A DNA stretch of 50,372 nt from positions 1-50,372 of the forward strand of contig JAOZHO010000036.1 in NCBI GenBank assembly GCA_026014875.1, read 5' to 3'. Position numbers and translations under genes: made by a program. Below the pieces are notes generated by a model, which searched no databases, was not told the origin of the DNA, and saw only the letters and a program-made list of their open reading frames with translations. Each line of letters starts with the position of its first letter. The first letter of the stretch is position 1. This DNA is from Candidatus Bathyarchaeota archaeon. Its GTDB lineage: Archaea; Thermoproteota; Bathyarchaeia; TCS64. Below are positions 1-50,372 of the stretch, in pieces.

Positions 1-123
1 CTTGGGTCTCTGGCGGGGGGTTGATGCCGGGTTGGTCCGGGGGGCCGTCGCTGCACCTTTCTCGGTTGTGCGGCTGGCTTAGGATAAGGGTTCCCGGGGG
101 GTTTTTCGTGGTTTAATTGGGTG
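1..123. other. Left-edge non-coding stretch
   Basis: G/T-rich sequence between the window edge and the first repeat copy. I see no convincing coding region, tRNA or promoter here. It could be the tail of a gene lying outside the window, but nothing in the sequence supports that. Confidence 0.3.
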
Positions 124-164
124 GGGTGTTTTTTCGGTTTCTTCCGGTGTTTGGCGGTGTTTTC
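124..164. repeat. Left copy of ~40-bp imperfect direct repeat flanking the hsd operon
   Basis: This stretch matches 6263-6303 almost base for base. The identical core CTTCCGGTGTTTGGCGG (17 nt, 141-157 here; 6280-6296 in the right copy) is preceded in both copies by a run ending TTTTTCGGTTT. A further weaker match (TTTCCGGGG, then a TCGGT motif) lies just inside at about 188-209 and at 6300-6316. The two copies bracket exactly the three-gene restriction-modification operon, so they may mark the ends of an inserted segment. No transposase or integrase is present. Confidence 0.7.
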
Positions 165-222
165 ACGTGTGGATGAATGACCGCCATGTCTTTCCGGGGC
201 TCTGTCGGTTGTTTGTTTGAGG

Positions 223-3200
223 TTAGTTTGTTGCCCATATTTCGGATAGGGTCTCTGCTTGTTCGATGACTGTTTCTGTGGCTTTCTCCTGTTTATCGGG
301 GGGGTATCCGTATTTTCGGAGTATTCTTCGTACCTTTACCCGCATTCCAGCCCTGATGTTTTCGCGAACGGTCCAATCTATTGTAATGCTGTTCCTTATT
401 GATCGATGAAGCTCCAAAGCTATTTCCTTCAATATTTTATCCCCTAAGATGGCAACTGCGCTATCGTTTGTTTCCAGAGCATCGTAGAAAGCAAGTTCAT
501 CCTCATTTAGTCCTAGTTGTTCTCCGCGGTCAGAGGCTTCTTTCATCTCTTTGGCGATGGAGATCAGTTCTTCGATAACTTCTGTTGAGGTGATTGCGCG
601 ATTATGGTACTTGATTATGGTTTGTTCCAGTTTCTCGCTGAACATTTTTCCCAGAACGAGGTTTCTGCGTCTACGGATTCTTATTTCGTCTTCAATTAGT
701 TTCCTTAGCATTTCTGCGGCAAGGTTTTTTGTTTTCATTTCTCGGATTTCTTGAAGGAATTTCTCGTCGAGTATGCTGAATTCGGGTTTCTCAATGCCTG
801 CTAATGCGAAGATATCTATGATGTCTTTACTGGTGATTGTGTCTGTGATTAATTGTCGGATTGCTTGATCTATCTCGGTTCGAGTTTTTTTACCTGTTTT
901 TGTTGTTCTTAGATTGATTAATGCGGCTCGGATTAGCTTGAAGAAGCCTACTTTTTGTGAAATGGCGAGCGCTTCTTTTCTCGGTACAGCTAGTTTGTAG
1001 GCTTTGACCAGTTCAATGCTATGTTGGAGGTAGCGTTTTTCTCCGTCTTCTAATCCAAGTAGAAAGTTTTGGGCCTCCATTACGACCCTGAGGCGTTGAC
1101 GTTTTGAACCCTGGAATGCTTGACTATAATCAAATCCGCTGAACAGATTCTGAATGATCTCAAACTTAGTAAGCATTATTTGGACTGCTTTATCCTGATC
1201 TATACCCGTAGTGGTTTGGTCTCCTTCACTGTAATGTGCTAGCGCTTCTTTCAGGTCAGAGCCTATGCTTGCATAATCAACGATTAAACCGCCTTCTTTA
1301 TCCTCAAGGACACGGTTGACACGGGCTATAGCCTGCATCAGAGTGTGCCCTTTCATGGGTTTGTCAATATACATCGTATGCAGAGGTTTGACATCGAAAC
1401 CCGTTAACCACATATCTCTGACTATTGCGATTTTCAGTGGCTTGTATTTGCCTTCATAGTCTTTGAAGCGTTCAGCTATGAATCGGCGTCTTGCTTTACT
1501 TCTTATGTGAGGTTGTAATAGTTGTTCATCGCTACTGTTTCCGCTGATAATTGCTTTGATTAATCCATTATCGTCGTCTTCGTGGTGCCATCGGGGACGA
1601 AGTTTGATTATTTCGTTATACAGTTCAGCACAAATGCGTCTGCTCATGCAGACGATCATTGCTTTTCCATCGAGTTCGTCATCTCTTGCCTCGAAATGAT
1701 CTACAAAGTTCTTTGCTAATCGTGCTTGTCTCCCTTCGAGTCTAAATAGGGCTTCTAGTCTGCTCCATCTTGATTTGGTGTTTTCTCGCTCTTTTTCTTC
1801 TTGGTCAGCGGTGATCTCGATGAAGCCTGTGTCCGCATCATCTTTCATGTCCTCTGGGAATTCGAGGGGAATTACTCTGTGTTCGTAGTAGATTTTGACC
1901 GTGTTTCCGTCAATGACGCTTCTCTGGATATCATATGTGTCGATATAATTACCGAAGATGTTGACGGTGTTTCTGTCTCCTAGGGATATTGGGGTCCCTG
2001 TGAATCCGATGAAGCTTGCATTAGGTAGTGCTTCCCTCAGATAATGTGCGTAGCCTCCTGCGAAGCCGTAATGGCTTCGGTGGGCTTCATCGGCGATGAA
2101 AATGATGTTTTTTCTGTCGCTTAGGGTCGGGTATGATAATTGGTCTTTTTCGGGAAGGAATTTCTGTACTGTGGTGAAGTATATTCCACCCGATGCTGTG
2201 CTGGCTAGGAGTTTTTTCAGGTGTTCTTTGTCTTCTGCCTGAATTGGGGCTTGCCTGATAAGATGGTTACATCTGCTGAAGGTATTGAATAGTTGTTCAT
2301 CTAGATCGTTTCTGTCTGTTAGTACCACGATTGTTGGGTTTTCTAGGTCTGGTTCGATGACGAGTTTCCCGGTATAGAAGACCATGCTGAGGCTTTTTCC
2401 CGATCCTTGGGTGTGCCAGATTACGCCTACTTTTTTATCTCCCTCTGGCCTTGCTGCTTGAATTGTTTGTTCTACTGCTTTCTTGACTGCATAGTATTGA
2501 TGATATGCTGCGAGTTTCTTTGTGATTTTTCCGCCATCGTCCTCGAAAACGATAAAGTGTTTGATGATGTCAAGAAGCGTGTGTTTATTACACATTCCTT
2601 GAAGGAGTACCTCGATTTCAGGAATACCCGGAGATGCTAGATTCACTCCGTCGATAGTTTTCCACTGGAGAAACCATTCTCTACCACTGTTCAGGGTTCC
2701 AGCCCTTGCTTGTAATCCATCACATGCAACAAGGAACGCGTTATAATTGAAAAGAGATGGAATCGTACTCTTGTAAGTATCTAATTGGTTAATGGCTACA
2801 TCGATTGTTGAGCCTTCTTGCATCTCCTTTGATGGCTTCTTGTACTCAATAACCACCAAAGGAATTCCATTTACGAAGAGAACAGTATCAGGTCTCTTGT
2901 TTACATTGCCCTCAATAACAGTGTACTGGTTGACTGCGTGAAAGATATTGTTTAATGGCTCGTTAAAATCTATAACTTTGAGATTCCTGTACTCGTACTC
3001 ATCTCGACAATTTTTAACCTGAACAGGTATGCCCTTCACTATCTTTTCGTGAAACTCCCTATTATTCTCTATAAGATTCTGACTAGGAAAACGTTCAAGC
3101 TCACGGATAGCCTCCTCAACAGCGCTAGCAGGCACACTGTTAAGATCAGTTAATGCTCTACGAAGCCACTTTTTCAGAAATATGACCTGGTAATTAGCTC

Positions 3201-3318
3201 GTTCACTCGTTAGGCTCTCAGGCCCAATATCCGGCCCAAATAGAATATCGTATCCGAGTTCTGCTAGAACCTCTAAGCCGATTTCCTCAATTTCATCCTC
3301 AGATAAAAAAGTAGTCAA
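223..3318 (-). CDS. hsdR: Type I restriction enzyme R subunit (HsdR)
   Basis: ATP-dependent translocase/endonuclease subunit of a type I restriction system; it joins HsdM and HsdS and cuts unmethylated foreign DNA. An N-terminal PD-(D/E)xK nuclease is visible (Asp144, then Glu158-x-Lys160 in VIEYKK). It is followed by the SF2 motor: Walker A GSGKS at 305-309, DEAH at 410-413, GFTGTP, and the late helicase motif in which QAIARVNR provides the arginines. At 1031 aa it has full family length. The start is TTG at 3318, directly after the hsdS stop, with GGAGGAAGAG a few bases upstream. Last gene of hsdM-hsdS-hsdR, visibly more AT-rich than the repair genes further right. Confidence 0.96.
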   Translation of the reverse strand: MTTFLSEDEIEEIGLEVLAELGYDILFGPDIGPESLTSERANYQVIFLKKWLRRALTDLNSVPASAVEEAIRELERFPSQNLIENNREFHEKIVKGIPVQVKNCRDEYEYRNLKVIDFNEPLNNIFHAVNQYTVIEGNVNKRPDTVLFVNGIPLVVIEYKKPSKEMQEGSTIDVAINQLDTYKSTIPSLFNYNAFLVACDGLQARAGTLNSGREWFLQWKTIDGVNLASPGIPEIEVLLQGMCNKHTLLDIIKHFIVFEDDGGKITKKLAAYHQYYAVKKAVEQTIQAARPEGDKKVGVIWHTQGSGKSLSMVFYTGKLVIEPDLENPTIVVLTDRNDLDEQLFNTFSRCNHLIRQAPIQAEDKEHLKKLLASTASGGIYFTTVQKFLPEKDQLSYPTLSDRKNIIFIADEAHRSHYGFAGGYAHYLREALPNASFIGFTGTPISLGDRNTVNIFGNYIDTYDIQRSVIDGNTVKIYYEHRVIPLEFPEDMKDDADTGFIEITADQEEKERENTKSRWSRLEALFRLEGRQARLAKNFVDHFEARDDELDGKAMIVCMSRRICAELYNEIIKLRPRWHHEDDDNGLIKAIISGNSSDEQLLQPHIRSKARRRFIAERFKDYEGKYKPLKIAIVRDMWLTGFDVKPLHTMYIDKPMKGHTLMQAIARVNRVLEDKEGGLIVDYASIGSDLKEALAHYSEGDQTTTGIDQDKAVQIMLTKFEIIQNLFSGFDYSQAFQGSKRQRLRVVMEAQNFLLGLEDGEKRYLQHSIELVKAYKLAVPRKEALAISQKVGFFKLIRAALINLRTTKTGKKTRTEIDQAIRQLITDTITSKDIIDIFALAGIEKPEFSILDEKFLQEIREMKTKNLAAEMLRKLIEDEIRIRRRRNLVLGKMFSEKLEQTIIKYHNRAITSTEVIEELISIAKEMKEASDRGEQLGLNEDELAFYDALETNDSAVAILGDKILKEIALELHRSIRNSITIDWTVRENIRAGMRVKVRRILRKYGYPPDKQEKATETVIEQAETLSEIWATN

Positions 3319-4584
3319 CTACTCTTCCTCCACAGGAACCCGTATCTTTCCAGACATCAAGCGAGGAAGCAAAGAATCACGTATTTCACATAATAAGATA
3401 TTTTGATTTTCCACTAAAAGTATATAGTTATCCAAAGTCTTTATCATACTATTAAAATCAGATAATGTACCCTCCTCGGGTTGTATAATTAGCATTTTCT
3501 GGATATCGGATTTCTTGATTGCGCCAAAAACTGTTCCTTCGCTATTATAAATATTCCAAAAATCATTATTTGTTCTTAAAAAATAATAGAGGAACCCATT
3601 GTACCCTTTTTTTAGATTTAGACCACATAAACCTCTACCAATAATAGTTTTTTCTTTGGCTAGATTTACAGAGCCTACTGGAGCTCTTACACTCAGTAAA
3701 ACGGTTCCTTCCTCAACAACTCTTTTTGGATCAATACAATAAACTCTTTTTGAAGGATATCTAAAACCAAAATCTCGAATACCTTGGTAAAATGGAAGTC
3801 CTATCTGTTCTTCGTTATATGAAATACCGGGTGGAGATTGACCCATAGTAATATGAGAAATTTCACCTATAGAAACAAATTCCCAGTTTTGAGGTATTTC
3901 TCCTAATGGAGTTTCTTCCATGGCGCCACCACTGCCACGGTAAGGGTTGCCGAATTCGTTTGGGAATTCAAAATTGATAAACCAATGTTTGAATATCGTC
4001 TCAGCTAGCTCTTCTAATTTTAAATTCAGTAGATTATTTGTCATAATTTTATTTTCTATCGCTTTGAGAAATTTTGCTATAGCTTTTTGTTCAATTAAGG
4101 AGGGAGTAGGTATTTCAAAGTCTTCTATCATACCCTTTGTAAGAGCTTTTCTTGTTGCGCCAGCTCCAGCTAACATCAACATGAATGATTGCATGTAGGG
4201 TGAAGTTAGATAGAAGTGTAAAAAATCGGAATCTATTATCCTATTATCAGGTCTAATAATAGCTACATGTTGGTTTACCCTAGCTGGTAAAACAAATTTA
4301 GGTACCTGACATACCCTAGCTACTGAGTCGCCGGTTAGATTGAGTAGAATGTCCCTAGGTTTAACTTCTACATTATCAAGTTTCTTCGCATGCTCTTCAC
4401 TGATAAAAACTAAACCTTCTGGATTGAAACTGGAATTATGTACATTCTGACTGCGGATCAAAGTCACACCTGAATCCAAGTATACTTTACTACCTCCTCT
4501 CGGTGTCGCACCACTGCCAATTTTCTCTACATGATCTCCGAGTCTATTTGTGTTCCACTTAATTTTCAAATCCGATTTCCTCAA
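3319..4584 (-). CDS. hsdS: Type I restriction-modification specificity subunit (HsdS)
   Basis: DNA-recognition subunit that directs HsdM methylation and HsdR cleavage. It contains two target-recognition domains with the usual openings (about residues 8-190, beginning [16 protein letters not shown], and about 235-410, beginning [12 protein letters not shown]), each followed by a helical conserved region. At 421 aa it has normal length and looks intact. Its start overlaps the end of hsdM by 26 bases and its stop abuts the hsdR start, indicating one translationally coupled operon. Recognition sequence cannot be read from the protein. Confidence 0.95.
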
Positions 4585-6199
4585 AATTTTTCTTTATCTC
4601 TTCTTCAAGGTTTTTCGAATTCTCGAAAATTCTCAATAATTCGGTGATTTGTTGTTCGATTTTTTCTTCGTATGGTTCCTCTTCATCATTGTTTTGTTTA
4701 ATACCAACGTATCGACCTGGAGTAAGTCGATGTTTTTTATCTCTGATTTCTTGAATATTCGCCGATTTGCAGTAACCCTCGATGTCTTTGTATCTTGTTT
4801 CCAATTCTCCTCGCCATGAATGATATGTGTCAGAGATTTGGTGAATATCTTCATTTGTTAAATCTCTATGTCGTCTGTCAATCATTGTTCCCATGTTTCT
4901 GGCATCTATGAATAAGGTCTCACCAGAACGGTTTCTGAGCTTGTTGTTGGTCTTATCACGTGCTATAAACCAAAGACATGCTTCGATTGGTGTATTATAG
5001 AATAATTTTGATGGAAGTGCTAGAATACAGTCAACAAGATCAGCCTCAATTATAGCCTTTCTGATCTCTCCTTCTCCACTTTGCATGCTTGATAGACTAC
5101 CGTTTGCCAAAACGAATCCGGATACCCCATGGGGGGCAAGATGGTGGATGAAATGCTGAATCCATGCAAAGTTAGCGTTACTAGTGGGAGGAATACCATA
5201 TTGCCAACGTGCATCATCTCGGAGTTGATCTCCCCTCCAGTCACTATCATTAAAAGGAGGATTTGCTAAAATGAAGTCAGCCTTCAAATCCTTATGAAGA
5301 TCATTGGTAAAACTATCCTCTCTTCTTATATCGCCCTCAATCCCACGAATTGCGAGATTCATTTTACACAGGCGCCAAGTAGTGGGATTGCTTTCTTGAC
5401 CATAAACAGAGATTGCATCAAATCTACCTTTATGGGCCTCTACAAACGTTTTACTCTGAATGAACATACCCCCTGACCCACAACAAGGATCAAAGACTCG
5501 CCCCTCAAACGGTTCAATCATCTCAACAAGAAGACGAACAATACTACGAGGAGTATAGAACTGGCCACCCTTCTTACCCTCAGCATCCGCAAACATACCG
5601 ATAAAATACTCGTAGACCCGCCCGAGAAGGTCGAGACCATGCTCCCGTGATTTACCAAAACTTATTCCACTGATCAGATCGATGAGTTCACCAAGTCTCT
5701 GCTTATCCAACTCCGGCCTAGCATAGTTACGCGGTAACACACCACGAAGTTTGGGATTATCTCTCTCAATAGCATCCATCGACTGGTCAATCAGCCGACC
5801 GATAACCTCATGCTCCTTAGCCCTCTTTTGAAGCGTCCCCCACCGAGCATCCTTTGGAACCCAAAAAACATTCTCAGCCCTATACTCATCAGGATGCTCA
5901 GGATCAGCAAACTCCTCCCGCTGAAGCTTCTCATAAACACGGTTGAAGCTATCTGACACATACTTCAAAAAAATTAATCCGAGAACAACATGCTTGTACT
6001 CCGCAGCATCCATATTACTCCGAAGCTTATCCGCAGCCCCCCAGAGAGTCTTCTCAAGCTCCCTATTCTCATCTTGCTGAGCACCAAGTTTATCCTGAAC
6101 CGGCTGAACCCTAGTTATTTCAGAGCGTGAAACCCGATCTGCCTTCTTTTTAATTCTCTTAGCACCAACTGGAGTTAAACTGAAATCAATATCGGACAT
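4559..6199 (-). CDS. hsdM: Type I restriction-modification methyltransferase subunit (HsdM)
   Basis: N6-adenine DNA methyltransferase of the type I system, using S-adenosylmethionine. The N-terminal HsdM helical domain (about residues 45-200) precedes the catalytic domain with SAM-binding motif [11 protein letters not shown] (236-246) and the N6-adenine motif NPPF (313-316). [10 protein letters not shown] (211-220) is the usual family segment before motif I. At 546 aa it is full length. The first about 45 residues are a basic extension. First gene of the operon, with a TTTAAA-rich promoter about 27 bases ahead of the ATG. Together with hsdS and hsdR it makes a complete, apparently functional system. 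Confidence 0.96.
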
Positions 6200-6214
6200 T
6201 ATTTGATACTACTG

Positions 6215-6230
6215 TTTAAAACAATTTAAA
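6215..6230 (-). promoter_or_regulatory. Putative TATA region for the hsd operon
   Basis: On the minus strand two TTTAAA hexamers lie in TTTAAATTGTTTTAAA. The upstream one is centred about 27 bases before the hsdM ATG at 6199, the expected spacing for an archaeal TATA box driving a leaderless transcript. Inferred from sequence and spacing only. Confidence 0.5.
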
Positions 6231-6262
6231 AGGGGGTCCTACTCGCGCTCATGTCAGTTTCC

Positions 6263-6303
6263 GGGTGTTTTTCGGTTTACTTCCGGTGTTTGGCGGGTTT
6301 TTC
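6263..6303. repeat. Right copy of ~40-bp imperfect direct repeat flanking the hsd operon
   Basis: Partner of the repeat at 124-164, in the same orientation and 6.1 kb away; the shared 17-nt core is at 6280-6296. Neighbouring bases (6257-6321) contain further degenerate versions of a G/T-rich unit with TTTCCGGG and TTTTTCGGT, so the region may be an array of short related units rather than a single repeat. Confidence 0.7.
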
Positions 6304-6402
6304 CGGGGTCTTTCGGTGTGGTTTTGCTACTGTTCAGCTACTGAATAGCACCTGATTTGCTCGCATCGGCGGCGGCAGATAAACCATATCTCGGAGCCCA
6401 GG

Positions 6403-7569
6403 TCACCGGGGACCCGTGTACTCCAGGATATCTAGGCCCCGGTTGAGCCGGTCGATGATGTATACCAGCCCCCTGTCATCCACGAAGGCGTCGTTGGTCC
6501 AGATGGCGTCCTGCCCTTTCGGCACGGGTGGAATATGGTGTCCCACCTCCACGGGCCTGAAGGGATCGGCGATGCTGACGACCCGGAGCCCCCCGTTGAA
6601 CCACGCAGCGTAGATGAGGTCATCCGTCGCGTTGAGGTCCTCGTGGGGCTGATGGGGCCCCAACCGCCCATTCTCCAAATCGAACCCCTCCGTGGGCACA
6701 CTGAAAGTCGAGACGGAGACCGGGTTCTCCTCATCGGTGATGTCCACCATCCACATCAGCTTCAACCCCTCCTTGTTATACGGGGCCAAAGACTCCTGGA
6801 ACACCACCATCCAGTCCCGGCCCCCGATCCTCCTGTCGATGGGCATCGCCGTGTGGAAAGCCCCGCCATAAGGCGGCGTATAGCATCTGCGACTCACCAT
6901 CTCGGGGCTCCCAAGATCAGAGATATCCAGGATGACGTAACCGGCGTCCCAGTACCCCAGATACGCCCTGTCCCCCAGAACCACGGGGTGATGGAGCCTA
7001 TAGCTATACCTCCCCGTGTCCCAGCCGGGCTTCTCACCCCCCGCGAGATGCTGCCCTGGGAGCCACCACCTGGAGACCTCCCGGGGCGCCTCGGGCTCCG
7101 AAAAGTCCACCGCCATGAAGAATGCCTCGTGGTAGCCCTCGTCCTCGGTGGCGATGTAGGCCAGCTTTTTGTCGCAGTCCACCCAGTACTTGTGGACCCC
7201 CTTCCCCCCGATCTCGAAGAATGAGACCTCCTCGGGGCTGGAGGGATCCCTGATATCGTAGATCCTGAGGCCGGCCTCGAAGGGCCTCCTCGCCCCCAGC
7301 TGCTCGGCGTTCACCAGGATATGGTCGCCGCAGACCCGGACCTTGTGGGAGTGATTGTTCTCGCCTATAGGGATCTGGGCCACCACCTCGGGGCTACCCG
7401 GATCCGAGACGTCGAGGATCGACGTGCCCATGCCCAGCATGTGGCCCACGAAGGCATAGTATCTCCCACCGAGCTTCGCCACCGAGACCTGGCCGCCGTT
7501 CCCGTGCCCATTTATGTCGCTGTGGCCCAGAGGCTCCACGTTCCAACTACAGGGATCATTGGATGGCAT
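6403..7569 (-). CDS. LVIVD-repeat beta-propeller protein
   Basis: Predicted beta-propeller made of LVIVD-type repeats. Recurrent units such as TSILDVSDPGSPEVV, LRIYDIRDPSSPEEV, YVILDISDLGSPEMV and LRVVSIADPFRPVEV are spaced through 388 residues. The repeats suggest a binding or scaffold role; no catalytic motif is recognised. An in-frame start at 7677 exists, but I prefer ATG 7569. A TTTAAATAT box sits 26 bases before it, the earlier residues have no repeat character, and the longer form would overlap the neighbouring gene. No signal peptide is seen with this start. Confidence 0.8.
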   Translation of the reverse strand: MPSNDPCSWNVEPLGHSDINGHGNGGQVSVAKLGGRYYAFVGHMLGMGTSILDVSDPGSPEVVAQIPIGENNHSHKVRVCGDHILVNAEQLGARRPFEAGLRIYDIRDPSSPEEVSFFEIGGKGVHKYWVDCDKKLAYIATEDEGYHEAFFMAVDFSEPEAPREVSRWWLPGQHLAGGEKPGWDTGRYSYRLHHPVVLGDRAYLGYWDAGYVILDISDLGSPEMVSRRCYTPPYGGAFHTAMPIDRRIGGRDWMVVFQESLAPYNKEGLKLMWMVDITDEENPVSVSTFSVPTEGFDLENGRLGPHQPHEDLNATDDLIYAAWFNGGLRVVSIADPFRPVEVGHHIPPVPKGQDAIWTNDAFVDDRGLVYIIDRLNRGLDILEYTGPR

Positions 7570-7590
7570 ACGCGTTGATCGAGGAGATGC

Positions 7591-7599
7591 ATATTTAAA
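7591..7599 (-). promoter_or_regulatory. TATA box for the LVIVD protein
   Basis: TTTAAATAT on the minus strand, centred 26 bases upstream of ATG 7569. It overlaps the stop codon (7595-7597) of the upstream gene and fixes the start of the propeller gene as a probable leaderless transcript. Confidence 0.6.
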
Positions 7600-8161
7600 C
7601 TTCATGAGGGCGAGCGGCGACTCGCCGAGTGGCCCCCGCAAGCCCGCCAACACTGGGCGCCGACACCGGGATTTCAAGCTCGCCGGCGGGTGTCAGCGAC
7701 CTCACGGGGGAGAAAGGGGGGCCCTCCTGAGGGGAGTGATCGGTCAGGGTGTCGTCCAGGACGCTGCCGATGACGAACCTGTAAAGCTGGGCCCTCAGCC
7801 TCAGCTTGTTGGCCGCCTTCCTCTCTCCCTCCACCCTCCTCCTGTAGCCCCTGTCCTGGGCCACGATGTTCTTCACCTTCTTTGTGTTCCAGTTCGCCTC
7901 GATGCAGTCCACGTGGTAGACCACAGGGTGCCCCCCCACGTAGAGGCGGTAGCTCAGGTCCCACTCCTCATAGTCCTCGTCGCAGATGTTGCAGTAGGGA
8001 TAGTTCCTGTGGGGGTGCCGGGGCTTGATGAGCCCCCCCTTGAGGCGCATCTCGAAAGCCCTGGATATATGCTCCCGCCTGAACTCCTCTATCCACCGGT
8101 CCGAGATGACCGTCTTCTCCAGACTGTGATCAGCCATTTTCCGTACCTTGAACCCCGACAC
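7595..8161 (-). CDS. Hypothetical Cys/His (zinc-binding-like) protein
   Basis: Unrecognised 188-aa protein. The middle carries YCNICDEDY and, about 20 residues later, VVYHVDCIEANW. This CxxC...HxxC arrangement is typical of small zinc folds such as treble-clef or RING-like domains. A basic helix-rich segment (QDRGYRRRVEGERKAANKLR) follows, and the last about 50 residues look disordered and proline-rich. The start could be GTG 8161 or ATG 8137 (MADHSLEK). It is divergent from nurA across a 194-base gap, so a nucleic-acid or repair-linked role is conceivable but only by location. Confidence 0.6.
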   Translation of the reverse strand: MSGFKVRKMADHSLEKTVISDRWIEEFRREHISRAFEMRLKGGLIKPRHPHRNYPYCNICDEDYEEWDLSYRLYVGGHPVVYHVDCIEANWNTKKVKNIVAQDRGYRRRVEGERKAANKLRLRAQLYRFVIGSVLDDTLTDHSPQEGPPFSPVRSLTPAGELEIPVSAPSVGGLAGATRRVAARPHEV

Positions 8162-8314
8162 GTGAAATTATCTGATAATACCGGGAGTTTTATTGTACGT
8201 TATGGAGAACAAAAACACACATCAGTAAAGTTCTAGGGATACATACCCGACGAACATAGCCACCTACTCCCACTACAACCCCATTCTACACCGGCCCACT
8301 TTGACCCACCTCTC

Positions 8315-8325
8315 AAACATATAAG
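8315..8325 (+). promoter_or_regulatory. TATA box for the nurA-herA operon
   Basis: AAACATATAAG, centred about 35 bases before the nurA ATG at 8356. It predicts a transcript with a leader of around 10 bases. Inference from motif and spacing. Confidence 0.5.
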
Positions 8326-8355
8326 CCCAGCCCACACAGAAATCCCTGAAAACCC

Positions 8356-9651
8356 ATGTCAGGGGTAAGAGACCTCTTCTTCGACGAGTTCTACGCCGAA
8401 CTCGAGACCGCCATGGAGGACTACGTGAACAACGTGGACGAGACATCGGAGCCCCCCCGCCTCGCCGATGAGCTCGCCAACCGGTGGCACCCATACCTCC
8501 CGGGGGACCGGAACCCCGGGGAGGCCCTCGTCTCCGTCGACGGGGGAGTCCAGATCAGTAGATTCGCCTACGGGGGCTTCGTCGCCGTCGCCCGGGCCTG
8601 CGCCCTCGCCCACGCCCCCGGGGAGGGGAGGCGCCTCACCAAGAGGGTCAAGATCCACATCCAGGAGGTCTACGACAACAGGGACAGGGGCATCATCCCC
8701 GGCTACGTCCGGATGATCTCCGAGTACAGGGCCGCCGCCGGGGCGGCGAGGGAGGTCCTCGACCGGGGGCTGAAGCCGGTGGTCCTAATGGACGGCTCCC
8801 TCTACCTGGGGCGCTTCCCCTACGCGACCCGGGAGTACCGCCACCACCCCTCCCTCATCGTCGAGCTCCTGGACTCCATCTCGGACCTCAGGGCCCTCGC
8901 CCGGGACAGGGGCTTCCCTCTGGCGGGGATCTCCAAGGACTCGTCGGTCTTCTACCTCAACATGGAGCTCCTCAAGGCCGCCCTCGTGAGGGCGGGTCAC
9001 CCCAGGCTCAGGGCGCTGGTCGACGATGCCTCCTCCCCCTTCGACCTCAGACTGAAGCTCGGGCTCATGGAGGAGCAGGACCGGAGGGCCCTGGAGCCCT
9101 TCTTGGACAAACGCCCCCTCTGCGACAGCGCCCTGGTTCACTTCTGCGCCGAGTCCGAGGGGTACACCCAGCCCCTCCTCCTCGCCCCCAGCCTATACCG
9201 CTCGGGCTCCGAGGGGGTCGCCCTCTACAAGCGCCTGGAGCGCAACCTCCCCCGGGAGACCGCGGACACCGTCATAGCCTCCCTGAGGCGCTTCTTCAAG
9301 AGCCCCCCAGTTGCCGTCACCTACTGGAAGCCCACCCCGGCCTCCCGCCCCTTCAGAGTCGACATCGCCGGCCACAGTCTGGGGCGCAGCGAGCCCTGGG
9401 GCTCCAGCGGGGGGAACGCCCTCCTCAAGGCCCCCGACCACGGAGCCCTGGAGGGGGTCGTGAACCACCTCCACCACTGGTACTGCAACGACGTCGAGTA
9501 CAACGTGCCCATGAAGCAGGCGGACACCCTGGCCCATTTCGACCGAAACCTATACACCACCAAGTACGAACCCTTCATCATAAGCCGCCTCGAACGGGCG
9601 GGGGTCGACGTTATGGGGACGAGACGAAACCTGAGGGAGATGGGAGCATGA
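8356..9651 (+). CDS. nurA: NurA 5'-3' nuclease
   Basis: Manganese-dependent single-strand endo/exonuclease that works with the HerA translocase to resect double-strand break ends. NurA-type acidic motifs are visible: VSVDGGVQ near residue 60, VVLMDGSLY near 145 and GISKDSSV near 195, each supplying an Asp of the RNase H-like active site. The C-terminal part (PFRVDIAG) fits the family. At 431 aa it is in the normal range. Its last bases overlap herA by ATGA, so the two are translationally coupled. Confidence 0.88.
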   Translation: MSGVRDLFFDEFYAELETAMEDYVNNVDETSEPPRLADELANRWHPYLPGDRNPGEALVSVDGGVQISRFAYGGFVAVARACALAHAPGEGRRLTKRVKIHIQEVYDNRDRGIIPGYVRMISEYRAAAGAAREVLDRGLKPVVLMDGSLYLGRFPYATREYRHHPSLIVELLDSISDLRALARDRGFPLAGISKDSSVFYLNMELLKAALVRAGHPRLRALVDDASSPFDLRLKLGLMEEQDRRALEPFLDKRPLCDSALVHFCAESEGYTQPLLLAPSLYRSGSEGVALYKRLERNLPRETADTVIASLRRFFKSPPVAVTYWKPTPASRPFRVDIAGHSLGRSEPWGSSGGNALLKAPDHGALEGVVNHLHHWYCNDVEYNVPMKQADTLAHFDRNLYTTKYEPFIISRLERAGVDVMGTRRNLREMGA

Positions 9652-11222
9652 CGAGGTACGGAGTCATCATCGGGCAGGCGAGGCCCAGCTTCTACGAGTT
9701 CAACATCGCGGACCCTAAGATCCGCCCGGTGAACTACGAGTACGTCCAGATAGAGCTCGAGGAACAGACCCCCGGGGGCCCCCGGAGAGTCCAGGTCCTG
9801 GGCCAGGTGAAGAGCCTCTTCAGCCGCCACCCCTTCTACGACCAGCGCACCACCCCCAGCGCCGTCTGGAAACAGCACGAGCTCGGGGTCGGGGACGAGC
9901 TGATGCAGATCATCGCTTCCGTCAAGATTCTCGGGTACATCCACGAGGAATACGGGCGCCGTGAGGTCCGCAGGCCCCGGAGCCCCCCCCTCCCCGGCAC
10001 CCCGGTCTACAGGGCCGAGGACGCCCTCCTCGGGGAGCTCTTCGACCTCGACGAGGAGTACATACCCCTCGACGTGGGCCACCTGCTGCACCGGGAGAAC
10101 ATCCCTGTTCCCATAAGCGGCCGGGAGCTCCACCGTCACGCCGCCATCCTCTCGATGACCCGGTACGGGAAGAGCTACTTCGCCGGCAGGATCATCGAGG
10201 AGCTCCTCCGCCAGGGGGCGAGCATCCTCACCATCGACGCGCATGGGGACTATGCGAACATGACCCAGGGCTCCGACGGGAGGCTCCACGATTTCTTTCA
10301 CGACAAGGTCACCGTCTACCGCCCCGAGTCCGCGGAGCAGTTCGAGGCCCCCCACGCGAAGCCCCTCAGGATCAGCGTCTCCGGCATAGGCTTCGCCGAG
10401 CTCAGGGCCCTGGCCCGGGTCTCCGGGAGCCTCCAGACCATCCTCCTCCGCAAGGCGGTCCGGAAGGCCCGGTCCGAGAACCCCCTGTACACCCTGGACG
10501 ACGTCGTCCTCCAGCTCGAGGAGGGGATGAAGGACGCGAAGGCGGACCAGCAGGAGCGCATCGCCCGGATCGTGATGCGCCTCGAGGACCTGAGCCGCCG
10601 GGGCATCTTCACCGACGGGGACCTCGACATCCAGGCATTCTTCAAGCCCATGCACATGAGCGACATATTCCTCAGCGGGATGACCGACTACGTCCAGGAC
10701 GTCATCGTGGGGATGATCCTCCGCAGGGTCTTCGACGCCAAGTTCAAGAAGGAGCCCTGGGCCCGAACCCCCATCTTCATCTTCGTCGAGGAGGCCCACC
10801 GCTTCGCCGCGCCCCCCGACGAGGGGGGAGGACGCTTCAGCAGGGACATCCTCGCCCGCATCGCCGCCGAGGGTGCCAAGTTCGGGGTCTTCCTCACCGT
10901 CATCAGCCAGCGCCCCCGGCGCCTCGACCCCGACATCCTCGCCAACTGCAGCAACCTCGCGATCCTCCGTGTAGTGAATTCTCAGGACCAGCGCACCATC
11001 CAGGCCGCCAGCGAGTCCTTCAGTGAGGACCTCCTCGAGGACCTCCCTGCCCTGGAGCAGGGGGAGGCCATCTTGGTGGGGCCCTATGTGCCGGTCCCGG
11101 TCATGATCAAGACTGCGACCCGGGAGACCCGCCACGGAGGCAGGACCCCGGACATCTACAGGCTCCTCGCCGAGGCCAAGGAGAGGGCCAACGCCAAGAG
11201 GGAGGACGAACCCCTCTACTAG
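9648..11222 (+). CDS. herA: HerA hexameric DNA translocase/helicase
   Basis: FtsK/HerA-family ATPase that threads DNA into NurA during end resection. The N-terminal HAS-barrel (about residues 1-110, beginning RYGVIIGQ) precedes the ATPase domain. Walker A reads SMTRYGKS (169-176), with Ser in the usual first Gly position and Arg-Tyr where most members have Gly-Ser. Walker B is IFIFVEEAHRF. A later RRLDPDIL segment supplies conserved C-terminal residues. At 524 aa it is full length. Coupled to nurA through an ATGA overlap; mre11-rad50 lies 3.4 kb downstream on the same strand. Confidence 0.93.
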   Translation: MTRYGVIIGQARPSFYEFNIADPKIRPVNYEYVQIELEEQTPGGPRRVQVLGQVKSLFSRHPFYDQRTTPSAVWKQHELGVGDELMQIIASVKILGYIHEEYGRREVRRPRSPPLPGTPVYRAEDALLGELFDLDEEYIPLDVGHLLHRENIPVPISGRELHRHAAILSMTRYGKSYFAGRIIEELLRQGASILTIDAHGDYANMTQGSDGRLHDFFHDKVTVYRPESAEQFEAPHAKPLRISVSGIGFAELRALARVSGSLQTILLRKAVRKARSENPLYTLDDVVLQLEEGMKDAKADQQERIARIVMRLEDLSRRGIFTDGDLDIQAFFKPMHMSDIFLSGMTDYVQDVIVGMILRRVFDAKFKKEPWARTPIFIFVEEAHRFAAPPDEGGGRFSRDILARIAAEGAKFGVFLTVISQRPRRLDPDILANCSNLAILRVVNSQDQRTIQAASESFSEDLLEDLPALEQGEAILVGPYVPVPVMIKTATRETRHGGRTPDIYRLLAEAKERANAKREDEPLY

Positions 11223-11309
11223 GCGGCCGAGGCTCTCCAGTGGCGGGGTCGTTTATCGAATAGCTTAATTATCCCCCTCCACTTTGCGGTAGACATTCGA
11301 GGGTAAAGC

Positions 11310-12605
11310 ATGAGCAACGAGAGAGAACCCATTGATTGGTCCTCCCTGATCAGGAAGGAGGACTGGCTCGTCGTCTGGATGGCCTTCATAATACTCATCC
11401 TCGCCACGGCGGGGCTCATCACCGGGATTCCCAGCGTGGGGTCGTGGACAGGCAACATAACCGACTCTTTGAGCGTGGGTGACCTCGTCGGCATGGTCTT
11501 CCTGGGCCTCGGGATTCTGGTTCTCACCAGCCTCGGTGTCTTCTTGAAGAAGGAGGATCTGTCGAGCTATTGGAAGGGGTACCCCGTGATTTTCGTGATG
11601 GCTGTGGTCTCCTTCGTCATCTCCAAGCAGTCTACCATCAAGTACTATGGCCTCAGCTACGTCCTCTGGGCCCTCGTCATGGGGCTCATCATCAGCAACG
11701 TCATCGGCCTCCCGGATTGGCTCAAGGGGGCCATCAAGACGGAGCTCTACATCAAGATCGGCCTGGTCCTCCTGGGGGCTGAGATCCTCTTCCCCACCAT
11801 CGTGCAGGGGGGGCTCGTGAGCGTCGCCCAGTCCCTCTGCGCCGTCATGGTGACCTGGTACTTCGCTTACTGGCTCGCGAGGAAGGTGGGGCTGAGCCAG
11901 AGCTTCGCGAGCATCATGGCGAGCGCCGTCTCCATCTGCGGCGTCTCCGCGGCCATCGCGGCCGGGGGGGCTATCAAGGGGGACAAGAAGGAGATCAGCT
12001 TCACCATCTCCATGGTGCTTCTCACCTCCATAGTGATGCTCGTCGCACAGCCCTTAATCGCCCGTTCCCTGAACCTCCCCTCGGCGGTGGCGGGGGCCTG
12101 GATAGGGGGCACCATCGACACCACCGGGGCGGTGGTCGCCGCGGGGGCCCTCTACGATGACACCGCGATGACCGCGGCCGCGATCGTGAAGTTGGCCCAG
12201 AACGTCCTCATCGGCGTCGCCGCCTTCGGCCTCGCAGTCTACTGGAGCCTCCGGGTGGAGAGGCAGGAGGGGGAGAAGCCCAGCCTCATGGACATCTGGT
12301 TCAGGTTCCCCAAGTTTATCGTAGGCTTCGTCGCGGCCTCCCTAGTCTTCTCCTTCATACTGAGCCCCAGCCTCGGGGCGGCGGCGGTGAGCTCCACACT
12401 GGCCCTCACCAAGAGCCTCAGAGGATGGTTCTTCTGCCTCAGCTTCGTCAGCATCGGGCTCGAGACCAAGTTCAGCGAGCTCATGAAGGTGGGGGGCACC
12501 AAGGCGGCGGGGGTCTACATCGCCGCCCAGATCGTGAACATCGTCCTCGTCTACTTCCTGGCATGGATATTCTTCGGCGGGATATTCTTCCCCTCTCCCC
12601 TATAG
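11310..12605 (+). CDS. YeiH/UPF0324 family membrane protein (putative sulfate exporter family)
   Basis: Polytopic membrane protein with about ten hydrophobic segments, of the YeiH (Cons_hypoth698) family annotated as putative sulfate exporters; the true substrate is not established. Family landmarks are SICGVSAAIAAGGAI near residue 210 and GGTIDTTGAVVAAGALY near 270. A TATA-like TTAATTATC (11264-11272) and GAGGG before the ATG suggest its own promoter. It sits between herA and a radical SAM gene with no obvious link to repair. Confidence 0.8.
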   Translation: MSNEREPIDWSSLIRKEDWLVVWMAFIILILATAGLITGIPSVGSWTGNITDSLSVGDLVGMVFLGLGILVLTSLGVFLKKEDLSSYWKGYPVIFVMAVVSFVISKQSTIKYYGLSYVLWALVMGLIISNVIGLPDWLKGAIKTELYIKIGLVLLGAEILFPTIVQGGLVSVAQSLCAVMVTWYFAYWLARKVGLSQSFASIMASAVSICGVSAAIAAGGAIKGDKKEISFTISMVLLTSIVMLVAQPLIARSLNLPSAVAGAWIGGTIDTTGAVVAAGALYDDTAMTAAAIVKLAQNVLIGVAAFGLAVYWSLRVERQEGEKPSLMDIWFRFPKFIVGFVAASLVFSFILSPSLGAAAVSSTLALTKSLRGWFFCLSFVSIGLETKFSELMKVGGTKAAGVYIAAQIVNIVLVYFLAWIFFGGIFFPSPL

Positions 12606-12646
12606 ACCCAAAATCCAATATCCCCCGGACCCCCTTCTAGGATGAC

Positions 12647-13699
12647 TTGGGCTCCCTCGACGCCAGCGTAGGCGAGATGCTCCGGCTCCTCGGCAGGAGG
12701 AGTAAGCACAACTACATCCAGATCGGGGTCTCCTCCCGGTGCACCCACAGCTGCGCCATGTGCCCCCGAACCGTTTTCGGGGACCGGTGGACCTCCACCG
12801 ACATGACCCTCGAGACCTACGGACGGATCGCCGAGAACTTCTCCGACGTCAGGAACGTCTACCTCTCCGGGTGGGGCGAGCCCCTCCTCAACCCCCATTT
12901 CCCGGAGATGGTGAGGCTCGCGAAGGAGGCAGGGTGCACCGTCGGGTTCACCACCAACGGGGCCCGCCTCGACGACGAGACCATGGGGCAGATCATCGAC
13001 GACCGGGTCGACCTCGTGAGCCTCTCCCTCGCCGGAGCCGCCGCCCCCACCCACGACTCCAGGAGGATCGGTTCCCGGTTCGACGATGTGATAGGGAAGC
13101 TGGAACGGCTCCGGGAGCTCAAGAAACGGAGGAGATCGGAGAGCCCACGCGTCCTGTTGCTGTTCATGATGTTCAAGGATAACTTGGGCGAGCTCCCGGA
13201 GGTGGTCCGGTTGGCTGAACGGGTCGGGGCGGGGGGTGTTGTCGCGACGAATCTCGACTACGTGGGGCACGCCGCCATGGATGAGTTGAGGGCTTTCATC
13301 TGCGGGGAGGCTCCAGAAGGATCAGGGGATGAGATCGATGCTGCCAAGAATTTGGCGGAGAGGCTGGGCGTGGAGTTCACGGCGTTCCCCCTCGGGTTGG
13401 GGCGAGCCCGTCTCTGCAGCGAGGACCCCCTGAACAACCTCTACGTCTCCGAGGACGGAGAGGTCTCGCCCTGCGTCTACCTCAACCCCCCGATGCCCGA
13501 GGTCCCACGGATATTCTGCGGCGAGGAGACCGTGGTCCCCCGCACCAGCTTCGGGAACATCAACGAGAGGAGCCTCCCGGAGATCTGGGAAGGAGAAGAA
13601 TACTCGTCCTTCAGGTCCCAGCTGAAGAAGCTGGCCGAGGGCAAGTCGCCCCTCCTCCCCGAGGAGTGCAGGACCTGCTACAAGGCCTACGGTCTCTGA
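12647..13699 (+). CDS. Radical SAM protein with SPASM-like C-terminus
   Basis: Radical S-adenosylmethionine enzyme. The [4Fe-4S] motif CTHSCAMC gives Cys32, Cys36 and Cys39, followed by YLSGWGEPLLNP, the usual GGE-like SAM-contact segment. The C-terminal third has further cysteines (ARLCSEDP, VSPCVYLN, EECRTCYKAYG) and FGNINERSLPEIW, typical of SPASM proteins that bind auxiliary clusters and modify peptides or small substrates. No substrate peptide gene is recognised nearby. The start is taken as TTG 12647; ATG 12674 is an alternative. The 3' end overlaps the convergent gene by 13 bases. Confidence 0.82.
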   Translation: MGSLDASVGEMLRLLGRRSKHNYIQIGVSSRCTHSCAMCPRTVFGDRWTSTDMTLETYGRIAENFSDVRNVYLSGWGEPLLNPHFPEMVRLAKEAGCTVGFTTNGARLDDETMGQIIDDRVDLVSLSLAGAAAPTHDSRRIGSRFDDVIGKLERLRELKKRRRSESPRVLLLFMMFKDNLGELPEVVRLAERVGAGGVVATNLDYVGHAAMDELRAFICGEAPEGSGDEIDAAKNLAERLGVEFTAFPLGLGRARLCSEDPLNNLYVSEDGEVSPCVYLNPPMPEVPRIFCGEETVVPRTSFGNINERSLPEIWEGEEYSSFRSQLKKLAEGKSPLLPEECRTCYKAYGL

Positions 13700-14574
13700 T
13701 CCAGACCCTCGCAGAGCTGTTCGATGACCTGCCTCAGGGTCCGGCTCCGGTCCATGGTCTCGGCCTTCTCCTCGGCCAGGGGCGTCCCCCCGACGTACCT
13801 GTAGAACTCGGCGGCCCCCTCGTATATCTTCCCCGTGATCCCGAGGGCCTCGTAGGTCTTGGCTATCTCCTCCATCTCGCTCACCCAGCGGCGGCTCCGG
13901 TTGGGCATGTTGGGCACCGCGTTCACCATCCTCTTGCGCTGCACCCCCTGGGTCTCCTCGTGGAGGGCCTCCAGGGCGTCGTATAGCCCCATCTCCCATG
14001 CGGCCATGAGGAGCTGGGCGGAGATCGCGGAGAGCCCCTTGGTGAGGGCCCCGTAGACCATCTTGATCCCCTTCCCCTGCCCCACCTCGGGGCCCAGGGG
14101 GCGGACCTCTAACCCATAATCGCCCAGCGCCTGGAACGCCTCCACGTCGGGGCCGGAGGCGTAGAACTTGGTGCTGGTCCCCGGCCTAGGGGGGCCCCCT
14201 ATGATGGAAGCGTCCACGTACCTGCTCCCGGCTCCCCGGATTATCCCGTCGATCTCCCGGCCCGTCGCGGGGGCGATCGCGTTGAGGTCCACGTAGACGG
14301 TGGACTCCCCGGTCTCCCGGAGGGTCTTGGCCACCTTCCTCGCCGCATTCACCGCCTCCCCGGGGACCATGACTGAGAGGATCATATCCGTCTCCCGGAT
14401 CAGATCTCCGTAGGTGGGGACCTCCTTTATCCCTGCCTTGGCCGCCAGCCCCTTGGTGCGTTCGCTCCTCCCCTCCAGGCAGGTGAGCACCGGCATCCCG
14501 TGCCCTATCAGTCTCTGCCCGATGACGTGTCCCATGTCCCCCGGGCTCAGCAGCCCGACTGCTTTCAATCCCAT
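13687..14574 (-). CDS. NAD(P)-dependent 6-phosphogluconate/3-hydroxyacid dehydrogenase-like protein (DUF1932)
   Basis: Rossmann-fold dehydrogenase of the beta-hydroxyacid/6-phosphogluconate superfamily. The N-terminus has GLLSPGDMGHVIG, the nucleotide-binding glycine motif, and VDASIIGGPPRPGTSTKFYAS resembles the substrate loop. The C-terminal all-helical half, with NMPNRSRRWVSEMEE, fits the DUF1932 subgroup. The substrate cannot be assigned. It is convergent with the radical SAM gene and divergent from mre11. Confidence 0.75.
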   Translation of the reverse strand: MGLKAVGLLSPGDMGHVIGQRLIGHGMPVLTCLEGRSERTKGLAAKAGIKEVPTYGDLIRETDMILSVMVPGEAVNAARKVAKTLRETGESTVYVDLNAIAPATGREIDGIIRGAGSRYVDASIIGGPPRPGTSTKFYASGPDVEAFQALGDYGLEVRPLGPEVGQGKGIKMVYGALTKGLSAISAQLLMAAWEMGLYDALEALHEETQGVQRKRMVNAVPNMPNRSRRWVSEMEEIAKTYEALGITGKIYEGAAEFYRYVGGTPLAEEKAETMDRSRTLRQVIEQLCEGLDQRP

Positions 14575-14660
14575 ATAGAATCATCAGGTTGACTCATCTA
14601 AAGAGGTTAATTCTCCGAGCGCAAACAGATTTAGCCCCGAGGCACTTTTAGGTGAATGAA

Positions 14661-15902
14661 ATGAGGTTTGCAGTCCTCGCCGACGCCCACATCGGCCGCA
14701 GCATCCCCCTCGCGATAGCGGAGCACAGGCGCCGGGCCTTCAGCCGGGCTTTCACCAAGGCGGTGGACGCCATCGTCGAGGCGGGCGTCGACTATGTCTT
14801 CATCTGTGGAGACCTCTTCGAGCGGCGCACCCTCCGTCCCCACCTCGTCCAGTTCACCCACGACGAGCTCTACAGGCTCGCCAAGGAGACCGAGGACCGC
14901 CACGGGAAATCCCTCATGATACTGCTGGTCAGGGGCAACCACGACGGCCGCCCCCAGAGCGACACCCTCGACTACCTGAAGCACCCCCTCGCCGAGTACC
15001 TCCACGTCTTCGAGGAGGAGAAGGTCACCTACAAGGACGAGAACATCACCGTCGTGGGGCTCAACTACTACGACCAGATCGACAGGGCATACGAGCTCTA
15101 CGCAAAGCCCGCCCTCGAGGAGGCGGAGGGGCTCAAGGTCCTCATGGTCCACGGATTCATCTCCAGTTACAATCTCGTCCCCCCCTACAGCTCCAGCCTC
15201 TCCCTCGACGACCTCGCCGAGACCAGCCCCGACTATGTCTTCTCCGGCCACTACCATCTCAAGTGCAACGAGAAACGTCTCCCCAGCGGAGGCTTTGTTC
15301 TCACCCCGGGGAGCCTCGAGATGTACGACTTCGGGGAGCGCCCCGAGAAGGGCTTTTACATCGTGGACCACGGCGAGGAGCCCAAGTTCACATGGATCCC
15401 CATCGAGCCCCTCCACCACATGAAGCAGGCCCGGATAGACTCCGACAGGAGGCGCAAACCATCATGGTTCAGCGAGCGGATCCTTGAGGAGGTGGAGCTC
15501 TTCAGGGCTGAGCTCGAGAAAGCCGGGAAGGAGGGATACCTCAGGATCAGGGTACGGGGCCCCCTCCGGGACGGGTTCCCCGGGGACATCGACCTCGAAC
15601 CCGTGACCCGCCTAACCCAAGACGATCCAAGCCTCCTCTGGGTCGACATCGACACCCTGGGCGTCGAGATGCCCCTCGTGGCCGGGGCCCCGGAGCGAGA
15701 GCAGATCGACGTCGCAGAGTTCTTCGCCCCCCTCGGAGAGTTCTCCAATGAGATCGGGGAGATGCACACCCGGGTCCGGGAGGCCCTCGAGGAGCAGGCC
15801 AGCGCCACCACGGGGCTCCTCACCGCGACCCAGAGGGCCCCCCTCGTGGAGGAGTGGGTGGAGCGCTTCGAAGCGAGGAAATTCAAGGAGGAGGACCAAT
15901 GA
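14661..15902 (+). CDS. mre11: Mre11 DNA double-strand-break nuclease
   Basis: Calcineurin-like metallophosphoesterase that, with Rad50, processes broken DNA ends. Phosphoesterase motifs are in order: DAHIG (Asp8, His10), GDLF (Asp51), RGNHD (93-95), VHGF and SGHYHLK, then TPGSLEMYDFGE. ATG 14661 is preferred over GTG 14652 because AGGTGA lies five bases before it and the protein then begins MRFAVLADAHIG like its relatives. Length is 413 aa. The stop overlaps the rad50 start (ATGA). Divergent from the DUF1932 gene. Confidence 0.93.
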   Translation: MRFAVLADAHIGRSIPLAIAEHRRRAFSRAFTKAVDAIVEAGVDYVFICGDLFERRTLRPHLVQFTHDELYRLAKETEDRHGKSLMILLVRGNHDGRPQSDTLDYLKHPLAEYLHVFEEEKVTYKDENITVVGLNYYDQIDRAYELYAKPALEEAEGLKVLMVHGFISSYNLVPPYSSSLSLDDLAETSPDYVFSGHYHLKCNEKRLPSGGFVLTPGSLEMYDFGERPEKGFYIVDHGEEPKFTWIPIEPLHHMKQARIDSDRRRKPSWFSERILEEVELFRAELEKAGKEGYLRIRVRGPLRDGFPGDIDLEPVTRLTQDDPSLLWVDIDTLGVEMPLVAGAPEREQIDVAEFFAPLGEFSNEIGEMHTRVREALEEQASATTGLLTATQRAPLVEEWVERFEARKFKEEDQ

Positions 15903-17962
15903 TCGAGGAACTCACCCTCAGGGGATTCAAGTCCTACCCCGCCGCCCGCACGGAGACCGTGGCTTTCACCCGGGGGGTGAACAAGGTCTCGGGGCGGAAC
16001 GCCTCCGGGAAGACCACCCTCCTCGAGGCGGTCCTCTTCGGGCTCTACGGGGACGTCCCCGGGGTCAACAAGCAGGACCTCGTCCCCCTGGGCGGGAGCG
16101 GCCTCGGCGTCACCATCAAGCTCAGGAGCCCCCTCACAGGGCAGCGCGCCGTCATCCACAGGGAGGGAAGCCTCGCCAAGGACGGAGGCTTCAGGACCAC
16201 CAAGTCGGTGATGACCGTGGAGGGGGAGGACCACGCCTACTCCCGGGAACGGGATATCCAGTCCAGGCTCCGGGAGCTCCTCGGCATCGGCAGGAACACG
16301 TTCCTCAACGTCGTCTACGCCCAGCAGAAGGAGTTCATCGATATCCTCAACCCCAACCGCACCCGGATGGACGCCATCCTGGGACTCACCGCTCCCGCCG
16401 AGGTCCGGGAGCAGTTCCGGGAGGTGAAGCGCATCCTCGGGGAGCGGGGAAGAATATCAGAGAAAGGCACCTTCCAGGAGCGCATCAGGAACGCCGAGGA
16501 ATCCATCGCCGAGGGCGAATCCCAGCTCGAGGAGGCGAGGAACAGGAAGGCGGAGCTCACGAAAGGCCTCGAGGAGATGAAGACCAGGCTCTTCGACGCC
16601 AAGGGGCGGGTCAACGACCTCGAGATATTCCTCGAGGAGTTCGGGCGCCTCGACGGCCTCCGGGCCGAGATAGAGAAGCTCGAGATGCTCCGGGATGAGA
16701 GGATGAAGGACATCGAGGACACCCAGACCTCCCTGGGGGAGGCCCCCGAGGAACGCCTCGACGAACTCCAGGCCGGGATGATGGGCTCCAAATCCACCGA
16801 GGACAGGCTCCAACACCTCATCGACCAGAAGCTGGACCGGGAACGCAGAGACGTGGCCGGCGAGGTCTCCCGCCTCCGCCACCAGATCGACGACCACGCC
16901 ACCTTCAAGGACAAGGGGCTCACCGTCTGCCCCACCTGCGGCCAGGAGATCGACTACACGCTCATCGAGGACGACCTCGAGAAATGGCGGAAAGAGTACT
17001 CCGAGAGGAGCCAACGCCTCAGATCCCTCGACGCCGAGATCAAGACCATCCAGGGCCAGGTCAGGGTCGCCCGGGACAGGTGGATCAAGGCCGACCGGGA
17101 GATATCCGAGATCGAGTCACTGATGGCGCGGGTGAAGGAGCAGACCCGGGCCCTGGAGAGGATAGGGGAGCAGGGAACCGGCCTCGCGTCACGTCTCGAG
17201 GGGGAATCGGAGGCCATCCTCGCGAAGGCCGAGGAGGGGTTGAGCATGTCATTCGTCTCCATCCTCAGCGCCCAGGCGAAGCTCGAGGACGAGCTCGGGG
17301 AGGCGAGGAGCGAGCTGGGGGAACTCCAGGGGGAGGTCCGGTCCCGGGAGGTCCTAATCAAGGATGCCGACCGGCAGCTAGGGGAGGTCGATGGACGAAT
17401 CCAAAACCACAGGCGGGTCCTCGACGAGGCCCGGGTCGTCCTGGAACGCATCCTGGAGTACGAGGCCAAGCTCAGAGCCCTCGACAACATCCAGGCCCTC
17501 TACGACGAGTACGGCAAACGCCTCAGGGAGAACACCCTGGCCCAGCTCGAGTACCAGACCTACCAGTACTTCAGGCGCCTCACAGACCAGCAGCTCTACA
17601 GCGCCTGCCACATCGACCGGGAGCGCTACACCCTCGAGGTCTACCCCCTCGGAGGCTCCGGGAAGCTCCCCGCCTGGCGCGCCGGAGGAGGCCACCAGAG
17701 CCTATTCGCCCTCGCCGAGCGCCTCGCCCTCCTCCGGGTCATGGGCTTCCCCCACCTCCTCATCCTCGACGAGCCCACCGACGCCGTGGACTCCGAGAAC
17801 ATCCCCCAGCTCCTCGAATACGTCGCGAAGAGCAGCAGAGAGATCGGGCAGGTGCTCCTGGTGACCCACCACGGCCACGGAGAGGAGGAGGGCGTCAACA
17901 TCATCCGCGTCAGGAAAGAGGGCGGCGAGTCCCGGACCACCCAGGGCCTCGCAACCGGCTGA
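15899..17962 (+). CDS. rad50: Rad50 ATPase, short form with non-standard signature
   Basis: SMC-like ABC ATPase partner of Mre11. Walker A GRNASGKT (32-39), a long helical arm, zinc hook CPTC (344-347) at the exact midpoint, a return arm, and Walker B LLILDEPTDAVD near 620. At 687 aa it is shorter than typical archaeal Rad50 (about 850-900), meaning shorter coiled coils. The ABC signature, normally LSGGE, reads RAGGGHQS near 595, so the conserved serine appears replaced by glycine. The start is ATG 15899, overlapping the mre11 stop. Convergent with the next gene, 2 bases away. Confidence 0.92.
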   Translation: MIEELTLRGFKSYPAARTETVAFTRGVNKVSGRNASGKTTLLEAVLFGLYGDVPGVNKQDLVPLGGSGLGVTIKLRSPLTGQRAVIHREGSLAKDGGFRTTKSVMTVEGEDHAYSRERDIQSRLRELLGIGRNTFLNVVYAQQKEFIDILNPNRTRMDAILGLTAPAEVREQFREVKRILGERGRISEKGTFQERIRNAEESIAEGESQLEEARNRKAELTKGLEEMKTRLFDAKGRVNDLEIFLEEFGRLDGLRAEIEKLEMLRDERMKDIEDTQTSLGEAPEERLDELQAGMMGSKSTEDRLQHLIDQKLDRERRDVAGEVSRLRHQIDDHATFKDKGLTVCPTCGQEIDYTLIEDDLEKWRKEYSERSQRLRSLDAEIKTIQGQVRVARDRWIKADREISEIESLMARVKEQTRALERIGEQGTGLASRLEGESEAILAKAEEGLSMSFVSILSAQAKLEDELGEARSELGELQGEVRSREVLIKDADRQLGEVDGRIQNHRRVLDEARVVLERILEYEAKLRALDNIQALYDEYGKRLRENTLAQLEYQTYQYFRRLTDQQLYSACHIDRERYTLEVYPLGGSGKLPAWRAGGGHQSLFALAERLALLRVMGFPHLLILDEPTDAVDSENIPQLLEYVAKSSREIGQVLLVTHHGHGEEEGVNIIRVRKEGGESRTTQGLATG

Positions 17963-17964
17963 GA

Positions 17965-18786
17965 CTACTTCGGCGCACGCCTCTTCCACAAGTAGAACGC
18001 GGCCCCAGATGCGACTGTGAGCAGCGCAATCAGCTGGGCGGCGCTCACCCCCTCGAGGACGAAAATGTAGTACCTCGTGAAGAAGATCATCGGCTCGGCC
18101 CCCTCGACGAGGGCGGCGTAGAACCCCACCAGCTGCCACGAGAGCCACCCGCTGAACAGCCCAAAGACAGCGCATGCGAGCCCCAGAGGCAGCGGCGCCC
18201 TCCACCCTGTGCCCCCCTCCAGCCAGGCCCCCCACTTCACCGCCTTCCGGGCCAGAGCCAGGTTCAGGACGGTTAGGAGCCCCCATCCCACGATCACCGT
18301 GAGATTGAACTCCACGCCAAGCACCGGGAACCTCACCACGGCGTTCTCCCCCACCACCAGGTAGTCCCACCACCCCATCGCCACCGAGAGGGGCTCAATT
18401 ATCATTGCAGCCAGGACACCGCTCAAGTAGGCCGAGACCACGAAGGCCAACCCGTTCGCACGGCCCAAAACCCGGCTCAGGAACGCCTCGAGCCTCCCCG
18501 CGACGAGGCTGCACGCCACCATCCACCAGGACCAGCTCAGCAAGAGCGCCAGGGGGATATCCATGAACGCGTAGAGCCTGTACCCCGGGTAGCTCCAGAC
18601 CAGCTCCGTCCCCTGAGGCTCCCACCCCACCCCGAAGAAGAGCCCCACCAACAGCACCGCAGCGAGACTCTCCCCCCGATCCCTGTCCCTCCTCCAGACC
18701 CGCCACACGCCCAGAACCGTGACTAGGAACACCGCGAAGCAGACCAGCTCGTAGGAGGCCCCGGAGCCCATGACTAAACCGCTCAT
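17965..18786 (-). CDS. Polytopic membrane protein resembling CruF/DUF422 carotenoid proteins
   Basis: Membrane protein of 273 aa with about seven hydrophobic helices. Two internally similar blocks, IPLALLLSWSWWMV and LGVEFNLTVIVGWGLL, and between them EPLSVAMGWWDYL, resemble the repeated IPL..GW and DP..V..G.W patterns of the DUF422/CruF family (carotenoid hydratases). No other carotenoid gene is in the window, so function is uncertain. ATG 18786 is chosen over 18867 because a TTTATTAT box lies about 22 bases before it and the upstream residues are hydrophilic and unlike the family. Confidence 0.5.
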   Translation of the reverse strand: MSGLVMGSGASYELVCFAVFLVTVLGVWRVWRRDRDRGESLAAVLLVGLFFGVGWEPQGTELVWSYPGYRLYAFMDIPLALLLSWSWWMVACSLVAGRLEAFLSRVLGRANGLAFVVSAYLSGVLAAMIIEPLSVAMGWWDYLVVGENAVVRFPVLGVEFNLTVIVGWGLLTVLNLALARKAVKWGAWLEGGTGWRAPLPLGLACAVFGLFSGWLSWQLVGFYAALVEGAEPMIFFTRYYIFVLEGVSAAQLIALLTVASGAAFYLWKRRAPK

Positions 18787-18886
18787 CGCACATAGCCCCC
18801 GGGGATAATAAACGGTTGCGACAGGCAGCCGATCCGAATGGGAGCCCGGAATAGAATGAAATACCACCGCGCCGAAGCCTTCAGGG

Positions 18887-20836
18887 ATGACGCCGAGAGT
18901 CGTGAAGACCGCCTGCCCCAGGGACTGCTACGACACCTGCAGCCTCCTGGTCACCGTCGAGGACGGGAGAATCGTCAAGGTCCAAGGGGACCCGGACCAC
19001 CCCGTCACACGGGGATTCACATGCCCCCGGGGCGCCGCCGACATCAAGAGAACCTACAGCGAGGAACGGATCCTATACCCACACCTCAGGACCCCGGACG
19101 GAGGCTTCACCCGAGCCACGTGGGACGAGGCCCTCGACGCCGTCGCCTCCCGGCTCAAGGCTGTCCTAGCGGAGCACGGCCCCGACAGCGTCCTCCAACT
19201 CGACTACGCCGGGAACATAGGGCTCCTCACCGAGCCCTGGGCCCAGAGGCTCTGGAACGCCCTCGGCGCCGCAGTCCACGACTCCACCATCTGCAGCGCC
19301 TCCGGCCACGCCGGCCTCGCCCTCCACCACGGCCTCACATACGGCGTCGAGCCCGACGAGCTCCAGGACAAGAGGCTCATCGTCTTCTGGGGATTCAACG
19401 CCAAGGTGAGCGCCCCCCACACCTGGGCCCTCGCAGTCAAGGCTAGAAACGAGAACGGGACGATCATCGTCGCCGTCGACCCCCGGAAGAGCGACACCGC
19501 CGAGGCCGCCGACATATGGCTCGCCCCCAGACCCGGGAGCGACATCGCCCTCGTCTACGGCGTCGCCCGGAGCCTCATCGAGAGGAGCCTCGTCGATCAG
19601 GCGTTCATCGAGGAGTGGACCCACGGCTACGAAGAGTTCAAGGAGGAGGCCCTGAAGTGGACCGGGGAAAGGGTCGAAGAGGTCACAGGGCTCAGCCCCG
19701 AGCAGGTCGAGAGCCTCGCCGACGCCTACGCCGGCAACAACCCCTCCGCCACCATGATCGGCATAGGGCTCCAGAAGAGCGTCTACGGCGCCGACCACGT
19801 CAGAGCAGTCTCACTCATACCCCCCCTCCTGGGGCTACACAGAGGATTCTTCTACAGCAGCGGCCAGGGAAGATACTTCGATCAGGGCCTCATCTCCGGT
19901 AGCCGCCTCACCAAAAAGAAGAGGAAGGTTCTCAGCCAAGTTGGGCTCAGCGAGACCATCGAGCGGGGGGACATCAAGTTCCTATACGTCAACAACATGA
20001 ACCCCGCGGTCACCCTCCCCGACCAGGGAGCCCTCCACAGAGGCCTCGACCGGGAGGACCTCTACACCGTGGTCCACGAGACCCACTGGACAGAGACCGC
20101 AAGGCACGCCGATGTCGTCCTCCCCGCCCAGACCTACCTCGAGAAGGACGACCTCGTCCCGGGCTACTCCCACTCCTACGCCACCAAATCCAACGGGGCC
20201 GTGGAGCCCCTCGGGGAGAGCCAAAGCGAGACCTGGGTCACCGTAGAACTCGCCAGGAGGCTCGGGCTCGAGGAGGAGTGGCTCTATGCGGATCCCTGGG
20301 CGGTTCTGGAGGAGGCCCTCGGGGAGTCGTTCATCGACGGGACCTTCGAGGACTTGATGGGAGGCGCGACACTGAAGCTGAAGGCTCGGAGCAGGGACGA
20401 GTACCAGACCCCCACGGGGAGGATGGAGTTCGCCTCGGTGAAAGCTGCCGAGTCCGGCTTCGACCCTCTCCCGCTTCAGCATCCCCTACCCGGCAAGGAG
20501 GAAGGATTCACACTCTTGACCACCGGGATCCCAAAGTACACCCACACCCAGTTCCAGGACGTCTACGGCCCCATACCCCCCATCGTCTGGATAAATCCCA
20601 GAGACGCAGCACGTCTGAGGGTCGCAGACGGGGACCCGGTGAGCCTGAGCAACGAGAGGGGCGCCATCAGGGTCGAGGCTGTGGTGACCGACCGAGTGCC
20701 CCGGGGCGTCCTCTGGTCCCCGAGGCTGCTGAAGGGACTCGACGGGGAGCCCCAGAACCTGTTGATGCCGGGGGACGCCCAGCTGATCGGCGGGGGGCCC
20801 GTCTTCAACTCCATCACAGTTAATGTGAGCCCCTGA
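18887..20836 (+). CDS. Molybdopterin-dependent oxidoreductase (DMSO reductase family)
   Basis: Molybdenum or tungsten bis-pterin oxidoreductase. The N-terminal [4Fe-4S] motif has Cys10, Cys14, Cys18 and Cys46 (CPRDCYDTC ... TCPRG). The three following domains and the C-terminal pterin-binding barrel (IVWINPRDAARLRVADGDPVSL begins it) are complete at 649 aa. The active-site region reads STICSASGHAG around Cys136, so Cys or Ser could be the metal ligand. No TAT signal is seen, indicating cytoplasmic location. No adjacent electron-transfer subunit is found, so partner and substrate are unknown. A TATA-like AATGAAATA sits 27 bases before the ATG. Confidence 0.88.
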   Translation: MTPRVVKTACPRDCYDTCSLLVTVEDGRIVKVQGDPDHPVTRGFTCPRGAADIKRTYSEERILYPHLRTPDGGFTRATWDEALDAVASRLKAVLAEHGPDSVLQLDYAGNIGLLTEPWAQRLWNALGAAVHDSTICSASGHAGLALHHGLTYGVEPDELQDKRLIVFWGFNAKVSAPHTWALAVKARNENGTIIVAVDPRKSDTAEAADIWLAPRPGSDIALVYGVARSLIERSLVDQAFIEEWTHGYEEFKEEALKWTGERVEEVTGLSPEQVESLADAYAGNNPSATMIGIGLQKSVYGADHVRAVSLIPPLLGLHRGFFYSSGQGRYFDQGLISGSRLTKKKRKVLSQVGLSETIERGDIKFLYVNNMNPAVTLPDQGALHRGLDREDLYTVVHETHWTETARHADVVLPAQTYLEKDDLVPGYSHSYATKSNGAVEPLGESQSETWVTVELARRLGLEEEWLYADPWAVLEEALGESFIDGTFEDLMGGATLKLKARSRDEYQTPTGRMEFASVKAAESGFDPLPLQHPLPGKEEGFTLLTTGIPKYTHTQFQDVYGPIPPIVWINPRDAARLRVADGDPVSLSNERGAIRVEAVVTDRVPRGVLWSPRLLKGLDGEPQNLLMPGDAQLIGGGPVFNSITVNVSP

Positions 20837-20885
20837 GAAAACGTTGGATACTAGAAATAGACGATCGCGTGACCTATAACCCAGA

Positions 20886-21074
20886 CTATCTGCCCTTGGG
20901 CTTGTACTTCTTCTCCTTGTACTTGCTCACTATCCGCACGTGGGTGCCCTTCCGGGTAAACGCCGAGTCGATCCCGTCGGCCATCTCCTGACACTCCCGC
21001 TTCCACTCGCAGACATCGCAATCCTCCTCCGCGCCGATCATGCCAATGCAGACCGGGCGCTTACCCTTGCTCAT
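20886..21074 (-). CDS. 62-aa cysteine-containing protein
   Basis: Small basic protein with four cysteines (Cys9, Cys19, Cys22, Cys28; the pattern DCDVCEWKREC), which could hold a zinc or iron-sulfur site. The C-terminus is very lysine-rich (KYKEKKYKPKGR). A T-rich TTTTTTAG box lies about 30 bases upstream of its ATG, and its coding strand and base composition look real. It is divergent from the ferritin-like gene and convergent with the molybdopterin oxidoreductase. Function unknown. Confidence 0.6.
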   Translation of the reverse strand: MSKGKRPVCIGMIGAEEDCDVCEWKRECQEMADGIDSAFTRKGTHVRIVSKYKEKKYKPKGR

Positions 21075-21180
21075 ACCAACATCAACCCCTAAAACCGGGC
21101 TAAAAAACCTTGCGAAACCCCGCCGAGACAGGTTTCAATCCCGCCCAAACCTTCGATAAACCACGACGAATCTGATCGAG

Positions 21181-21573
21181 ATGCTCAAGGAAATGAGGGA
21201 CCTGGAGCTGGAACACGTGGAACGGCTCCGGTCCTCCGTCGAGAAGGCGGGCCACCGCCTCGTCTCCGCCCTTCTGGAGACCATTCTCTACGACAGCAGG
21301 AAGCACGCGGTCCTCTGCCAGGTCATCATCGACGTGGAGGCGGGGGCCGCTCCCGTCACTCTCGACATGGACATGGGCGCTGCCGTGGGGCTCCACCAGG
21401 GCATCCTCCAGCACGTCCGGGTCGAGGAGCCCCGGGTCAGGGAGATCTTGGATCACCTACTCGCCGACGAGAGGCGCCACCACCGCCTCCTCCAGCGCCT
21501 CAGCAACATCATCGACAGCGACACAGCCGCCTACGACGAGTGCCTGGGCCTCATCCAGAAGTATATGATCTAG
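21181..21573 (+). CDS. Ferritin-like/rubrerythrin-fold small protein
   Basis: All-helical 130-aa protein with a possible carboxylate-bridged diiron site: Glu9xxHis12, Glu33, Glu82/83 and Glu97xxHis100 are spaced as on four helices. It lacks the C-terminal rubredoxin domain of rubrerythrin. A role in oxidative-stress defence or iron handling is possible. The start is ATG 21181, with CGATAAACC about 26 bases before it. Assignment is by pattern only. Confidence 0.5.
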   Translation: MLKEMRDLELEHVERLRSSVEKAGHRLVSALLETILYDSRKHAVLCQVIIDVEAGAAPVTLDMDMGAAVGLHQGILQHVRVEEPRVREILDHLLADERRHHRLLQRLSNIIDSDTAAYDECLGLIQKYMI

Positions 21574-21620
21574 CCCCCCTAGGAGGCGAACCTTCTTTTT
21601 CCTGAGGCCGAGCCTCGATT

Positions 21621-22562
21621 TTAGAGCTTGACGGGCTTCCCGGTCCGAGCGGACTCGAGGGCCGCCTCGCAGATCCTGAGGGCCTTGAGCCCGTCCTCCC
21701 CCGATATCGCCGGTGGCTTGTCCTCGAGGATCGCCTCCACGAAGCTCTCCAGCTCCAGTGTGAGGGGTTCCTGGGGTTTCAGGAAGGGCGTGTAGCGCCC
21801 CTCGTCGTCCTCCACTGTGACCTCCTGGGTGATGAACTCCACGGTGATGAGCCCCTCCGAGCCGGTGAGTATGAGCCTCCTTATCTTGCGGGGGGTGAGC
21901 CAGTTGGTCTCGATGAAGGCGCTCCTGTTCCCCGGGAACCTCAGCACGATGTTCGCATAGTCCTCGAACGAATGCACGAGATTACCGGCCGTGGCGTAAA
22001 CCGTCTCGGGATCCACCCCGAAAAGCTGCCTCACGATATCCGCGTCGTGAATCGCCAGATCCTTCACAACCCCCACGTCGCTGATCCTGAGAGGATACCT
22101 GCTCACCCTGTGAGCCCTAGCCAGGATAACATCGCCGATCTTCCCCTCACTAACGAGCCTGAGGGCCTCTATCACACCGGGATTGAACCTCTCCACGAAC
22201 CCCACCGTCAGCTTCACCCCCGCCTTCTCCGAGGCAGCGATCAGCCTCTCCGCCTCCGCCACGGTGCTGGTCATGGGCTTCTCCACCAGGACATGCTTCC
22301 CGGCTTCCATCGCTGCCAGGGCGATGTCCGCGTGGGTCACCGTCGGGGTGCAGATGGAGACCATCTCCACGTCGTTTCTCTTGAGGAGCGCCCCGACGTC
22401 CCCGTAGTGGTCGACCCCGTATCTCTCCCCAAGGCTGCACGCCGCATCCTCATTGAGATCTGAAACGGCGACGAGCTCAGCGGCGTCGAGGTCGTTGTAG
22501 ATTCGGGCGTGGTTCTTCCCCCAGAAACCACAGCCAATGACGGCGACGTTTAGTTTATCCAA
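21621..22562 (-). CDS. Gfo/Idh/MocA family sugar-nucleotide dehydrogenase
   Basis: NAD(P)-dependent oxidoreductase. Rossmann motif VIGCGFWGKNHARIY at the N-terminus, EKPMTSTVAEAE with the catalytic lysine of the EKP motif near residue 96, and DLAIHDADIVRQLFG with the conserved His/Asp. The length, 313 aa, and overall sequence are closest in style to UDP-GlcNAc 3-dehydrogenases, which open the way to 2,3-diamino sugars; this substrate is inferred. The start is TTG 22562, with AGGTGA eight bases upstream. Promoter-proximal end of the glycan locus. Confidence 0.8.
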   Translation of the reverse strand: MDKLNVAVIGCGFWGKNHARIYNDLDAAELVAVSDLNEDAACSLGERYGVDHYGDVGALLKRNDVEMVSICTPTVTHADIALAAMEAGKHVLVEKPMTSTVAEAERLIAASEKAGVKLTVGFVERFNPGVIEALRLVSEGKIGDVILARAHRVSRYPLRISDVGVVKDLAIHDADIVRQLFGVDPETVYATAGNLVHSFEDYANIVLRFPGNRSAFIETNWLTPRKIRRLILTGSEGLITVEFITQEVTVEDDEGRYTPFLKPQEPLTLELESFVEAILEDKPPAISGEDGLKALRICEAALESARTGKPVKL

Positions 22563-22668
22563 AGCACATTCACCTAGTTTGTGGATTTAACCAGTCTAGA
22601 TTCAGGGCGTGTCCTTAAAATCGTATTCATCATATGCGTGATGAGTGATTGACCCTTCATGAGCGGAT

Positions 22669-23487
22669 TTAGACAGGGTCTCCGTCAAACATGCCGAGTA
22701 GCCCCTCCCCCGTTTTCACGGTCACATCCTCGTTCGAGGCGAGATACTCGACGACCTCTGAATATCTCCTCCCGAACCTCATCTTGAGGGAGCAGTTGTG
22801 CCAAAGGATCGTGAGAACCCTCCCTGAGGGAAGTCCCTTGCAGAGATTGACCGCTTGTTGAACCCTTCTCAGGACGTCCCCTTCATCCTCCAGATCCGTG
22901 AAGATGAGCGCGTCCATAATCGATATCGGGAAGACTCTGATGCCCTCCCTCTCGAAGCCCAGGCAGTCCCTCGCTGTCACTCGATCCCGGCGGTACTTGA
23001 TCGACGAATCGTATCGGAACCCCGCCTGTTTCAGATTACCCAGCAGGAGGTCCTGGTGATCCACGCCGACCGTGTAGTGGGTCCTGTTCCCGAGTATCTT
23101 TGTCCCTGAGACCTTCTCGAGGGTCTTCTTCTCCTCCACGAGGCTCAGGGGATGCTGGATGGAGAGGTGATCCGAATGGAGCCCCACCTCCCAGCCCCCC
23201 GATACCATGGACCTGATCTCTGAGCGGTACTCCTTTACGTCATAGGGTGGAGGCCGGTGATGCGTGTCCATCCTGGTCCTGAAGAAGAAGGTGGACCTGA
23301 GGCCATGCCTCTCCTCGATCTCCAGGATCTCTGGAATATTCTGGTAAGGATTCTTCTCATCCAGATTGTTGATGACCGCCTCATCGAAACGACTCCGCCT
23401 CGCGAGGACATGCGGGATGGGGGCACCGGTCTTCCCCCAGTCGACGTCGTGGCTCAGAAAGACGGGGATAGGCTCCTCAGGGGTCAC
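22669..23487 (-). CDS. Polysaccharide deacetylase (NodB/CE4-like)
   Basis: Carbohydrate de-N-acetylase-like protein. The first motif LSHDVDW carries the catalytic and metal-binding aspartates. STFFFRTRMD, GWEVGLHSDHLS (metal histidines), GNRTHYT and LTILWHNCS (final His motif) follow in NodB order. The length, 272 aa, is normal. The likely substrate is an N-acetyl sugar on a lipid or nucleotide carrier. A GTG start at 23487 is supported by TTTTTAT 27 bases upstream. It lies 66 bases after an ATP-grasp ligase, suggesting deacetylation followed by amine ligation. Confidence 0.82.
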   Translation of the reverse strand: MTPEEPIPVFLSHDVDWGKTGAPIPHVLARRSRFDEAVINNLDEKNPYQNIPEILEIEERHGLRSTFFFRTRMDTHHRPPPYDVKEYRSEIRSMVSGGWEVGLHSDHLSIQHPLSLVEEKKTLEKVSGTKILGNRTHYTVGVDHQDLLLGNLKQAGFRYDSSIKYRRDRVTARDCLGFEREGIRVFPISIMDALIFTDLEDEGDVLRRVQQAVNLCKGLPSGRVLTILWHNCSLKMRFGRRYSEVVEYLASNEDVTVKTGEGLLGMFDGDPV

Positions 23488-23510
23488 AATACACGCTCAG
23501 CCCGCTGGCG

Positions 23511-23517
23511 ATAAAAA
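23511..23517 (-). promoter_or_regulatory. TATA box for the NodB-like deacetylase
   Basis: TTTTTAT on the minus strand, centred 27 bases before the GTG start at 23487, supporting a leaderless GTG-initiated transcript independent of the ATP-grasp gene upstream. Confidence 0.5.
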
Positions 23518-23553
23518 TGTGTCTCGAATATCGAGAGCCCGATGCCCCCGTAT

Positions 23554-24735
23554 TCAGCGGGAGAGAGGATGCTCGCTCATCTTCTTGTATCTCGTCAGCC
23601 GCCCGACGCCTTCCATGAACTGTAATATGTGGGGCTTCACGTCGTCGAGGTGAAGATCCGTCAATCTCCTCTTGCTGGAATCCTTCATCGCCGACGTGAC
23701 CCTCCGCCTCTCCCTGATGAATGAGAAGAGCAGCTGGGGAAAGTGCGCAGACATCCACCACATCTGGAGGCCCTTCTCGTAACGGAAACAAGGCTCCACG
23801 TCGCCGTCCTCAGCGATCTTGTAGAGAAGGCGCGGGAAATCGACCCCGGACGCGATGGAGAGCTCTAGGGTCCCCCAGAACTTGGAGTTGACCTCCATGA
23901 GGCGCGGGGTGCCCTCGCGATCCATCTTGAACTCCACCTGGGCCACCCCGTGCCAGCCCATCTCCTCGAGGAGGCGCAGGGCCGTCTCGATGAGCTCCGA
24001 GTCCTCGATGGTCTCGTTCACGATCCCCACGCCGCCCCCCGGGGGGAACGTGGCGACCCTCCGCTGGGCCATCGCCGCCCTCGGCTCTCCCTGGTTGAAG
24101 AGGACGCAGACGTCCCTGATCTCCCCCGGGATGTACTCCTGGATCATGGGTGACTCGAAGTCGAGGATCACGTTGGAGCTCTTACCCTGGAACTCCAGGA
24201 GTATCCTTTCAAGTTCCTCTTTACCCGTGGCGTAGCGGGTCCCCGTGCCTGCAGCCCCCTTCCTAGCCTTCACCACAACAGGGAAAGGCCCGGAGTAATC
24301 GAAGCCGCTATCACCCGCTGTCACCGTCTCCGGAACCGGTACTCCAATTCTCTCTGCGATCTCGATAGACTTCAGCTTGTCGTGCGCCAGCTCCAGCACG
24401 TCGTAGTCTGCCACGGGCACATCGACAAAATCCGCGAGATCGTCTTTATGATAAGAAAGAGGAATCGTCGTGTCGACACCTATCGGAATGACGATGTCGA
24501 CCCCCTCCTCGACGGCGATCCCCTTGATATCTTCGATGAACTTCTCGATGGAAACACTGGGGGGCGTGTAGGTCCTCCACCCTGAGCTGTACTTGGAGGC
24601 CGCTGCCACCCTTCTCCTCGGGTCCCTACCCCCCACGACGACGCTGGCACCGGCCCTCCCCAGGGACCTCACTGCCGCTAGGGCGTTCTTGTAGCTGAAG
24701 TTGGTGACGAGAACGCGGGAGGGCAAACCAATCAT
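23554..24735 (-). CDS. ATP-grasp carboxylate-amine/thiol ligase (first of three)
   Basis: ATP-grasp enzyme that would activate a carboxylate as acyl phosphate and join it to an amine. An N-terminal preATP-grasp domain (RVLVTNFSYKNALAAVRSLG) is followed by the nucleotide-binding half with VVVKARKGAAGTGTRYA (lysine and glycine loop) and metal-binding LMEVNSKFWGTLELS near residue 305. From ATG 24735 it has 393 aa. That start is chosen because AAATATATAC lies 24 bases upstream and the 21 earlier residues are not family-like. Co-oriented with the deacetylase below and DUF354 above. Confidence 0.82.
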   Translation of the reverse strand: MIGLPSRVLVTNFSYKNALAAVRSLGRAGASVVVGGRDPRRRVAAASKYSSGWRTYTPPSVSIEKFIEDIKGIAVEEGVDIVIPIGVDTTIPLSYHKDDLADFVDVPVADYDVLELAHDKLKSIEIAERIGVPVPETVTAGDSGFDYSGPFPVVVKARKGAAGTGTRYATGKEELERILLEFQGKSSNVILDFESPMIQEYIPGEIRDVCVLFNQGEPRAAMAQRRVATFPPGGGVGIVNETIEDSELIETALRLLEEMGWHGVAQVEFKMDREGTPRLMEVNSKFWGTLELSIASGVDFPRLLYKIAEDGDVEPCFRYEKGLQMWWMSAHFPQLLFSFIRERRRVTSAMKDSSKRRLTDLHLDDVKPHILQFMEGVGRLTRYKKMSEHPLSR

Positions 24736-24754
24736 GTATGGTTCAAGAACTCCG

Positions 24755-24763
24755 TATATATTT
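24755..24763 (-). promoter_or_regulatory. TATA box for the 24735 ATP-grasp gene
   Basis: AAATATATA on the minus strand, about 24 bases before ATG 24735: a strong archaeal TATA match that decides the start. Confidence 0.55.
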
Positions 24764-24842
24764 CTTTGATAATGGATGCCCTGCTGAGCATCACACATCA
24801 GAAAGGCTCATGATGGGCGATCACTAATTCAGTCTACGCAGA

Positions 24843-25925
24843 TCAAGTGGCGATTCTCTGGCCCCGTCTCTCGATCTCGTCCGCAATGACCTTCACGGGA
24901 TCTTCAAAGACTTTGACGAGGAGCCTCGCCTTCCCCTCCTGAGCCTCCCTCTGGGACTTCGGATCGACTAGAAGCTCCGAAGCTCTCTTCACGAGGGATT
25001 CGAGGTTCGTCTCCCTCTCGTTGAGGCCTTGCTCGATGAGGAAGAGCTCCACCAGTGTAGGCTTCCCCGGGTAGCAGGAGATCGTTGGGACCCCGAGGAT
25101 CGCCGCCTCGGCGCTCATGGTCCCCCCGGCGCCGATGAAGAGGTCCGAGAAATGGAGCAGGCTCGGGCCGTCCACCGCCTTCTCCGGCACGATGACATCC
25201 CCATCGTAGGAGCCCTTCAAGGCTGAGGCCTGTTCTAGGTATCTGGGGATGACCACTATCTGGACGTCTTGTTCCAGCTCAATGAGACCCTGGAGGAGGC
25301 GCTTAATCGCCGATTCTCCCATGTTCATTTTCAAAAGATACGCGGCGAAGATCTCAGCCGATCTGATCGTGATCACAGGCTTCCCCTGATCAATACCGAG
25401 CTCCTCAAGGATCCCCCGATCGGGCTCAAAGTCCTTCAGCCACGCCCACGGGTCGAGAGCGTTGTATCGCACAATGGATTCCGGCTTGATGCCGTAGCCC
25501 GTCCACGCCTCCTTGGGAATCATCCAAGGGGTCATCAAGGTCTCCGAGAGGGGGATCGTGAGCTTCATGACCGCCTCCGCATGGGGGGAGTCGCTGATGC
25601 ATAGATGAGGGATCCCAAGCCCGAACGATGCCCTCGCCGCCTCGGGGGACGAGAAGGAAACCACGAGATCCGGATTGAAATCCTCGTACACCGGGACCAG
25701 GCCAGCGATCCTGTTCACGCTCTCTAGGAGTTTCCTCTTCAAGCTCTTCCCGCCGTGCCTCCCGACGGCGGTCGCCTCGATCCCCCGCTTCTCGATGATC
25801 TCGTCGACTTCCCGGTAACGTCTCGTGGTCATGAGAACCTGATGTCCTCTCTCCAGAAGCTCCGCGTGGAGCACCTGGAACATCATGCACTGCTTGGGCG
25901 TGAGTATATCGATGACGACCTTCAA
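24843..25925 (-). CDS. DUF354 family GT-B-like protein
   Basis: Member of DUF354, archaeal/bacterial proteins with a GT-B glycosyltransferase-like fold found in surface-polysaccharide clusters. The start VVIDILTPKQCMMFQVLHAEL is the family hallmark. SDLFIGAGGTMSAEAAILGVPTISCYPG near residue 270 is the nucleotide-sugar-binding-like loop. TTG 25925 is preferred over GTG 25961 because family members begin right at this ILTPKQ segment. Length is then 360 aa. It may transfer a sugar onto the carrier made by the GlcNAc-1-P transferase encoded just upstream. Confidence 0.78.
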   Translation of the reverse strand: MKVVIDILTPKQCMMFQVLHAELLERGHQVLMTTRRYREVDEIIEKRGIEATAVGRHGGKSLKRKLLESVNRIAGLVPVYEDFNPDLVVSFSSPEAARASFGLGIPHLCISDSPHAEAVMKLTIPLSETLMTPWMIPKEAWTGYGIKPESIVRYNALDPWAWLKDFEPDRGILEELGIDQGKPVITIRSAEIFAAYLLKMNMGESAIKRLLQGLIELEQDVQIVVIPRYLEQASALKGSYDGDVIVPEKAVDGPSLLHFSDLFIGAGGTMSAEAAILGVPTISCYPGKPTLVELFLIEQGLNERETNLESLVKRASELLVDPKSQREAQEGKARLLVKVFEDPVKVIADEIERRGQRIAT

Positions 25926-25990
25926 CTGGACCCCTTCAGACCTTGGCTCGACGGGAACCACCGTTGTCCCGTCTCATTCGTTGTACCCAA

Positions 25991-26239
25991 TTAGTCTAAA
26001 AGTCTACGGTCTCCGATGGCCCGCCAGAACATCCAAGTGGCCAGCTTCTTCCAGAGGAGCAGCCACAACAGGACGAGGACGGTGCTTATCACTACCTGCA
26101 CGATGTTGACGATGTACGCCTGCTCGATTCCCGGGATCTTCAGAGGGATGATCAAATAGTCGATGAGCCAGAGCCCCCCGATCGAGCAGATCCACACGAA
26201 GAGGAGTATGATCACGAAATCGAGGACCCTGCGGATCAT
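25991..26239 (-). CDS. 82-aa two-helix membrane protein coupled to GlcNAc-1-P transferase
   Basis: Small protein with two hydrophobic helices (about residues 8-32 and 43-65). The linker between them has LIIPLKIPGIEQAY and the tail is basic. It starts inside the stop of the upstream transferase gene (ATGA overlap), so the two are translationally coupled and probably act together in the membrane. Family unknown to me. It may stabilise the transferase or help flip its product. Confidence 0.7.
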   Translation of the reverse strand: MIRRVLDFVIILLFVWICSIGGLWLIDYLIIPLKIPGIEQAYIVNIVQVVISTVLVLLWLLLWKKLATWMFWRAIGDRRLLD

Positions 26240-27246
26240 GTGAACACCAACATCATGTAGGCTGTGACCAACGCGAGGCCCCCCGATATGACTGAGAGAA
26301 CCATGAATACGAGAGCCGCCTCGTTTTCTTTCAACGGCCCACGCGCCAAGATGAACCGGGCGAGGGTGATGGGAGCCCTCGGGTCCGCCCTGGCCCTCAT
26401 CCGCCCGTCCTCCATAAGCCTCGTCGGCCGGGCCACCTCCCTCCTTTCATACAGGTGCCCGATGGTGGATAGCCCGTAGAAGGCGTTCATGATCTGGGGC
26501 ATGAAGGCCACCACAGCCACAACCTCGAGGCGCCCGAGAACCGCTATCGCCCCGAGGGCGGCACCCACGCTGAGGCTCCCTACGTCCCCCGAGAAGACCC
26601 TCGAGGGATATCTGTTGTAGTAGAAGAAGGCCAGGAGGACGCCCAGCAGCGCCACGGATAGGATAACGCCCTCGGTGTTCCCCAGGATCAGCGCAGCGAC
26701 GAGCAGCGTAAGCGCGATGATGGAGCTGGACCCCGCCATCACCCCGTTGAAGGGGTCCATCATGTTCACTGCGTTCGATGTCACCGCCATGACGATGGGG
26801 AGGAGGAGAGGATAGACCCTGGTGAGACGGGTCCCCCCGATGAACGGGAAGACTATGCTCGGCGTGTATGTGCTCATGAGGAGGATCGGTAACCCAGCGA
26901 AGGCTGTCAGGAAGGGTTTCACCTTAGCGTTGAGCGGCTTCAGATCATCATACGCCCCAATGATGCCGGCGATCATGATCGTTCCGATGAAGCTTAGAAG
27001 CATCTCACGCTCATCCGGGAGGATGAATATGCCCACGACCGTACATGCAACGAGACCCAGCAGAATGGCTAAACCCCCCATCTCCGGGATAAGGGGATGA
27101 TCGATCTTGTGGGCGTCACGCCCCACGACTCCCCGCTCCGTCATCTTCCTCATTATACGTGGAAGGGAGAAATGGCAGACGATGAATCCGACTAGAAAGA
27201 TGATCCCTGTCTCTATTATGGGATATACTGAGTCAGATTGGACCAT
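26236..27246 (-). CDS. Glycosyltransferase family 4: polyprenyl-phosphate GlcNAc-1-phosphate transferase (WecA/MraY/AglH-like)
   Basis: Integral membrane enzyme moving a sugar-1-phosphate from a UDP-sugar to a dolichyl or polyprenyl phosphate, the first step of N-glycan or surface-polymer assembly. About ten hydrophobic segments are present. Family motifs are AYDDLK (Mg-binding aspartates, about 99-104), NAVNMMDPFNGVMAGSS (about 160-176), FSGDVGSLSVGAALG (about 220-234) and the cytoplasmic ARPTRLMEDGR loop. At 336 aa it is normal length. A TTAATAAC box lies about 27 bases before ATG 27246. Confidence 0.9.
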   Translation of the reverse strand: MVQSDSVYPIIETGIIFLVGFIVCHFSLPRIMRKMTERGVVGRDAHKIDHPLIPEMGGLAILLGLVACTVVGIFILPDEREMLLSFIGTIMIAGIIGAYDDLKPLNAKVKPFLTAFAGLPILLMSTYTPSIVFPFIGGTRLTRVYPLLLPIVMAVTSNAVNMMDPFNGVMAGSSSIIALTLLVAALILGNTEGVILSVALLGVLLAFFYYNRYPSRVFSGDVGSLSVGAALGAIAVLGRLEVVAVVAFMPQIMNAFYGLSTIGHLYERREVARPTRLMEDGRMRARADPRAPITLARFILARGPLKENEAALVFMVLSVISGGLALVTAYMMLVFT

Positions 27247-27311
27247 CTTTACGCGGTTTATTTCAGAGTTATTAAGGCTTCTTTAAACGCAGAGCTGGAA
27301 TTCACCCTTCA

Positions 27312-28367
27312 CTATTTGGTCAACACGCCTTTCTTGTGGAAAACTTGGTCCATGTATCGGACCATCCGGCGCCCGTAATCGATCTTGGGGGGGTATGCCT
27401 TGATCTCCTCCTCTGTGAGTTCCCCAATTGCGAGTTTCACCGCGAGATATGGAGCGATCAGATTCTCTTGGTAGATGAAAGTTGAGACCCGGGCGTTGAT
27501 CTCGATCAATCTATCTGCGATGAACTGAAAGTTCAGGCAATAACTCAGTGGGATAGCCTCTAGGATGCGGCGCGTCTGCTCGACCAGATCGTCGCGTTTG
27601 ATGAGCTCTCCCCGTACGATCACCCCCCATCGCGCCGTCTCGACGGTCTTCACAGTGGTGAAGAGCTCACGCCCCTCCATGGCGATTATATCTGTCGCGA
27701 TTTCGCCTCCCTCAAGGTACTCCATGAGGAGGAACTTGGGTAGCTCTTCGTCGTCCCGGAATATTCTCTGAAACTCGTCTAGGGCCATGTATTTGCTGAC
27801 GGGTTTTTTTTCCATCAGCAGTGTTCGACGGTCAGCTTTCTCATCCAGAATGCGGACGCCGCGACTCCCACGACCCATATGCGGTTTAAATACCACAGGC
27901 TGATCCGGATAGCCGAGTGCTGCAAGGGCATCCAGGAACTCATCCATGGTTTGGGCTGAGCGATACTCCGGCAGAGGCTTGAATCCGCGAGTGCGCAGGG
28001 TTTCATACATCTCAAACTTGTTGGTGGCCTTTCTGATGGCCTCCGGATCTGAGACCATGACCGTCGTACCTAGGTCAAGGAACTCCTCTCGATGGCAGGC
28101 CAGGGGATAGATTTCAGGGTCGCCCTCGCTGAGAAGTACGTCGGGTCTCTCCTTCTTCACGACATCCAACATCGCGGGGATGTAATTTTCATGGCTCCCC
28201 TCAGGCACCACATGGAATCCATCAGTCAGAAACCGTCCCACGGCTTCCGGGTCCATGTCCGTGCCGACGATCTCAAGTTTTCTTTCTCCGTTGTTCTTCA
28301 GATGATGGATGAGCGTGGAGGCTCCCGGGCATCCACATGCCGTTAAGAGGACCTTGATTGGTTTCAC
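27312..28367 (-). CDS. ATP-grasp ligase (CarB-like), paralog of 40438-41499
   Basis: ATP-grasp protein of 351 aa resembling carbamoyl-phosphate-synthase large-chain ATP-grasp domains. The N-terminal Rossmann-like domain opens LLTACGCPGASTLIHHLK. Ligase motifs are VVFKPHMGRGSRGVRIL (phosphate-binding loop) and LIEINARVSTFIYQ (metal-binding). It is clearly homologous along its whole length to the plus-strand protein at 40438 (shared TACGCPGASTLI, EAVGR.L.DGF, KIDYGRRM.RYMDQ.FHKK). GTG start with GAAGGT seven bases upstream. It follows a PIG-L deacetylase by 11 bases: likely a two-step deacetylation/ligation unit. Confidence 0.85.
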   Translation of the reverse strand: MKPIKVLLTACGCPGASTLIHHLKNNGERKLEIVGTDMDPEAVGRFLTDGFHVVPEGSHENYIPAMLDVVKKERPDVLLSEGDPEIYPLACHREEFLDLGTTVMVSDPEAIRKATNKFEMYETLRTRGFKPLPEYRSAQTMDEFLDALAALGYPDQPVVFKPHMGRGSRGVRILDEKADRRTLLMEKKPVSKYMALDEFQRIFRDDEELPKFLLMEYLEGGEIATDIIAMEGRELFTTVKTVETARWGVIVRGELIKRDDLVEQTRRILEAIPLSYCLNFQFIADRLIEINARVSTFIYQENLIAPYLAVKLAIGELTEEEIKAYPPKIDYGRRMVRYMDQVFHKKGVLTK

Positions 28368-28378
28368 TGGCGATACCT

Positions 28379-29002
28379 TCAGAATTCTAAGACTCCCCTG
28401 ATCAGATTAAACGCTTCAGCGTAACGTGCGTTAATCTTAGTTCCATGATACTGCAGCCCCGCTGTTATTTTCTTGGGATCGGAATAAGGCAGGAATTTCT
28501 GTGTATGATAGCATTCGAGTAGATCTCTTTTCTTGTCAGCAATCTCATCAGGGATGACAATGTAAAAATCCGGACTGAACTTCACGCTGCTGCGCGGAGA
28601 TTCGTAACCCAAGATCGTGCTGCTCTTGAAGACTTTTCGACATTCATCTCTGAGACAGCCGTGATCCTGATGAACGTCATCAAGCGAATGGGTGAACACC
28701 AGTTGAGGGGCAAACTCATCCCGAATCACTTCGAGTTTCTCCCGAATCTTGGCCTCATGCTTGTACAACAAGCGATTTGGAAAGTCCATGAGTTCAGCGT
28801 CATCTCGGTTTAAACCAAGAATATTAACGGCGTTTTCCCACTCCATTTCGATGCCTTGGTTTCTGGGGAGATCCGTGCATTTACTGAACGCGATATAATT
28901 GATTTTAACATCCTGTGTCAGAAATAATCCGAGGGCGCCACCGCAACCAAACTCGACGTCATCGGGGTGTGCCCCAACGGCGAGAACGCGTTTAAACATC
29001 AA
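28379..29002 (-). CDS. PIG-L/LmbE family N-deacetylase (first copy)
   Basis: Zinc-dependent de-N-acetylase of the PIG-L/LmbE/MshB family, which removes acetyl from GlcNAc-containing lipids or small glycosides. AHPDDVEFGCGG provides the N-terminal His-Pro-Asp-Asp metal/catalytic motif, and THSLDDVHQDHGC the second, with catalytic His. Length is 207 aa. The start may be TTG 29002 or ATG 28999. It begins 3 bases after the GT-B gene and ends 11 bases before the ATP-grasp gene, so glycosyltransferase, deacetylase and ligase form one operon. Confidence 0.87.
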   Translation of the reverse strand: MMFKRVLAVGAHPDDVEFGCGGALGLFLTQDVKINYIAFSKCTDLPRNQGIEMEWENAVNILGLNRDDAELMDFPNRLLYKHEAKIREKLEVIRDEFAPQLVFTHSLDDVHQDHGCLRDECRKVFKSSTILGYESPRSSVKFSPDFYIVIPDEIADKKRDLLECYHTQKFLPYSDPKKITAGLQYHGTKINARYAEAFNLIRGVLEF

Positions 29003-29005
29003 TCT

Positions 29006-29836
29006 TCAAGCTCCATCCAAGAGATCTTTGTACATTTCCCAGATTTCAGCCACCACGTTCTCGGGGCGATGCTCATCCGGAAGCCCGGTGAGCACCTCAT
29101 CGTTCCAGTTGATAACCTTACATTCGCAGGCGAGAGCCTCTAAGCCCGTCTTACTGAGAACCTGAAGAAGTTTTCCACGTGCACCCTGCGAATAGGAACG
29201 TTTCACGTCGATGTAGTATTCATAACTCGATAACACGTCTCCCATGTCAATGTATGGGATGGGCACTGAGCTACGATCATGGATGGTCAATTCCAGATTT
29301 CTATTCCCCGCATATTTTCGGGCCAGATCATCGGCATCGTGGGCCATGTGAAATGCGTGACCCTTTTTCCTCTCTTTTGCGCTGGCGAAAAAAATATCGG
29401 TGTCGACGGGGTTTGGCTGCCAGGTCACTCCTTCAGGTGCTCCTTCTAGGAGATCCGAAGTTGACACCGTTATTTTATCGGCCACTTGCCAATATTTCCT
29501 ACGCTCGGGCCATCGCCCTCGTACATTGCTTCCCTCGTAATGAAGAAGCACAGGCTTCTTGGGATAAAATCGCTTTATCCATGGTACTATTTTGTCCAAG
29601 GCGTGGACGTGTATCAGATCGTATTCCCTTACTCGACGGAGAGTTTCTATGCTGAAATGCCTGGGGCCCATGTCTAGAGTTTCGCCATAGACGGTGAAGC
29701 CGAACTTGTCCATAACGCTCCTCGTGATGACCCAACTTTTAGTGGGATAATGGCGATCCATATATTTCGCTACGATACTCGCGCACCCGGCTGTATTCCA
29801 GATGTGAAGAATTCTCGTCTCCATTAATCCATTCAT
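29006..29836 (-). CDS. GT-B (GT4-like) glycosyltransferase
   Basis: Glycosyltransferase-like protein of 276 aa. The N-terminal half has ILHIWNTAGCASIVAKYM and DLIHVHALDKIVPWIKR, typical of GT4 acceptor domains. The middle KITVSTSDLLEGAP...WQPNPVDTDIF is the GT4 interdomain hallmark, and SKTGLEALACECKVI fits the nucleotide-sugar-binding E-x7-E region in reduced form. It is shorter than the usual 350-400 aa. The start is ATG 29836 or ATG 29824 (METRILHIW); TTATAAAT lies at 29855-29862. First gene of the operon with PIG-L and ATP-grasp. Confidence 0.78.
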   Translation of the reverse strand: MNGLMETRILHIWNTAGCASIVAKYMDRHYPTKSWVITRSVMDKFGFTVYGETLDMGPRHFSIETLRRVREYDLIHVHALDKIVPWIKRFYPKKPVLLHYEGSNVRGRWPERRKYWQVADKITVSTSDLLEGAPEGVTWQPNPVDTDIFFASAKERKKGHAFHMAHDADDLARKYAGNRNLELTIHDRSSVPIPYIDMGDVLSSYEYYIDVKRSYSQGARGKLLQVLSKTGLEALACECKVINWNDEVLTGLPDEHRPENVVAEIWEMYKDLLDGA

Positions 29837-29991
29837 ATGCAGAGGGAATTTAGCATTTATAATTCAACTCCTTGAACATTTCGCTGAATCTAATCATAGT
29901 TCATTGAAAAAACGGGGCCCTCCACTTTTCCCCGTGTTGTGTAGACAAAAGGTTGAAAATATAAGCGGGGGTCTTAATGTGGGAGCTAAAG

Positions 29992-30723
29992 ATGATCCTT
30001 GTTCTATGTGTCGATGGAATCGATCCGGACCATGTAACCGAAAACGGGTTCTCAAATTTTAAATACAATCTGAAACTCAAGATCCCTGATAGCTGTTACA
30101 TCCAGACTGATCACGGTCGCGAACCCCACACCACGCGTGTCTGGCCGACCATCTTCTCAGGTAAAAATATCGACTACGGGGTTCAGAGAAGGGGAAAGAC
30201 TAGGCAGATTATCCACGATTTCATGGTGAAAAACAAGCTATCCTGGTCAGGTCCTCGAGGGTACAACGTGGCTCCCATCAACGTGAATCTTGACACTGTC
30301 TTCGATCACTATCACAGCTTCAAGTGGAATATCCCGACCATTTGCCCCGAGTGGATAAGCAAGTATCCCGGTATCGAGGCTTGGAGGAAGTATATGGTCA
30401 GGGAATATCAGATGTGGATCATGATGTCCCTGGGTTGCATCTACAGCAGTTATGACCTCATCGGCCTATACACCCGAAGACTAGACTATGTCGGACACCA
30501 GGAGCCCGACAAAATGGATGCGCTTTATAGGGACATTTTCGGACACGCTGAACTGCTAAACGCCAAAGTGAAGCTCGTGGTGGTGAGTGACCACGGCTGC
30601 ATCGATAAATATCACACCGACTACGCTTACATGGGCTCGGATCTACCAATCACCGCAGGGTCTGTAAACGAGGTTAGAGCAGATATTGAGAATCTGATGA
30701 AATCAGCGAATGGCGCTAAGTGA
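29992..30723 (+). CDS. Compact alkaline-phosphatase-superfamily phosphodiesterase-like protein
   Basis: Small (243 aa) member of the alkaline phosphatase/type I phosphodiesterase fold. LCVDGIDPD gives the first metal aspartate, TRVWPTIFSGKN the nucleophilic threonine, RRLDYVGHQEP Asp and His ligands, and VVVSDHGC the last Asp-His pair. It lacks most insertions of the family, so it looks like a minimal form. ATG 29992 is preferred over 29977 because the TATA box GAAAATATAAG (29955-29965) lies only about 16 bases before 29977. Convergent with a second, full-size member at 30757. Confidence 0.68.
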   Translation: MILVLCVDGIDPDHVTENGFSNFKYNLKLKIPDSCYIQTDHGREPHTTRVWPTIFSGKNIDYGVQRRGKTRQIIHDFMVKNKLSWSGPRGYNVAPINVNLDTVFDHYHSFKWNIPTICPEWISKYPGIEAWRKYMVREYQMWIMMSLGCIYSSYDLIGLYTRRLDYVGHQEPDKMDALYRDIFGHAELLNAKVKLVVVSDHGCIDKYHTDYAYMGSDLPITAGSVNEVRADIENLMKSANGAK

Positions 30724-30756
30724 GATAGTCTTTGCCTAGATTGGAGCCTCTGGTCT

Positions 30757-32274
30757 TCACTTTAGAATCTCTGAGAGAACCCTTCCGTCAAGATCCCCCG
30801 GGATTTCAACGTCGAGTAACCTCAGTATTGTAGGCATCACATCCAGAATATTTGCTCCCTCGAGCTTTTCTCCTTCAACAACGTCCGGACCGGAAGCGAT
30901 GAAAATCCCGTCCATTCTATGTGATCCCTTGATATCGTCTCCCGAATTTACGCCAAAAACCGTCTCAGCAGTCAAGGAGTTGGATGCCTTGTACGTGCCC
31001 CTGAGGGATAACACTATGTCTGGGGACTCGTCAACATAAGGCCCCGAATACAGTTCCTCTCTTCGATAAACATTCTCAATGATATCTTCGTCCGTTTCAG
31101 GGTCTTTCAACTTTCGTAGTTCAGCGATAATCTCGTCTCTCAGGCCTTCATATTCCCCCGGTTCCACGACCCCTCGTGGCTCCCTCCCTTTCACATTTAT
31201 CATGATGCTTTTCTTATCGGTCCCGAAGAACGACGCCATCGCAGCTTTTGATTTTTCCCAGTTGATTGCTACAGTGTCAGTAGGTATTTTTGAATACGCT
31301 TTTGTAACCGATGATGGAAGCCATTTCTTGATCACGTTGTACCCTGGGACCCTTTTGATGAATCTCAAAGAACTCTTTGTTATACCAAATTTGCTGAACA
31401 CTTGGCTGACCCCGCTCTCTTTATTCCGTAATTTCCTGATCTTGTGGCCGGATGTAGCCTCATAGTCGACCGATTCAGTAGATAACAGCCCGATTTCCTG
31501 AAGCCATTTATTTATGTAAAATGTATTTTCGGACGATCCAAATCCGTGATCCGACATAATGATGATGTTGGAGTCATCTTCCACCTTATCCACGACTTCG
31601 CCCACGATTTTGTCTACTTCACAATAATAGCTGTTGATCTTGTCCTCGTCTCCCCATAGCTTGTGTTGAATGGTATCTGATCCCACGATCATGAGCATGA
31701 AAAAATCCCAATCAAATATTTTCATGAGCGATAACGCAATCTCTTTCCTTTTAATCTCTAAAGCGAGCAATTCCTGGTATATTTCCTCTGGGCGTACAAT
31801 TCCCCCGATATCCGTGTACACTTGATATCCCATCGCATCAAGTTCCTTTTTCAGAATCTCAGGATAAACATAATTCACGCCCTGCGGAGTGAGCAACCCC
31901 GATATGAGGCAACCCTTGACCTCTTTCGGTGGGTAAGTGCCCGTGACGTTGATCACGACGCTTGTTTTTCCCACTCCACCGAGGATATCATAGACCGTGG
32001 GGCTTTTCAGGTCTTCAGAACTTGACAGGGCGCCGATGTATTTACCCGGGACCTTCTTCAAAAAATCGTAGACTCCGTGTTTACCCGGGTTTTTCCCTGT
32101 CAGGAACGATGGCCACGCCGGAATCGACGAAGGAGGGATCGTGGATTTGAGGATTCCATGCGCTCCCTCCGCCATCAACTTGGAGATACGTGGGAGACGC
32201 CCCTCTGAAATCAATGGTCTAATGATGTTGAATGTGGCTCCATCGATACCGATTACCACACAACGATTCGCCAA
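30757..32274 (-). CDS. Alkaline-phosphatase-superfamily (type I phosphodiesterase/nucleotide pyrophosphatase-like) protein
   Basis: Phosphodiesterase or phosphotransferase of the AP superfamily, 505 aa. VVIGIDGATFNII supplies the first metal Asp, IPAWPSFLTGKNPGKHGVYDF the serine nucleophile, IVGSDTIQHKLWG Asp/His ligands, IIMSDHGFGS the next pair and GSHRMDGIFI the last His. No transmembrane anchor is seen. The substrate may be a phospho-sugar or lipid-linked intermediate of the locus (inference). TTG 32274 is chosen over GTG 32295 because the TATA-like TATTATCT (32305-32312) is too close to the latter. Confidence 0.82.
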   Translation of the reverse strand: MANRCVVIGIDGATFNIIRPLISEGRLPRISKLMAEGAHGILKSTIPPSSIPAWPSFLTGKNPGKHGVYDFLKKVPGKYIGALSSSEDLKSPTVYDILGGVGKTSVVINVTGTYPPKEVKGCLISGLLTPQGVNYVYPEILKKELDAMGYQVYTDIGGIVRPEEIYQELLALEIKRKEIALSLMKIFDWDFFMLMIVGSDTIQHKLWGDEDKINSYYCEVDKIVGEVVDKVEDDSNIIIMSDHGFGSSENTFYINKWLQEIGLLSTESVDYEATSGHKIRKLRNKESGVSQVFSKFGITKSSLRFIKRVPGYNVIKKWLPSSVTKAYSKIPTDTVAINWEKSKAAMASFFGTDKKSIMINVKGREPRGVVEPGEYEGLRDEIIAELRKLKDPETDEDIIENVYRREELYSGPYVDESPDIVLSLRGTYKASNSLTAETVFGVNSGDDIKGSHRMDGIFIASGPDVVEGEKLEGANILDVMPTILRLLDVEIPGDLDGRVLSEILK

Positions 32275-32421
32275 GGCTGTACACCAATAAAGCACTCAGT
32301 AGTGAGATAATAGCTCTTTCTCGCTCTTGTACATCCAATAACTAAATATCTCAAGTTTGAGAGAAAATCGTTTAGACTGTGCTTGGATTATTTCAAATAA
32401 GTGATCCGATGTTGATAATTG

Positions 32422-33276
32422 ATGAATGTTCTCGTAACTGGAGCAGCAGGACGGTTGGGGAGCCGGCTAGTTGAACTCTACTCGGAAAACGACTGCGACG
32501 TGAGGGCGTTTGACCTTCCTTTCGTCAATTGGGAACATATCGAAAAGATAAAACGCGTCGAATCCTTTTCGGGAGACATCACGGATCCCCGCGTTGTCTC
32601 TCAAGCTTGTTTAGAAGTTGATGTCATCGTTCACCTGGCTGCTATTCTCCCTCCAAACAGTGAATCTAATCGAGACACAACGTTGAGAGTCAACGTAGAA
32701 GGCACAAGGAACATCCTGGAAAACATCGAAACCGACACAGTACTCATTCTAGCTTCATCCATCTCTGCTTACGGCATCACACATAGTGAATTGCCCCCCA
32801 TCCGAGAGGACCATCCTCTCCAAAGCCACAACAACTACTCGGAGAGTAAAATCGAGGCCGAGCGCCTTATCGAGGCTTCTGGTGTGCCATACGTGATTCT
32901 CAGAGTCGCCCCTATCGCTGTCGCCGATCTCCTCGAGCTCCCCGACGTCGTACCCTACAGAGCTGATCAAAGGGTCGAGTTCATCGATGTCGAAGATGCT
33001 GCCCATGCATTCCACCAAGCCTCCATGAAACCGGAGGAGAGAGGAAAAACCCTGAATGTTGCAGGTGGCAAGTCCTGGAAGATGACGGGATCCGAGTATA
33101 TCGAGGAGTTCTACGGGGCTCTGGGTATCGATGTGGAGCCCAACTACTCGGAAAACTACACAGCCGTAGATTGGTATGACACGATGAAGGGAGAGTCTCT
33201 CGGCTATCAGAGGACAAGTTTTAACGATTTCAAGGGGAAACTGAATAGTATAGCCGAGGAGTTAGGCTTGATATGA
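32422..33276 (+). CDS. NAD-dependent epimerase/dehydratase (extended SDR)
   Basis: Extended short-chain dehydrogenase, probably acting on a nucleotide sugar. TGAAGRLGSRL is the NAD-binding glycine motif, LILASSISAYG holds the catalytic Ser region and YSESKIEAE the YxxxK pair. FIDVEDAAHAF is a usual later motif. At 284 aa it is slightly shorter than GalE-type enzymes. ATG 32422 is preferred: TTTCAAATAAG (32391-32401) lies about 26 bases upstream. It precedes a small helical gene by 10 bases. Confidence 0.85.
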   Translation: MNVLVTGAAGRLGSRLVELYSENDCDVRAFDLPFVNWEHIEKIKRVESFSGDITDPRVVSQACLEVDVIVHLAAILPPNSESNRDTTLRVNVEGTRNILENIETDTVLILASSISAYGITHSELPPIREDHPLQSHNNYSESKIEAERLIEASGVPYVILRVAPIAVADLLELPDVVPYRADQRVEFIDVEDAAHAFHQASMKPEERGKTLNVAGGKSWKMTGSEYIEEFYGALGIDVEPNYSENYTAVDWYDTMKGESLGYQRTSFNDFKGKLNSIAEELGLI

Positions 33277-33286
33277 GGTGTGTAGG

Positions 33287-33613
33287 TTGGCGGTAAGCGT
33301 TGCTGATGTCAGAGAGATCATCGATGAATTCATCACCCTTTTGAAAAATCAGGGTGCTGAAACCGAATACCCAGTGCAGTTGTCCAAGTTGGAGTCTGTT
33401 CATAGTGTTCTGATCCGGAACGAAAAGAAGATTTGGCTCAGGACCAAGAAGGGACGTGGGATGCTAGCCGAGGTCAGCGAGGCCGCGGATAGGCTAAAGG
33501 AGTCCTTCGCCTCCGGTGATATTGACGTGGTCGAGGGGGCGCTCGTCGAGGTTGAGGCTCTCGTAAAGGCCATCGAGGATGAGTCTCGCAAGAGGAGCAT
33601 GGTCGTCACCTAG
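33287..33613 (+). CDS. Hypothetical helical protein downstream of SDR
   Basis: Unrecognised protein of 108 aa from TTG 33287 (111 aa from GTG 33278). It is predicted largely alpha-helical and charged, with segments VADVREIIDEFITLLKNQ and SEAADRLKESFASGDID. GAGGTG six bases before the TTG supports that start. It probably shares a transcript with the SDR gene. No motif assigns a function. Confidence 0.6.
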   Translation: MAVSVADVREIIDEFITLLKNQGAETEYPVQLSKLESVHSVLIRNEKKIWLRTKKGRGMLAEVSEAADRLKESFASGDIDVVEGALVEVEALVKAIEDESRKRSMVVT

Positions 33614-33684
33614 GGGACCCTTCAAGCTCGATTATTATATACAACCTCCCCAAGAGTCAAATATAGTTCTGAGAGGTTTATGCC

Positions 33685-35022
33685 ATGGCGAGCAAAGTCT
33701 ATTTCATGGACGACCGGTACGCCGGCCTCCCCACGAGCCTCCCCGCGAAGGCCCAGCAGCTCTTCGACGAGGCCAACTTGGACGGATGCTTCGAGCCCGG
33801 GGACTCCGTCGCGATCAAATGCCACATGGGGGAGTGGTACAACTCCGCGTACCTCCGCCCCATCCTGATCCGGGCGGTCGTGGACAGGGTCAAGGAGCGG
33901 GGGGGCCAGCCCTTCGTGGTGGACACCACGACAGCCCCTTACTACCACTACGGCTCCAGGAGCACCACACAGTTCCACCTCGAGACCGCCGCGGCGAACG
34001 GCTTCACCCCCCTGTCCATGGGGTGCCCCATCATCATCGCCGACGGCACCTACGGCACCGAGGACATCCGGGTGGATATCCCCGACGGAGTCCTCCTCAA
34101 GGAGAGCTTCATGGCGAAGGCCATCGCCGACGCCGACGCGATGATCGTGGTGAGCCACTTCAAGGGCCACGGCAGCGGGGTCTACGGGGGGAGCCTCAAG
34201 AACGTCGCGATCGGCTGCAGCAGCAAGCGGGGGAAGCTCATGGTTCACCTCACCACCCACCCCGAGGTGGGCTGGACCACCTGGAGCTTCGAGGGGGAGA
34301 ACTGCATAGGCAGGGAGTGCCCCGACGCCACCCTCTGCGACAACATGTGCCCCGTGGGCGCGATTAAGGTGAAGGAGGACCACATGGAATGGGACAGGGA
34401 TGCCTGCATCGGATGCTTCGGCCACCAGCGCCCTTTCTTCCGATGCGATGTCTGGGGACGGGAGAAGTACCAGGAGTTCCGCACGTGGTTCCTCATAGCG
34501 ATGGGGGACGCAGCCACGGCCTACCTTCGCCACCTCGGCCCCGAGAACGTGGGCTACATCAACTACGCCATCGACATTACCCCCGCATGCGATTGCGTCC
34601 CCGGCTCCGACAGGCCCGTGCTCCCCAACCTCGGCGTCCTCGCTTCCCGGGACATGATAGCCATCGACGTCGCCACCCTCGACCTCGCCGACAAAGCCCC
34701 GGGGATACCCGGCTCCATGGCCGAGGAGAAGGAAGTGATGGAACCAGGCGCCGAGAAGTTCACCGGCATCGTCGGGATGAGCCAGTGGGTCACCGCAAAC
34801 ACCGCCGCGGGCCGAGGCGTCGGCTCCAAGGAATACGAGCTCATCCAGCCCCCCGTCTCCGACGACGAGGCAGCTTACTGCTTCCCCGCGTTCAGCCCCG
34901 AACGTCCCTCCGGATACTACCTCGCGAAGGGAGTCGCCAAGTTCGGGACATGGATCCCCGATGGAGGCTTCAAATACAACAAGACCCCGTCGATTCCCTA
35001 CGACGATCTCACTAAACGCTAA
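33685..35022 (+). CDS. DUF362 iron-sulfur protein
   Basis: DUF362-family protein, 445 aa. The N-terminal domain (KVYFMDDRY, VAIKCHMGEW, VSHFKGHGSGVYGGSLKNVAIGC) is the DUF362 core. Near residue 210-255 a ferredoxin-like cysteine cluster follows (GRECPDATLCDNMCPVGAI then DACIGC), able to hold [4Fe-4S] clusters. Related proteins are linked to redox or metal-cofactor chemistry but have no settled role. A TATA box (TTATTATATAC, 33632-33642) and GAGAGGT seven bases before ATG 33685 indicate an independent leadered transcript. Confidence 0.85.
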   Translation: MASKVYFMDDRYAGLPTSLPAKAQQLFDEANLDGCFEPGDSVAIKCHMGEWYNSAYLRPILIRAVVDRVKERGGQPFVVDTTTAPYYHYGSRSTTQFHLETAAANGFTPLSMGCPIIIADGTYGTEDIRVDIPDGVLLKESFMAKAIADADAMIVVSHFKGHGSGVYGGSLKNVAIGCSSKRGKLMVHLTTHPEVGWTTWSFEGENCIGRECPDATLCDNMCPVGAIKVKEDHMEWDRDACIGCFGHQRPFFRCDVWGREKYQEFRTWFLIAMGDAATAYLRHLGPENVGYINYAIDITPACDCVPGSDRPVLPNLGVLASRDMIAIDVATLDLADKAPGIPGSMAEEKEVMEPGAEKFTGIVGMSQWVTANTAAGRGVGSKEYELIQPPVSDDEAAYCFPAFSPERPSGYYLAKGVAKFGTWIPDGGFKYNKTPSIPYDDLTKR

Positions 35023-35262
35023 ACTTCCCTTTTTTCCCAACTATAATTTCACCGAGATTGGCTCGGCTACTTCGTTCTGAAGATAGTGGTGATGTACTCA
35101 AATCAACAACATCAGCCTAGAGATAATCGACTTTTATGAGACTCGTTTTTCCCCTTAAGATCGATCTAAGTAAAACTGGCTCGTTTGATCATTGTGGTAG
35201 ACTTCAATAAGAAGGTCTATACTTGATCCCAATTAGATTAAGGACCTAGAGCTGAAGCGAAC

Positions 35263-35676
35263 ATGTTGAGGAGCACAGCAAGAAGACTCAGAGATCTATG
35301 GATATATTTCAAGACTGGTCACAGCGGGTATCTAACCTTCACGCTGAGTATCTTGAACTTCGTTGTGCTTCAGCACAGGCTTCTGATCCAGTATATTCCT
35401 TTTCTTTCCAAATACCTCAGTTCTCTGACCAGCTTTTTCTTGGTTTTCGTGTTCACCTACATACCTCTGGCAATTGTGATAGGGTATTTCGAGTTCAGAA
35501 AGGGTGAGATGAAAAGGAGGCCCATGTTGAATCCCTATGCGCAAGACACGATAGAGGCACACATCCTATTGAACAAAGGCTTACTGAGCTACATCGAAGG
35601 AGACGAAGCCAGCGCCAAAGACCAGATTGAGAAGAGTAGCGCGCTTCTCAGCAAGTGGCGGCAGAGGAAGTCATAG
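35263..35676 (+). CDS. Small membrane protein of unknown function
   Basis: 137-aa protein with two hydrophobic segments (about residues 22-45 and 54-75) and a soluble C-terminal helix pair (EAHILLNKGLLSYIEGDEASAKDQIEKS). Basic residues at the N-terminus suggest a cytoplasmic tail. AATTAGATTAAG about 26 bases before the ATG fits a leaderless promoter. No family recognised. It is flanked by about 240-base gene-free stretches (35023-35262 and 35677-35914) in which I see only promoter-like AT-rich runs. Confidence 0.6.
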   Translation: MLRSTARRLRDLWIYFKTGHSGYLTFTLSILNFVVLQHRLLIQYIPFLSKYLSSLTSFFLVFVFTYIPLAIVIGYFEFRKGEMKRRPMLNPYAQDTIEAHILLNKGLLSYIEGDEASAKDQIEKSSALLSKWRQRKS

Positions 35677-35914
35677 AATTTTCGATAAAAATGACCAAGG
35701 GGCAGCTCTCGGAAGACTTTCGAAACCATACATAGAGTCTGCCTAGACCCTCATTCGTGTATGGATGGTAAAAGGCAATCCGTCTGCTTTAAGATATAAG
35801 GAATGACATTGCTGCGGATCGAATCCATGTCTGAAACTGAAAACTAGGGACATAGGGCGTGTATTACAGATAAGAAATTATTAGTATCCGGACGGGTCTT
35901 TCATCCTTGATTCT

Positions 35915-37759
35915 ATGCCAGGCGCGATCAAGGGCTACGCGGGGAGACTCCTACGCGTCGACCTCACAGAAGGGACTCTTGAGGACTGGTCTTGGGACGA
36001 GCAGGCCTACAGATCGTACCTCGGGGGGACGGGCGCAGGGGCCAGGATCCTCTACGATGAGGTCCCCCCGGACGCCGACTGGTCTGACCCGGTGAATAGG
36101 GTAGTCATCGCGAGCGGTCCCCTCGGTGGCACCAGCGTCGGGGGCACGGGCACCATCTCCCTCGTCACCAAGGGAGCCCTCACCGGCGGCGTCACATCGG
36201 TTCAGGCCAACGGCCTCTTCGGCGCCTACATGCGGTTCTCGGGGTACGATGGTGTGGTGATCCAGGGCGCCTCCGAAGAATGGCAGTATCTGGTCCTCAA
36301 AGACGGCTCCGCGGAGCTCAGGGACGCCTCAGAGATCATGGGCCTCGACACCTACGAGGTGAGCAACGCCCTCAAGGAGATTCACGGCGTTAGAGGCCGG
36401 GGCGCCGCTGTCCTTTCCATCGGCCCCGCGGGGGAGAGCCTCGTCCGATGGGCGGGGGTATTCGTGGACAAGGGGCACAGCGCCTCCCACAACGGGACGG
36501 GCGCCGTCCTGGGCTCCAAGAAGCTCAAGGCCATCATCGCATTCCCCGGAGATAGGAAGATCGATGTCCACGACCCCGAGGCCCTCAAGGAGGTTGCTCA
36601 GGAGATGTACGAAGATGTCGAGTATTTCAAGGGCACAATCGGGGGTGTCGAGACCAGCCAAAAGTCGGGCCACGGCACCCTCCCCGTGAAGAACTACACC
36701 ACGAATCTCTGGGATGTCTCAGACGAGAAAATCGACGCCTACGGTGAGAAATACCTCAGGGACACCTACCAGGTGGGGAGGGAGCCCTGCTGGGGCTGCC
36801 GCCTCCTTCACTGCGCCTGGATGGAGGTGAAGGAGGGCCCCTACGCGGGAATCGTCGAGGAGCCCGAGTACGAGCAGCTCGCCGCCTGGGGCCCCGCCAT
36901 CGGGGTCGACGACGTCGAGGCCTCCATCATGCTCAGCGGCCTCACCGACAAGCTGGGCCTCGAGAACAACGAGGCAGGTTGGCTCACCGGCTGGCTCATG
37001 GAGTGCTTCGAGAAGGGCTGGATCACCGAGGAGCAGACCGAGGGATTCAAAATCGCCTGGGGGGACGTCTGGGCCGTCGTGGAGCTCCTCGAGATGATCT
37101 CCAAGCGCGAGGGCTTCGGGGACCTCCTCGCCGAGGGAGTGAAGAGGGCCTCGGAGAAGATCGGGGGCCCCGCCGCCGACGCCGCGATCTATACTATGAA
37201 AGGGAACACCCCCAGGGGTCACGATCACAGGACCCGCTGGGCCGAGATGTTCGACACCTGCGTAAGCAGCACCAGTACCATCGAGACCCACATGAGCGTC
37301 ATGGGCCCCGACGCCCAGGGACCCGGGAACTGGAAGGCGGTCTCCACGGAGGTCGCGGAGACCAAGGGGTTGATGCAGCTAGACGACTCCACCGGCGCCT
37401 GCCGCTTCAACACCAGGATGAACGCAGAGCACATCGCAGCCGCCATCGCCGCCGCCACCGGCTGGGACTTCACCCCCGAGGAGGGGAAGCGGGTCGGCCT
37501 GAGGGTCGTCAACCTGATGCGGGCCTACAACCTACGGGCTGGCATAGGTGCCGAGTACGACCATCCCTCGGCCCGGTATGGATCCACGCCCGTCGACGGA
37601 CCCACCGCAGGGATCAGCATCCTCCCCCACTGGGACGAGATGCTCAGGAACTACTACACCCTGATGGGCTGGGACCCCGAGACCGGGATACCCCTCCCCG
37701 AGACCCTCAGGGGGCTCGGCATCGGCTGCGTTAATTCGGATCTCAAGAAACTACGGTAA
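35915..37759 (+). CDS. Tungsten-containing aldehyde:ferredoxin oxidoreductase family protein
   Basis: AOR-family enzyme (614 aa) oxidising aldehydes or related carbonyls with ferredoxin, using a tungsto-bispterin and one [4Fe-4S] cluster. The N-terminal domain (GRLLRVDLTEGT..., GGTGAGARILYDEV, GPLGGTSVGGTGTIS) binds the pterins. Cluster cysteines are Cys292, Cys295 and Cys300 (PCWGCRLLHC) and Cys496 (TGACRF). The first three are spaced Cx2Cx4C rather than the usual Cx2Cx3C. The subfamily and substrate are not certain. AAATTATTA (35875-35883) is a likely TATA; a nested hairpin follows the stop. Confidence 0.9.
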   Translation: MPGAIKGYAGRLLRVDLTEGTLEDWSWDEQAYRSYLGGTGAGARILYDEVPPDADWSDPVNRVVIASGPLGGTSVGGTGTISLVTKGALTGGVTSVQANGLFGAYMRFSGYDGVVIQGASEEWQYLVLKDGSAELRDASEIMGLDTYEVSNALKEIHGVRGRGAAVLSIGPAGESLVRWAGVFVDKGHSASHNGTGAVLGSKKLKAIIAFPGDRKIDVHDPEALKEVAQEMYEDVEYFKGTIGGVETSQKSGHGTLPVKNYTTNLWDVSDEKIDAYGEKYLRDTYQVGREPCWGCRLLHCAWMEVKEGPYAGIVEEPEYEQLAAWGPAIGVDDVEASIMLSGLTDKLGLENNEAGWLTGWLMECFEKGWITEEQTEGFKIAWGDVWAVVELLEMISKREGFGDLLAEGVKRASEKIGGPAADAAIYTMKGNTPRGHDHRTRWAEMFDTCVSSTSTIETHMSVMGPDAQGPGNWKAVSTEVAETKGLMQLDDSTGACRFNTRMNAEHIAAAIAAATGWDFTPEEGKRVGLRVVNLMRAYNLRAGIGAEYDHPSARYGSTPVDGPTAGISILPHWDEMLRNYYTLMGWDPETGIPLPETLRGLGIGCVNSDLKKLR

Positions 37760-37800
37760 ACCCCGATAAATAGGGGGAGCTCGCTCCCCTTTTTACCGTA
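37752..37800 (+). terminator. Nested hairpin and T-run after the AOR gene
   Basis: Inner stem GGGGAGC (37774-37780) pairs with GCTCCCC (37783-37789), followed by TTTTT (37790-37794). An outer 9-bp stem pairs TACGGTAAA (37752-37760), which contains the AOR stop codon, with TTTACCGTA (37792-37800). The inner hairpin plus T-run looks like a transcription stop. The outer arms could form an alternative fold or shield the RNA end. Confidence 0.6.
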
Positions 37801-37945
37801 AAAAAAATATGGTGGGCGTTCATTCCACGCTCTAAGGAATCGACGTATATTCAATGATTCTTGAAAGAGACGTTCGAGTAATTCACATTGAGGAGCGCCC
37901 AAAAAATGGCACGTTGAGGCCAACGGAGCCTCATACGGAGTGTTT

Positions 37946-38323
37946 TTATCTCTCCTTGATTCGCTGCCCTATGGTCTTGAGCTCCCCGTGCTCCTTGTAA
38001 CGGATCTTGGTGTTCAGCCTCACGTTGAGCCCCAGTCGCCTCAGGAAGGCGAAGAGGCTCTCCCCGTCGATGCGGTCCCGGATCTTCCCCGACTTGATCC
38101 CCTCCACGAGGGCCTGCTCCACCTGGGGCATCACCGTGGGGTACTGGATCTTCGCGGTTTCGTAGACCTCCCAGGCCCTCCCGGAGAACATGCCGTCCAG
38201 GATCTCCCTGGGGGTGGGCTCCGCGGGTTTCTCCGGCTCCTCCTCTGCCTTCTCATCCTGGAGCATGCGTCTCTGGAACTCCAGCATTCTCCGCCTCTTG
38301 ATCCTCTCCAGTTTCTCGTCCAT
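37946..38323 (-). CDS. PDCD5-like DNA-binding protein
   Basis: Archaeal relative of human PDCD5/TFAR19, a small helical protein associated with double-stranded DNA binding. The start MDEKLERIKRRRMLEFQRRM is a basic helix like the family opening. The core PREILDGMFSGRAWEVYETAKI...VEQALVEGIKSGKI matches the triple-helix bundle. A Glu/Pro linker (about 24-37) and a C-terminal basic extension (NTKIRYKEHGELKTIGQRIK) are as in other archaeal members. ACTTATAGG lies about 40 bases upstream of the ATG. Confidence 0.68.
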   Translation of the reverse strand: MDEKLERIKRRRMLEFQRRMLQDEKAEEEPEKPAEPTPREILDGMFSGRAWEVYETAKIQYPTVMPQVEQALVEGIKSGKIRDRIDGESLFAFLRRLGLNVRLNTKIRYKEHGELKTIGQRIKER

Positions 38324-38503
38324 TCCAGCAGCCTCGAACGACTTTTCCCCAGTCGCAGCCTATAAGTCCAGAGGCTCAGGGATATAGTTTACCTTGGTCA
38401 TAGCCGTCTGTAAGAGGAGTTACTCCCTGAAGCATAATCCCACATAAACTCCCTGCGACAGATTTAAGGGCCCAACGCGAAATCGTCAACAGGAGACAAC
38501 CAA

Positions 38504-38929
38504 ATGAAGGTTCACAGCGCTAGTTTTACATTCGACACGGAAGGCGAATTCGACATAGTCGAAATCACAGGCCGAGTCGACGAAGCGGTGAAGGACTCCG
38601 GAGTCGGCGAGGGCATAGCAGTCGTGTTCGCGGGTCACGCAACCGGGGTCATCGTACTGAACGAGTACGATTATGCCCTCCTCGAGGACCTCAGGGCTTT
38701 CATGGAGAGGCTCGCACCTGAATCCCCCGGATACACTCACCCCGTGAACGCCGATGCCCACCTCCGCTCTATGCTGTTCACCCCCAGCAGGGTGATCCCC
38801 GTCCACGACGGCCGTCTCGGACTGGGTACTTGGCAGAGCCTTTACTGGGTCGAAGCCGAGAGGAGGCCTAGGCGTCGGAGGGTCGAGGTCACGGTCATCG
38901 GGGAACCCGTGTCAGCAGACAAACGATAA
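38504..38929 (+). CDS. YjbQ/UPF0047 family protein
   Basis: UPF0047 (YjbQ) family protein of 141 aa; bacterial homologues have weak thiamine-phosphate-synthase activity, the native role being unclear. Hallmarks are VVFAGHATGVI (His45), NADAHLRSML (His86), FTPSRVIPVHDGRLGLGTWQSLYWVE (93 to 118) and PRRRRVEVTVIGEP. GATTTAAGG (38460-38468) is a likely TATA. The gene is single, with its own promoter. Confidence 0.88.
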   Translation: MKVHSASFTFDTEGEFDIVEITGRVDEAVKDSGVGEGIAVVFAGHATGVIVLNEYDYALLEDLRAFMERLAPESPGYTHPVNADAHLRSMLFTPSRVIPVHDGRLGLGTWQSLYWVEAERRPRRRRVEVTVIGEPVSADKR

Positions 38930-38961
38930 AAGCCCTGGAAGACTATTCAATTCGATTCTCC

Positions 38962-40320
38962 ATGAGCATCCTAGACGAGTATGTGCGCCAGAACCCCGGT
39001 TCCAAGGAGGCCTACGAGCAAGCCCAGCGCTTCCTCCCCAGCGGGAACACCCGGACGGTCCTCTACTGGCCCCCATTCCCCCTCTGCCTGAGGGCGGGGA
39101 GAGGCACCAGGCTCTGGGACGTTGATGGAAACGAGCGCATCGACTTCAACTTCAACAACACCACCCTCATCCTCGGCCACAACCACCCCAAGGTCATCGA
39201 GGCAGCCGAGGAACAACTCGCCCGGGGCACAGTCCTGGGAGCCCCCACCGAGACCGAGCCCCTGCTGGCTGAGGAACTACTCCGCAGGCTCAAAGGCGCG
39301 GAGAGGGTCCGCTTCACCCCCTCGGGGACCGAGGCGAACATGCAGGCCATCAGAACCGCCAGGGCCTACACCGGGAGGGATCTCATCGCCAAATGCGAGG
39401 GAGCCTACCACGGCTCCTGGGACGCAATAGACATCAGCGTCGCCCCACCCTTGGACCAGGCCGGTCCCAGGGAGGCCCCCAACAGCGTGAGGCAGCAGGC
39501 CGGGATACCCGAGGGGGTCCTCAGGAACACACTGACCCTTCCCTTCAACGACGCCGAGGCCGCAGTCGCCCTCATAGAGAAGCACCGGGACGAGCTCGCC
39601 GCAGTCATCGTGGAGCCCGTCCAGAGGGACCTCCCCCCGGAGCCCGGGTTCCTCGAGGCCCTCAGGGAGGCCACGGAGCGCCACGGCATCGTCCTCATCT
39701 TCGACGAGGTCATCGCCTTCAGGGTCGGCTACCACGGGGCCCAGGGGAGGCTCGGGGTCACCCCGGACATCACCACCCTGGGGAAGGTCATCGGAGGAGG
39801 CTTCCCCGTGGGAGCCTACGCCTCCACCGAGGAGTTCATGGAGCCCCTCGCCATCCCCGAGGCCAAGTTCCCCGACTACAGGGGGCCCCGCCTCGGCTTC
39901 TCCGGCACCTTCAACGCCCACCCCGTCACCATGGCCGCCGGTCTCGCCGTCCTCAAGGAGCTTCGGCCCCCGGTCTACGACAAGATGGACCGCAACGGGG
40001 AGAAGATGAGACAAGGCCTGACGAAAATTCTGGATGAGGCGGGCATCAACGCCTTCGTGGGAGGGATGGCCTCCTTCTTCCCCGTCATATGGACCACAGA
40101 GAAAGTCAGGGACTACAGGTCCGCAGCGACCGGAGACAGGACGATCTCGAGATACTTCTCTGTTGATCTCATGAACCGGGGGGTCTTCCTCTTGGGCCAT
40201 CCTAACATCTGTGCGGTCACGACCAATGAAGACATCAGCTTCACACTTGACAGAATAAGGAAAAGTGTCGAAACCCTTGCACCCATTATCGAAGATGAAG
40301 CCCCCCATCTCATAGAATAG
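38962..40320 (+). CDS. Class III PLP-dependent aminotransferase (HemL-like)
   Basis: Fold-type I aminotransferase of class III, 452 aa. PLP motifs are SGTEANMQAIRTARAYTG near 115, IFDEVIAFRVG near 245 (PLP aspartate) and TTLGKVIGGGFPVGAYAS with catalytic Lys275. It resembles glutamate-1-semialdehyde aminomutase, but no tetrapyrrole gene is nearby. Other class III members act on omega-amino acids, including taurine or 2-aminoethylphosphonate. A TATA-like CGATAAAAG (38926-38934) sits just over the end of yjbQ. It precedes the ATP-grasp/PIG-L pair. Confidence 0.85.
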   Translation: MSILDEYVRQNPGSKEAYEQAQRFLPSGNTRTVLYWPPFPLCLRAGRGTRLWDVDGNERIDFNFNNTTLILGHNHPKVIEAAEEQLARGTVLGAPTETEPLLAEELLRRLKGAERVRFTPSGTEANMQAIRTARAYTGRDLIAKCEGAYHGSWDAIDISVAPPLDQAGPREAPNSVRQQAGIPEGVLRNTLTLPFNDAEAAVALIEKHRDELAAVIVEPVQRDLPPEPGFLEALREATERHGIVLIFDEVIAFRVGYHGAQGRLGVTPDITTLGKVIGGGFPVGAYASTEEFMEPLAIPEAKFPDYRGPRLGFSGTFNAHPVTMAAGLAVLKELRPPVYDKMDRNGEKMRQGLTKILDEAGINAFVGGMASFFPVIWTTEKVRDYRSAATGDRTISRYFSVDLMNRGVFLLGHPNICAVTTNEDISFTLDRIRKSVETLAPIIEDEAPHLIE

Positions 40321-40437
40321 ACGTTAGGATGTGACCTCGGTGAAGTCTCTTCACAGTCCTATCTGAGACGTTAAATAGAGTTGGTTTTTTTATAGCTACA
40401 CGAAGCTTGAGAAACTGGTGATGAAGGTGAACGGACA

Positions 40438-41499
40438 ATGAGGCCCCTAAAATTAATTTTAACTGCCTGCGGCTGCCCTGGCGCTTCCACACTTATACGC
40501 ATGCTTAAGCAGAACGGGGAGAGGGAAGTCAAGATAATCGGGACCGACATGAGCCTCGAGGCTGTCGGACGCTACCTTTGCGACGGGTTCTACAAAGTAC
40601 CTTCGGGGACGAGCCCCGAGTATATCCCGGCGATGATGGATTTAGTCGAAAAGGAGAAGCCAGATCTCATCTTCCCCGAGTCGAGCAACGAGGTTCTCAC
40701 TCTGGCTAGATCAAAAAAAGAGTTTGAGGAAATTGGGACGAGTGTGGTTGTCTCCTCCCCTGAATCCATCGAACTAGCCAACAACAAGTATCTGATGTAC
40801 GAAGCGGTCAAGAAAGGCAGCGGGATCGATCTTCCCACGTATCACTCAGCCTCGAACCTCGATGACTTCCTCGAAGCCGCAGACAAGCTAGGTTACCCCG
40901 ATTCGCCCATCGTCTTTAAGCCCCATTTTGGGAAAGGTAGCAGGGGCGTGAGGATCATAGATCCCCGTGCCAACAGATTACATCAGTTGATGGAGGAGAA
41001 GCCGACAAACAAGTTCATGAGCCTCGATGAATTCACCGAAATTTTCAGGGGGCTGGCGGATGAGGACTTCCCCAATCTCCTCGTCATGGAATATCTGGAA
41101 GGCATGGAGAAAACCGCAGATACGATCGCGATGGATGGCCGTGAGCTCCTGACCACTATCAAGACTGTGGAGCGGGCCAGGTGGGGTGTGATCGTTGAAG
41201 GAGAGCTCGTGCAAGACGACAGCCTTGTGAGCCAGTCGAGGGAGATCCTGCGGTCCATACCTCTGAGTTACTGCGTAAACATCCAATTCATAGCCGACAA
41301 GCTAATCGAGATCAATCCCCGGGTCAGCACGTTCATCTATCAGAATGACCTGATTGCCCCATATCTAGCGGTCAAGTTGGCCCTTGGTGAGATCACTGAA
41401 GAGGATGTTAAGGCATATAGGAGTAAGATAGATTATGGTAGGAGGATGATACGGTACATGGATCAGTTATTCCACAAGAAAGAGGAGAGAGTATTATGA
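40438..41499 (+). CDS. ATP-grasp ligase (CarB-like), paralog of 27312-28367
   Basis: 353-aa paralog of the minus-strand ligase. It opens LILTACGCPGASTLIRMLK and has VFKPHFGKGSRGVRII (phosphate-binding loop), LLVMEYLEG and LIEINPRVSTFIYQ (metal-binding). Differences cluster in the central insert (FTEIFRGLADEDFPN), consistent with a different acceptor or acid. TTTTTTTATAGC (40384-40395) and GAAGGTGA seven bases ahead of the ATG give it its own promoter and ribosome site. The last bases overlap the following PIG-L gene by ATGA. Confidence 0.85.
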   Translation: MRPLKLILTACGCPGASTLIRMLKQNGEREVKIIGTDMSLEAVGRYLCDGFYKVPSGTSPEYIPAMMDLVEKEKPDLIFPESSNEVLTLARSKKEFEEIGTSVVVSSPESIELANNKYLMYEAVKKGSGIDLPTYHSASNLDDFLEAADKLGYPDSPIVFKPHFGKGSRGVRIIDPRANRLHQLMEEKPTNKFMSLDEFTEIFRGLADEDFPNLLVMEYLEGMEKTADTIAMDGRELLTTIKTVERARWGVIVEGELVQDDSLVSQSREILRSIPLSYCVNIQFIADKLIEINPRVSTFIYQNDLIAPYLAVKLALGEITEEDVKAYRSKIDYGRRMIRYMDQLFHKKEERVL

Positions 41500-42104
41500 G
41501 TAAGACCTTTTTCCAGAATGTGCTCGTTCTCAGCCCTCATACAGACGATGGAGAATTAGCCGCAGGGGGAACCATCGCCCGTTTCGTTCAAGAAGGCTCC
41601 AACGTCACATACGTCGCGCTCTCGGCCCCTCGCCCTGAACTCCACGAAGAATGTAAAAAGTGTCTAGAGGTTCTCGGCGTCGATGATTATTCGATACTAG
41701 ATTTCCCTCGGAGGATATTCCCGGAAAAACGTCAGGAGATTCTCCAGTACATCTACGACTATAACGCTGAGAACGATGTTGATCTGGTGCTCACTCCCTC
41801 CACTCAGGACCTTCATCAGGACCATCAGACGGTCACAAGAGAAGCGATGAGGGCCTTCAAGAACAGCAGCATACTCGGCTATGAGCTACCCTGGAACCAC
41901 ATCATCTTCAACGAGAACTGCTACATCTCCCTGACCGAGGAACATGTCGAGAAGAAATTGTTGGCGCTCTCGCATTACAAGACCCAGGAGACCCGCCACT
42001 ACTTCGATATGGACTATTTGAGGGGCCTGATGCGATCCAGAGGAGTCCACATTAAAACAAAGTTCGCGGAGTCTTTCGAGGTAATAAAACTCGTTCTGAC
42101 CTGA
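41496..42104 (+). CDS. PIG-L/LmbE family N-deacetylase (second copy)
   Basis: 202-aa PIG-L-type deacetylase. LSPHTDDGELAAGG carries the N-terminal metal/catalytic residues, with Thr replacing the common Pro-flanked position (HTDD instead of HPDD). TPSTQDLHQDHQTV is the second motif. Translationally coupled to the upstream ATP-grasp gene (ATGA). It shares order-independent pairing with the copy at 28379: the same two families together, here ligase first, deacetylase second. It ends 12 bases from the convergent GT2 gene. Confidence 0.85.
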   Translation: MSKTFFQNVLVLSPHTDDGELAAGGTIARFVQEGSNVTYVALSAPRPELHEECKKCLEVLGVDDYSILDFPRRIFPEKRQEILQYIYDYNAENDVDLVLTPSTQDLHQDHQTVTREAMRAFKNSSILGYELPWNHIIFNENCYISLTEEHVEKKLLALSHYKTQETRHYFDMDYLRGLMRSRGVHIKTKFAESFEVIKLVLT

Positions 42105-42116
42105 GTCCTTAAAAGG

Positions 42117-42938
42117 TCAACGGGGAATCCAACTTTTCGTCAGGAAATTTCTGATAGATTTCAGTAAATTTCTTTTCTGGTACTCGTTCACCCAGGGGGC
42201 GACGTCCATTTTATCCATTCCTCTCGCCGAGAGAAACCCGGAGACCATCTCTATTCCAGCTTTTGGTTCAGAGAGGAAATATCTGAACGACCTCCCCACT
42301 GCGTAAACCCAGAAATATCCGAGATTGTACATGCTTGCCCCTATACTCCGGGCCTTCTTTATCTTGGTCTTAATGGGTGATCTCTGCGCAACCGTGATTA
42401 GATGGGGCACCCGCTTCACATTCATGCCCTTCTCCAGAGCCTTGAAAACGAGCCAGCTCTCCCATCCCAGTGTCTCAGGATAGCGTAAACCGTTTACTTC
42501 CCTCCAAAAATCAGCTCTAACGACTCGCGTCCCCCTCGGGGGAAGCCCTTCGTAAGCGGGGTCACTTTCAAGCCGACCGCTCGCCACTACAAGCCGTGGG
42601 TCTCTCACCATCTCCCCATAGATAACCTCGAAGAAATTCGCTGGAAGCACAGCGTCAGCACCGCATATCAGAACATACTTCGAATCTGGTGAGACTCTCA
42701 TTAATCCCTGATTTATCACACCAGAGATCGCCGCAGTTGCGATGGCGCTGAAACCCCTATCCGATAACTCTTCCACGATGTCAGCGTATTCCTTGGCTAT
42801 CTCTGATGTTCTGTCAGTGGAACCATCATTGACTACGATAATTTTCCTTGGGGGGATACTCTGCCGTCTGATTGCGAGGAGGGTCTTTTCTAGGTGTCTC
42901 TCTTCGTTCCTTGCAGGGATGACGACATCATACCCCAT
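42117..42938 (-). CDS. GT2 family glycosyltransferase
   Basis: GT-A-fold glycosyltransferase, 273 aa. VVIPARNEERHLEKTL and IIVVNDGSTDRT are the nucleotide-sugar-binding opening, and LICGADAVLP stands at the DxD position. LGWESWLVFKALEKG near residue 160 fits the acceptor/catalytic-base region. A C-terminal hydrophobic patch (YNLGYFWVYAVGRSFRYFL) may touch the membrane. ATG 42938 is chosen over TTG 42947. It likely adds a sugar in the same glycan pathway. Confidence 0.82.
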   Translation of the reverse strand: MGYDVVIPARNEERHLEKTLLAIRRQSIPPRKIIVVNDGSTDRTSEIAKEYADIVEELSDRGFSAIATAAISGVINQGLMRVSPDSKYVLICGADAVLPANFFEVIYGEMVRDPRLVVASGRLESDPAYEGLPPRGTRVVRADFWREVNGLRYPETLGWESWLVFKALEKGMNVKRVPHLITVAQRSPIKTKIKKARSIGASMYNLGYFWVYAVGRSFRYFLSEPKAGIEMVSGFLSARGMDKMDVAPWVNEYQKRNLLKSIRNFLTKSWIPR

Positions 42939-43042
42939 GTGTATCAATCTTTTAGGTTATGATTTCATGTTTGATATCTTTTTGTAGAGAAGGCTAATCC
43001 TTATGTTCGAAGTAGATCGGTTTGCGACCGGCTCTCAATCGC

Positions 43043-43600
43043 TCATGGATCGATGGAGTCCATAAACCGATTCTTGATCGCTATCGGGTCGAGGGGTATC
43101 GCGCTCAACTTGTTATCATCGCTCACTATGGTTGCATGAATAAACGAGAGTTCACGCCTCTCGAGACATCCCTTGAATACTTCAGACAACTCTGAGGTGT
43201 TATCTGCTTTGAGGCAATGATCGAATCCACATGCTCTAGCCACATCCACCAGGTCCGTGAGGCCTGCAGCGTAGCTGATTTGATTTCCAGTGGTTCCATA
43301 TGCTCCGTTGTCGAGTGTAACCAGTATCAGGTTGTCGGGTTTCAAGTTGGCTATAGTGGACAGTGAGCCCATGTTCATCAAGATGGAGCCGTCGCCGTCG
43401 AGGCACACGACTCTCCTGTCTTGGGATAAGGCCAACCCTAGCGATATGGAGGATGCGAGTCCCATCGAGCCTAACATGTAGAAATTCTCTGGCCTGTCTC
43501 TCGTATGATATAATTCCTTGCTGGGGTCCCCCAGATTTGAGACAACCAACTCATCCCCGATCAGATCCGTGATAACCCTAAGCGCCTGGGATCGCAGCAT
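43043..43600 (-). CDS. comE: Sulfopyruvate decarboxylase beta subunit (ComE)
   Basis: Thiamine-diphosphate-binding half of sulfopyruvate decarboxylase, which makes sulfoacetaldehyde in coenzyme M synthesis. VVSNLGDPSKELYHTRDR, NFYMLGSMGLASSISLGLAL and CLDGDGSILMNMGSLSTI (GDG at 69-71, with the matching Asn near 98) follow the known ComE layout. The C-terminus IKNRFMDSIDP also fits. Length is 185 aa. It starts one base after the comD stop. Phosphonopyruvate decarboxylase is the main alternative, but that enzyme is usually a single chain and no PEP mutase is present. Confidence 0.82.
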   Translation of the reverse strand: MLRSQALRVITDLIGDELVVSNLGDPSKELYHTRDRPENFYMLGSMGLASSISLGLALSQDRRVVCLDGDGSILMNMGSLSTIANLKPDNLILVTLDNGAYGTTGNQISYAAGLTDLVDVARACGFDHCLKADNTSELSEVFKGCLERRELSFIHATIVSDDNKLSAIPLDPIAIKNRFMDSIDP

Positions 43601-43601
43601 C

Positions 43602-44174
43602 CTAGAACAACTCTGGGGATAAGAGCGCGACGTGTGTTTCCCCGTCTCTGAAGCTGCTGGCCGAGAACTCCTCCAAGGAATCCAGCTGGGCGCTAATCCT
43701 TATGAAGGGTATCTCCATGGCATCCAGCATCCCAGGGAGGGCCACACCCAGAGGAACCTGGGCGGGAATCTTCTCGTTGTATGATCCCCTGTGCTCCGCG
43801 ATGATGAGGATGGGTATCCTGTAGGTCTTGAGGAGCGAGGCGATGGCGTTGAACGAGTTGCCCAGGCCTGAGCTCTGGATCAGCATGAACGGCTTCTTCC
43901 CGGCGAGGTAGGCGCCGGCACAGACGCCCACTCCCTCCTCCTCTCTGGTGACGGGAACCGTGAAGATCTCATCGTCGTCCTCGATCATCTCGAGGAGGTT
44001 CTTGAGTTTGCTCGAGGGAAAGGTGACTCCGAAATCGAATCCGTTCTCTTTTAGAAATGAGATGATCTCTGATTCCACCACGCGATGTCCGATTGAAAGC
44101 TGATTGGTCCCAATTGGGTTGTATGGATGCTCCTCTTTTGCAGCTGAGATAGACGCCACGACGCTGTCGTCCAT
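43602..44174 (-). CDS. comD: Sulfopyruvate decarboxylase alpha subunit (ComD)
   Basis: Pyrimidine-binding half of the ThDP enzyme. VPVTREEEGVGVCAGAYLAGKKP has the cofactor-activating glutamate (78-80). QSSGLGNSFNAIASLLKTY and SYNEKIPAQVPLGVALPGMLDA are ComD hallmarks. The N-terminal about 32 residues before VVESEIISFLKENGF are longer than usual, so a downstream GTG (44081 or 44078) may be the true start. GGAGATTAGGG upstream of ATG 44174 nevertheless looks like a ribosome site. Operon comD-comE, divergent from an HTH regulator. Confidence 0.82.
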   Translation of the reverse strand: MDDSVVASISAAKEEHPYNPIGTNQLSIGHRVVESEIISFLKENGFDFGVTFPSSKLKNLLEMIEDDDEIFTVPVTREEEGVGVCAGAYLAGKKPFMLIQSSGLGNSFNAIASLLKTYRIPILIIAEHRGSYNEKIPAQVPLGVALPGMLDAMEIPFIRISAQLDSLEEFSASSFRDGETHVALLSPELF

Positions 44175-44277
44175 GTTTCCCTAATCTCCATCCCGGACCA
44201 ATTAATGCTTTTTCCGATAGTAGAAAACCCCACGTCTCATTTATATATTTTATCCTTTTGAAACACATATTTGATAT

Positions 44278-44312
44278 TATAAGGAAAATTTTTATACTTA
44301 TTTATCCTTATA
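44278..44312. promoter_or_regulatory. Inverted-repeat operator around the regulator promoter
   Basis: TATAAGGA (44278-44285) and TCCTTATA (44305-44312) form a perfect 8-bp inverted repeat with a 19-nt spacer. The TATA box TTTATA (44291-44296) lies inside, 26 bases before the regulator ATG. A third half-site, TATCCTT, is at 44251-44257, next to TTATATATTT (44241-44250), which could be the comD TATA box on the other strand. The layout suggests self-repression and control of comDE by the divergent regulator. Confidence 0.6.
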
Positions 44313-44319
44313 GTGGATT

Positions 44320-44826
44320 ATGTGGTCCGAGCTATTGAGGAGCTGCATCACCGATGGGTTTGGTGAACACTTGAGAGAGACCCTGAATTCCCTCGGGATG
44401 AGCATCAAGGATTTTTCGGAGGAGACGGAGATCCCTGTAAGCACTCTATACAAGATCATCTCGGATGGACAGAAGGATTTCCGGAGATCCACGCTGAGGC
44501 AGATAATTCAAGGCGTCAGGCGATTGGAGGGGGTCGACGAGGAGAATGTGCTGGCCATCATCACAACGAGGACCGCCCTCGACACCATCGGGAGAACCAT
44601 CGAAATTGACGGGGGCTCCGTCAAGATCAAGGAGTTCCCGGCGACCACCATCGAGGAGGCGATCATCCAAGGTGTGAGGGCCGAGAAGTCGGGGGTGAAG
44701 GGTATAATATGCGGTCCCATCGCAGCGACCACCCTGGAGAGGGCCGTTGACATACCCATCACCGCGTTCAGGTTCGACGAGGGGCTCCTGTTGGACGCCA
44801 TCGCAAAGCTAGCGGAAAAGCTCTGA
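44320..44826 (+). CDS. HTH transcriptional regulator divergent from comDE
   Basis: 168-aa regulator. Residues about 17-60 form an HTH_3/Cro-like domain (FGEHLRETLNSLGMSIKDFS, then TEIPVSTLYKIISDG). Residues about 75-168 (IIQGVRAEKSGVKGIICGPIAATTLERAVDIPITAF) resemble a small ligand-sensing alpha/beta domain like the N-terminal part of PrpR. The ligand could be a sulfonate or oxoacid (inference). Likely a leaderless transcript from the TATA at 44291-44296. Divergent placement and the operator make it the probable comDE regulator. Confidence 0.75.
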   Translation: MWSELLRSCITDGFGEHLRETLNSLGMSIKDFSEETEIPVSTLYKIISDGQKDFRRSTLRQIIQGVRRLEGVDEENVLAIITTRTALDTIGRTIEIDGGSVKIKEFPATTIEEAIIQGVRAEKSGVKGIICGPIAATTLERAVDIPITAFRFDEGLLLDAIAKLAEKL

Positions 44827-45095
44827 GATCCGTCTTCCGGGTTTAGCATTCCATATGACTGGCGGTTGAACCTCTGGGGACGTGGAGTGGTTTATCATGG
44901 GTCTCCTTAGATGTGAGATGTCAGGAATCACTCTTGGGAAGCTCATCTTAAATACGGAAGTACGAGACTTCTGAGATGTGGGAATCAGCCTGATAGCTAT
45001 CCCCCGGTTGGTGAAGGGAAACGAATAAAGATTTCAGGGTTTTAGGCAAGAAGACGATCAGGAAGGACGGCGTCGCGAAGGTCACGGGGCGGGAG

Positions 45096-47360
45096 ATGTT
45101 CGCCTCCGATATGTCCCTCCCAAATATGCTGTACGGGAGGGTCCTAAAAAGCGCTCATTCCCACGCCAGGGTCAAGGCGATGGACGTGGCGGGGGCGGAG
45201 GCGATGGGGGCGGTCACCCTCACGCCCGACGAGGTCCCCGATGTGGTCTACTGCCCGAGGCTGGTGAGTATCCCCGAGGCGACCTACAGGGACTGGCGGG
45301 TGCTCACCGACAAGCCCCGCTACGTGGGGGAGCCCATCGGGGCGGTGGCCGCTGAGAGCGAGGAGGAGGCCCAGAGGGCCCTCGAGGCCGTCGAGGTGGA
45401 GTACGAGGTCCTGGGCGCCTCATTTGATGCGCTGGACGCCATGAGGCCTGAGGCGGAGGCCATTCACGAGCGGATCTACCTCGAGGACGACCTCCTGGAT
45501 GTAGAGAGCAACGTCGGGTGCGCCCTCGATATAACCGAGGGTGACCCGAAGGCCCTGGAGGACGCCGATGTGGTCATCGAGAGGACTTACCGGACGAACC
45601 GGAGGTACCACAACCAGTTGGAGCCCAAGTCGGTGCTGGTGCGGCCCGAGCCGGATGGTGGGGTGAGCATCTGGAGCACCACCCAGACCATCCACAACAC
45701 ACGGCTCCTCATCCACGACATCTACGGCATCCCCGTGGGGAAGATCCGGGTCTACAAGGTGGCCCTCGGGGGGAGCTTCGGATCCAGCATCCACGTCAAC
45801 CCCGTGGTGAACATCGCGGTGGGCCTCGCGCTGAAGAGCGGCCGCCCGGTGAAGATGAGCTACACCAGGGAGGAGGACATCAGGGACCACTGCAGCTACC
45901 AGATGATCTTCAAGCTCAAACTGGGCGCCAACAGGGACGGCAAGCTCGCCGGGGGGCGCCTCGAGGCCTACCTGGACATCGGGGCTCACCAGATCCAGGC
46001 CTACCCGCTGCTGGGGTGCGTGGTGGGTTGGTGGGTGAGCCTCTACAAGCTCCCCTACGTGGAGTACACGGGTAAGGCGGTGTACACCAACAAGGTGCCC
46101 AGCTGCGCCTTCAGGGGATACGGGAATCCCCAGATCACATGGGTCGTGGAGACCATGATGGACGAGCTCGCCGGGGAGCTCGGTGTCGACCCCCTGGACT
46201 TCAGGTTGAACAACTACATCGGCGAGGGAGACCTCTTCTGGGGTCAAGGACCATCCGTGAAATCCATCATCAGGAGCTGCGGCGTCGAGGAGATTCTCAC
46301 CAAGGGCGCCGAGATGGTGGACTGGTATAACCGCCCCAAGGCCGGGGCGCAGACCGGCCGTTTCAGGAGGGGCTGGGGCGTCGGCAGGGGCTACCACACC
46401 AGCAGCGCCGGAGCCCCGGTGCCCAGCAGCATCGTGGACTTCGGGGGCGCCATGCTCAAGATGAACGAGGACGGCACATTCGACTACGTCTCAGCCCTGA
46501 TGGACCACGGCTGCGGGACCCAGGATGCCCACGTCAAGATCGTCGCCGAGGAGCTCTGCGTCCCCGTGGAGAAGGTGAACATCATCAAGGCGGACACTGG
46601 CACCACCATCTACGACGTCTGCACCCATGCCTCCAGAGGCGTCTACAGCGGGGGAGGGGCGGCCCTCAAGGTCGCCGGGAAGGTGAAGACCCAGATCAGG
46701 GAGTTCGCCGGCAGGATACTGGACGCCTACCCCCACGCAGTCAGGATCAGGTACGACGAGGAGGGGGACAGGACCGTCGTCTACGCCGAGGGCATCGAGG
46801 GCAGGGAGGTGACGTACAGGGAGGTCGCCGAGACGGCCCGGCACAAGAACTGGGGCACCGTCTCCGCGCTGGAGAGCTATCGGCAGCCCAGCTGCCCGCC
46901 TCATTTCACGGGCTACTTCATCGAGGTGGAGGTGGACACCTGGACGGGGAAGGTGAAGCCCCTCCGGGTGGTGGCGGGGGCTGATATTGGGACGGTGATC
47001 AACCCTCTGCTCGCCGCTGGGCAGGTGCACGGCGGCATGGCCCAGGGGTGGAGTATGTCCCTCTTAGAGGACACCCCCTACGACCCTGAGACCGGGGACC
47101 TCGTGAACGGGGGCTCCATCGCCAACTACAAGGTCCCCACCTCCAACGACCTCCTCGACCTGGACGACTTCACGGTCTTCTTCGCGGACACCTACGAGCC
47201 CACGGGGCCCTTCGGGGCTAAGGGTCTTGGGGAGGGGGCTCTCAATCCGGTGGCGGGGACGGTGGCCAACGCTATCCAGGATGCCCTTGGGGTCCGGTTC
47301 TTCGAGCTCCCCATTACGCCGATCAAGGTCCTTGAGGCGTTGAGGGAGAAGGAGGGTTAG
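45096..47360 (+). CDS. Molybdenum hydroxylase large subunit (xanthine dehydrogenase/CoxL family), 5' end disrupted
   Basis: Molybdopterin-binding subunit, 754 aa from ATG 45096. CAFRGYGNPQ (pterin contact) and FGAKGLGEGALNP (catalytic Glu) are intact. The same frame is open back to 45015 and encodes DFRVLGKKTIRKDGVAKVTG, the conserved family N-terminus, yet has no ATG/GTG/TTG there before the TGA at 45012. Dropping one base near 45026 would join it to GTG 45011. So a single-base frameshift (real or assembly error) is likely. Followed by FAD and [2Fe-2S] subunits. The substrate may be an aldehyde or N-heterocycle; unknown. Confidence 0.88.
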   Translation: MFASDMSLPNMLYGRVLKSAHSHARVKAMDVAGAEAMGAVTLTPDEVPDVVYCPRLVSIPEATYRDWRVLTDKPRYVGEPIGAVAAESEEEAQRALEAVEVEYEVLGASFDALDAMRPEAEAIHERIYLEDDLLDVESNVGCALDITEGDPKALEDADVVIERTYRTNRRYHNQLEPKSVLVRPEPDGGVSIWSTTQTIHNTRLLIHDIYGIPVGKIRVYKVALGGSFGSSIHVNPVVNIAVGLALKSGRPVKMSYTREEDIRDHCSYQMIFKLKLGANRDGKLAGGRLEAYLDIGAHQIQAYPLLGCVVGWWVSLYKLPYVEYTGKAVYTNKVPSCAFRGYGNPQITWVVETMMDELAGELGVDPLDFRLNNYIGEGDLFWGQGPSVKSIIRSCGVEEILTKGAEMVDWYNRPKAGAQTGRFRRGWGVGRGYHTSSAGAPVPSSIVDFGGAMLKMNEDGTFDYVSALMDHGCGTQDAHVKIVAEELCVPVEKVNIIKADTGTTIYDVCTHASRGVYSGGGAALKVAGKVKTQIREFAGRILDAYPHAVRIRYDEEGDRTVVYAEGIEGREVTYREVAETARHKNWGTVSALESYRQPSCPPHFTGYFIEVEVDTWTGKVKPLRVVAGADIGTVINPLLAAGQVHGGMAQGWSMSLLEDTPYDPETGDLVNGGSIANYKVPTSNDLLDLDDFTVFFADTYEPTGPFGAKGLGEGALNPVAGTVANAIQDALGVRFFELPITPIKVLEALREKEG

Positions 47361-47362
47361 AG

Positions 47363-48265
47363 ATGACAATAAACAAGGTGAACACCCACATCGTGCCCAT
47401 CGAGTTCGAGTACCACGCCCCGGGAAGCCTCGACGAGGCCGTGGGGCTTCTTGAGAGGTACGGTGAGGAGGCTCAGATTCTGGCCGGGGGCACCGACCTC
47501 ATCCCCCAGATGAAGCAGCGGAAGGCCGAGCCGAAGCACGTCGTCAACATCAAGAGGATACCCGGGCTGGCCTGCATCGAGGAGACGCCCGACGGATTCA
47601 GGATCGGGGCCCTCGCAAAGCTGAGGGCCGTCGAGCTCTCGCCGCAGATAAAGGAGAAGATACCCCTTCTGAGCGAGGCCGCCCAGAGCATAGGCTCGGT
47701 CCAGATCAGGAACCTGGGCACTATCGGCGGAAACATCTGCAACGCCAGCCCCAGCGCCGACATGGCGACCCCCCTCCTGGTCCTAGACGCCACGGTGCAC
47801 ATCTACGGCAGAGACGGAGCCAAGACCTGCTCCATCGCCGAGTTCTTCCAAGGCGGGGGCGATATCAACCTCGGGAGGGGAGAGTTCGTCACAGGCTTCA
47901 CTGTGCCATTTCCTCCCGTGGGGGCGGGCTCCGCCTTCGAGAAGGTGGGGTGGACGACTTTCGACATCGCCACGGTCAACGTCGCGGCGGTTGTGACCCT
48001 GAAGGGAGGGAAGATCGACCACTGCAGCATCGCATTGGGGGCCTGTTCCCCCGCTCCGGTGAGGGGGGTGCTGGCGGAGGCCGCGTTGATCGGTAAGGAG
48101 CCTTCGGCGGAGGCTCTGGAGGAGGCGGTGGAGTTTATCGCCGCATGCGTGGAGCCTAGGGAGCGGTGGAGGAGGGCTCCCCCCGAGTACAGGAGGAGGT
48201 CCTCTAAGGCCCTCGCGATGGACGCGTTGAGCAGGGCCATCGAGCGTGCGAGGAGGTTCCCATGA
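47363..48265 (+). CDS. Molybdenum hydroxylase FAD-binding subunit (CoxM/XdhB-like)
   Basis: FAD-binding middle subunit, 300 aa, passing electrons between iron-sulfur and acceptor. ILAGGTDLIPQMK (35-50 region) and GTIGGNICNASPSADMA (about 113-129) are the two FAD-binding motifs of the PCMH-type domain. The C-terminal CO-dehydrogenase flavoprotein domain ends near residue 285. GGAGGG lies in front of ATG 47363, 2 bases after the large-subunit stop. It overlaps the next gene by ATGA. Confidence 0.92.
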   Translation: MTINKVNTHIVPIEFEYHAPGSLDEAVGLLERYGEEAQILAGGTDLIPQMKQRKAEPKHVVNIKRIPGLACIEETPDGFRIGALAKLRAVELSPQIKEKIPLLSEAAQSIGSVQIRNLGTIGGNICNASPSADMATPLLVLDATVHIYGRDGAKTCSIAEFFQGGGDINLGRGEFVTGFTVPFPPVGAGSAFEKVGWTTFDIATVNVAAVVTLKGGKIDHCSIALGACSPAPVRGVLAEAALIGKEPSAEALEEAVEFIAACVEPRERWRRAPPEYRRRSSKALAMDALSRAIERARRFP

Positions 48266-48729
48266 TGGAGATCGAGATAACCATCAACGGGCGGAAGCGG
48301 CGGTTCGACGTGGAGCCCAACAAGCTCCTGCTGAACCTCGTCAGGGACGATCTCCACCTTACGGGCACCAAGTACGGCTGCGGCATCGGGGAGTGCGGCG
48401 CCTGCACGGTCCACCTCGACGGGGAGGCCGTGCTCTCCTGCATGGTGCTGGCGGTGGACGCGGACGGGAGGACGGTGGATACCATCGAGGGCGTGGCCGA
48501 CGTAAACAATCTCGACCCGGTGCAGGAGGCGTACATCGAAGAGGGAGCCATCCAGTGCGGATTCTGCACCCCCGGATTCGTCATGACCACGAAGGCCCTC
48601 CTGGCGGAGAACCCTGACCCCTCCGAGGCCGAGATCAGGGAATACCTGAAGGGCAACTACTGCAGGTGCACGGGCTACGTCAACATCGTGAGGGCGGTCC
48701 AGAGCGCAGCCCGGAAGCTGGGCTCCTGA
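48262..48729 (+). CDS. Molybdenum hydroxylase [2Fe-2S] subunit (CoxS/XdhC-type small subunit)
   Basis: Small iron-sulfur subunit, 155 aa, with two [2Fe-2S] clusters. The plant-ferredoxin-like cluster uses GCGIGECGACTVHLDG...LSC. The helical second domain uses IQCGFCTPGFV and GNYCRCTGYVNIV. The start ATG 48262 overlaps the FAD subunit stop, with AGGAGG upstream. It completes a three-gene large-FAD-FeS operon. Confidence 0.95.
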   Translation: MMEIEITINGRKRRFDVEPNKLLLNLVRDDLHLTGTKYGCGIGECGACTVHLDGEAVLSCMVLAVDADGRTVDTIEGVADVNNLDPVQEAYIEEGAIQCGFCTPGFVMTTKALLAENPDPSEAEIREYLKGNYCRCTGYVNIVRAVQSAARKLGS

Positions 48730-48730
48730 G

Positions 48731-49333
48731 GTGGCCCCTCTGAGGGTCGCCGCTGTGGTTCTCGCCGCGGGGAAGTCCCAGCGGATGGGGAGAAACAAAC
48801 TCATACTGAGAATCGGGGGGCGGACCGTGCTGGACCGCGTCCTCTCCTCCATCGAGGCCTCCGGGGTCGAGGAGGTCTACGTTGTTCTCGGCCACAGGCC
48901 GGAAGACTTGGTACCCATAGTTGAGGCTCACTCTGCCGAGGCTGTCCCCAACCCGGACTACGAGGAGGGGATGACGAGCTCCTTCAAGACAGGTCTAAGC
49001 AGGGTCTCCGTCGACGCGGCGTTCCTCTGTCTGGGGGATCAGGTAGTTTTGGATCCTGTTCTGATGGACAGGATGATCGATGCGATGGAAGCCCATCCCG
49101 AGGCTCTCATCGTGAGCCCCGTTCACGAGGGGAAGAGGGGGCACCCTGTGCTGTTCAGGGACACGCTCTTTCCGGAGATCATGGGCCTCGGGAGCGGTGA
49201 TACAATGAAGGATGTCGTTGAGGGGCACGGGGACCGTCACATGGAGGTCGAGGGGGATGTCTGGTGCACCCTTGACATGGACACGCCTGAGGACTACGAG
49301 ATGATCAGGGAGCGCCTTGCCGCCGAACCTTGA
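48731..49333 (+). CDS. MobA-like molybdenum-cofactor nucleotidyltransferase (MocA type)
   Basis: NTP transferase that attaches a nucleotide (CMP or GMP) to molybdopterin; next to hydroxylase genes, the MocA/CTP type is likely. VVLAAGKSQRMGRNKLIL is the nucleotide-binding loop, FLCLGDQVVLDP the metal-binding Asp, and GKRGHPVLF the family GxPV-like segment. GTG start one base after the [2Fe-2S] gene, so same operon. Its 3' end overlaps the convergent XdhC gene by 29 bases. Confidence 0.87.
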   Translation: MAPLRVAAVVLAAGKSQRMGRNKLILRIGGRTVLDRVLSSIEASGVEEVYVVLGHRPEDLVPIVEAHSAEAVPNPDYEEGMTSSFKTGLSRVSVDAAFLCLGDQVVLDPVLMDRMIDAMEAHPEALIVSPVHEGKRGHPVLFRDTLFPEIMGLGSGDTMKDVVEGHGDRHMEVEGDVWCTLDMDTPEDYEMIRERLAAEP

Positions 49334-50072
49334 TGAGCTCGGCGACGATGCTCACGGCGATCTCCTCGGGGGTCTCGGCCCCGATGTCTATGCCGATGGG
49401 GGAGCTGATCCTCGCCAAATCATCAGCGGATAATCCTTCCGAGATGAGCGTCTCCGATATCTTCTCGGCCTTACTTCGGCTCCCGAGTAGACCTACGTAC
49501 GCGAGTTTCCTCGGCAATAATCCCCGGAGGGATACGAGCTCGTACCAGGACTCGCCGTGGACGACGGCCACGTAGTCGGCGGGGGTGGTCTCCAGGCCCT
49601 CGATCTCTTCCTCGAAGGGGCCGGAGCGGATCTCCGCTGCGTGGGGGAATCTCTCCCGGGTCGTCGTGGGGGCGTCGTCCACCACGATGGTCTCGAATCC
49701 GGCCTCGTGGGCCAGGTGGGCGAGGGGCATCCCGATGTGCCCCGATCCTATGATTATGAGCCTGGGGTCCGGTTTCACTATGTCCATGAATATTTTCACC
49801 TCTCCTCCGCATCTGGAGTCTATGGGTATCGCGCCCTCCCTGGGCTCGACGCCCAGGGCGAATGTGATGGTTCTGGGCCTCCCCTCCGCCAGAGACTTTA
49901 TGGCCTCCTCGACGAGCCTCCTCTCCATGCCCCCTCCTCCCACCGTGCCGTAGGTGTTCCCGTCGGAGTCCACGAGCATCTTGGCCCCCTCGTCCCGGGG
50001 GCTCGACCCCGTCTTCTCGACGATGGTGCAGAGGGCGACGGGTTTCCCCTTGCCCAGGAGCCCCTGGAGCAC
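49305..50072 (-). CDS. xdhC: XdhC/CoxF family molybdenum-cofactor maturation protein
   Basis: Chaperone that binds and sulfurates molybdenum cofactor for hydroxylases. KTGSSPRDEGAKMLV and GTVGGGGMERRLVEEA form the N-terminal XdhC domain, and LIIIGSGHIGMPLAHLAHEAG the C-terminal Rossmann domain. Length is 255 aa from GTG 50072. The open frame continues eight codons upstream (VAVLQ-like helix), so initiation could be at a non-standard CTG near 50096. It follows the partial [2Fe-2S] gene at 50089 on the same strand, implying a second hydroxylase operon to the right. Confidence 0.88.
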   Translation of the reverse strand: MLQGLLGKGKPVALCTIVEKTGSSPRDEGAKMLVDSDGNTYGTVGGGGMERRLVEEAIKSLAEGRPRTITFALGVEPREGAIPIDSRCGGEVKIFMDIVKPDPRLIIIGSGHIGMPLAHLAHEAGFETIVVDDAPTTTRERFPHAAEIRSGPFEEEIEGLETTPADYVAVVHGESWYELVSLRGLLPRKLAYVGLLGSRSKAEKISETLISEGLSADDLARISSPIGIDIGAETPEEIAVSIVAELIKVRRQGAP

Positions 50073-50088
50073 GGCGACGAGCTGGGGG

Positions 50089-50372
50089 TCACTCAGTTTG
50101 GGTCATCTCCGCCGCCTTCAGTATCGCCTCGAGGGGGAGGACGAATCCCGTGCACCTGCAGATGTTGCCCTCGATGGCGGTCTTCGCCTCGTGGAGTGTG
50201 GGGCTGGAGTTGTCTCTGAGGAGGGCGTAGGCGGAGATGAGCATCCCCGGGGTGCAGAATCCGCACTGGACCGCGCCCCCCTCCATGAAGGTCTTCCTGA
50301 GGGCGACCATTATGGGTTCGTCCTTCAGCCCCTCGATGGTGGTGACAGATCGCTCCTCGACCCGCGCGGCGA
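50089..50372 (-). CDS. [2Fe-2S] subunit of a second molybdenum hydroxylase (partial)
   Basis: C-terminal part of a CoxS-type small subunit. VQCGFCTPGMLISAY and GNICRCTGFVLPL are the second-cluster cysteine motifs. An ATG at 50310 exists, but the frame runs on to the window edge as VTTIEGLKDEPIM, the usual preceding segment, so the gene is truncated by the window, not by mutation. It lies just ahead of xdhC. Distinct from the plus-strand hydroxylase cluster. Confidence 0.88.
   Translation of the reverse strand, partial: AARVEERSVTTIEGLKDEPIMVALRKTFMEGGAVQCGFCTPGMLISAYALLRDNSSPTLHEAKTAIEGNICRCTGFVLPLEAILKAAEMTQTE

Follow-up and report, generated by a model that had tools for sequence, protein, structure and literature searches.

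A recurrent deacetylase and ATP-grasp gene cassette from archaeal glycan loci, predicted to modify the nitrogen of amino sugars

Introduction

Non-acetyl N-acyl groups on surface amino sugars influence charge, recognition, and stability, and to our knowledge few of the enzymes that install them are known. In the mycothiol pathway (MshA, a phosphatase, MshB, and MshC) and the bacillithiol pathway (BshA, BshB, and BshC), GlcNAc transfer is followed by PIG-L de-N-acetylation and amino-acid acylation of the glucosamine amine (PMC7278568). The capsule pathway of Campylobacter jejuni includes an ATP-grasp amidoligase, Cj1438C, and a HAD phosphatase, Cj1435 (PMC11800379, PMC13276843). The Caulobacter holdfast system has a deacetylase, HfsH, and re-acylation of the exposed amines has been proposed (PMC5362036). 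GpgS and GpgD, a glycosyltransferase and a deacetylase, act in glucosaminyl-phosphatidylglycerol synthesis and leave free glucosamine on the lipid (PMC12713373), a pathway that ends at the amine and has no ligase. A literature search found no described system of ATP-grasp plus PIG-L, although the association of these genes may have been noted before.

Results

Three gene pairs in the window

The window, the whole stretch of 50,372 nucleotides analyzed here (contig JAOZHO010000036.1, Candidatus Bathyarchaeota archaeon), had been described in an initial annotation as carrying three pairs of a deacetylase and an ATP-grasp ligase. All six reading frames are open at the coordinates it gave, and their Pfam families score above cut-off, as follows.

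22669..23487, minus strand: NodB/CE4-type polysaccharide deacetylase, pair 3 (PF01522, Polysacc_deac_1, 26.0 bits, cut-off 23.1)
23554..24735, minus strand: second, more distant ATP-grasp, pair 3 (PF15632 59.6 bits, cut-off 29.1)
27312..28367, minus strand: predicted ATP-grasp amide ligase, pair 1 (PF15632 47.9 bits, PylC-like_N 51 bits)
28379..29002, minus strand: PIG-L/LmbE-type zinc de-N-acetylase, pair 1 (PF02585 57.6 bits, cut-off 28.2)
40438..41499, plus strand: predicted ATP-grasp amide ligase, pair 2 (PF15632 57.6 bits)
41496..42104, plus strand: PIG-L/LmbE-type zinc de-N-acetylase, pair 2 (PF02585 65.6 bits, cut-off 28.2)

The described spacings were reproduced as well: 66 nt within pair 3 (23487/23554), 11 nt within pair 1 (28367/28379), and a 4-nt overlap in pair 2 (41496-41499), whose gene order is the reverse of that in pair 1. 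The count of three needs qualification. By sequence comparison, pairs 1 and 2 (27312-29002 and 40438-42104) are two copies of one family, and pair 3 (22669-24735) carries a distant ATP-grasp; both the shared family and the distance of pair 3 had been overlooked. Translation of the pair 1 PIG-L gene more likely begins at the ATG at 28999 than at the TTG.

The ATP-grasp proteins of pairs 1 and 2 are 63% identical and are sisters in the ATP-grasp tree (support 100/97), and the pair 3 protein shares 26% identity with their family. All three pass the PF15632 cut-off of 29.1 bits, and all miss the cut-offs of the NCBIfam equivalog models. The nearest families by HMM are the PRK12767-type "carbamoyl phosphate synthase-like" ATP-grasps (102 bits) and PF15632 (57.6 bits, above the Pfam cut-off). 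Structure points the same way: the AlphaFold model of the protein at 40438 (pLDDT 92.3) finds 2pn1 as its best PDB match, and its fold matches are the ATP-grasp enzymes 2pn1, CPSase, and RizA. Residues K117, K161, E218, E291, and R295 are invariant in homologue alignments; these five and N293 are conserved among the ATP-grasp proteins, Haloferax-like copies excepted.

The two PIG-L proteins are 32% identical and are not sisters in their tree, where that of pair 2 groups with most PIG-L proteins of related loci (99/97 clade). His12, Asp14, and Asp15 (the H-x-D-D motif) and a distal His114 are invariant among homologues, 26 of 26 aligned members match PF02585, and the AlphaFold model of the protein at 28379 (pLDDT 94.6) matches BshB, diacetylchitobiose deacetylase, and MshB. 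Score and motif place both window proteins in the PIG-L/LmbE family, as does the modeled fold for the pair 1 protein, with a predicted de-N-acetylase activity on N-acetylhexosamines. BshB1 is the closest NCBIfam model, but identity with BshB or MshB was rejected, as the BshB1 scores are 67 and 47 bits against a cut-off of 182.5 and the MshB score is 16.7 against 224.

A NodB/CE4 partner in one homologue locus (L006) reaches 27.0 bits against the PF01522 cut-off of 23.1, and other members match this model weakly (five of eight at E values up to 1); a profile of the partners matches CE4 at 94.7%, and peptidoglycan deacetylases in the PDB at an E value of 0.006. A homologue of the pair 3 deacetylase adjoins an ATP-grasp gene in L071. 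In the window protein itself the sequence at the canonical HxxxxH-like motif reads HSDHLS, so that its second His is off the usual spacing.

Conserved adjacency of deacetylase and ATP-grasp genes

Adjacency in other genomes, chosen in the initial annotation as the test on which its pairing could fall, is kept across many phyla, and the pairing survived. Among 39 archaeal and bacterial loci with an ATP-grasp homologue, 25 have a PIG-L gene within 2 kb and eight a NodB/CE4-like gene. Of the genomes with homologue loci, 33 were surveyed, and in 23 of these a PIG-L gene lies no more than about 2.3 kb from the ATP-grasp gene. Given the size of each genome and its number of PIG-L genes, about 0.1 such neighbors would be expected by chance. 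For 15 of the 33, this neighbor is the only PIG-L gene in the genome. Gene order and start/stop overlaps, the latter frequent, are kept across phyla. When another 38 loci were sampled, 31 of them new, there was a deacetylase neighbor at 27 of 28 ATP-grasp genes with intact catalytic residues and at none of ten with broken ones. All three window pairs likewise place a deacetylase beside a catalytically intact ATP-grasp. In the pair 3 family, eight of nine loci have a CE4-type neighbor, and three have a PHP gene.

All of these gene families are common in glycan clusters, and the window contains islands of low G+C content (0.47-0.52 vs 0.64) that suggest mobile glycan genes, so that the genes might adjoin merely as members of hypervariable clusters and share no reaction. 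We consider this very improbable and reject it. The 23 observed neighbors against about 0.1 expected, the genomes with a sole PIG-L, the order and overlaps kept across phyla, and the missing partner beside broken ATP-grasps all argue against it, as do 22 distant ATP-grasp genes from the same scan, none of which has deacetylase or phosphatase neighbors of this kind.

The cassette recurs across archaea and some bacteria. Two observations on the neighbors count against the reading proposed below. The link between catalytic decay and deacetylase loss comes mostly from one haloarchaeal (Haloferax-like) clade, and L014, the nearest ATP-grasp relative outside the genus (48-49% identity), has no adjoining deacetylase and has CoM-type genes instead. 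Within the phylum, a first sample found the pair only in the genome of the window, a search for relatives added ATP-grasp genes in one genome of the genus and two of the class, and pair 3 ATP-grasp homologues occur in seven other genomes of the phylum. A search of a phage collection did not find the ATP-grasp homologue.

A third gene slot and exchange of unrelated enzymes

A third gene in the related loci, also overlooked at first, usually encodes a phosphatase of the PHP or HAD type. The combinations among the 39 loci are PIG-L with PHP in eleven, PIG-L with HAD in three, NodB with PHP in two, and NodB with HAD in six. Mapped on the ATP-grasp tree, these require at least two switches of deacetylase and at least four of phosphatase. 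PIG-L and CE4 enzymes stand in for each other in the deacetylase slot.

Pairs 1 and 2, like L014 and L017, have no PHP or HAD neighbor, which counts against the cassette reading, and the PHP protein of L015 has no close homologue anywhere in the genome of the window. Another hydrolase is a candidate stand-in.

30757..32295, minus strand: AlkP-superfamily phosphodiesterase (PF01663 141 bits)

Its homologue in the same-genus genome L132 (11143-12669), 81% identical, adjoins an ATP-grasp/PIG-L pair and suggests that it may fill the phosphatase slot.

Glycan and sulfonate genes around the pairs

The region is archaeal-looking, and its genes look like those for a sugar coat. The following lie near the pairs.

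24843..25961, minus strand: DUF354 (GT-B-like) glycan gene (PF04007 198.8 bits; cluster c5)
26236..27246, minus strand: WecA/MraY-type polyprenyl-phosphate glycosyl-1-phosphate transferase (PF00953 112 bits)
29006..29836, minus strand: probable short GT4-like glycosyltransferase, 3 nt upstream of the pair 1 PIG-L gene on the same strand
42117..42947, minus strand: GT2 glycosyltransferase (PF00535 72 bits; cluster c31)
43043..43600, minus strand: sulfopyruvate decarboxylase beta (TIGR03846 230 bits, cut-off 221.5)
43602..44174, minus strand: sulfopyruvate decarboxylase alpha (TIGR03845 184 bits, cut-off 147.95)

Counting the window, eight of the compared loci carry a gene of the DUF354 family. 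Relatives of the GT2 gene adjoin PIG-L genes of the cassette in L039 and L044, and the gene is syntenic in L132. The product of 29006..29836 has no Pfam or NCBIfam match; it weakly matches (E value 1.6e-4) an HMM for the GT4-like genes located ahead of PIG-L in L015, L016, L020, L022, and L024. FemAB-like genes flank the CE4/ATP-grasp pair in L078 and L079.

Most homologue loci are clusters for polysaccharides or glycans, in which genes for polyprenyl-phosphate glycosyltransferases, for nucleotide-sugar dehydrogenases (cluster c3, at ten loci), and for several glycosyltransferases occur. A glycan is for this reason favored among the products first suggested, and a mycothiol-like small molecule is less so. 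In the latter case a glycosyltransferase, a phosphatase, the PIG-L, and the ATP-grasp would together conjugate an amino-acyl group to glucosamine, and the conjugate might serve as a cofactor of the thiol or sulfonate type. Genes in L015, L016, L020, and L022 run in the order GT4, PIG-L, ATP-grasp, PHP, which mirrors the logic of MshA, phosphatase, MshB, and MshC (PMC7278568). The proximity of the window PIG-L proteins to BshB1, though below cut-off, and the sulfonate or CoM-type neighbors at the window and L014 also speak for it. However, mycothiol and bacillithiol are free small molecules, the cassette lies mainly in large glycan clusters, and BshB and MshB equivalog scores are not reached. 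MshC and BshC are, moreover, not ATP-grasp enzymes. We regard such a product as decidedly improbable.

Two species of the genus keep the sulfopyruvate decarboxylase genes (comDE) in synteny with pair 2. Methanogenic CoM synthesis was rejected as their explanation, as the genome lacks ComA and MCR; phosphonate synthesis is unlikely, with weak PEP-mutase matches (33-37 bits) and sulfopyruvate scores above the phosphonopyruvate scores. The L014 ATP-grasp gene stands in one gene run with those for phosphosulfolactate synthase and an XcbC-like protein. Because of this run and the comDE synteny, the window subfamily might be thought to modify an amino sugar or glycan with a taurine-like amine or with a sulfonated acid resembling sulfoacetate, sulfolactate, or cysteate. 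We hold this to be quite unlikely; if true, the surface glycan would be of a novel type, sulfonated and amide-linked, and the cassette that makes it would be one in which unrelated enzyme families freely replace each other in the deacetylase and phosphatase slots.

A predicted route to N-modified glycans

The analysis establishes which families the proteins belong to, that their active-site motifs are intact, that the genes stay adjacent, and that unrelated enzymes replace one another in each of the two partner slots. We propose, with a probability of roughly 0.6, that every pair forms the center of a cassette for the N-modification of glycans, for which N-deacetylation, ATP-dependent acylation, and often dephosphorylation are predicted. 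A PIG-L or CE4 enzyme would deacetylate an N-acetylhexosamine whose carrier is a glycan, a lipid, or a nucleotide. The ATP-grasp enzyme would then use ATP to turn a carboxylic acid into an acyl-phosphate and couple the acid to the freed amine. Most relatives have a phosphatase of the PHP or HAD type, which would next remove a phosphate, most simply one borne by the acid; the model for such carry-in of a phosphate is the serinol-phosphate amide system of C. jejuni (PMC11800379, PMC13276843). The window holds a duplicated ATP-grasp with the copies paired to unlike PIG-Ls, and the simplest reading is therefore that the same or a similar acid may be placed on two different amino sugars.

The initial annotation had proposed freeing an amine and then acylating it. 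Conserved adjacency and PIG-L/CE4 replacement fit this proposal; the chemistry itself is predicted from enzymes that miss equivalog cut-offs, and the usual PHP or HAD partner had no place in it. Unrelated enzymes in two partner slots, across many archaeal and some bacterial phyla, would be predicted to serve one shared reaction sequence. If so, likely functions follow for many glycan-cluster genes annotated only as "ATP-grasp domain-containing", "PIG-L family", "PHP domain", or "HAD hydrolase", and the cassette offers accessible targets for genetics and biochemistry. HfsH and the FemAB/GNAT-like HfsK resemble the cassette in CE4-type deacetylation and proposed acyl transfer to exposed amines (PMC5362036), but the transfer there is by a GNAT-fold enzyme, with neither ATP-grasp nor phosphatase.

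Cj1438C and Cj1435 share with the cassette an ATP-grasp and a phosphatase, a surface polysaccharide amide, and a phosphate-bearing partner that is later dephosphorylated (PMC11800379, PMC13276843). Cj1438C is, however, TupA-like, fused to a GT2 domain, and has no deacetylase, whereas the window enzyme is a stand-alone PF15632/PRK12767-like protein with no GT2 fusion and no TupA match among the Pfam matches listed. The partners also differ, for Cj1438C couples the carboxylate of a uronate with an amine phosphate (PMC11800379), where we propose an acid joined to a sugar amine; since the best ATP-grasp/phosphatase precedent amidates a uronate, its acceptor chemistry counts against our reading. 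On the corresponding alternative, the ATP-grasp would couple an amine (an aminoalcohol phosphate, a taurine-like amine, or an amino acid) to a uronic-acid carboxylate of the same glycan, the phosphatase would clear the phosphate of the amine donor as with Cj1438C/Cj1435, and the deacetylase would be separate tailoring. Besides this biochemical precedent, the c3 nucleotide-sugar dehydrogenases at ten loci are consistent with uronamide formation, as are class III aminotransferase genes, one adjoining comDE and pair 2 in the same-genus genome and another 118 nt upstream of pair 2 in the window. We judge it unlikely. It leaves unexplained why the deacetylase is the most constant partner and why a second deacetylase family takes over where PIG-L is missing, and it is in the Haloferax clusters, where two sugar dehydrogenases are present but a deacetylase is absent, that the ATP-grasp has lost catalytic residues.

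Paired deacetylase and ATP-grasp genes

The initial annotation had matched three sugar-deacetylase genes with ATP-grasp ligase genes. Profile searches placed all six above the curated cut-offs of their named families, with coordinates and spacings confirmed:

27312-28367 (-), ATP-grasp, with 28379-29002 (-), PIG-L: pair 1
40438-41499 (+), ATP-grasp, with 41496-42104 (+), PIG-L: pair 2
23554-24735 (-), ATP-grasp, with 22669-23487 (-), CE4/NodB-like deacetylase: pair 3

The ATP-grasps of pairs 1 and 2 share 63% identity and are sisters in a maximum-likelihood tree (support 100/97); judged by sequence, these pairs are a single family. Their PIG-L proteins share 32% identity and are not sisters, that of pair 2 falling within a 17-row clade (99/97) and that of pair 1 outside it, and gene order is reversed, PIG-L coming first in pair 1 and ATP-grasp first in pair 2. 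The ligase was therefore duplicated, and each deacetylase has a history of its own. In pair 3 the ATP-grasp is only distantly related, at 26% identity.

Conservation in other genomes

A scan with the ATP-grasp alignment, one genome per species, found 56 loci, 34 of them closely related, in archaea (Thermoplasmata, Methanomicrobia, Methanosarcinales, Methanophagales, Halobacteria, Thaumarchaeota, Asgard archaea, Hadarchaea, DPANN) and bacteria (Clostridia/Bacillota, Bacteroidales, WOR-3, Breznakiella). Five haloarchaeal plasmid loci bring the set to 39, representing fewer independent lineages because several are near-duplicates (e.g. L015/L016, L026/L043, L033/L036/L038). PIG-L lies within 2 kb of the ATP-grasp in 25 of the 39 and a NodB/CE4-like gene in 8, so the adjacency, on whose recurrence elsewhere the initial annotation had staked its reading, is conserved. 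PIG-L precedes ATP-grasp on the same strand in 14 loci, the ORF ends overlapping or at most 25 nt apart. Across 33 genomes, 23 PIG-L neighbours were observed against 0.1 expected from PIG-L counts per genome. The 22 distant ATP-grasps of the same scan serve as a built-in negative control; their loci contain no PIG-L, CE4, PHP or HAD match.

Three further genome samples (232 from the class of a Methanoregula genome, 392 from that of a Salinibaculum genome, 395 from the phylum of a Bacteroidales genome) yielded 38 loci, 31 of them new. Catalytic residues are intact in 28 ATP-grasps: 16 adjoin PIG-L, 11 NodB (four seen only once more flanking DNA was fetched) and one neither. The other ten are broken, by loss of catalytic residues or, in a single copy, by a stop codon together with an altered E224, and none has a deacetylase or phosphatase neighbour. 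These broken copies form largely a single haloarchaeal clade, comparable with L008-L010/L046, and thus represent few evolutionary events. Haloferax-type exopolysaccharide clusters (L008, L009, L010, L046, L106-L107, L109-L116) carry a catalytically degenerate homologue (e.g. E291/N293 lost), with neither neighbour, possibly a pseudoenzyme or a protein of changed function.

Of 200 genomes surveyed from the phylum, 8, including the window's, carry homologues of the pair-3 ATP-grasp. A CE4-type gene adjoins the ATP-grasp in 8 of 9 loci outside the window, and three also have a PHP gene, so a second ATP-grasp family follows the same deacetylase-ligase logic. Closest to the window's CE4 gene is that of L071 (E 3e-20), which has no Pfam match. 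L078 and L079, read from sequence, contain an extra FemAB-like gene.

Exchange of partners and proposed reaction

A PHP-domain protein or HAD hydrolase is usually encoded downstream of the ATP-grasp. All four deacetylase/phosphatase combinations occur (PIG-L with PHP, 11 loci; PIG-L with HAD, 3; NodB with PHP, 2; NodB with HAD, 6), requiring at least two deacetylase and at least four phosphatase switches on the ATP-grasp tree. The strongest argument for one joint reaction sequence, rather than a mere shared neighbourhood, is that unrelated enzymes catalysing the same type of reaction have taken the place of both partners.

PIG-L and CE4 enzymes strip N-acetyl groups from amino sugars, and ATP-grasp enzymes couple carboxylate to amine through an acyl-phosphate. 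In the proposed sequence, the deacetylase would free the amine of an amino sugar, the ligase would attach an acid to it, and the phosphatase would remove a phosphate brought in on that acid. The constancy of the deacetylase, greater than that of any other partner, argues for the freed amine as the ligase's target. By analogy, a phosphate on the incoming acid would best explain the phosphatase slot: in C. jejuni a TupA-like ATP-grasp domain links glucuronate to serinol-phosphate or ethanolamine-phosphate, whose phosphate is then removed by a HAD enzyme (PMC11800379, PMC13276843). The C. jejuni case lends support to the main rival too, amidation of a uronate by the ATP-grasp, which we consider unlikely. 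The mycothiol-like product suggested in the initial annotation survives as a second, still more doubtful rival (mycothiol-type chemistry, PMC7278568), the glycan context of the loci counting against it.

Four Clostridia-type loci (L030, L033, L036, L038) have one gene between PIG-L and ATP-grasp; in the last three this gene, joined by 4-nt overlaps, encodes an ornithine/DAP-decarboxylase-like PLP enzyme, a hint that the partner derives from an amino acid. Proteobacterial plasmid loci show another amine-acylation-like combination, with orders formyltransferase, ATP-grasp, HAD (L011) and ATP-grasp, HAD (L013).

The window clade

No PHP or HAD neighbours occur in the clade that unites the two window copies with L014, L017 and the same-genus loci L129/L132, nor does the window's genome encode a protein closely homologous to the L015 PHP protein. 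An AlkP-superfamily gene, a candidate for the phosphatase slot, lies nearby in both species, adjoining the pair in L132 and pair 1 in the window. A short AlkP-like protein (29977-30723; weak Phosphodiest match, 15 bits) is encoded between this full-length AlkP gene and pair 1.

Sulfopyruvate decarboxylase alpha/beta genes stand beside pair 2 (43043-44174, passing curated cut-offs) and in L132 (6574-7663). Neither ComA nor MCR is present in the window's genome. In a Heimdallarchaeote (L014), the nearest ATP-grasp relative outside the genus precedes an XcbC-like gene (best match, below the model's cut-off) and ComA. This synteny and these neighbours point to a sulfonate, short of proof. The L014 run at 5680-10380 (aminotransferase I/II, ATP-grasp, XcbC-like lyase, ComA) is a possible CoM or sulfonate pathway with an ATP-grasp.

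Novelty and other genes in the window

In the open-access literature searched, no paper mentions both ATP-grasp and PIG-L, nor did wider searches bring up a description of such a system; an earlier mention is possible. The parts are of known kinds, and their combination appears new.

Elsewhere, 223-6199 encodes by sequence a Type I restriction-modification set (HsdR, HsdS, HsdM) at a G+C of 0.40-0.45, followed by G+C-rich genome (0.6-0.65). A putative molybdenum hydroxylase operon (xanthine/CO dehydrogenase-like), with XdhC- and MocA-like genes, occupies 45096-50072.
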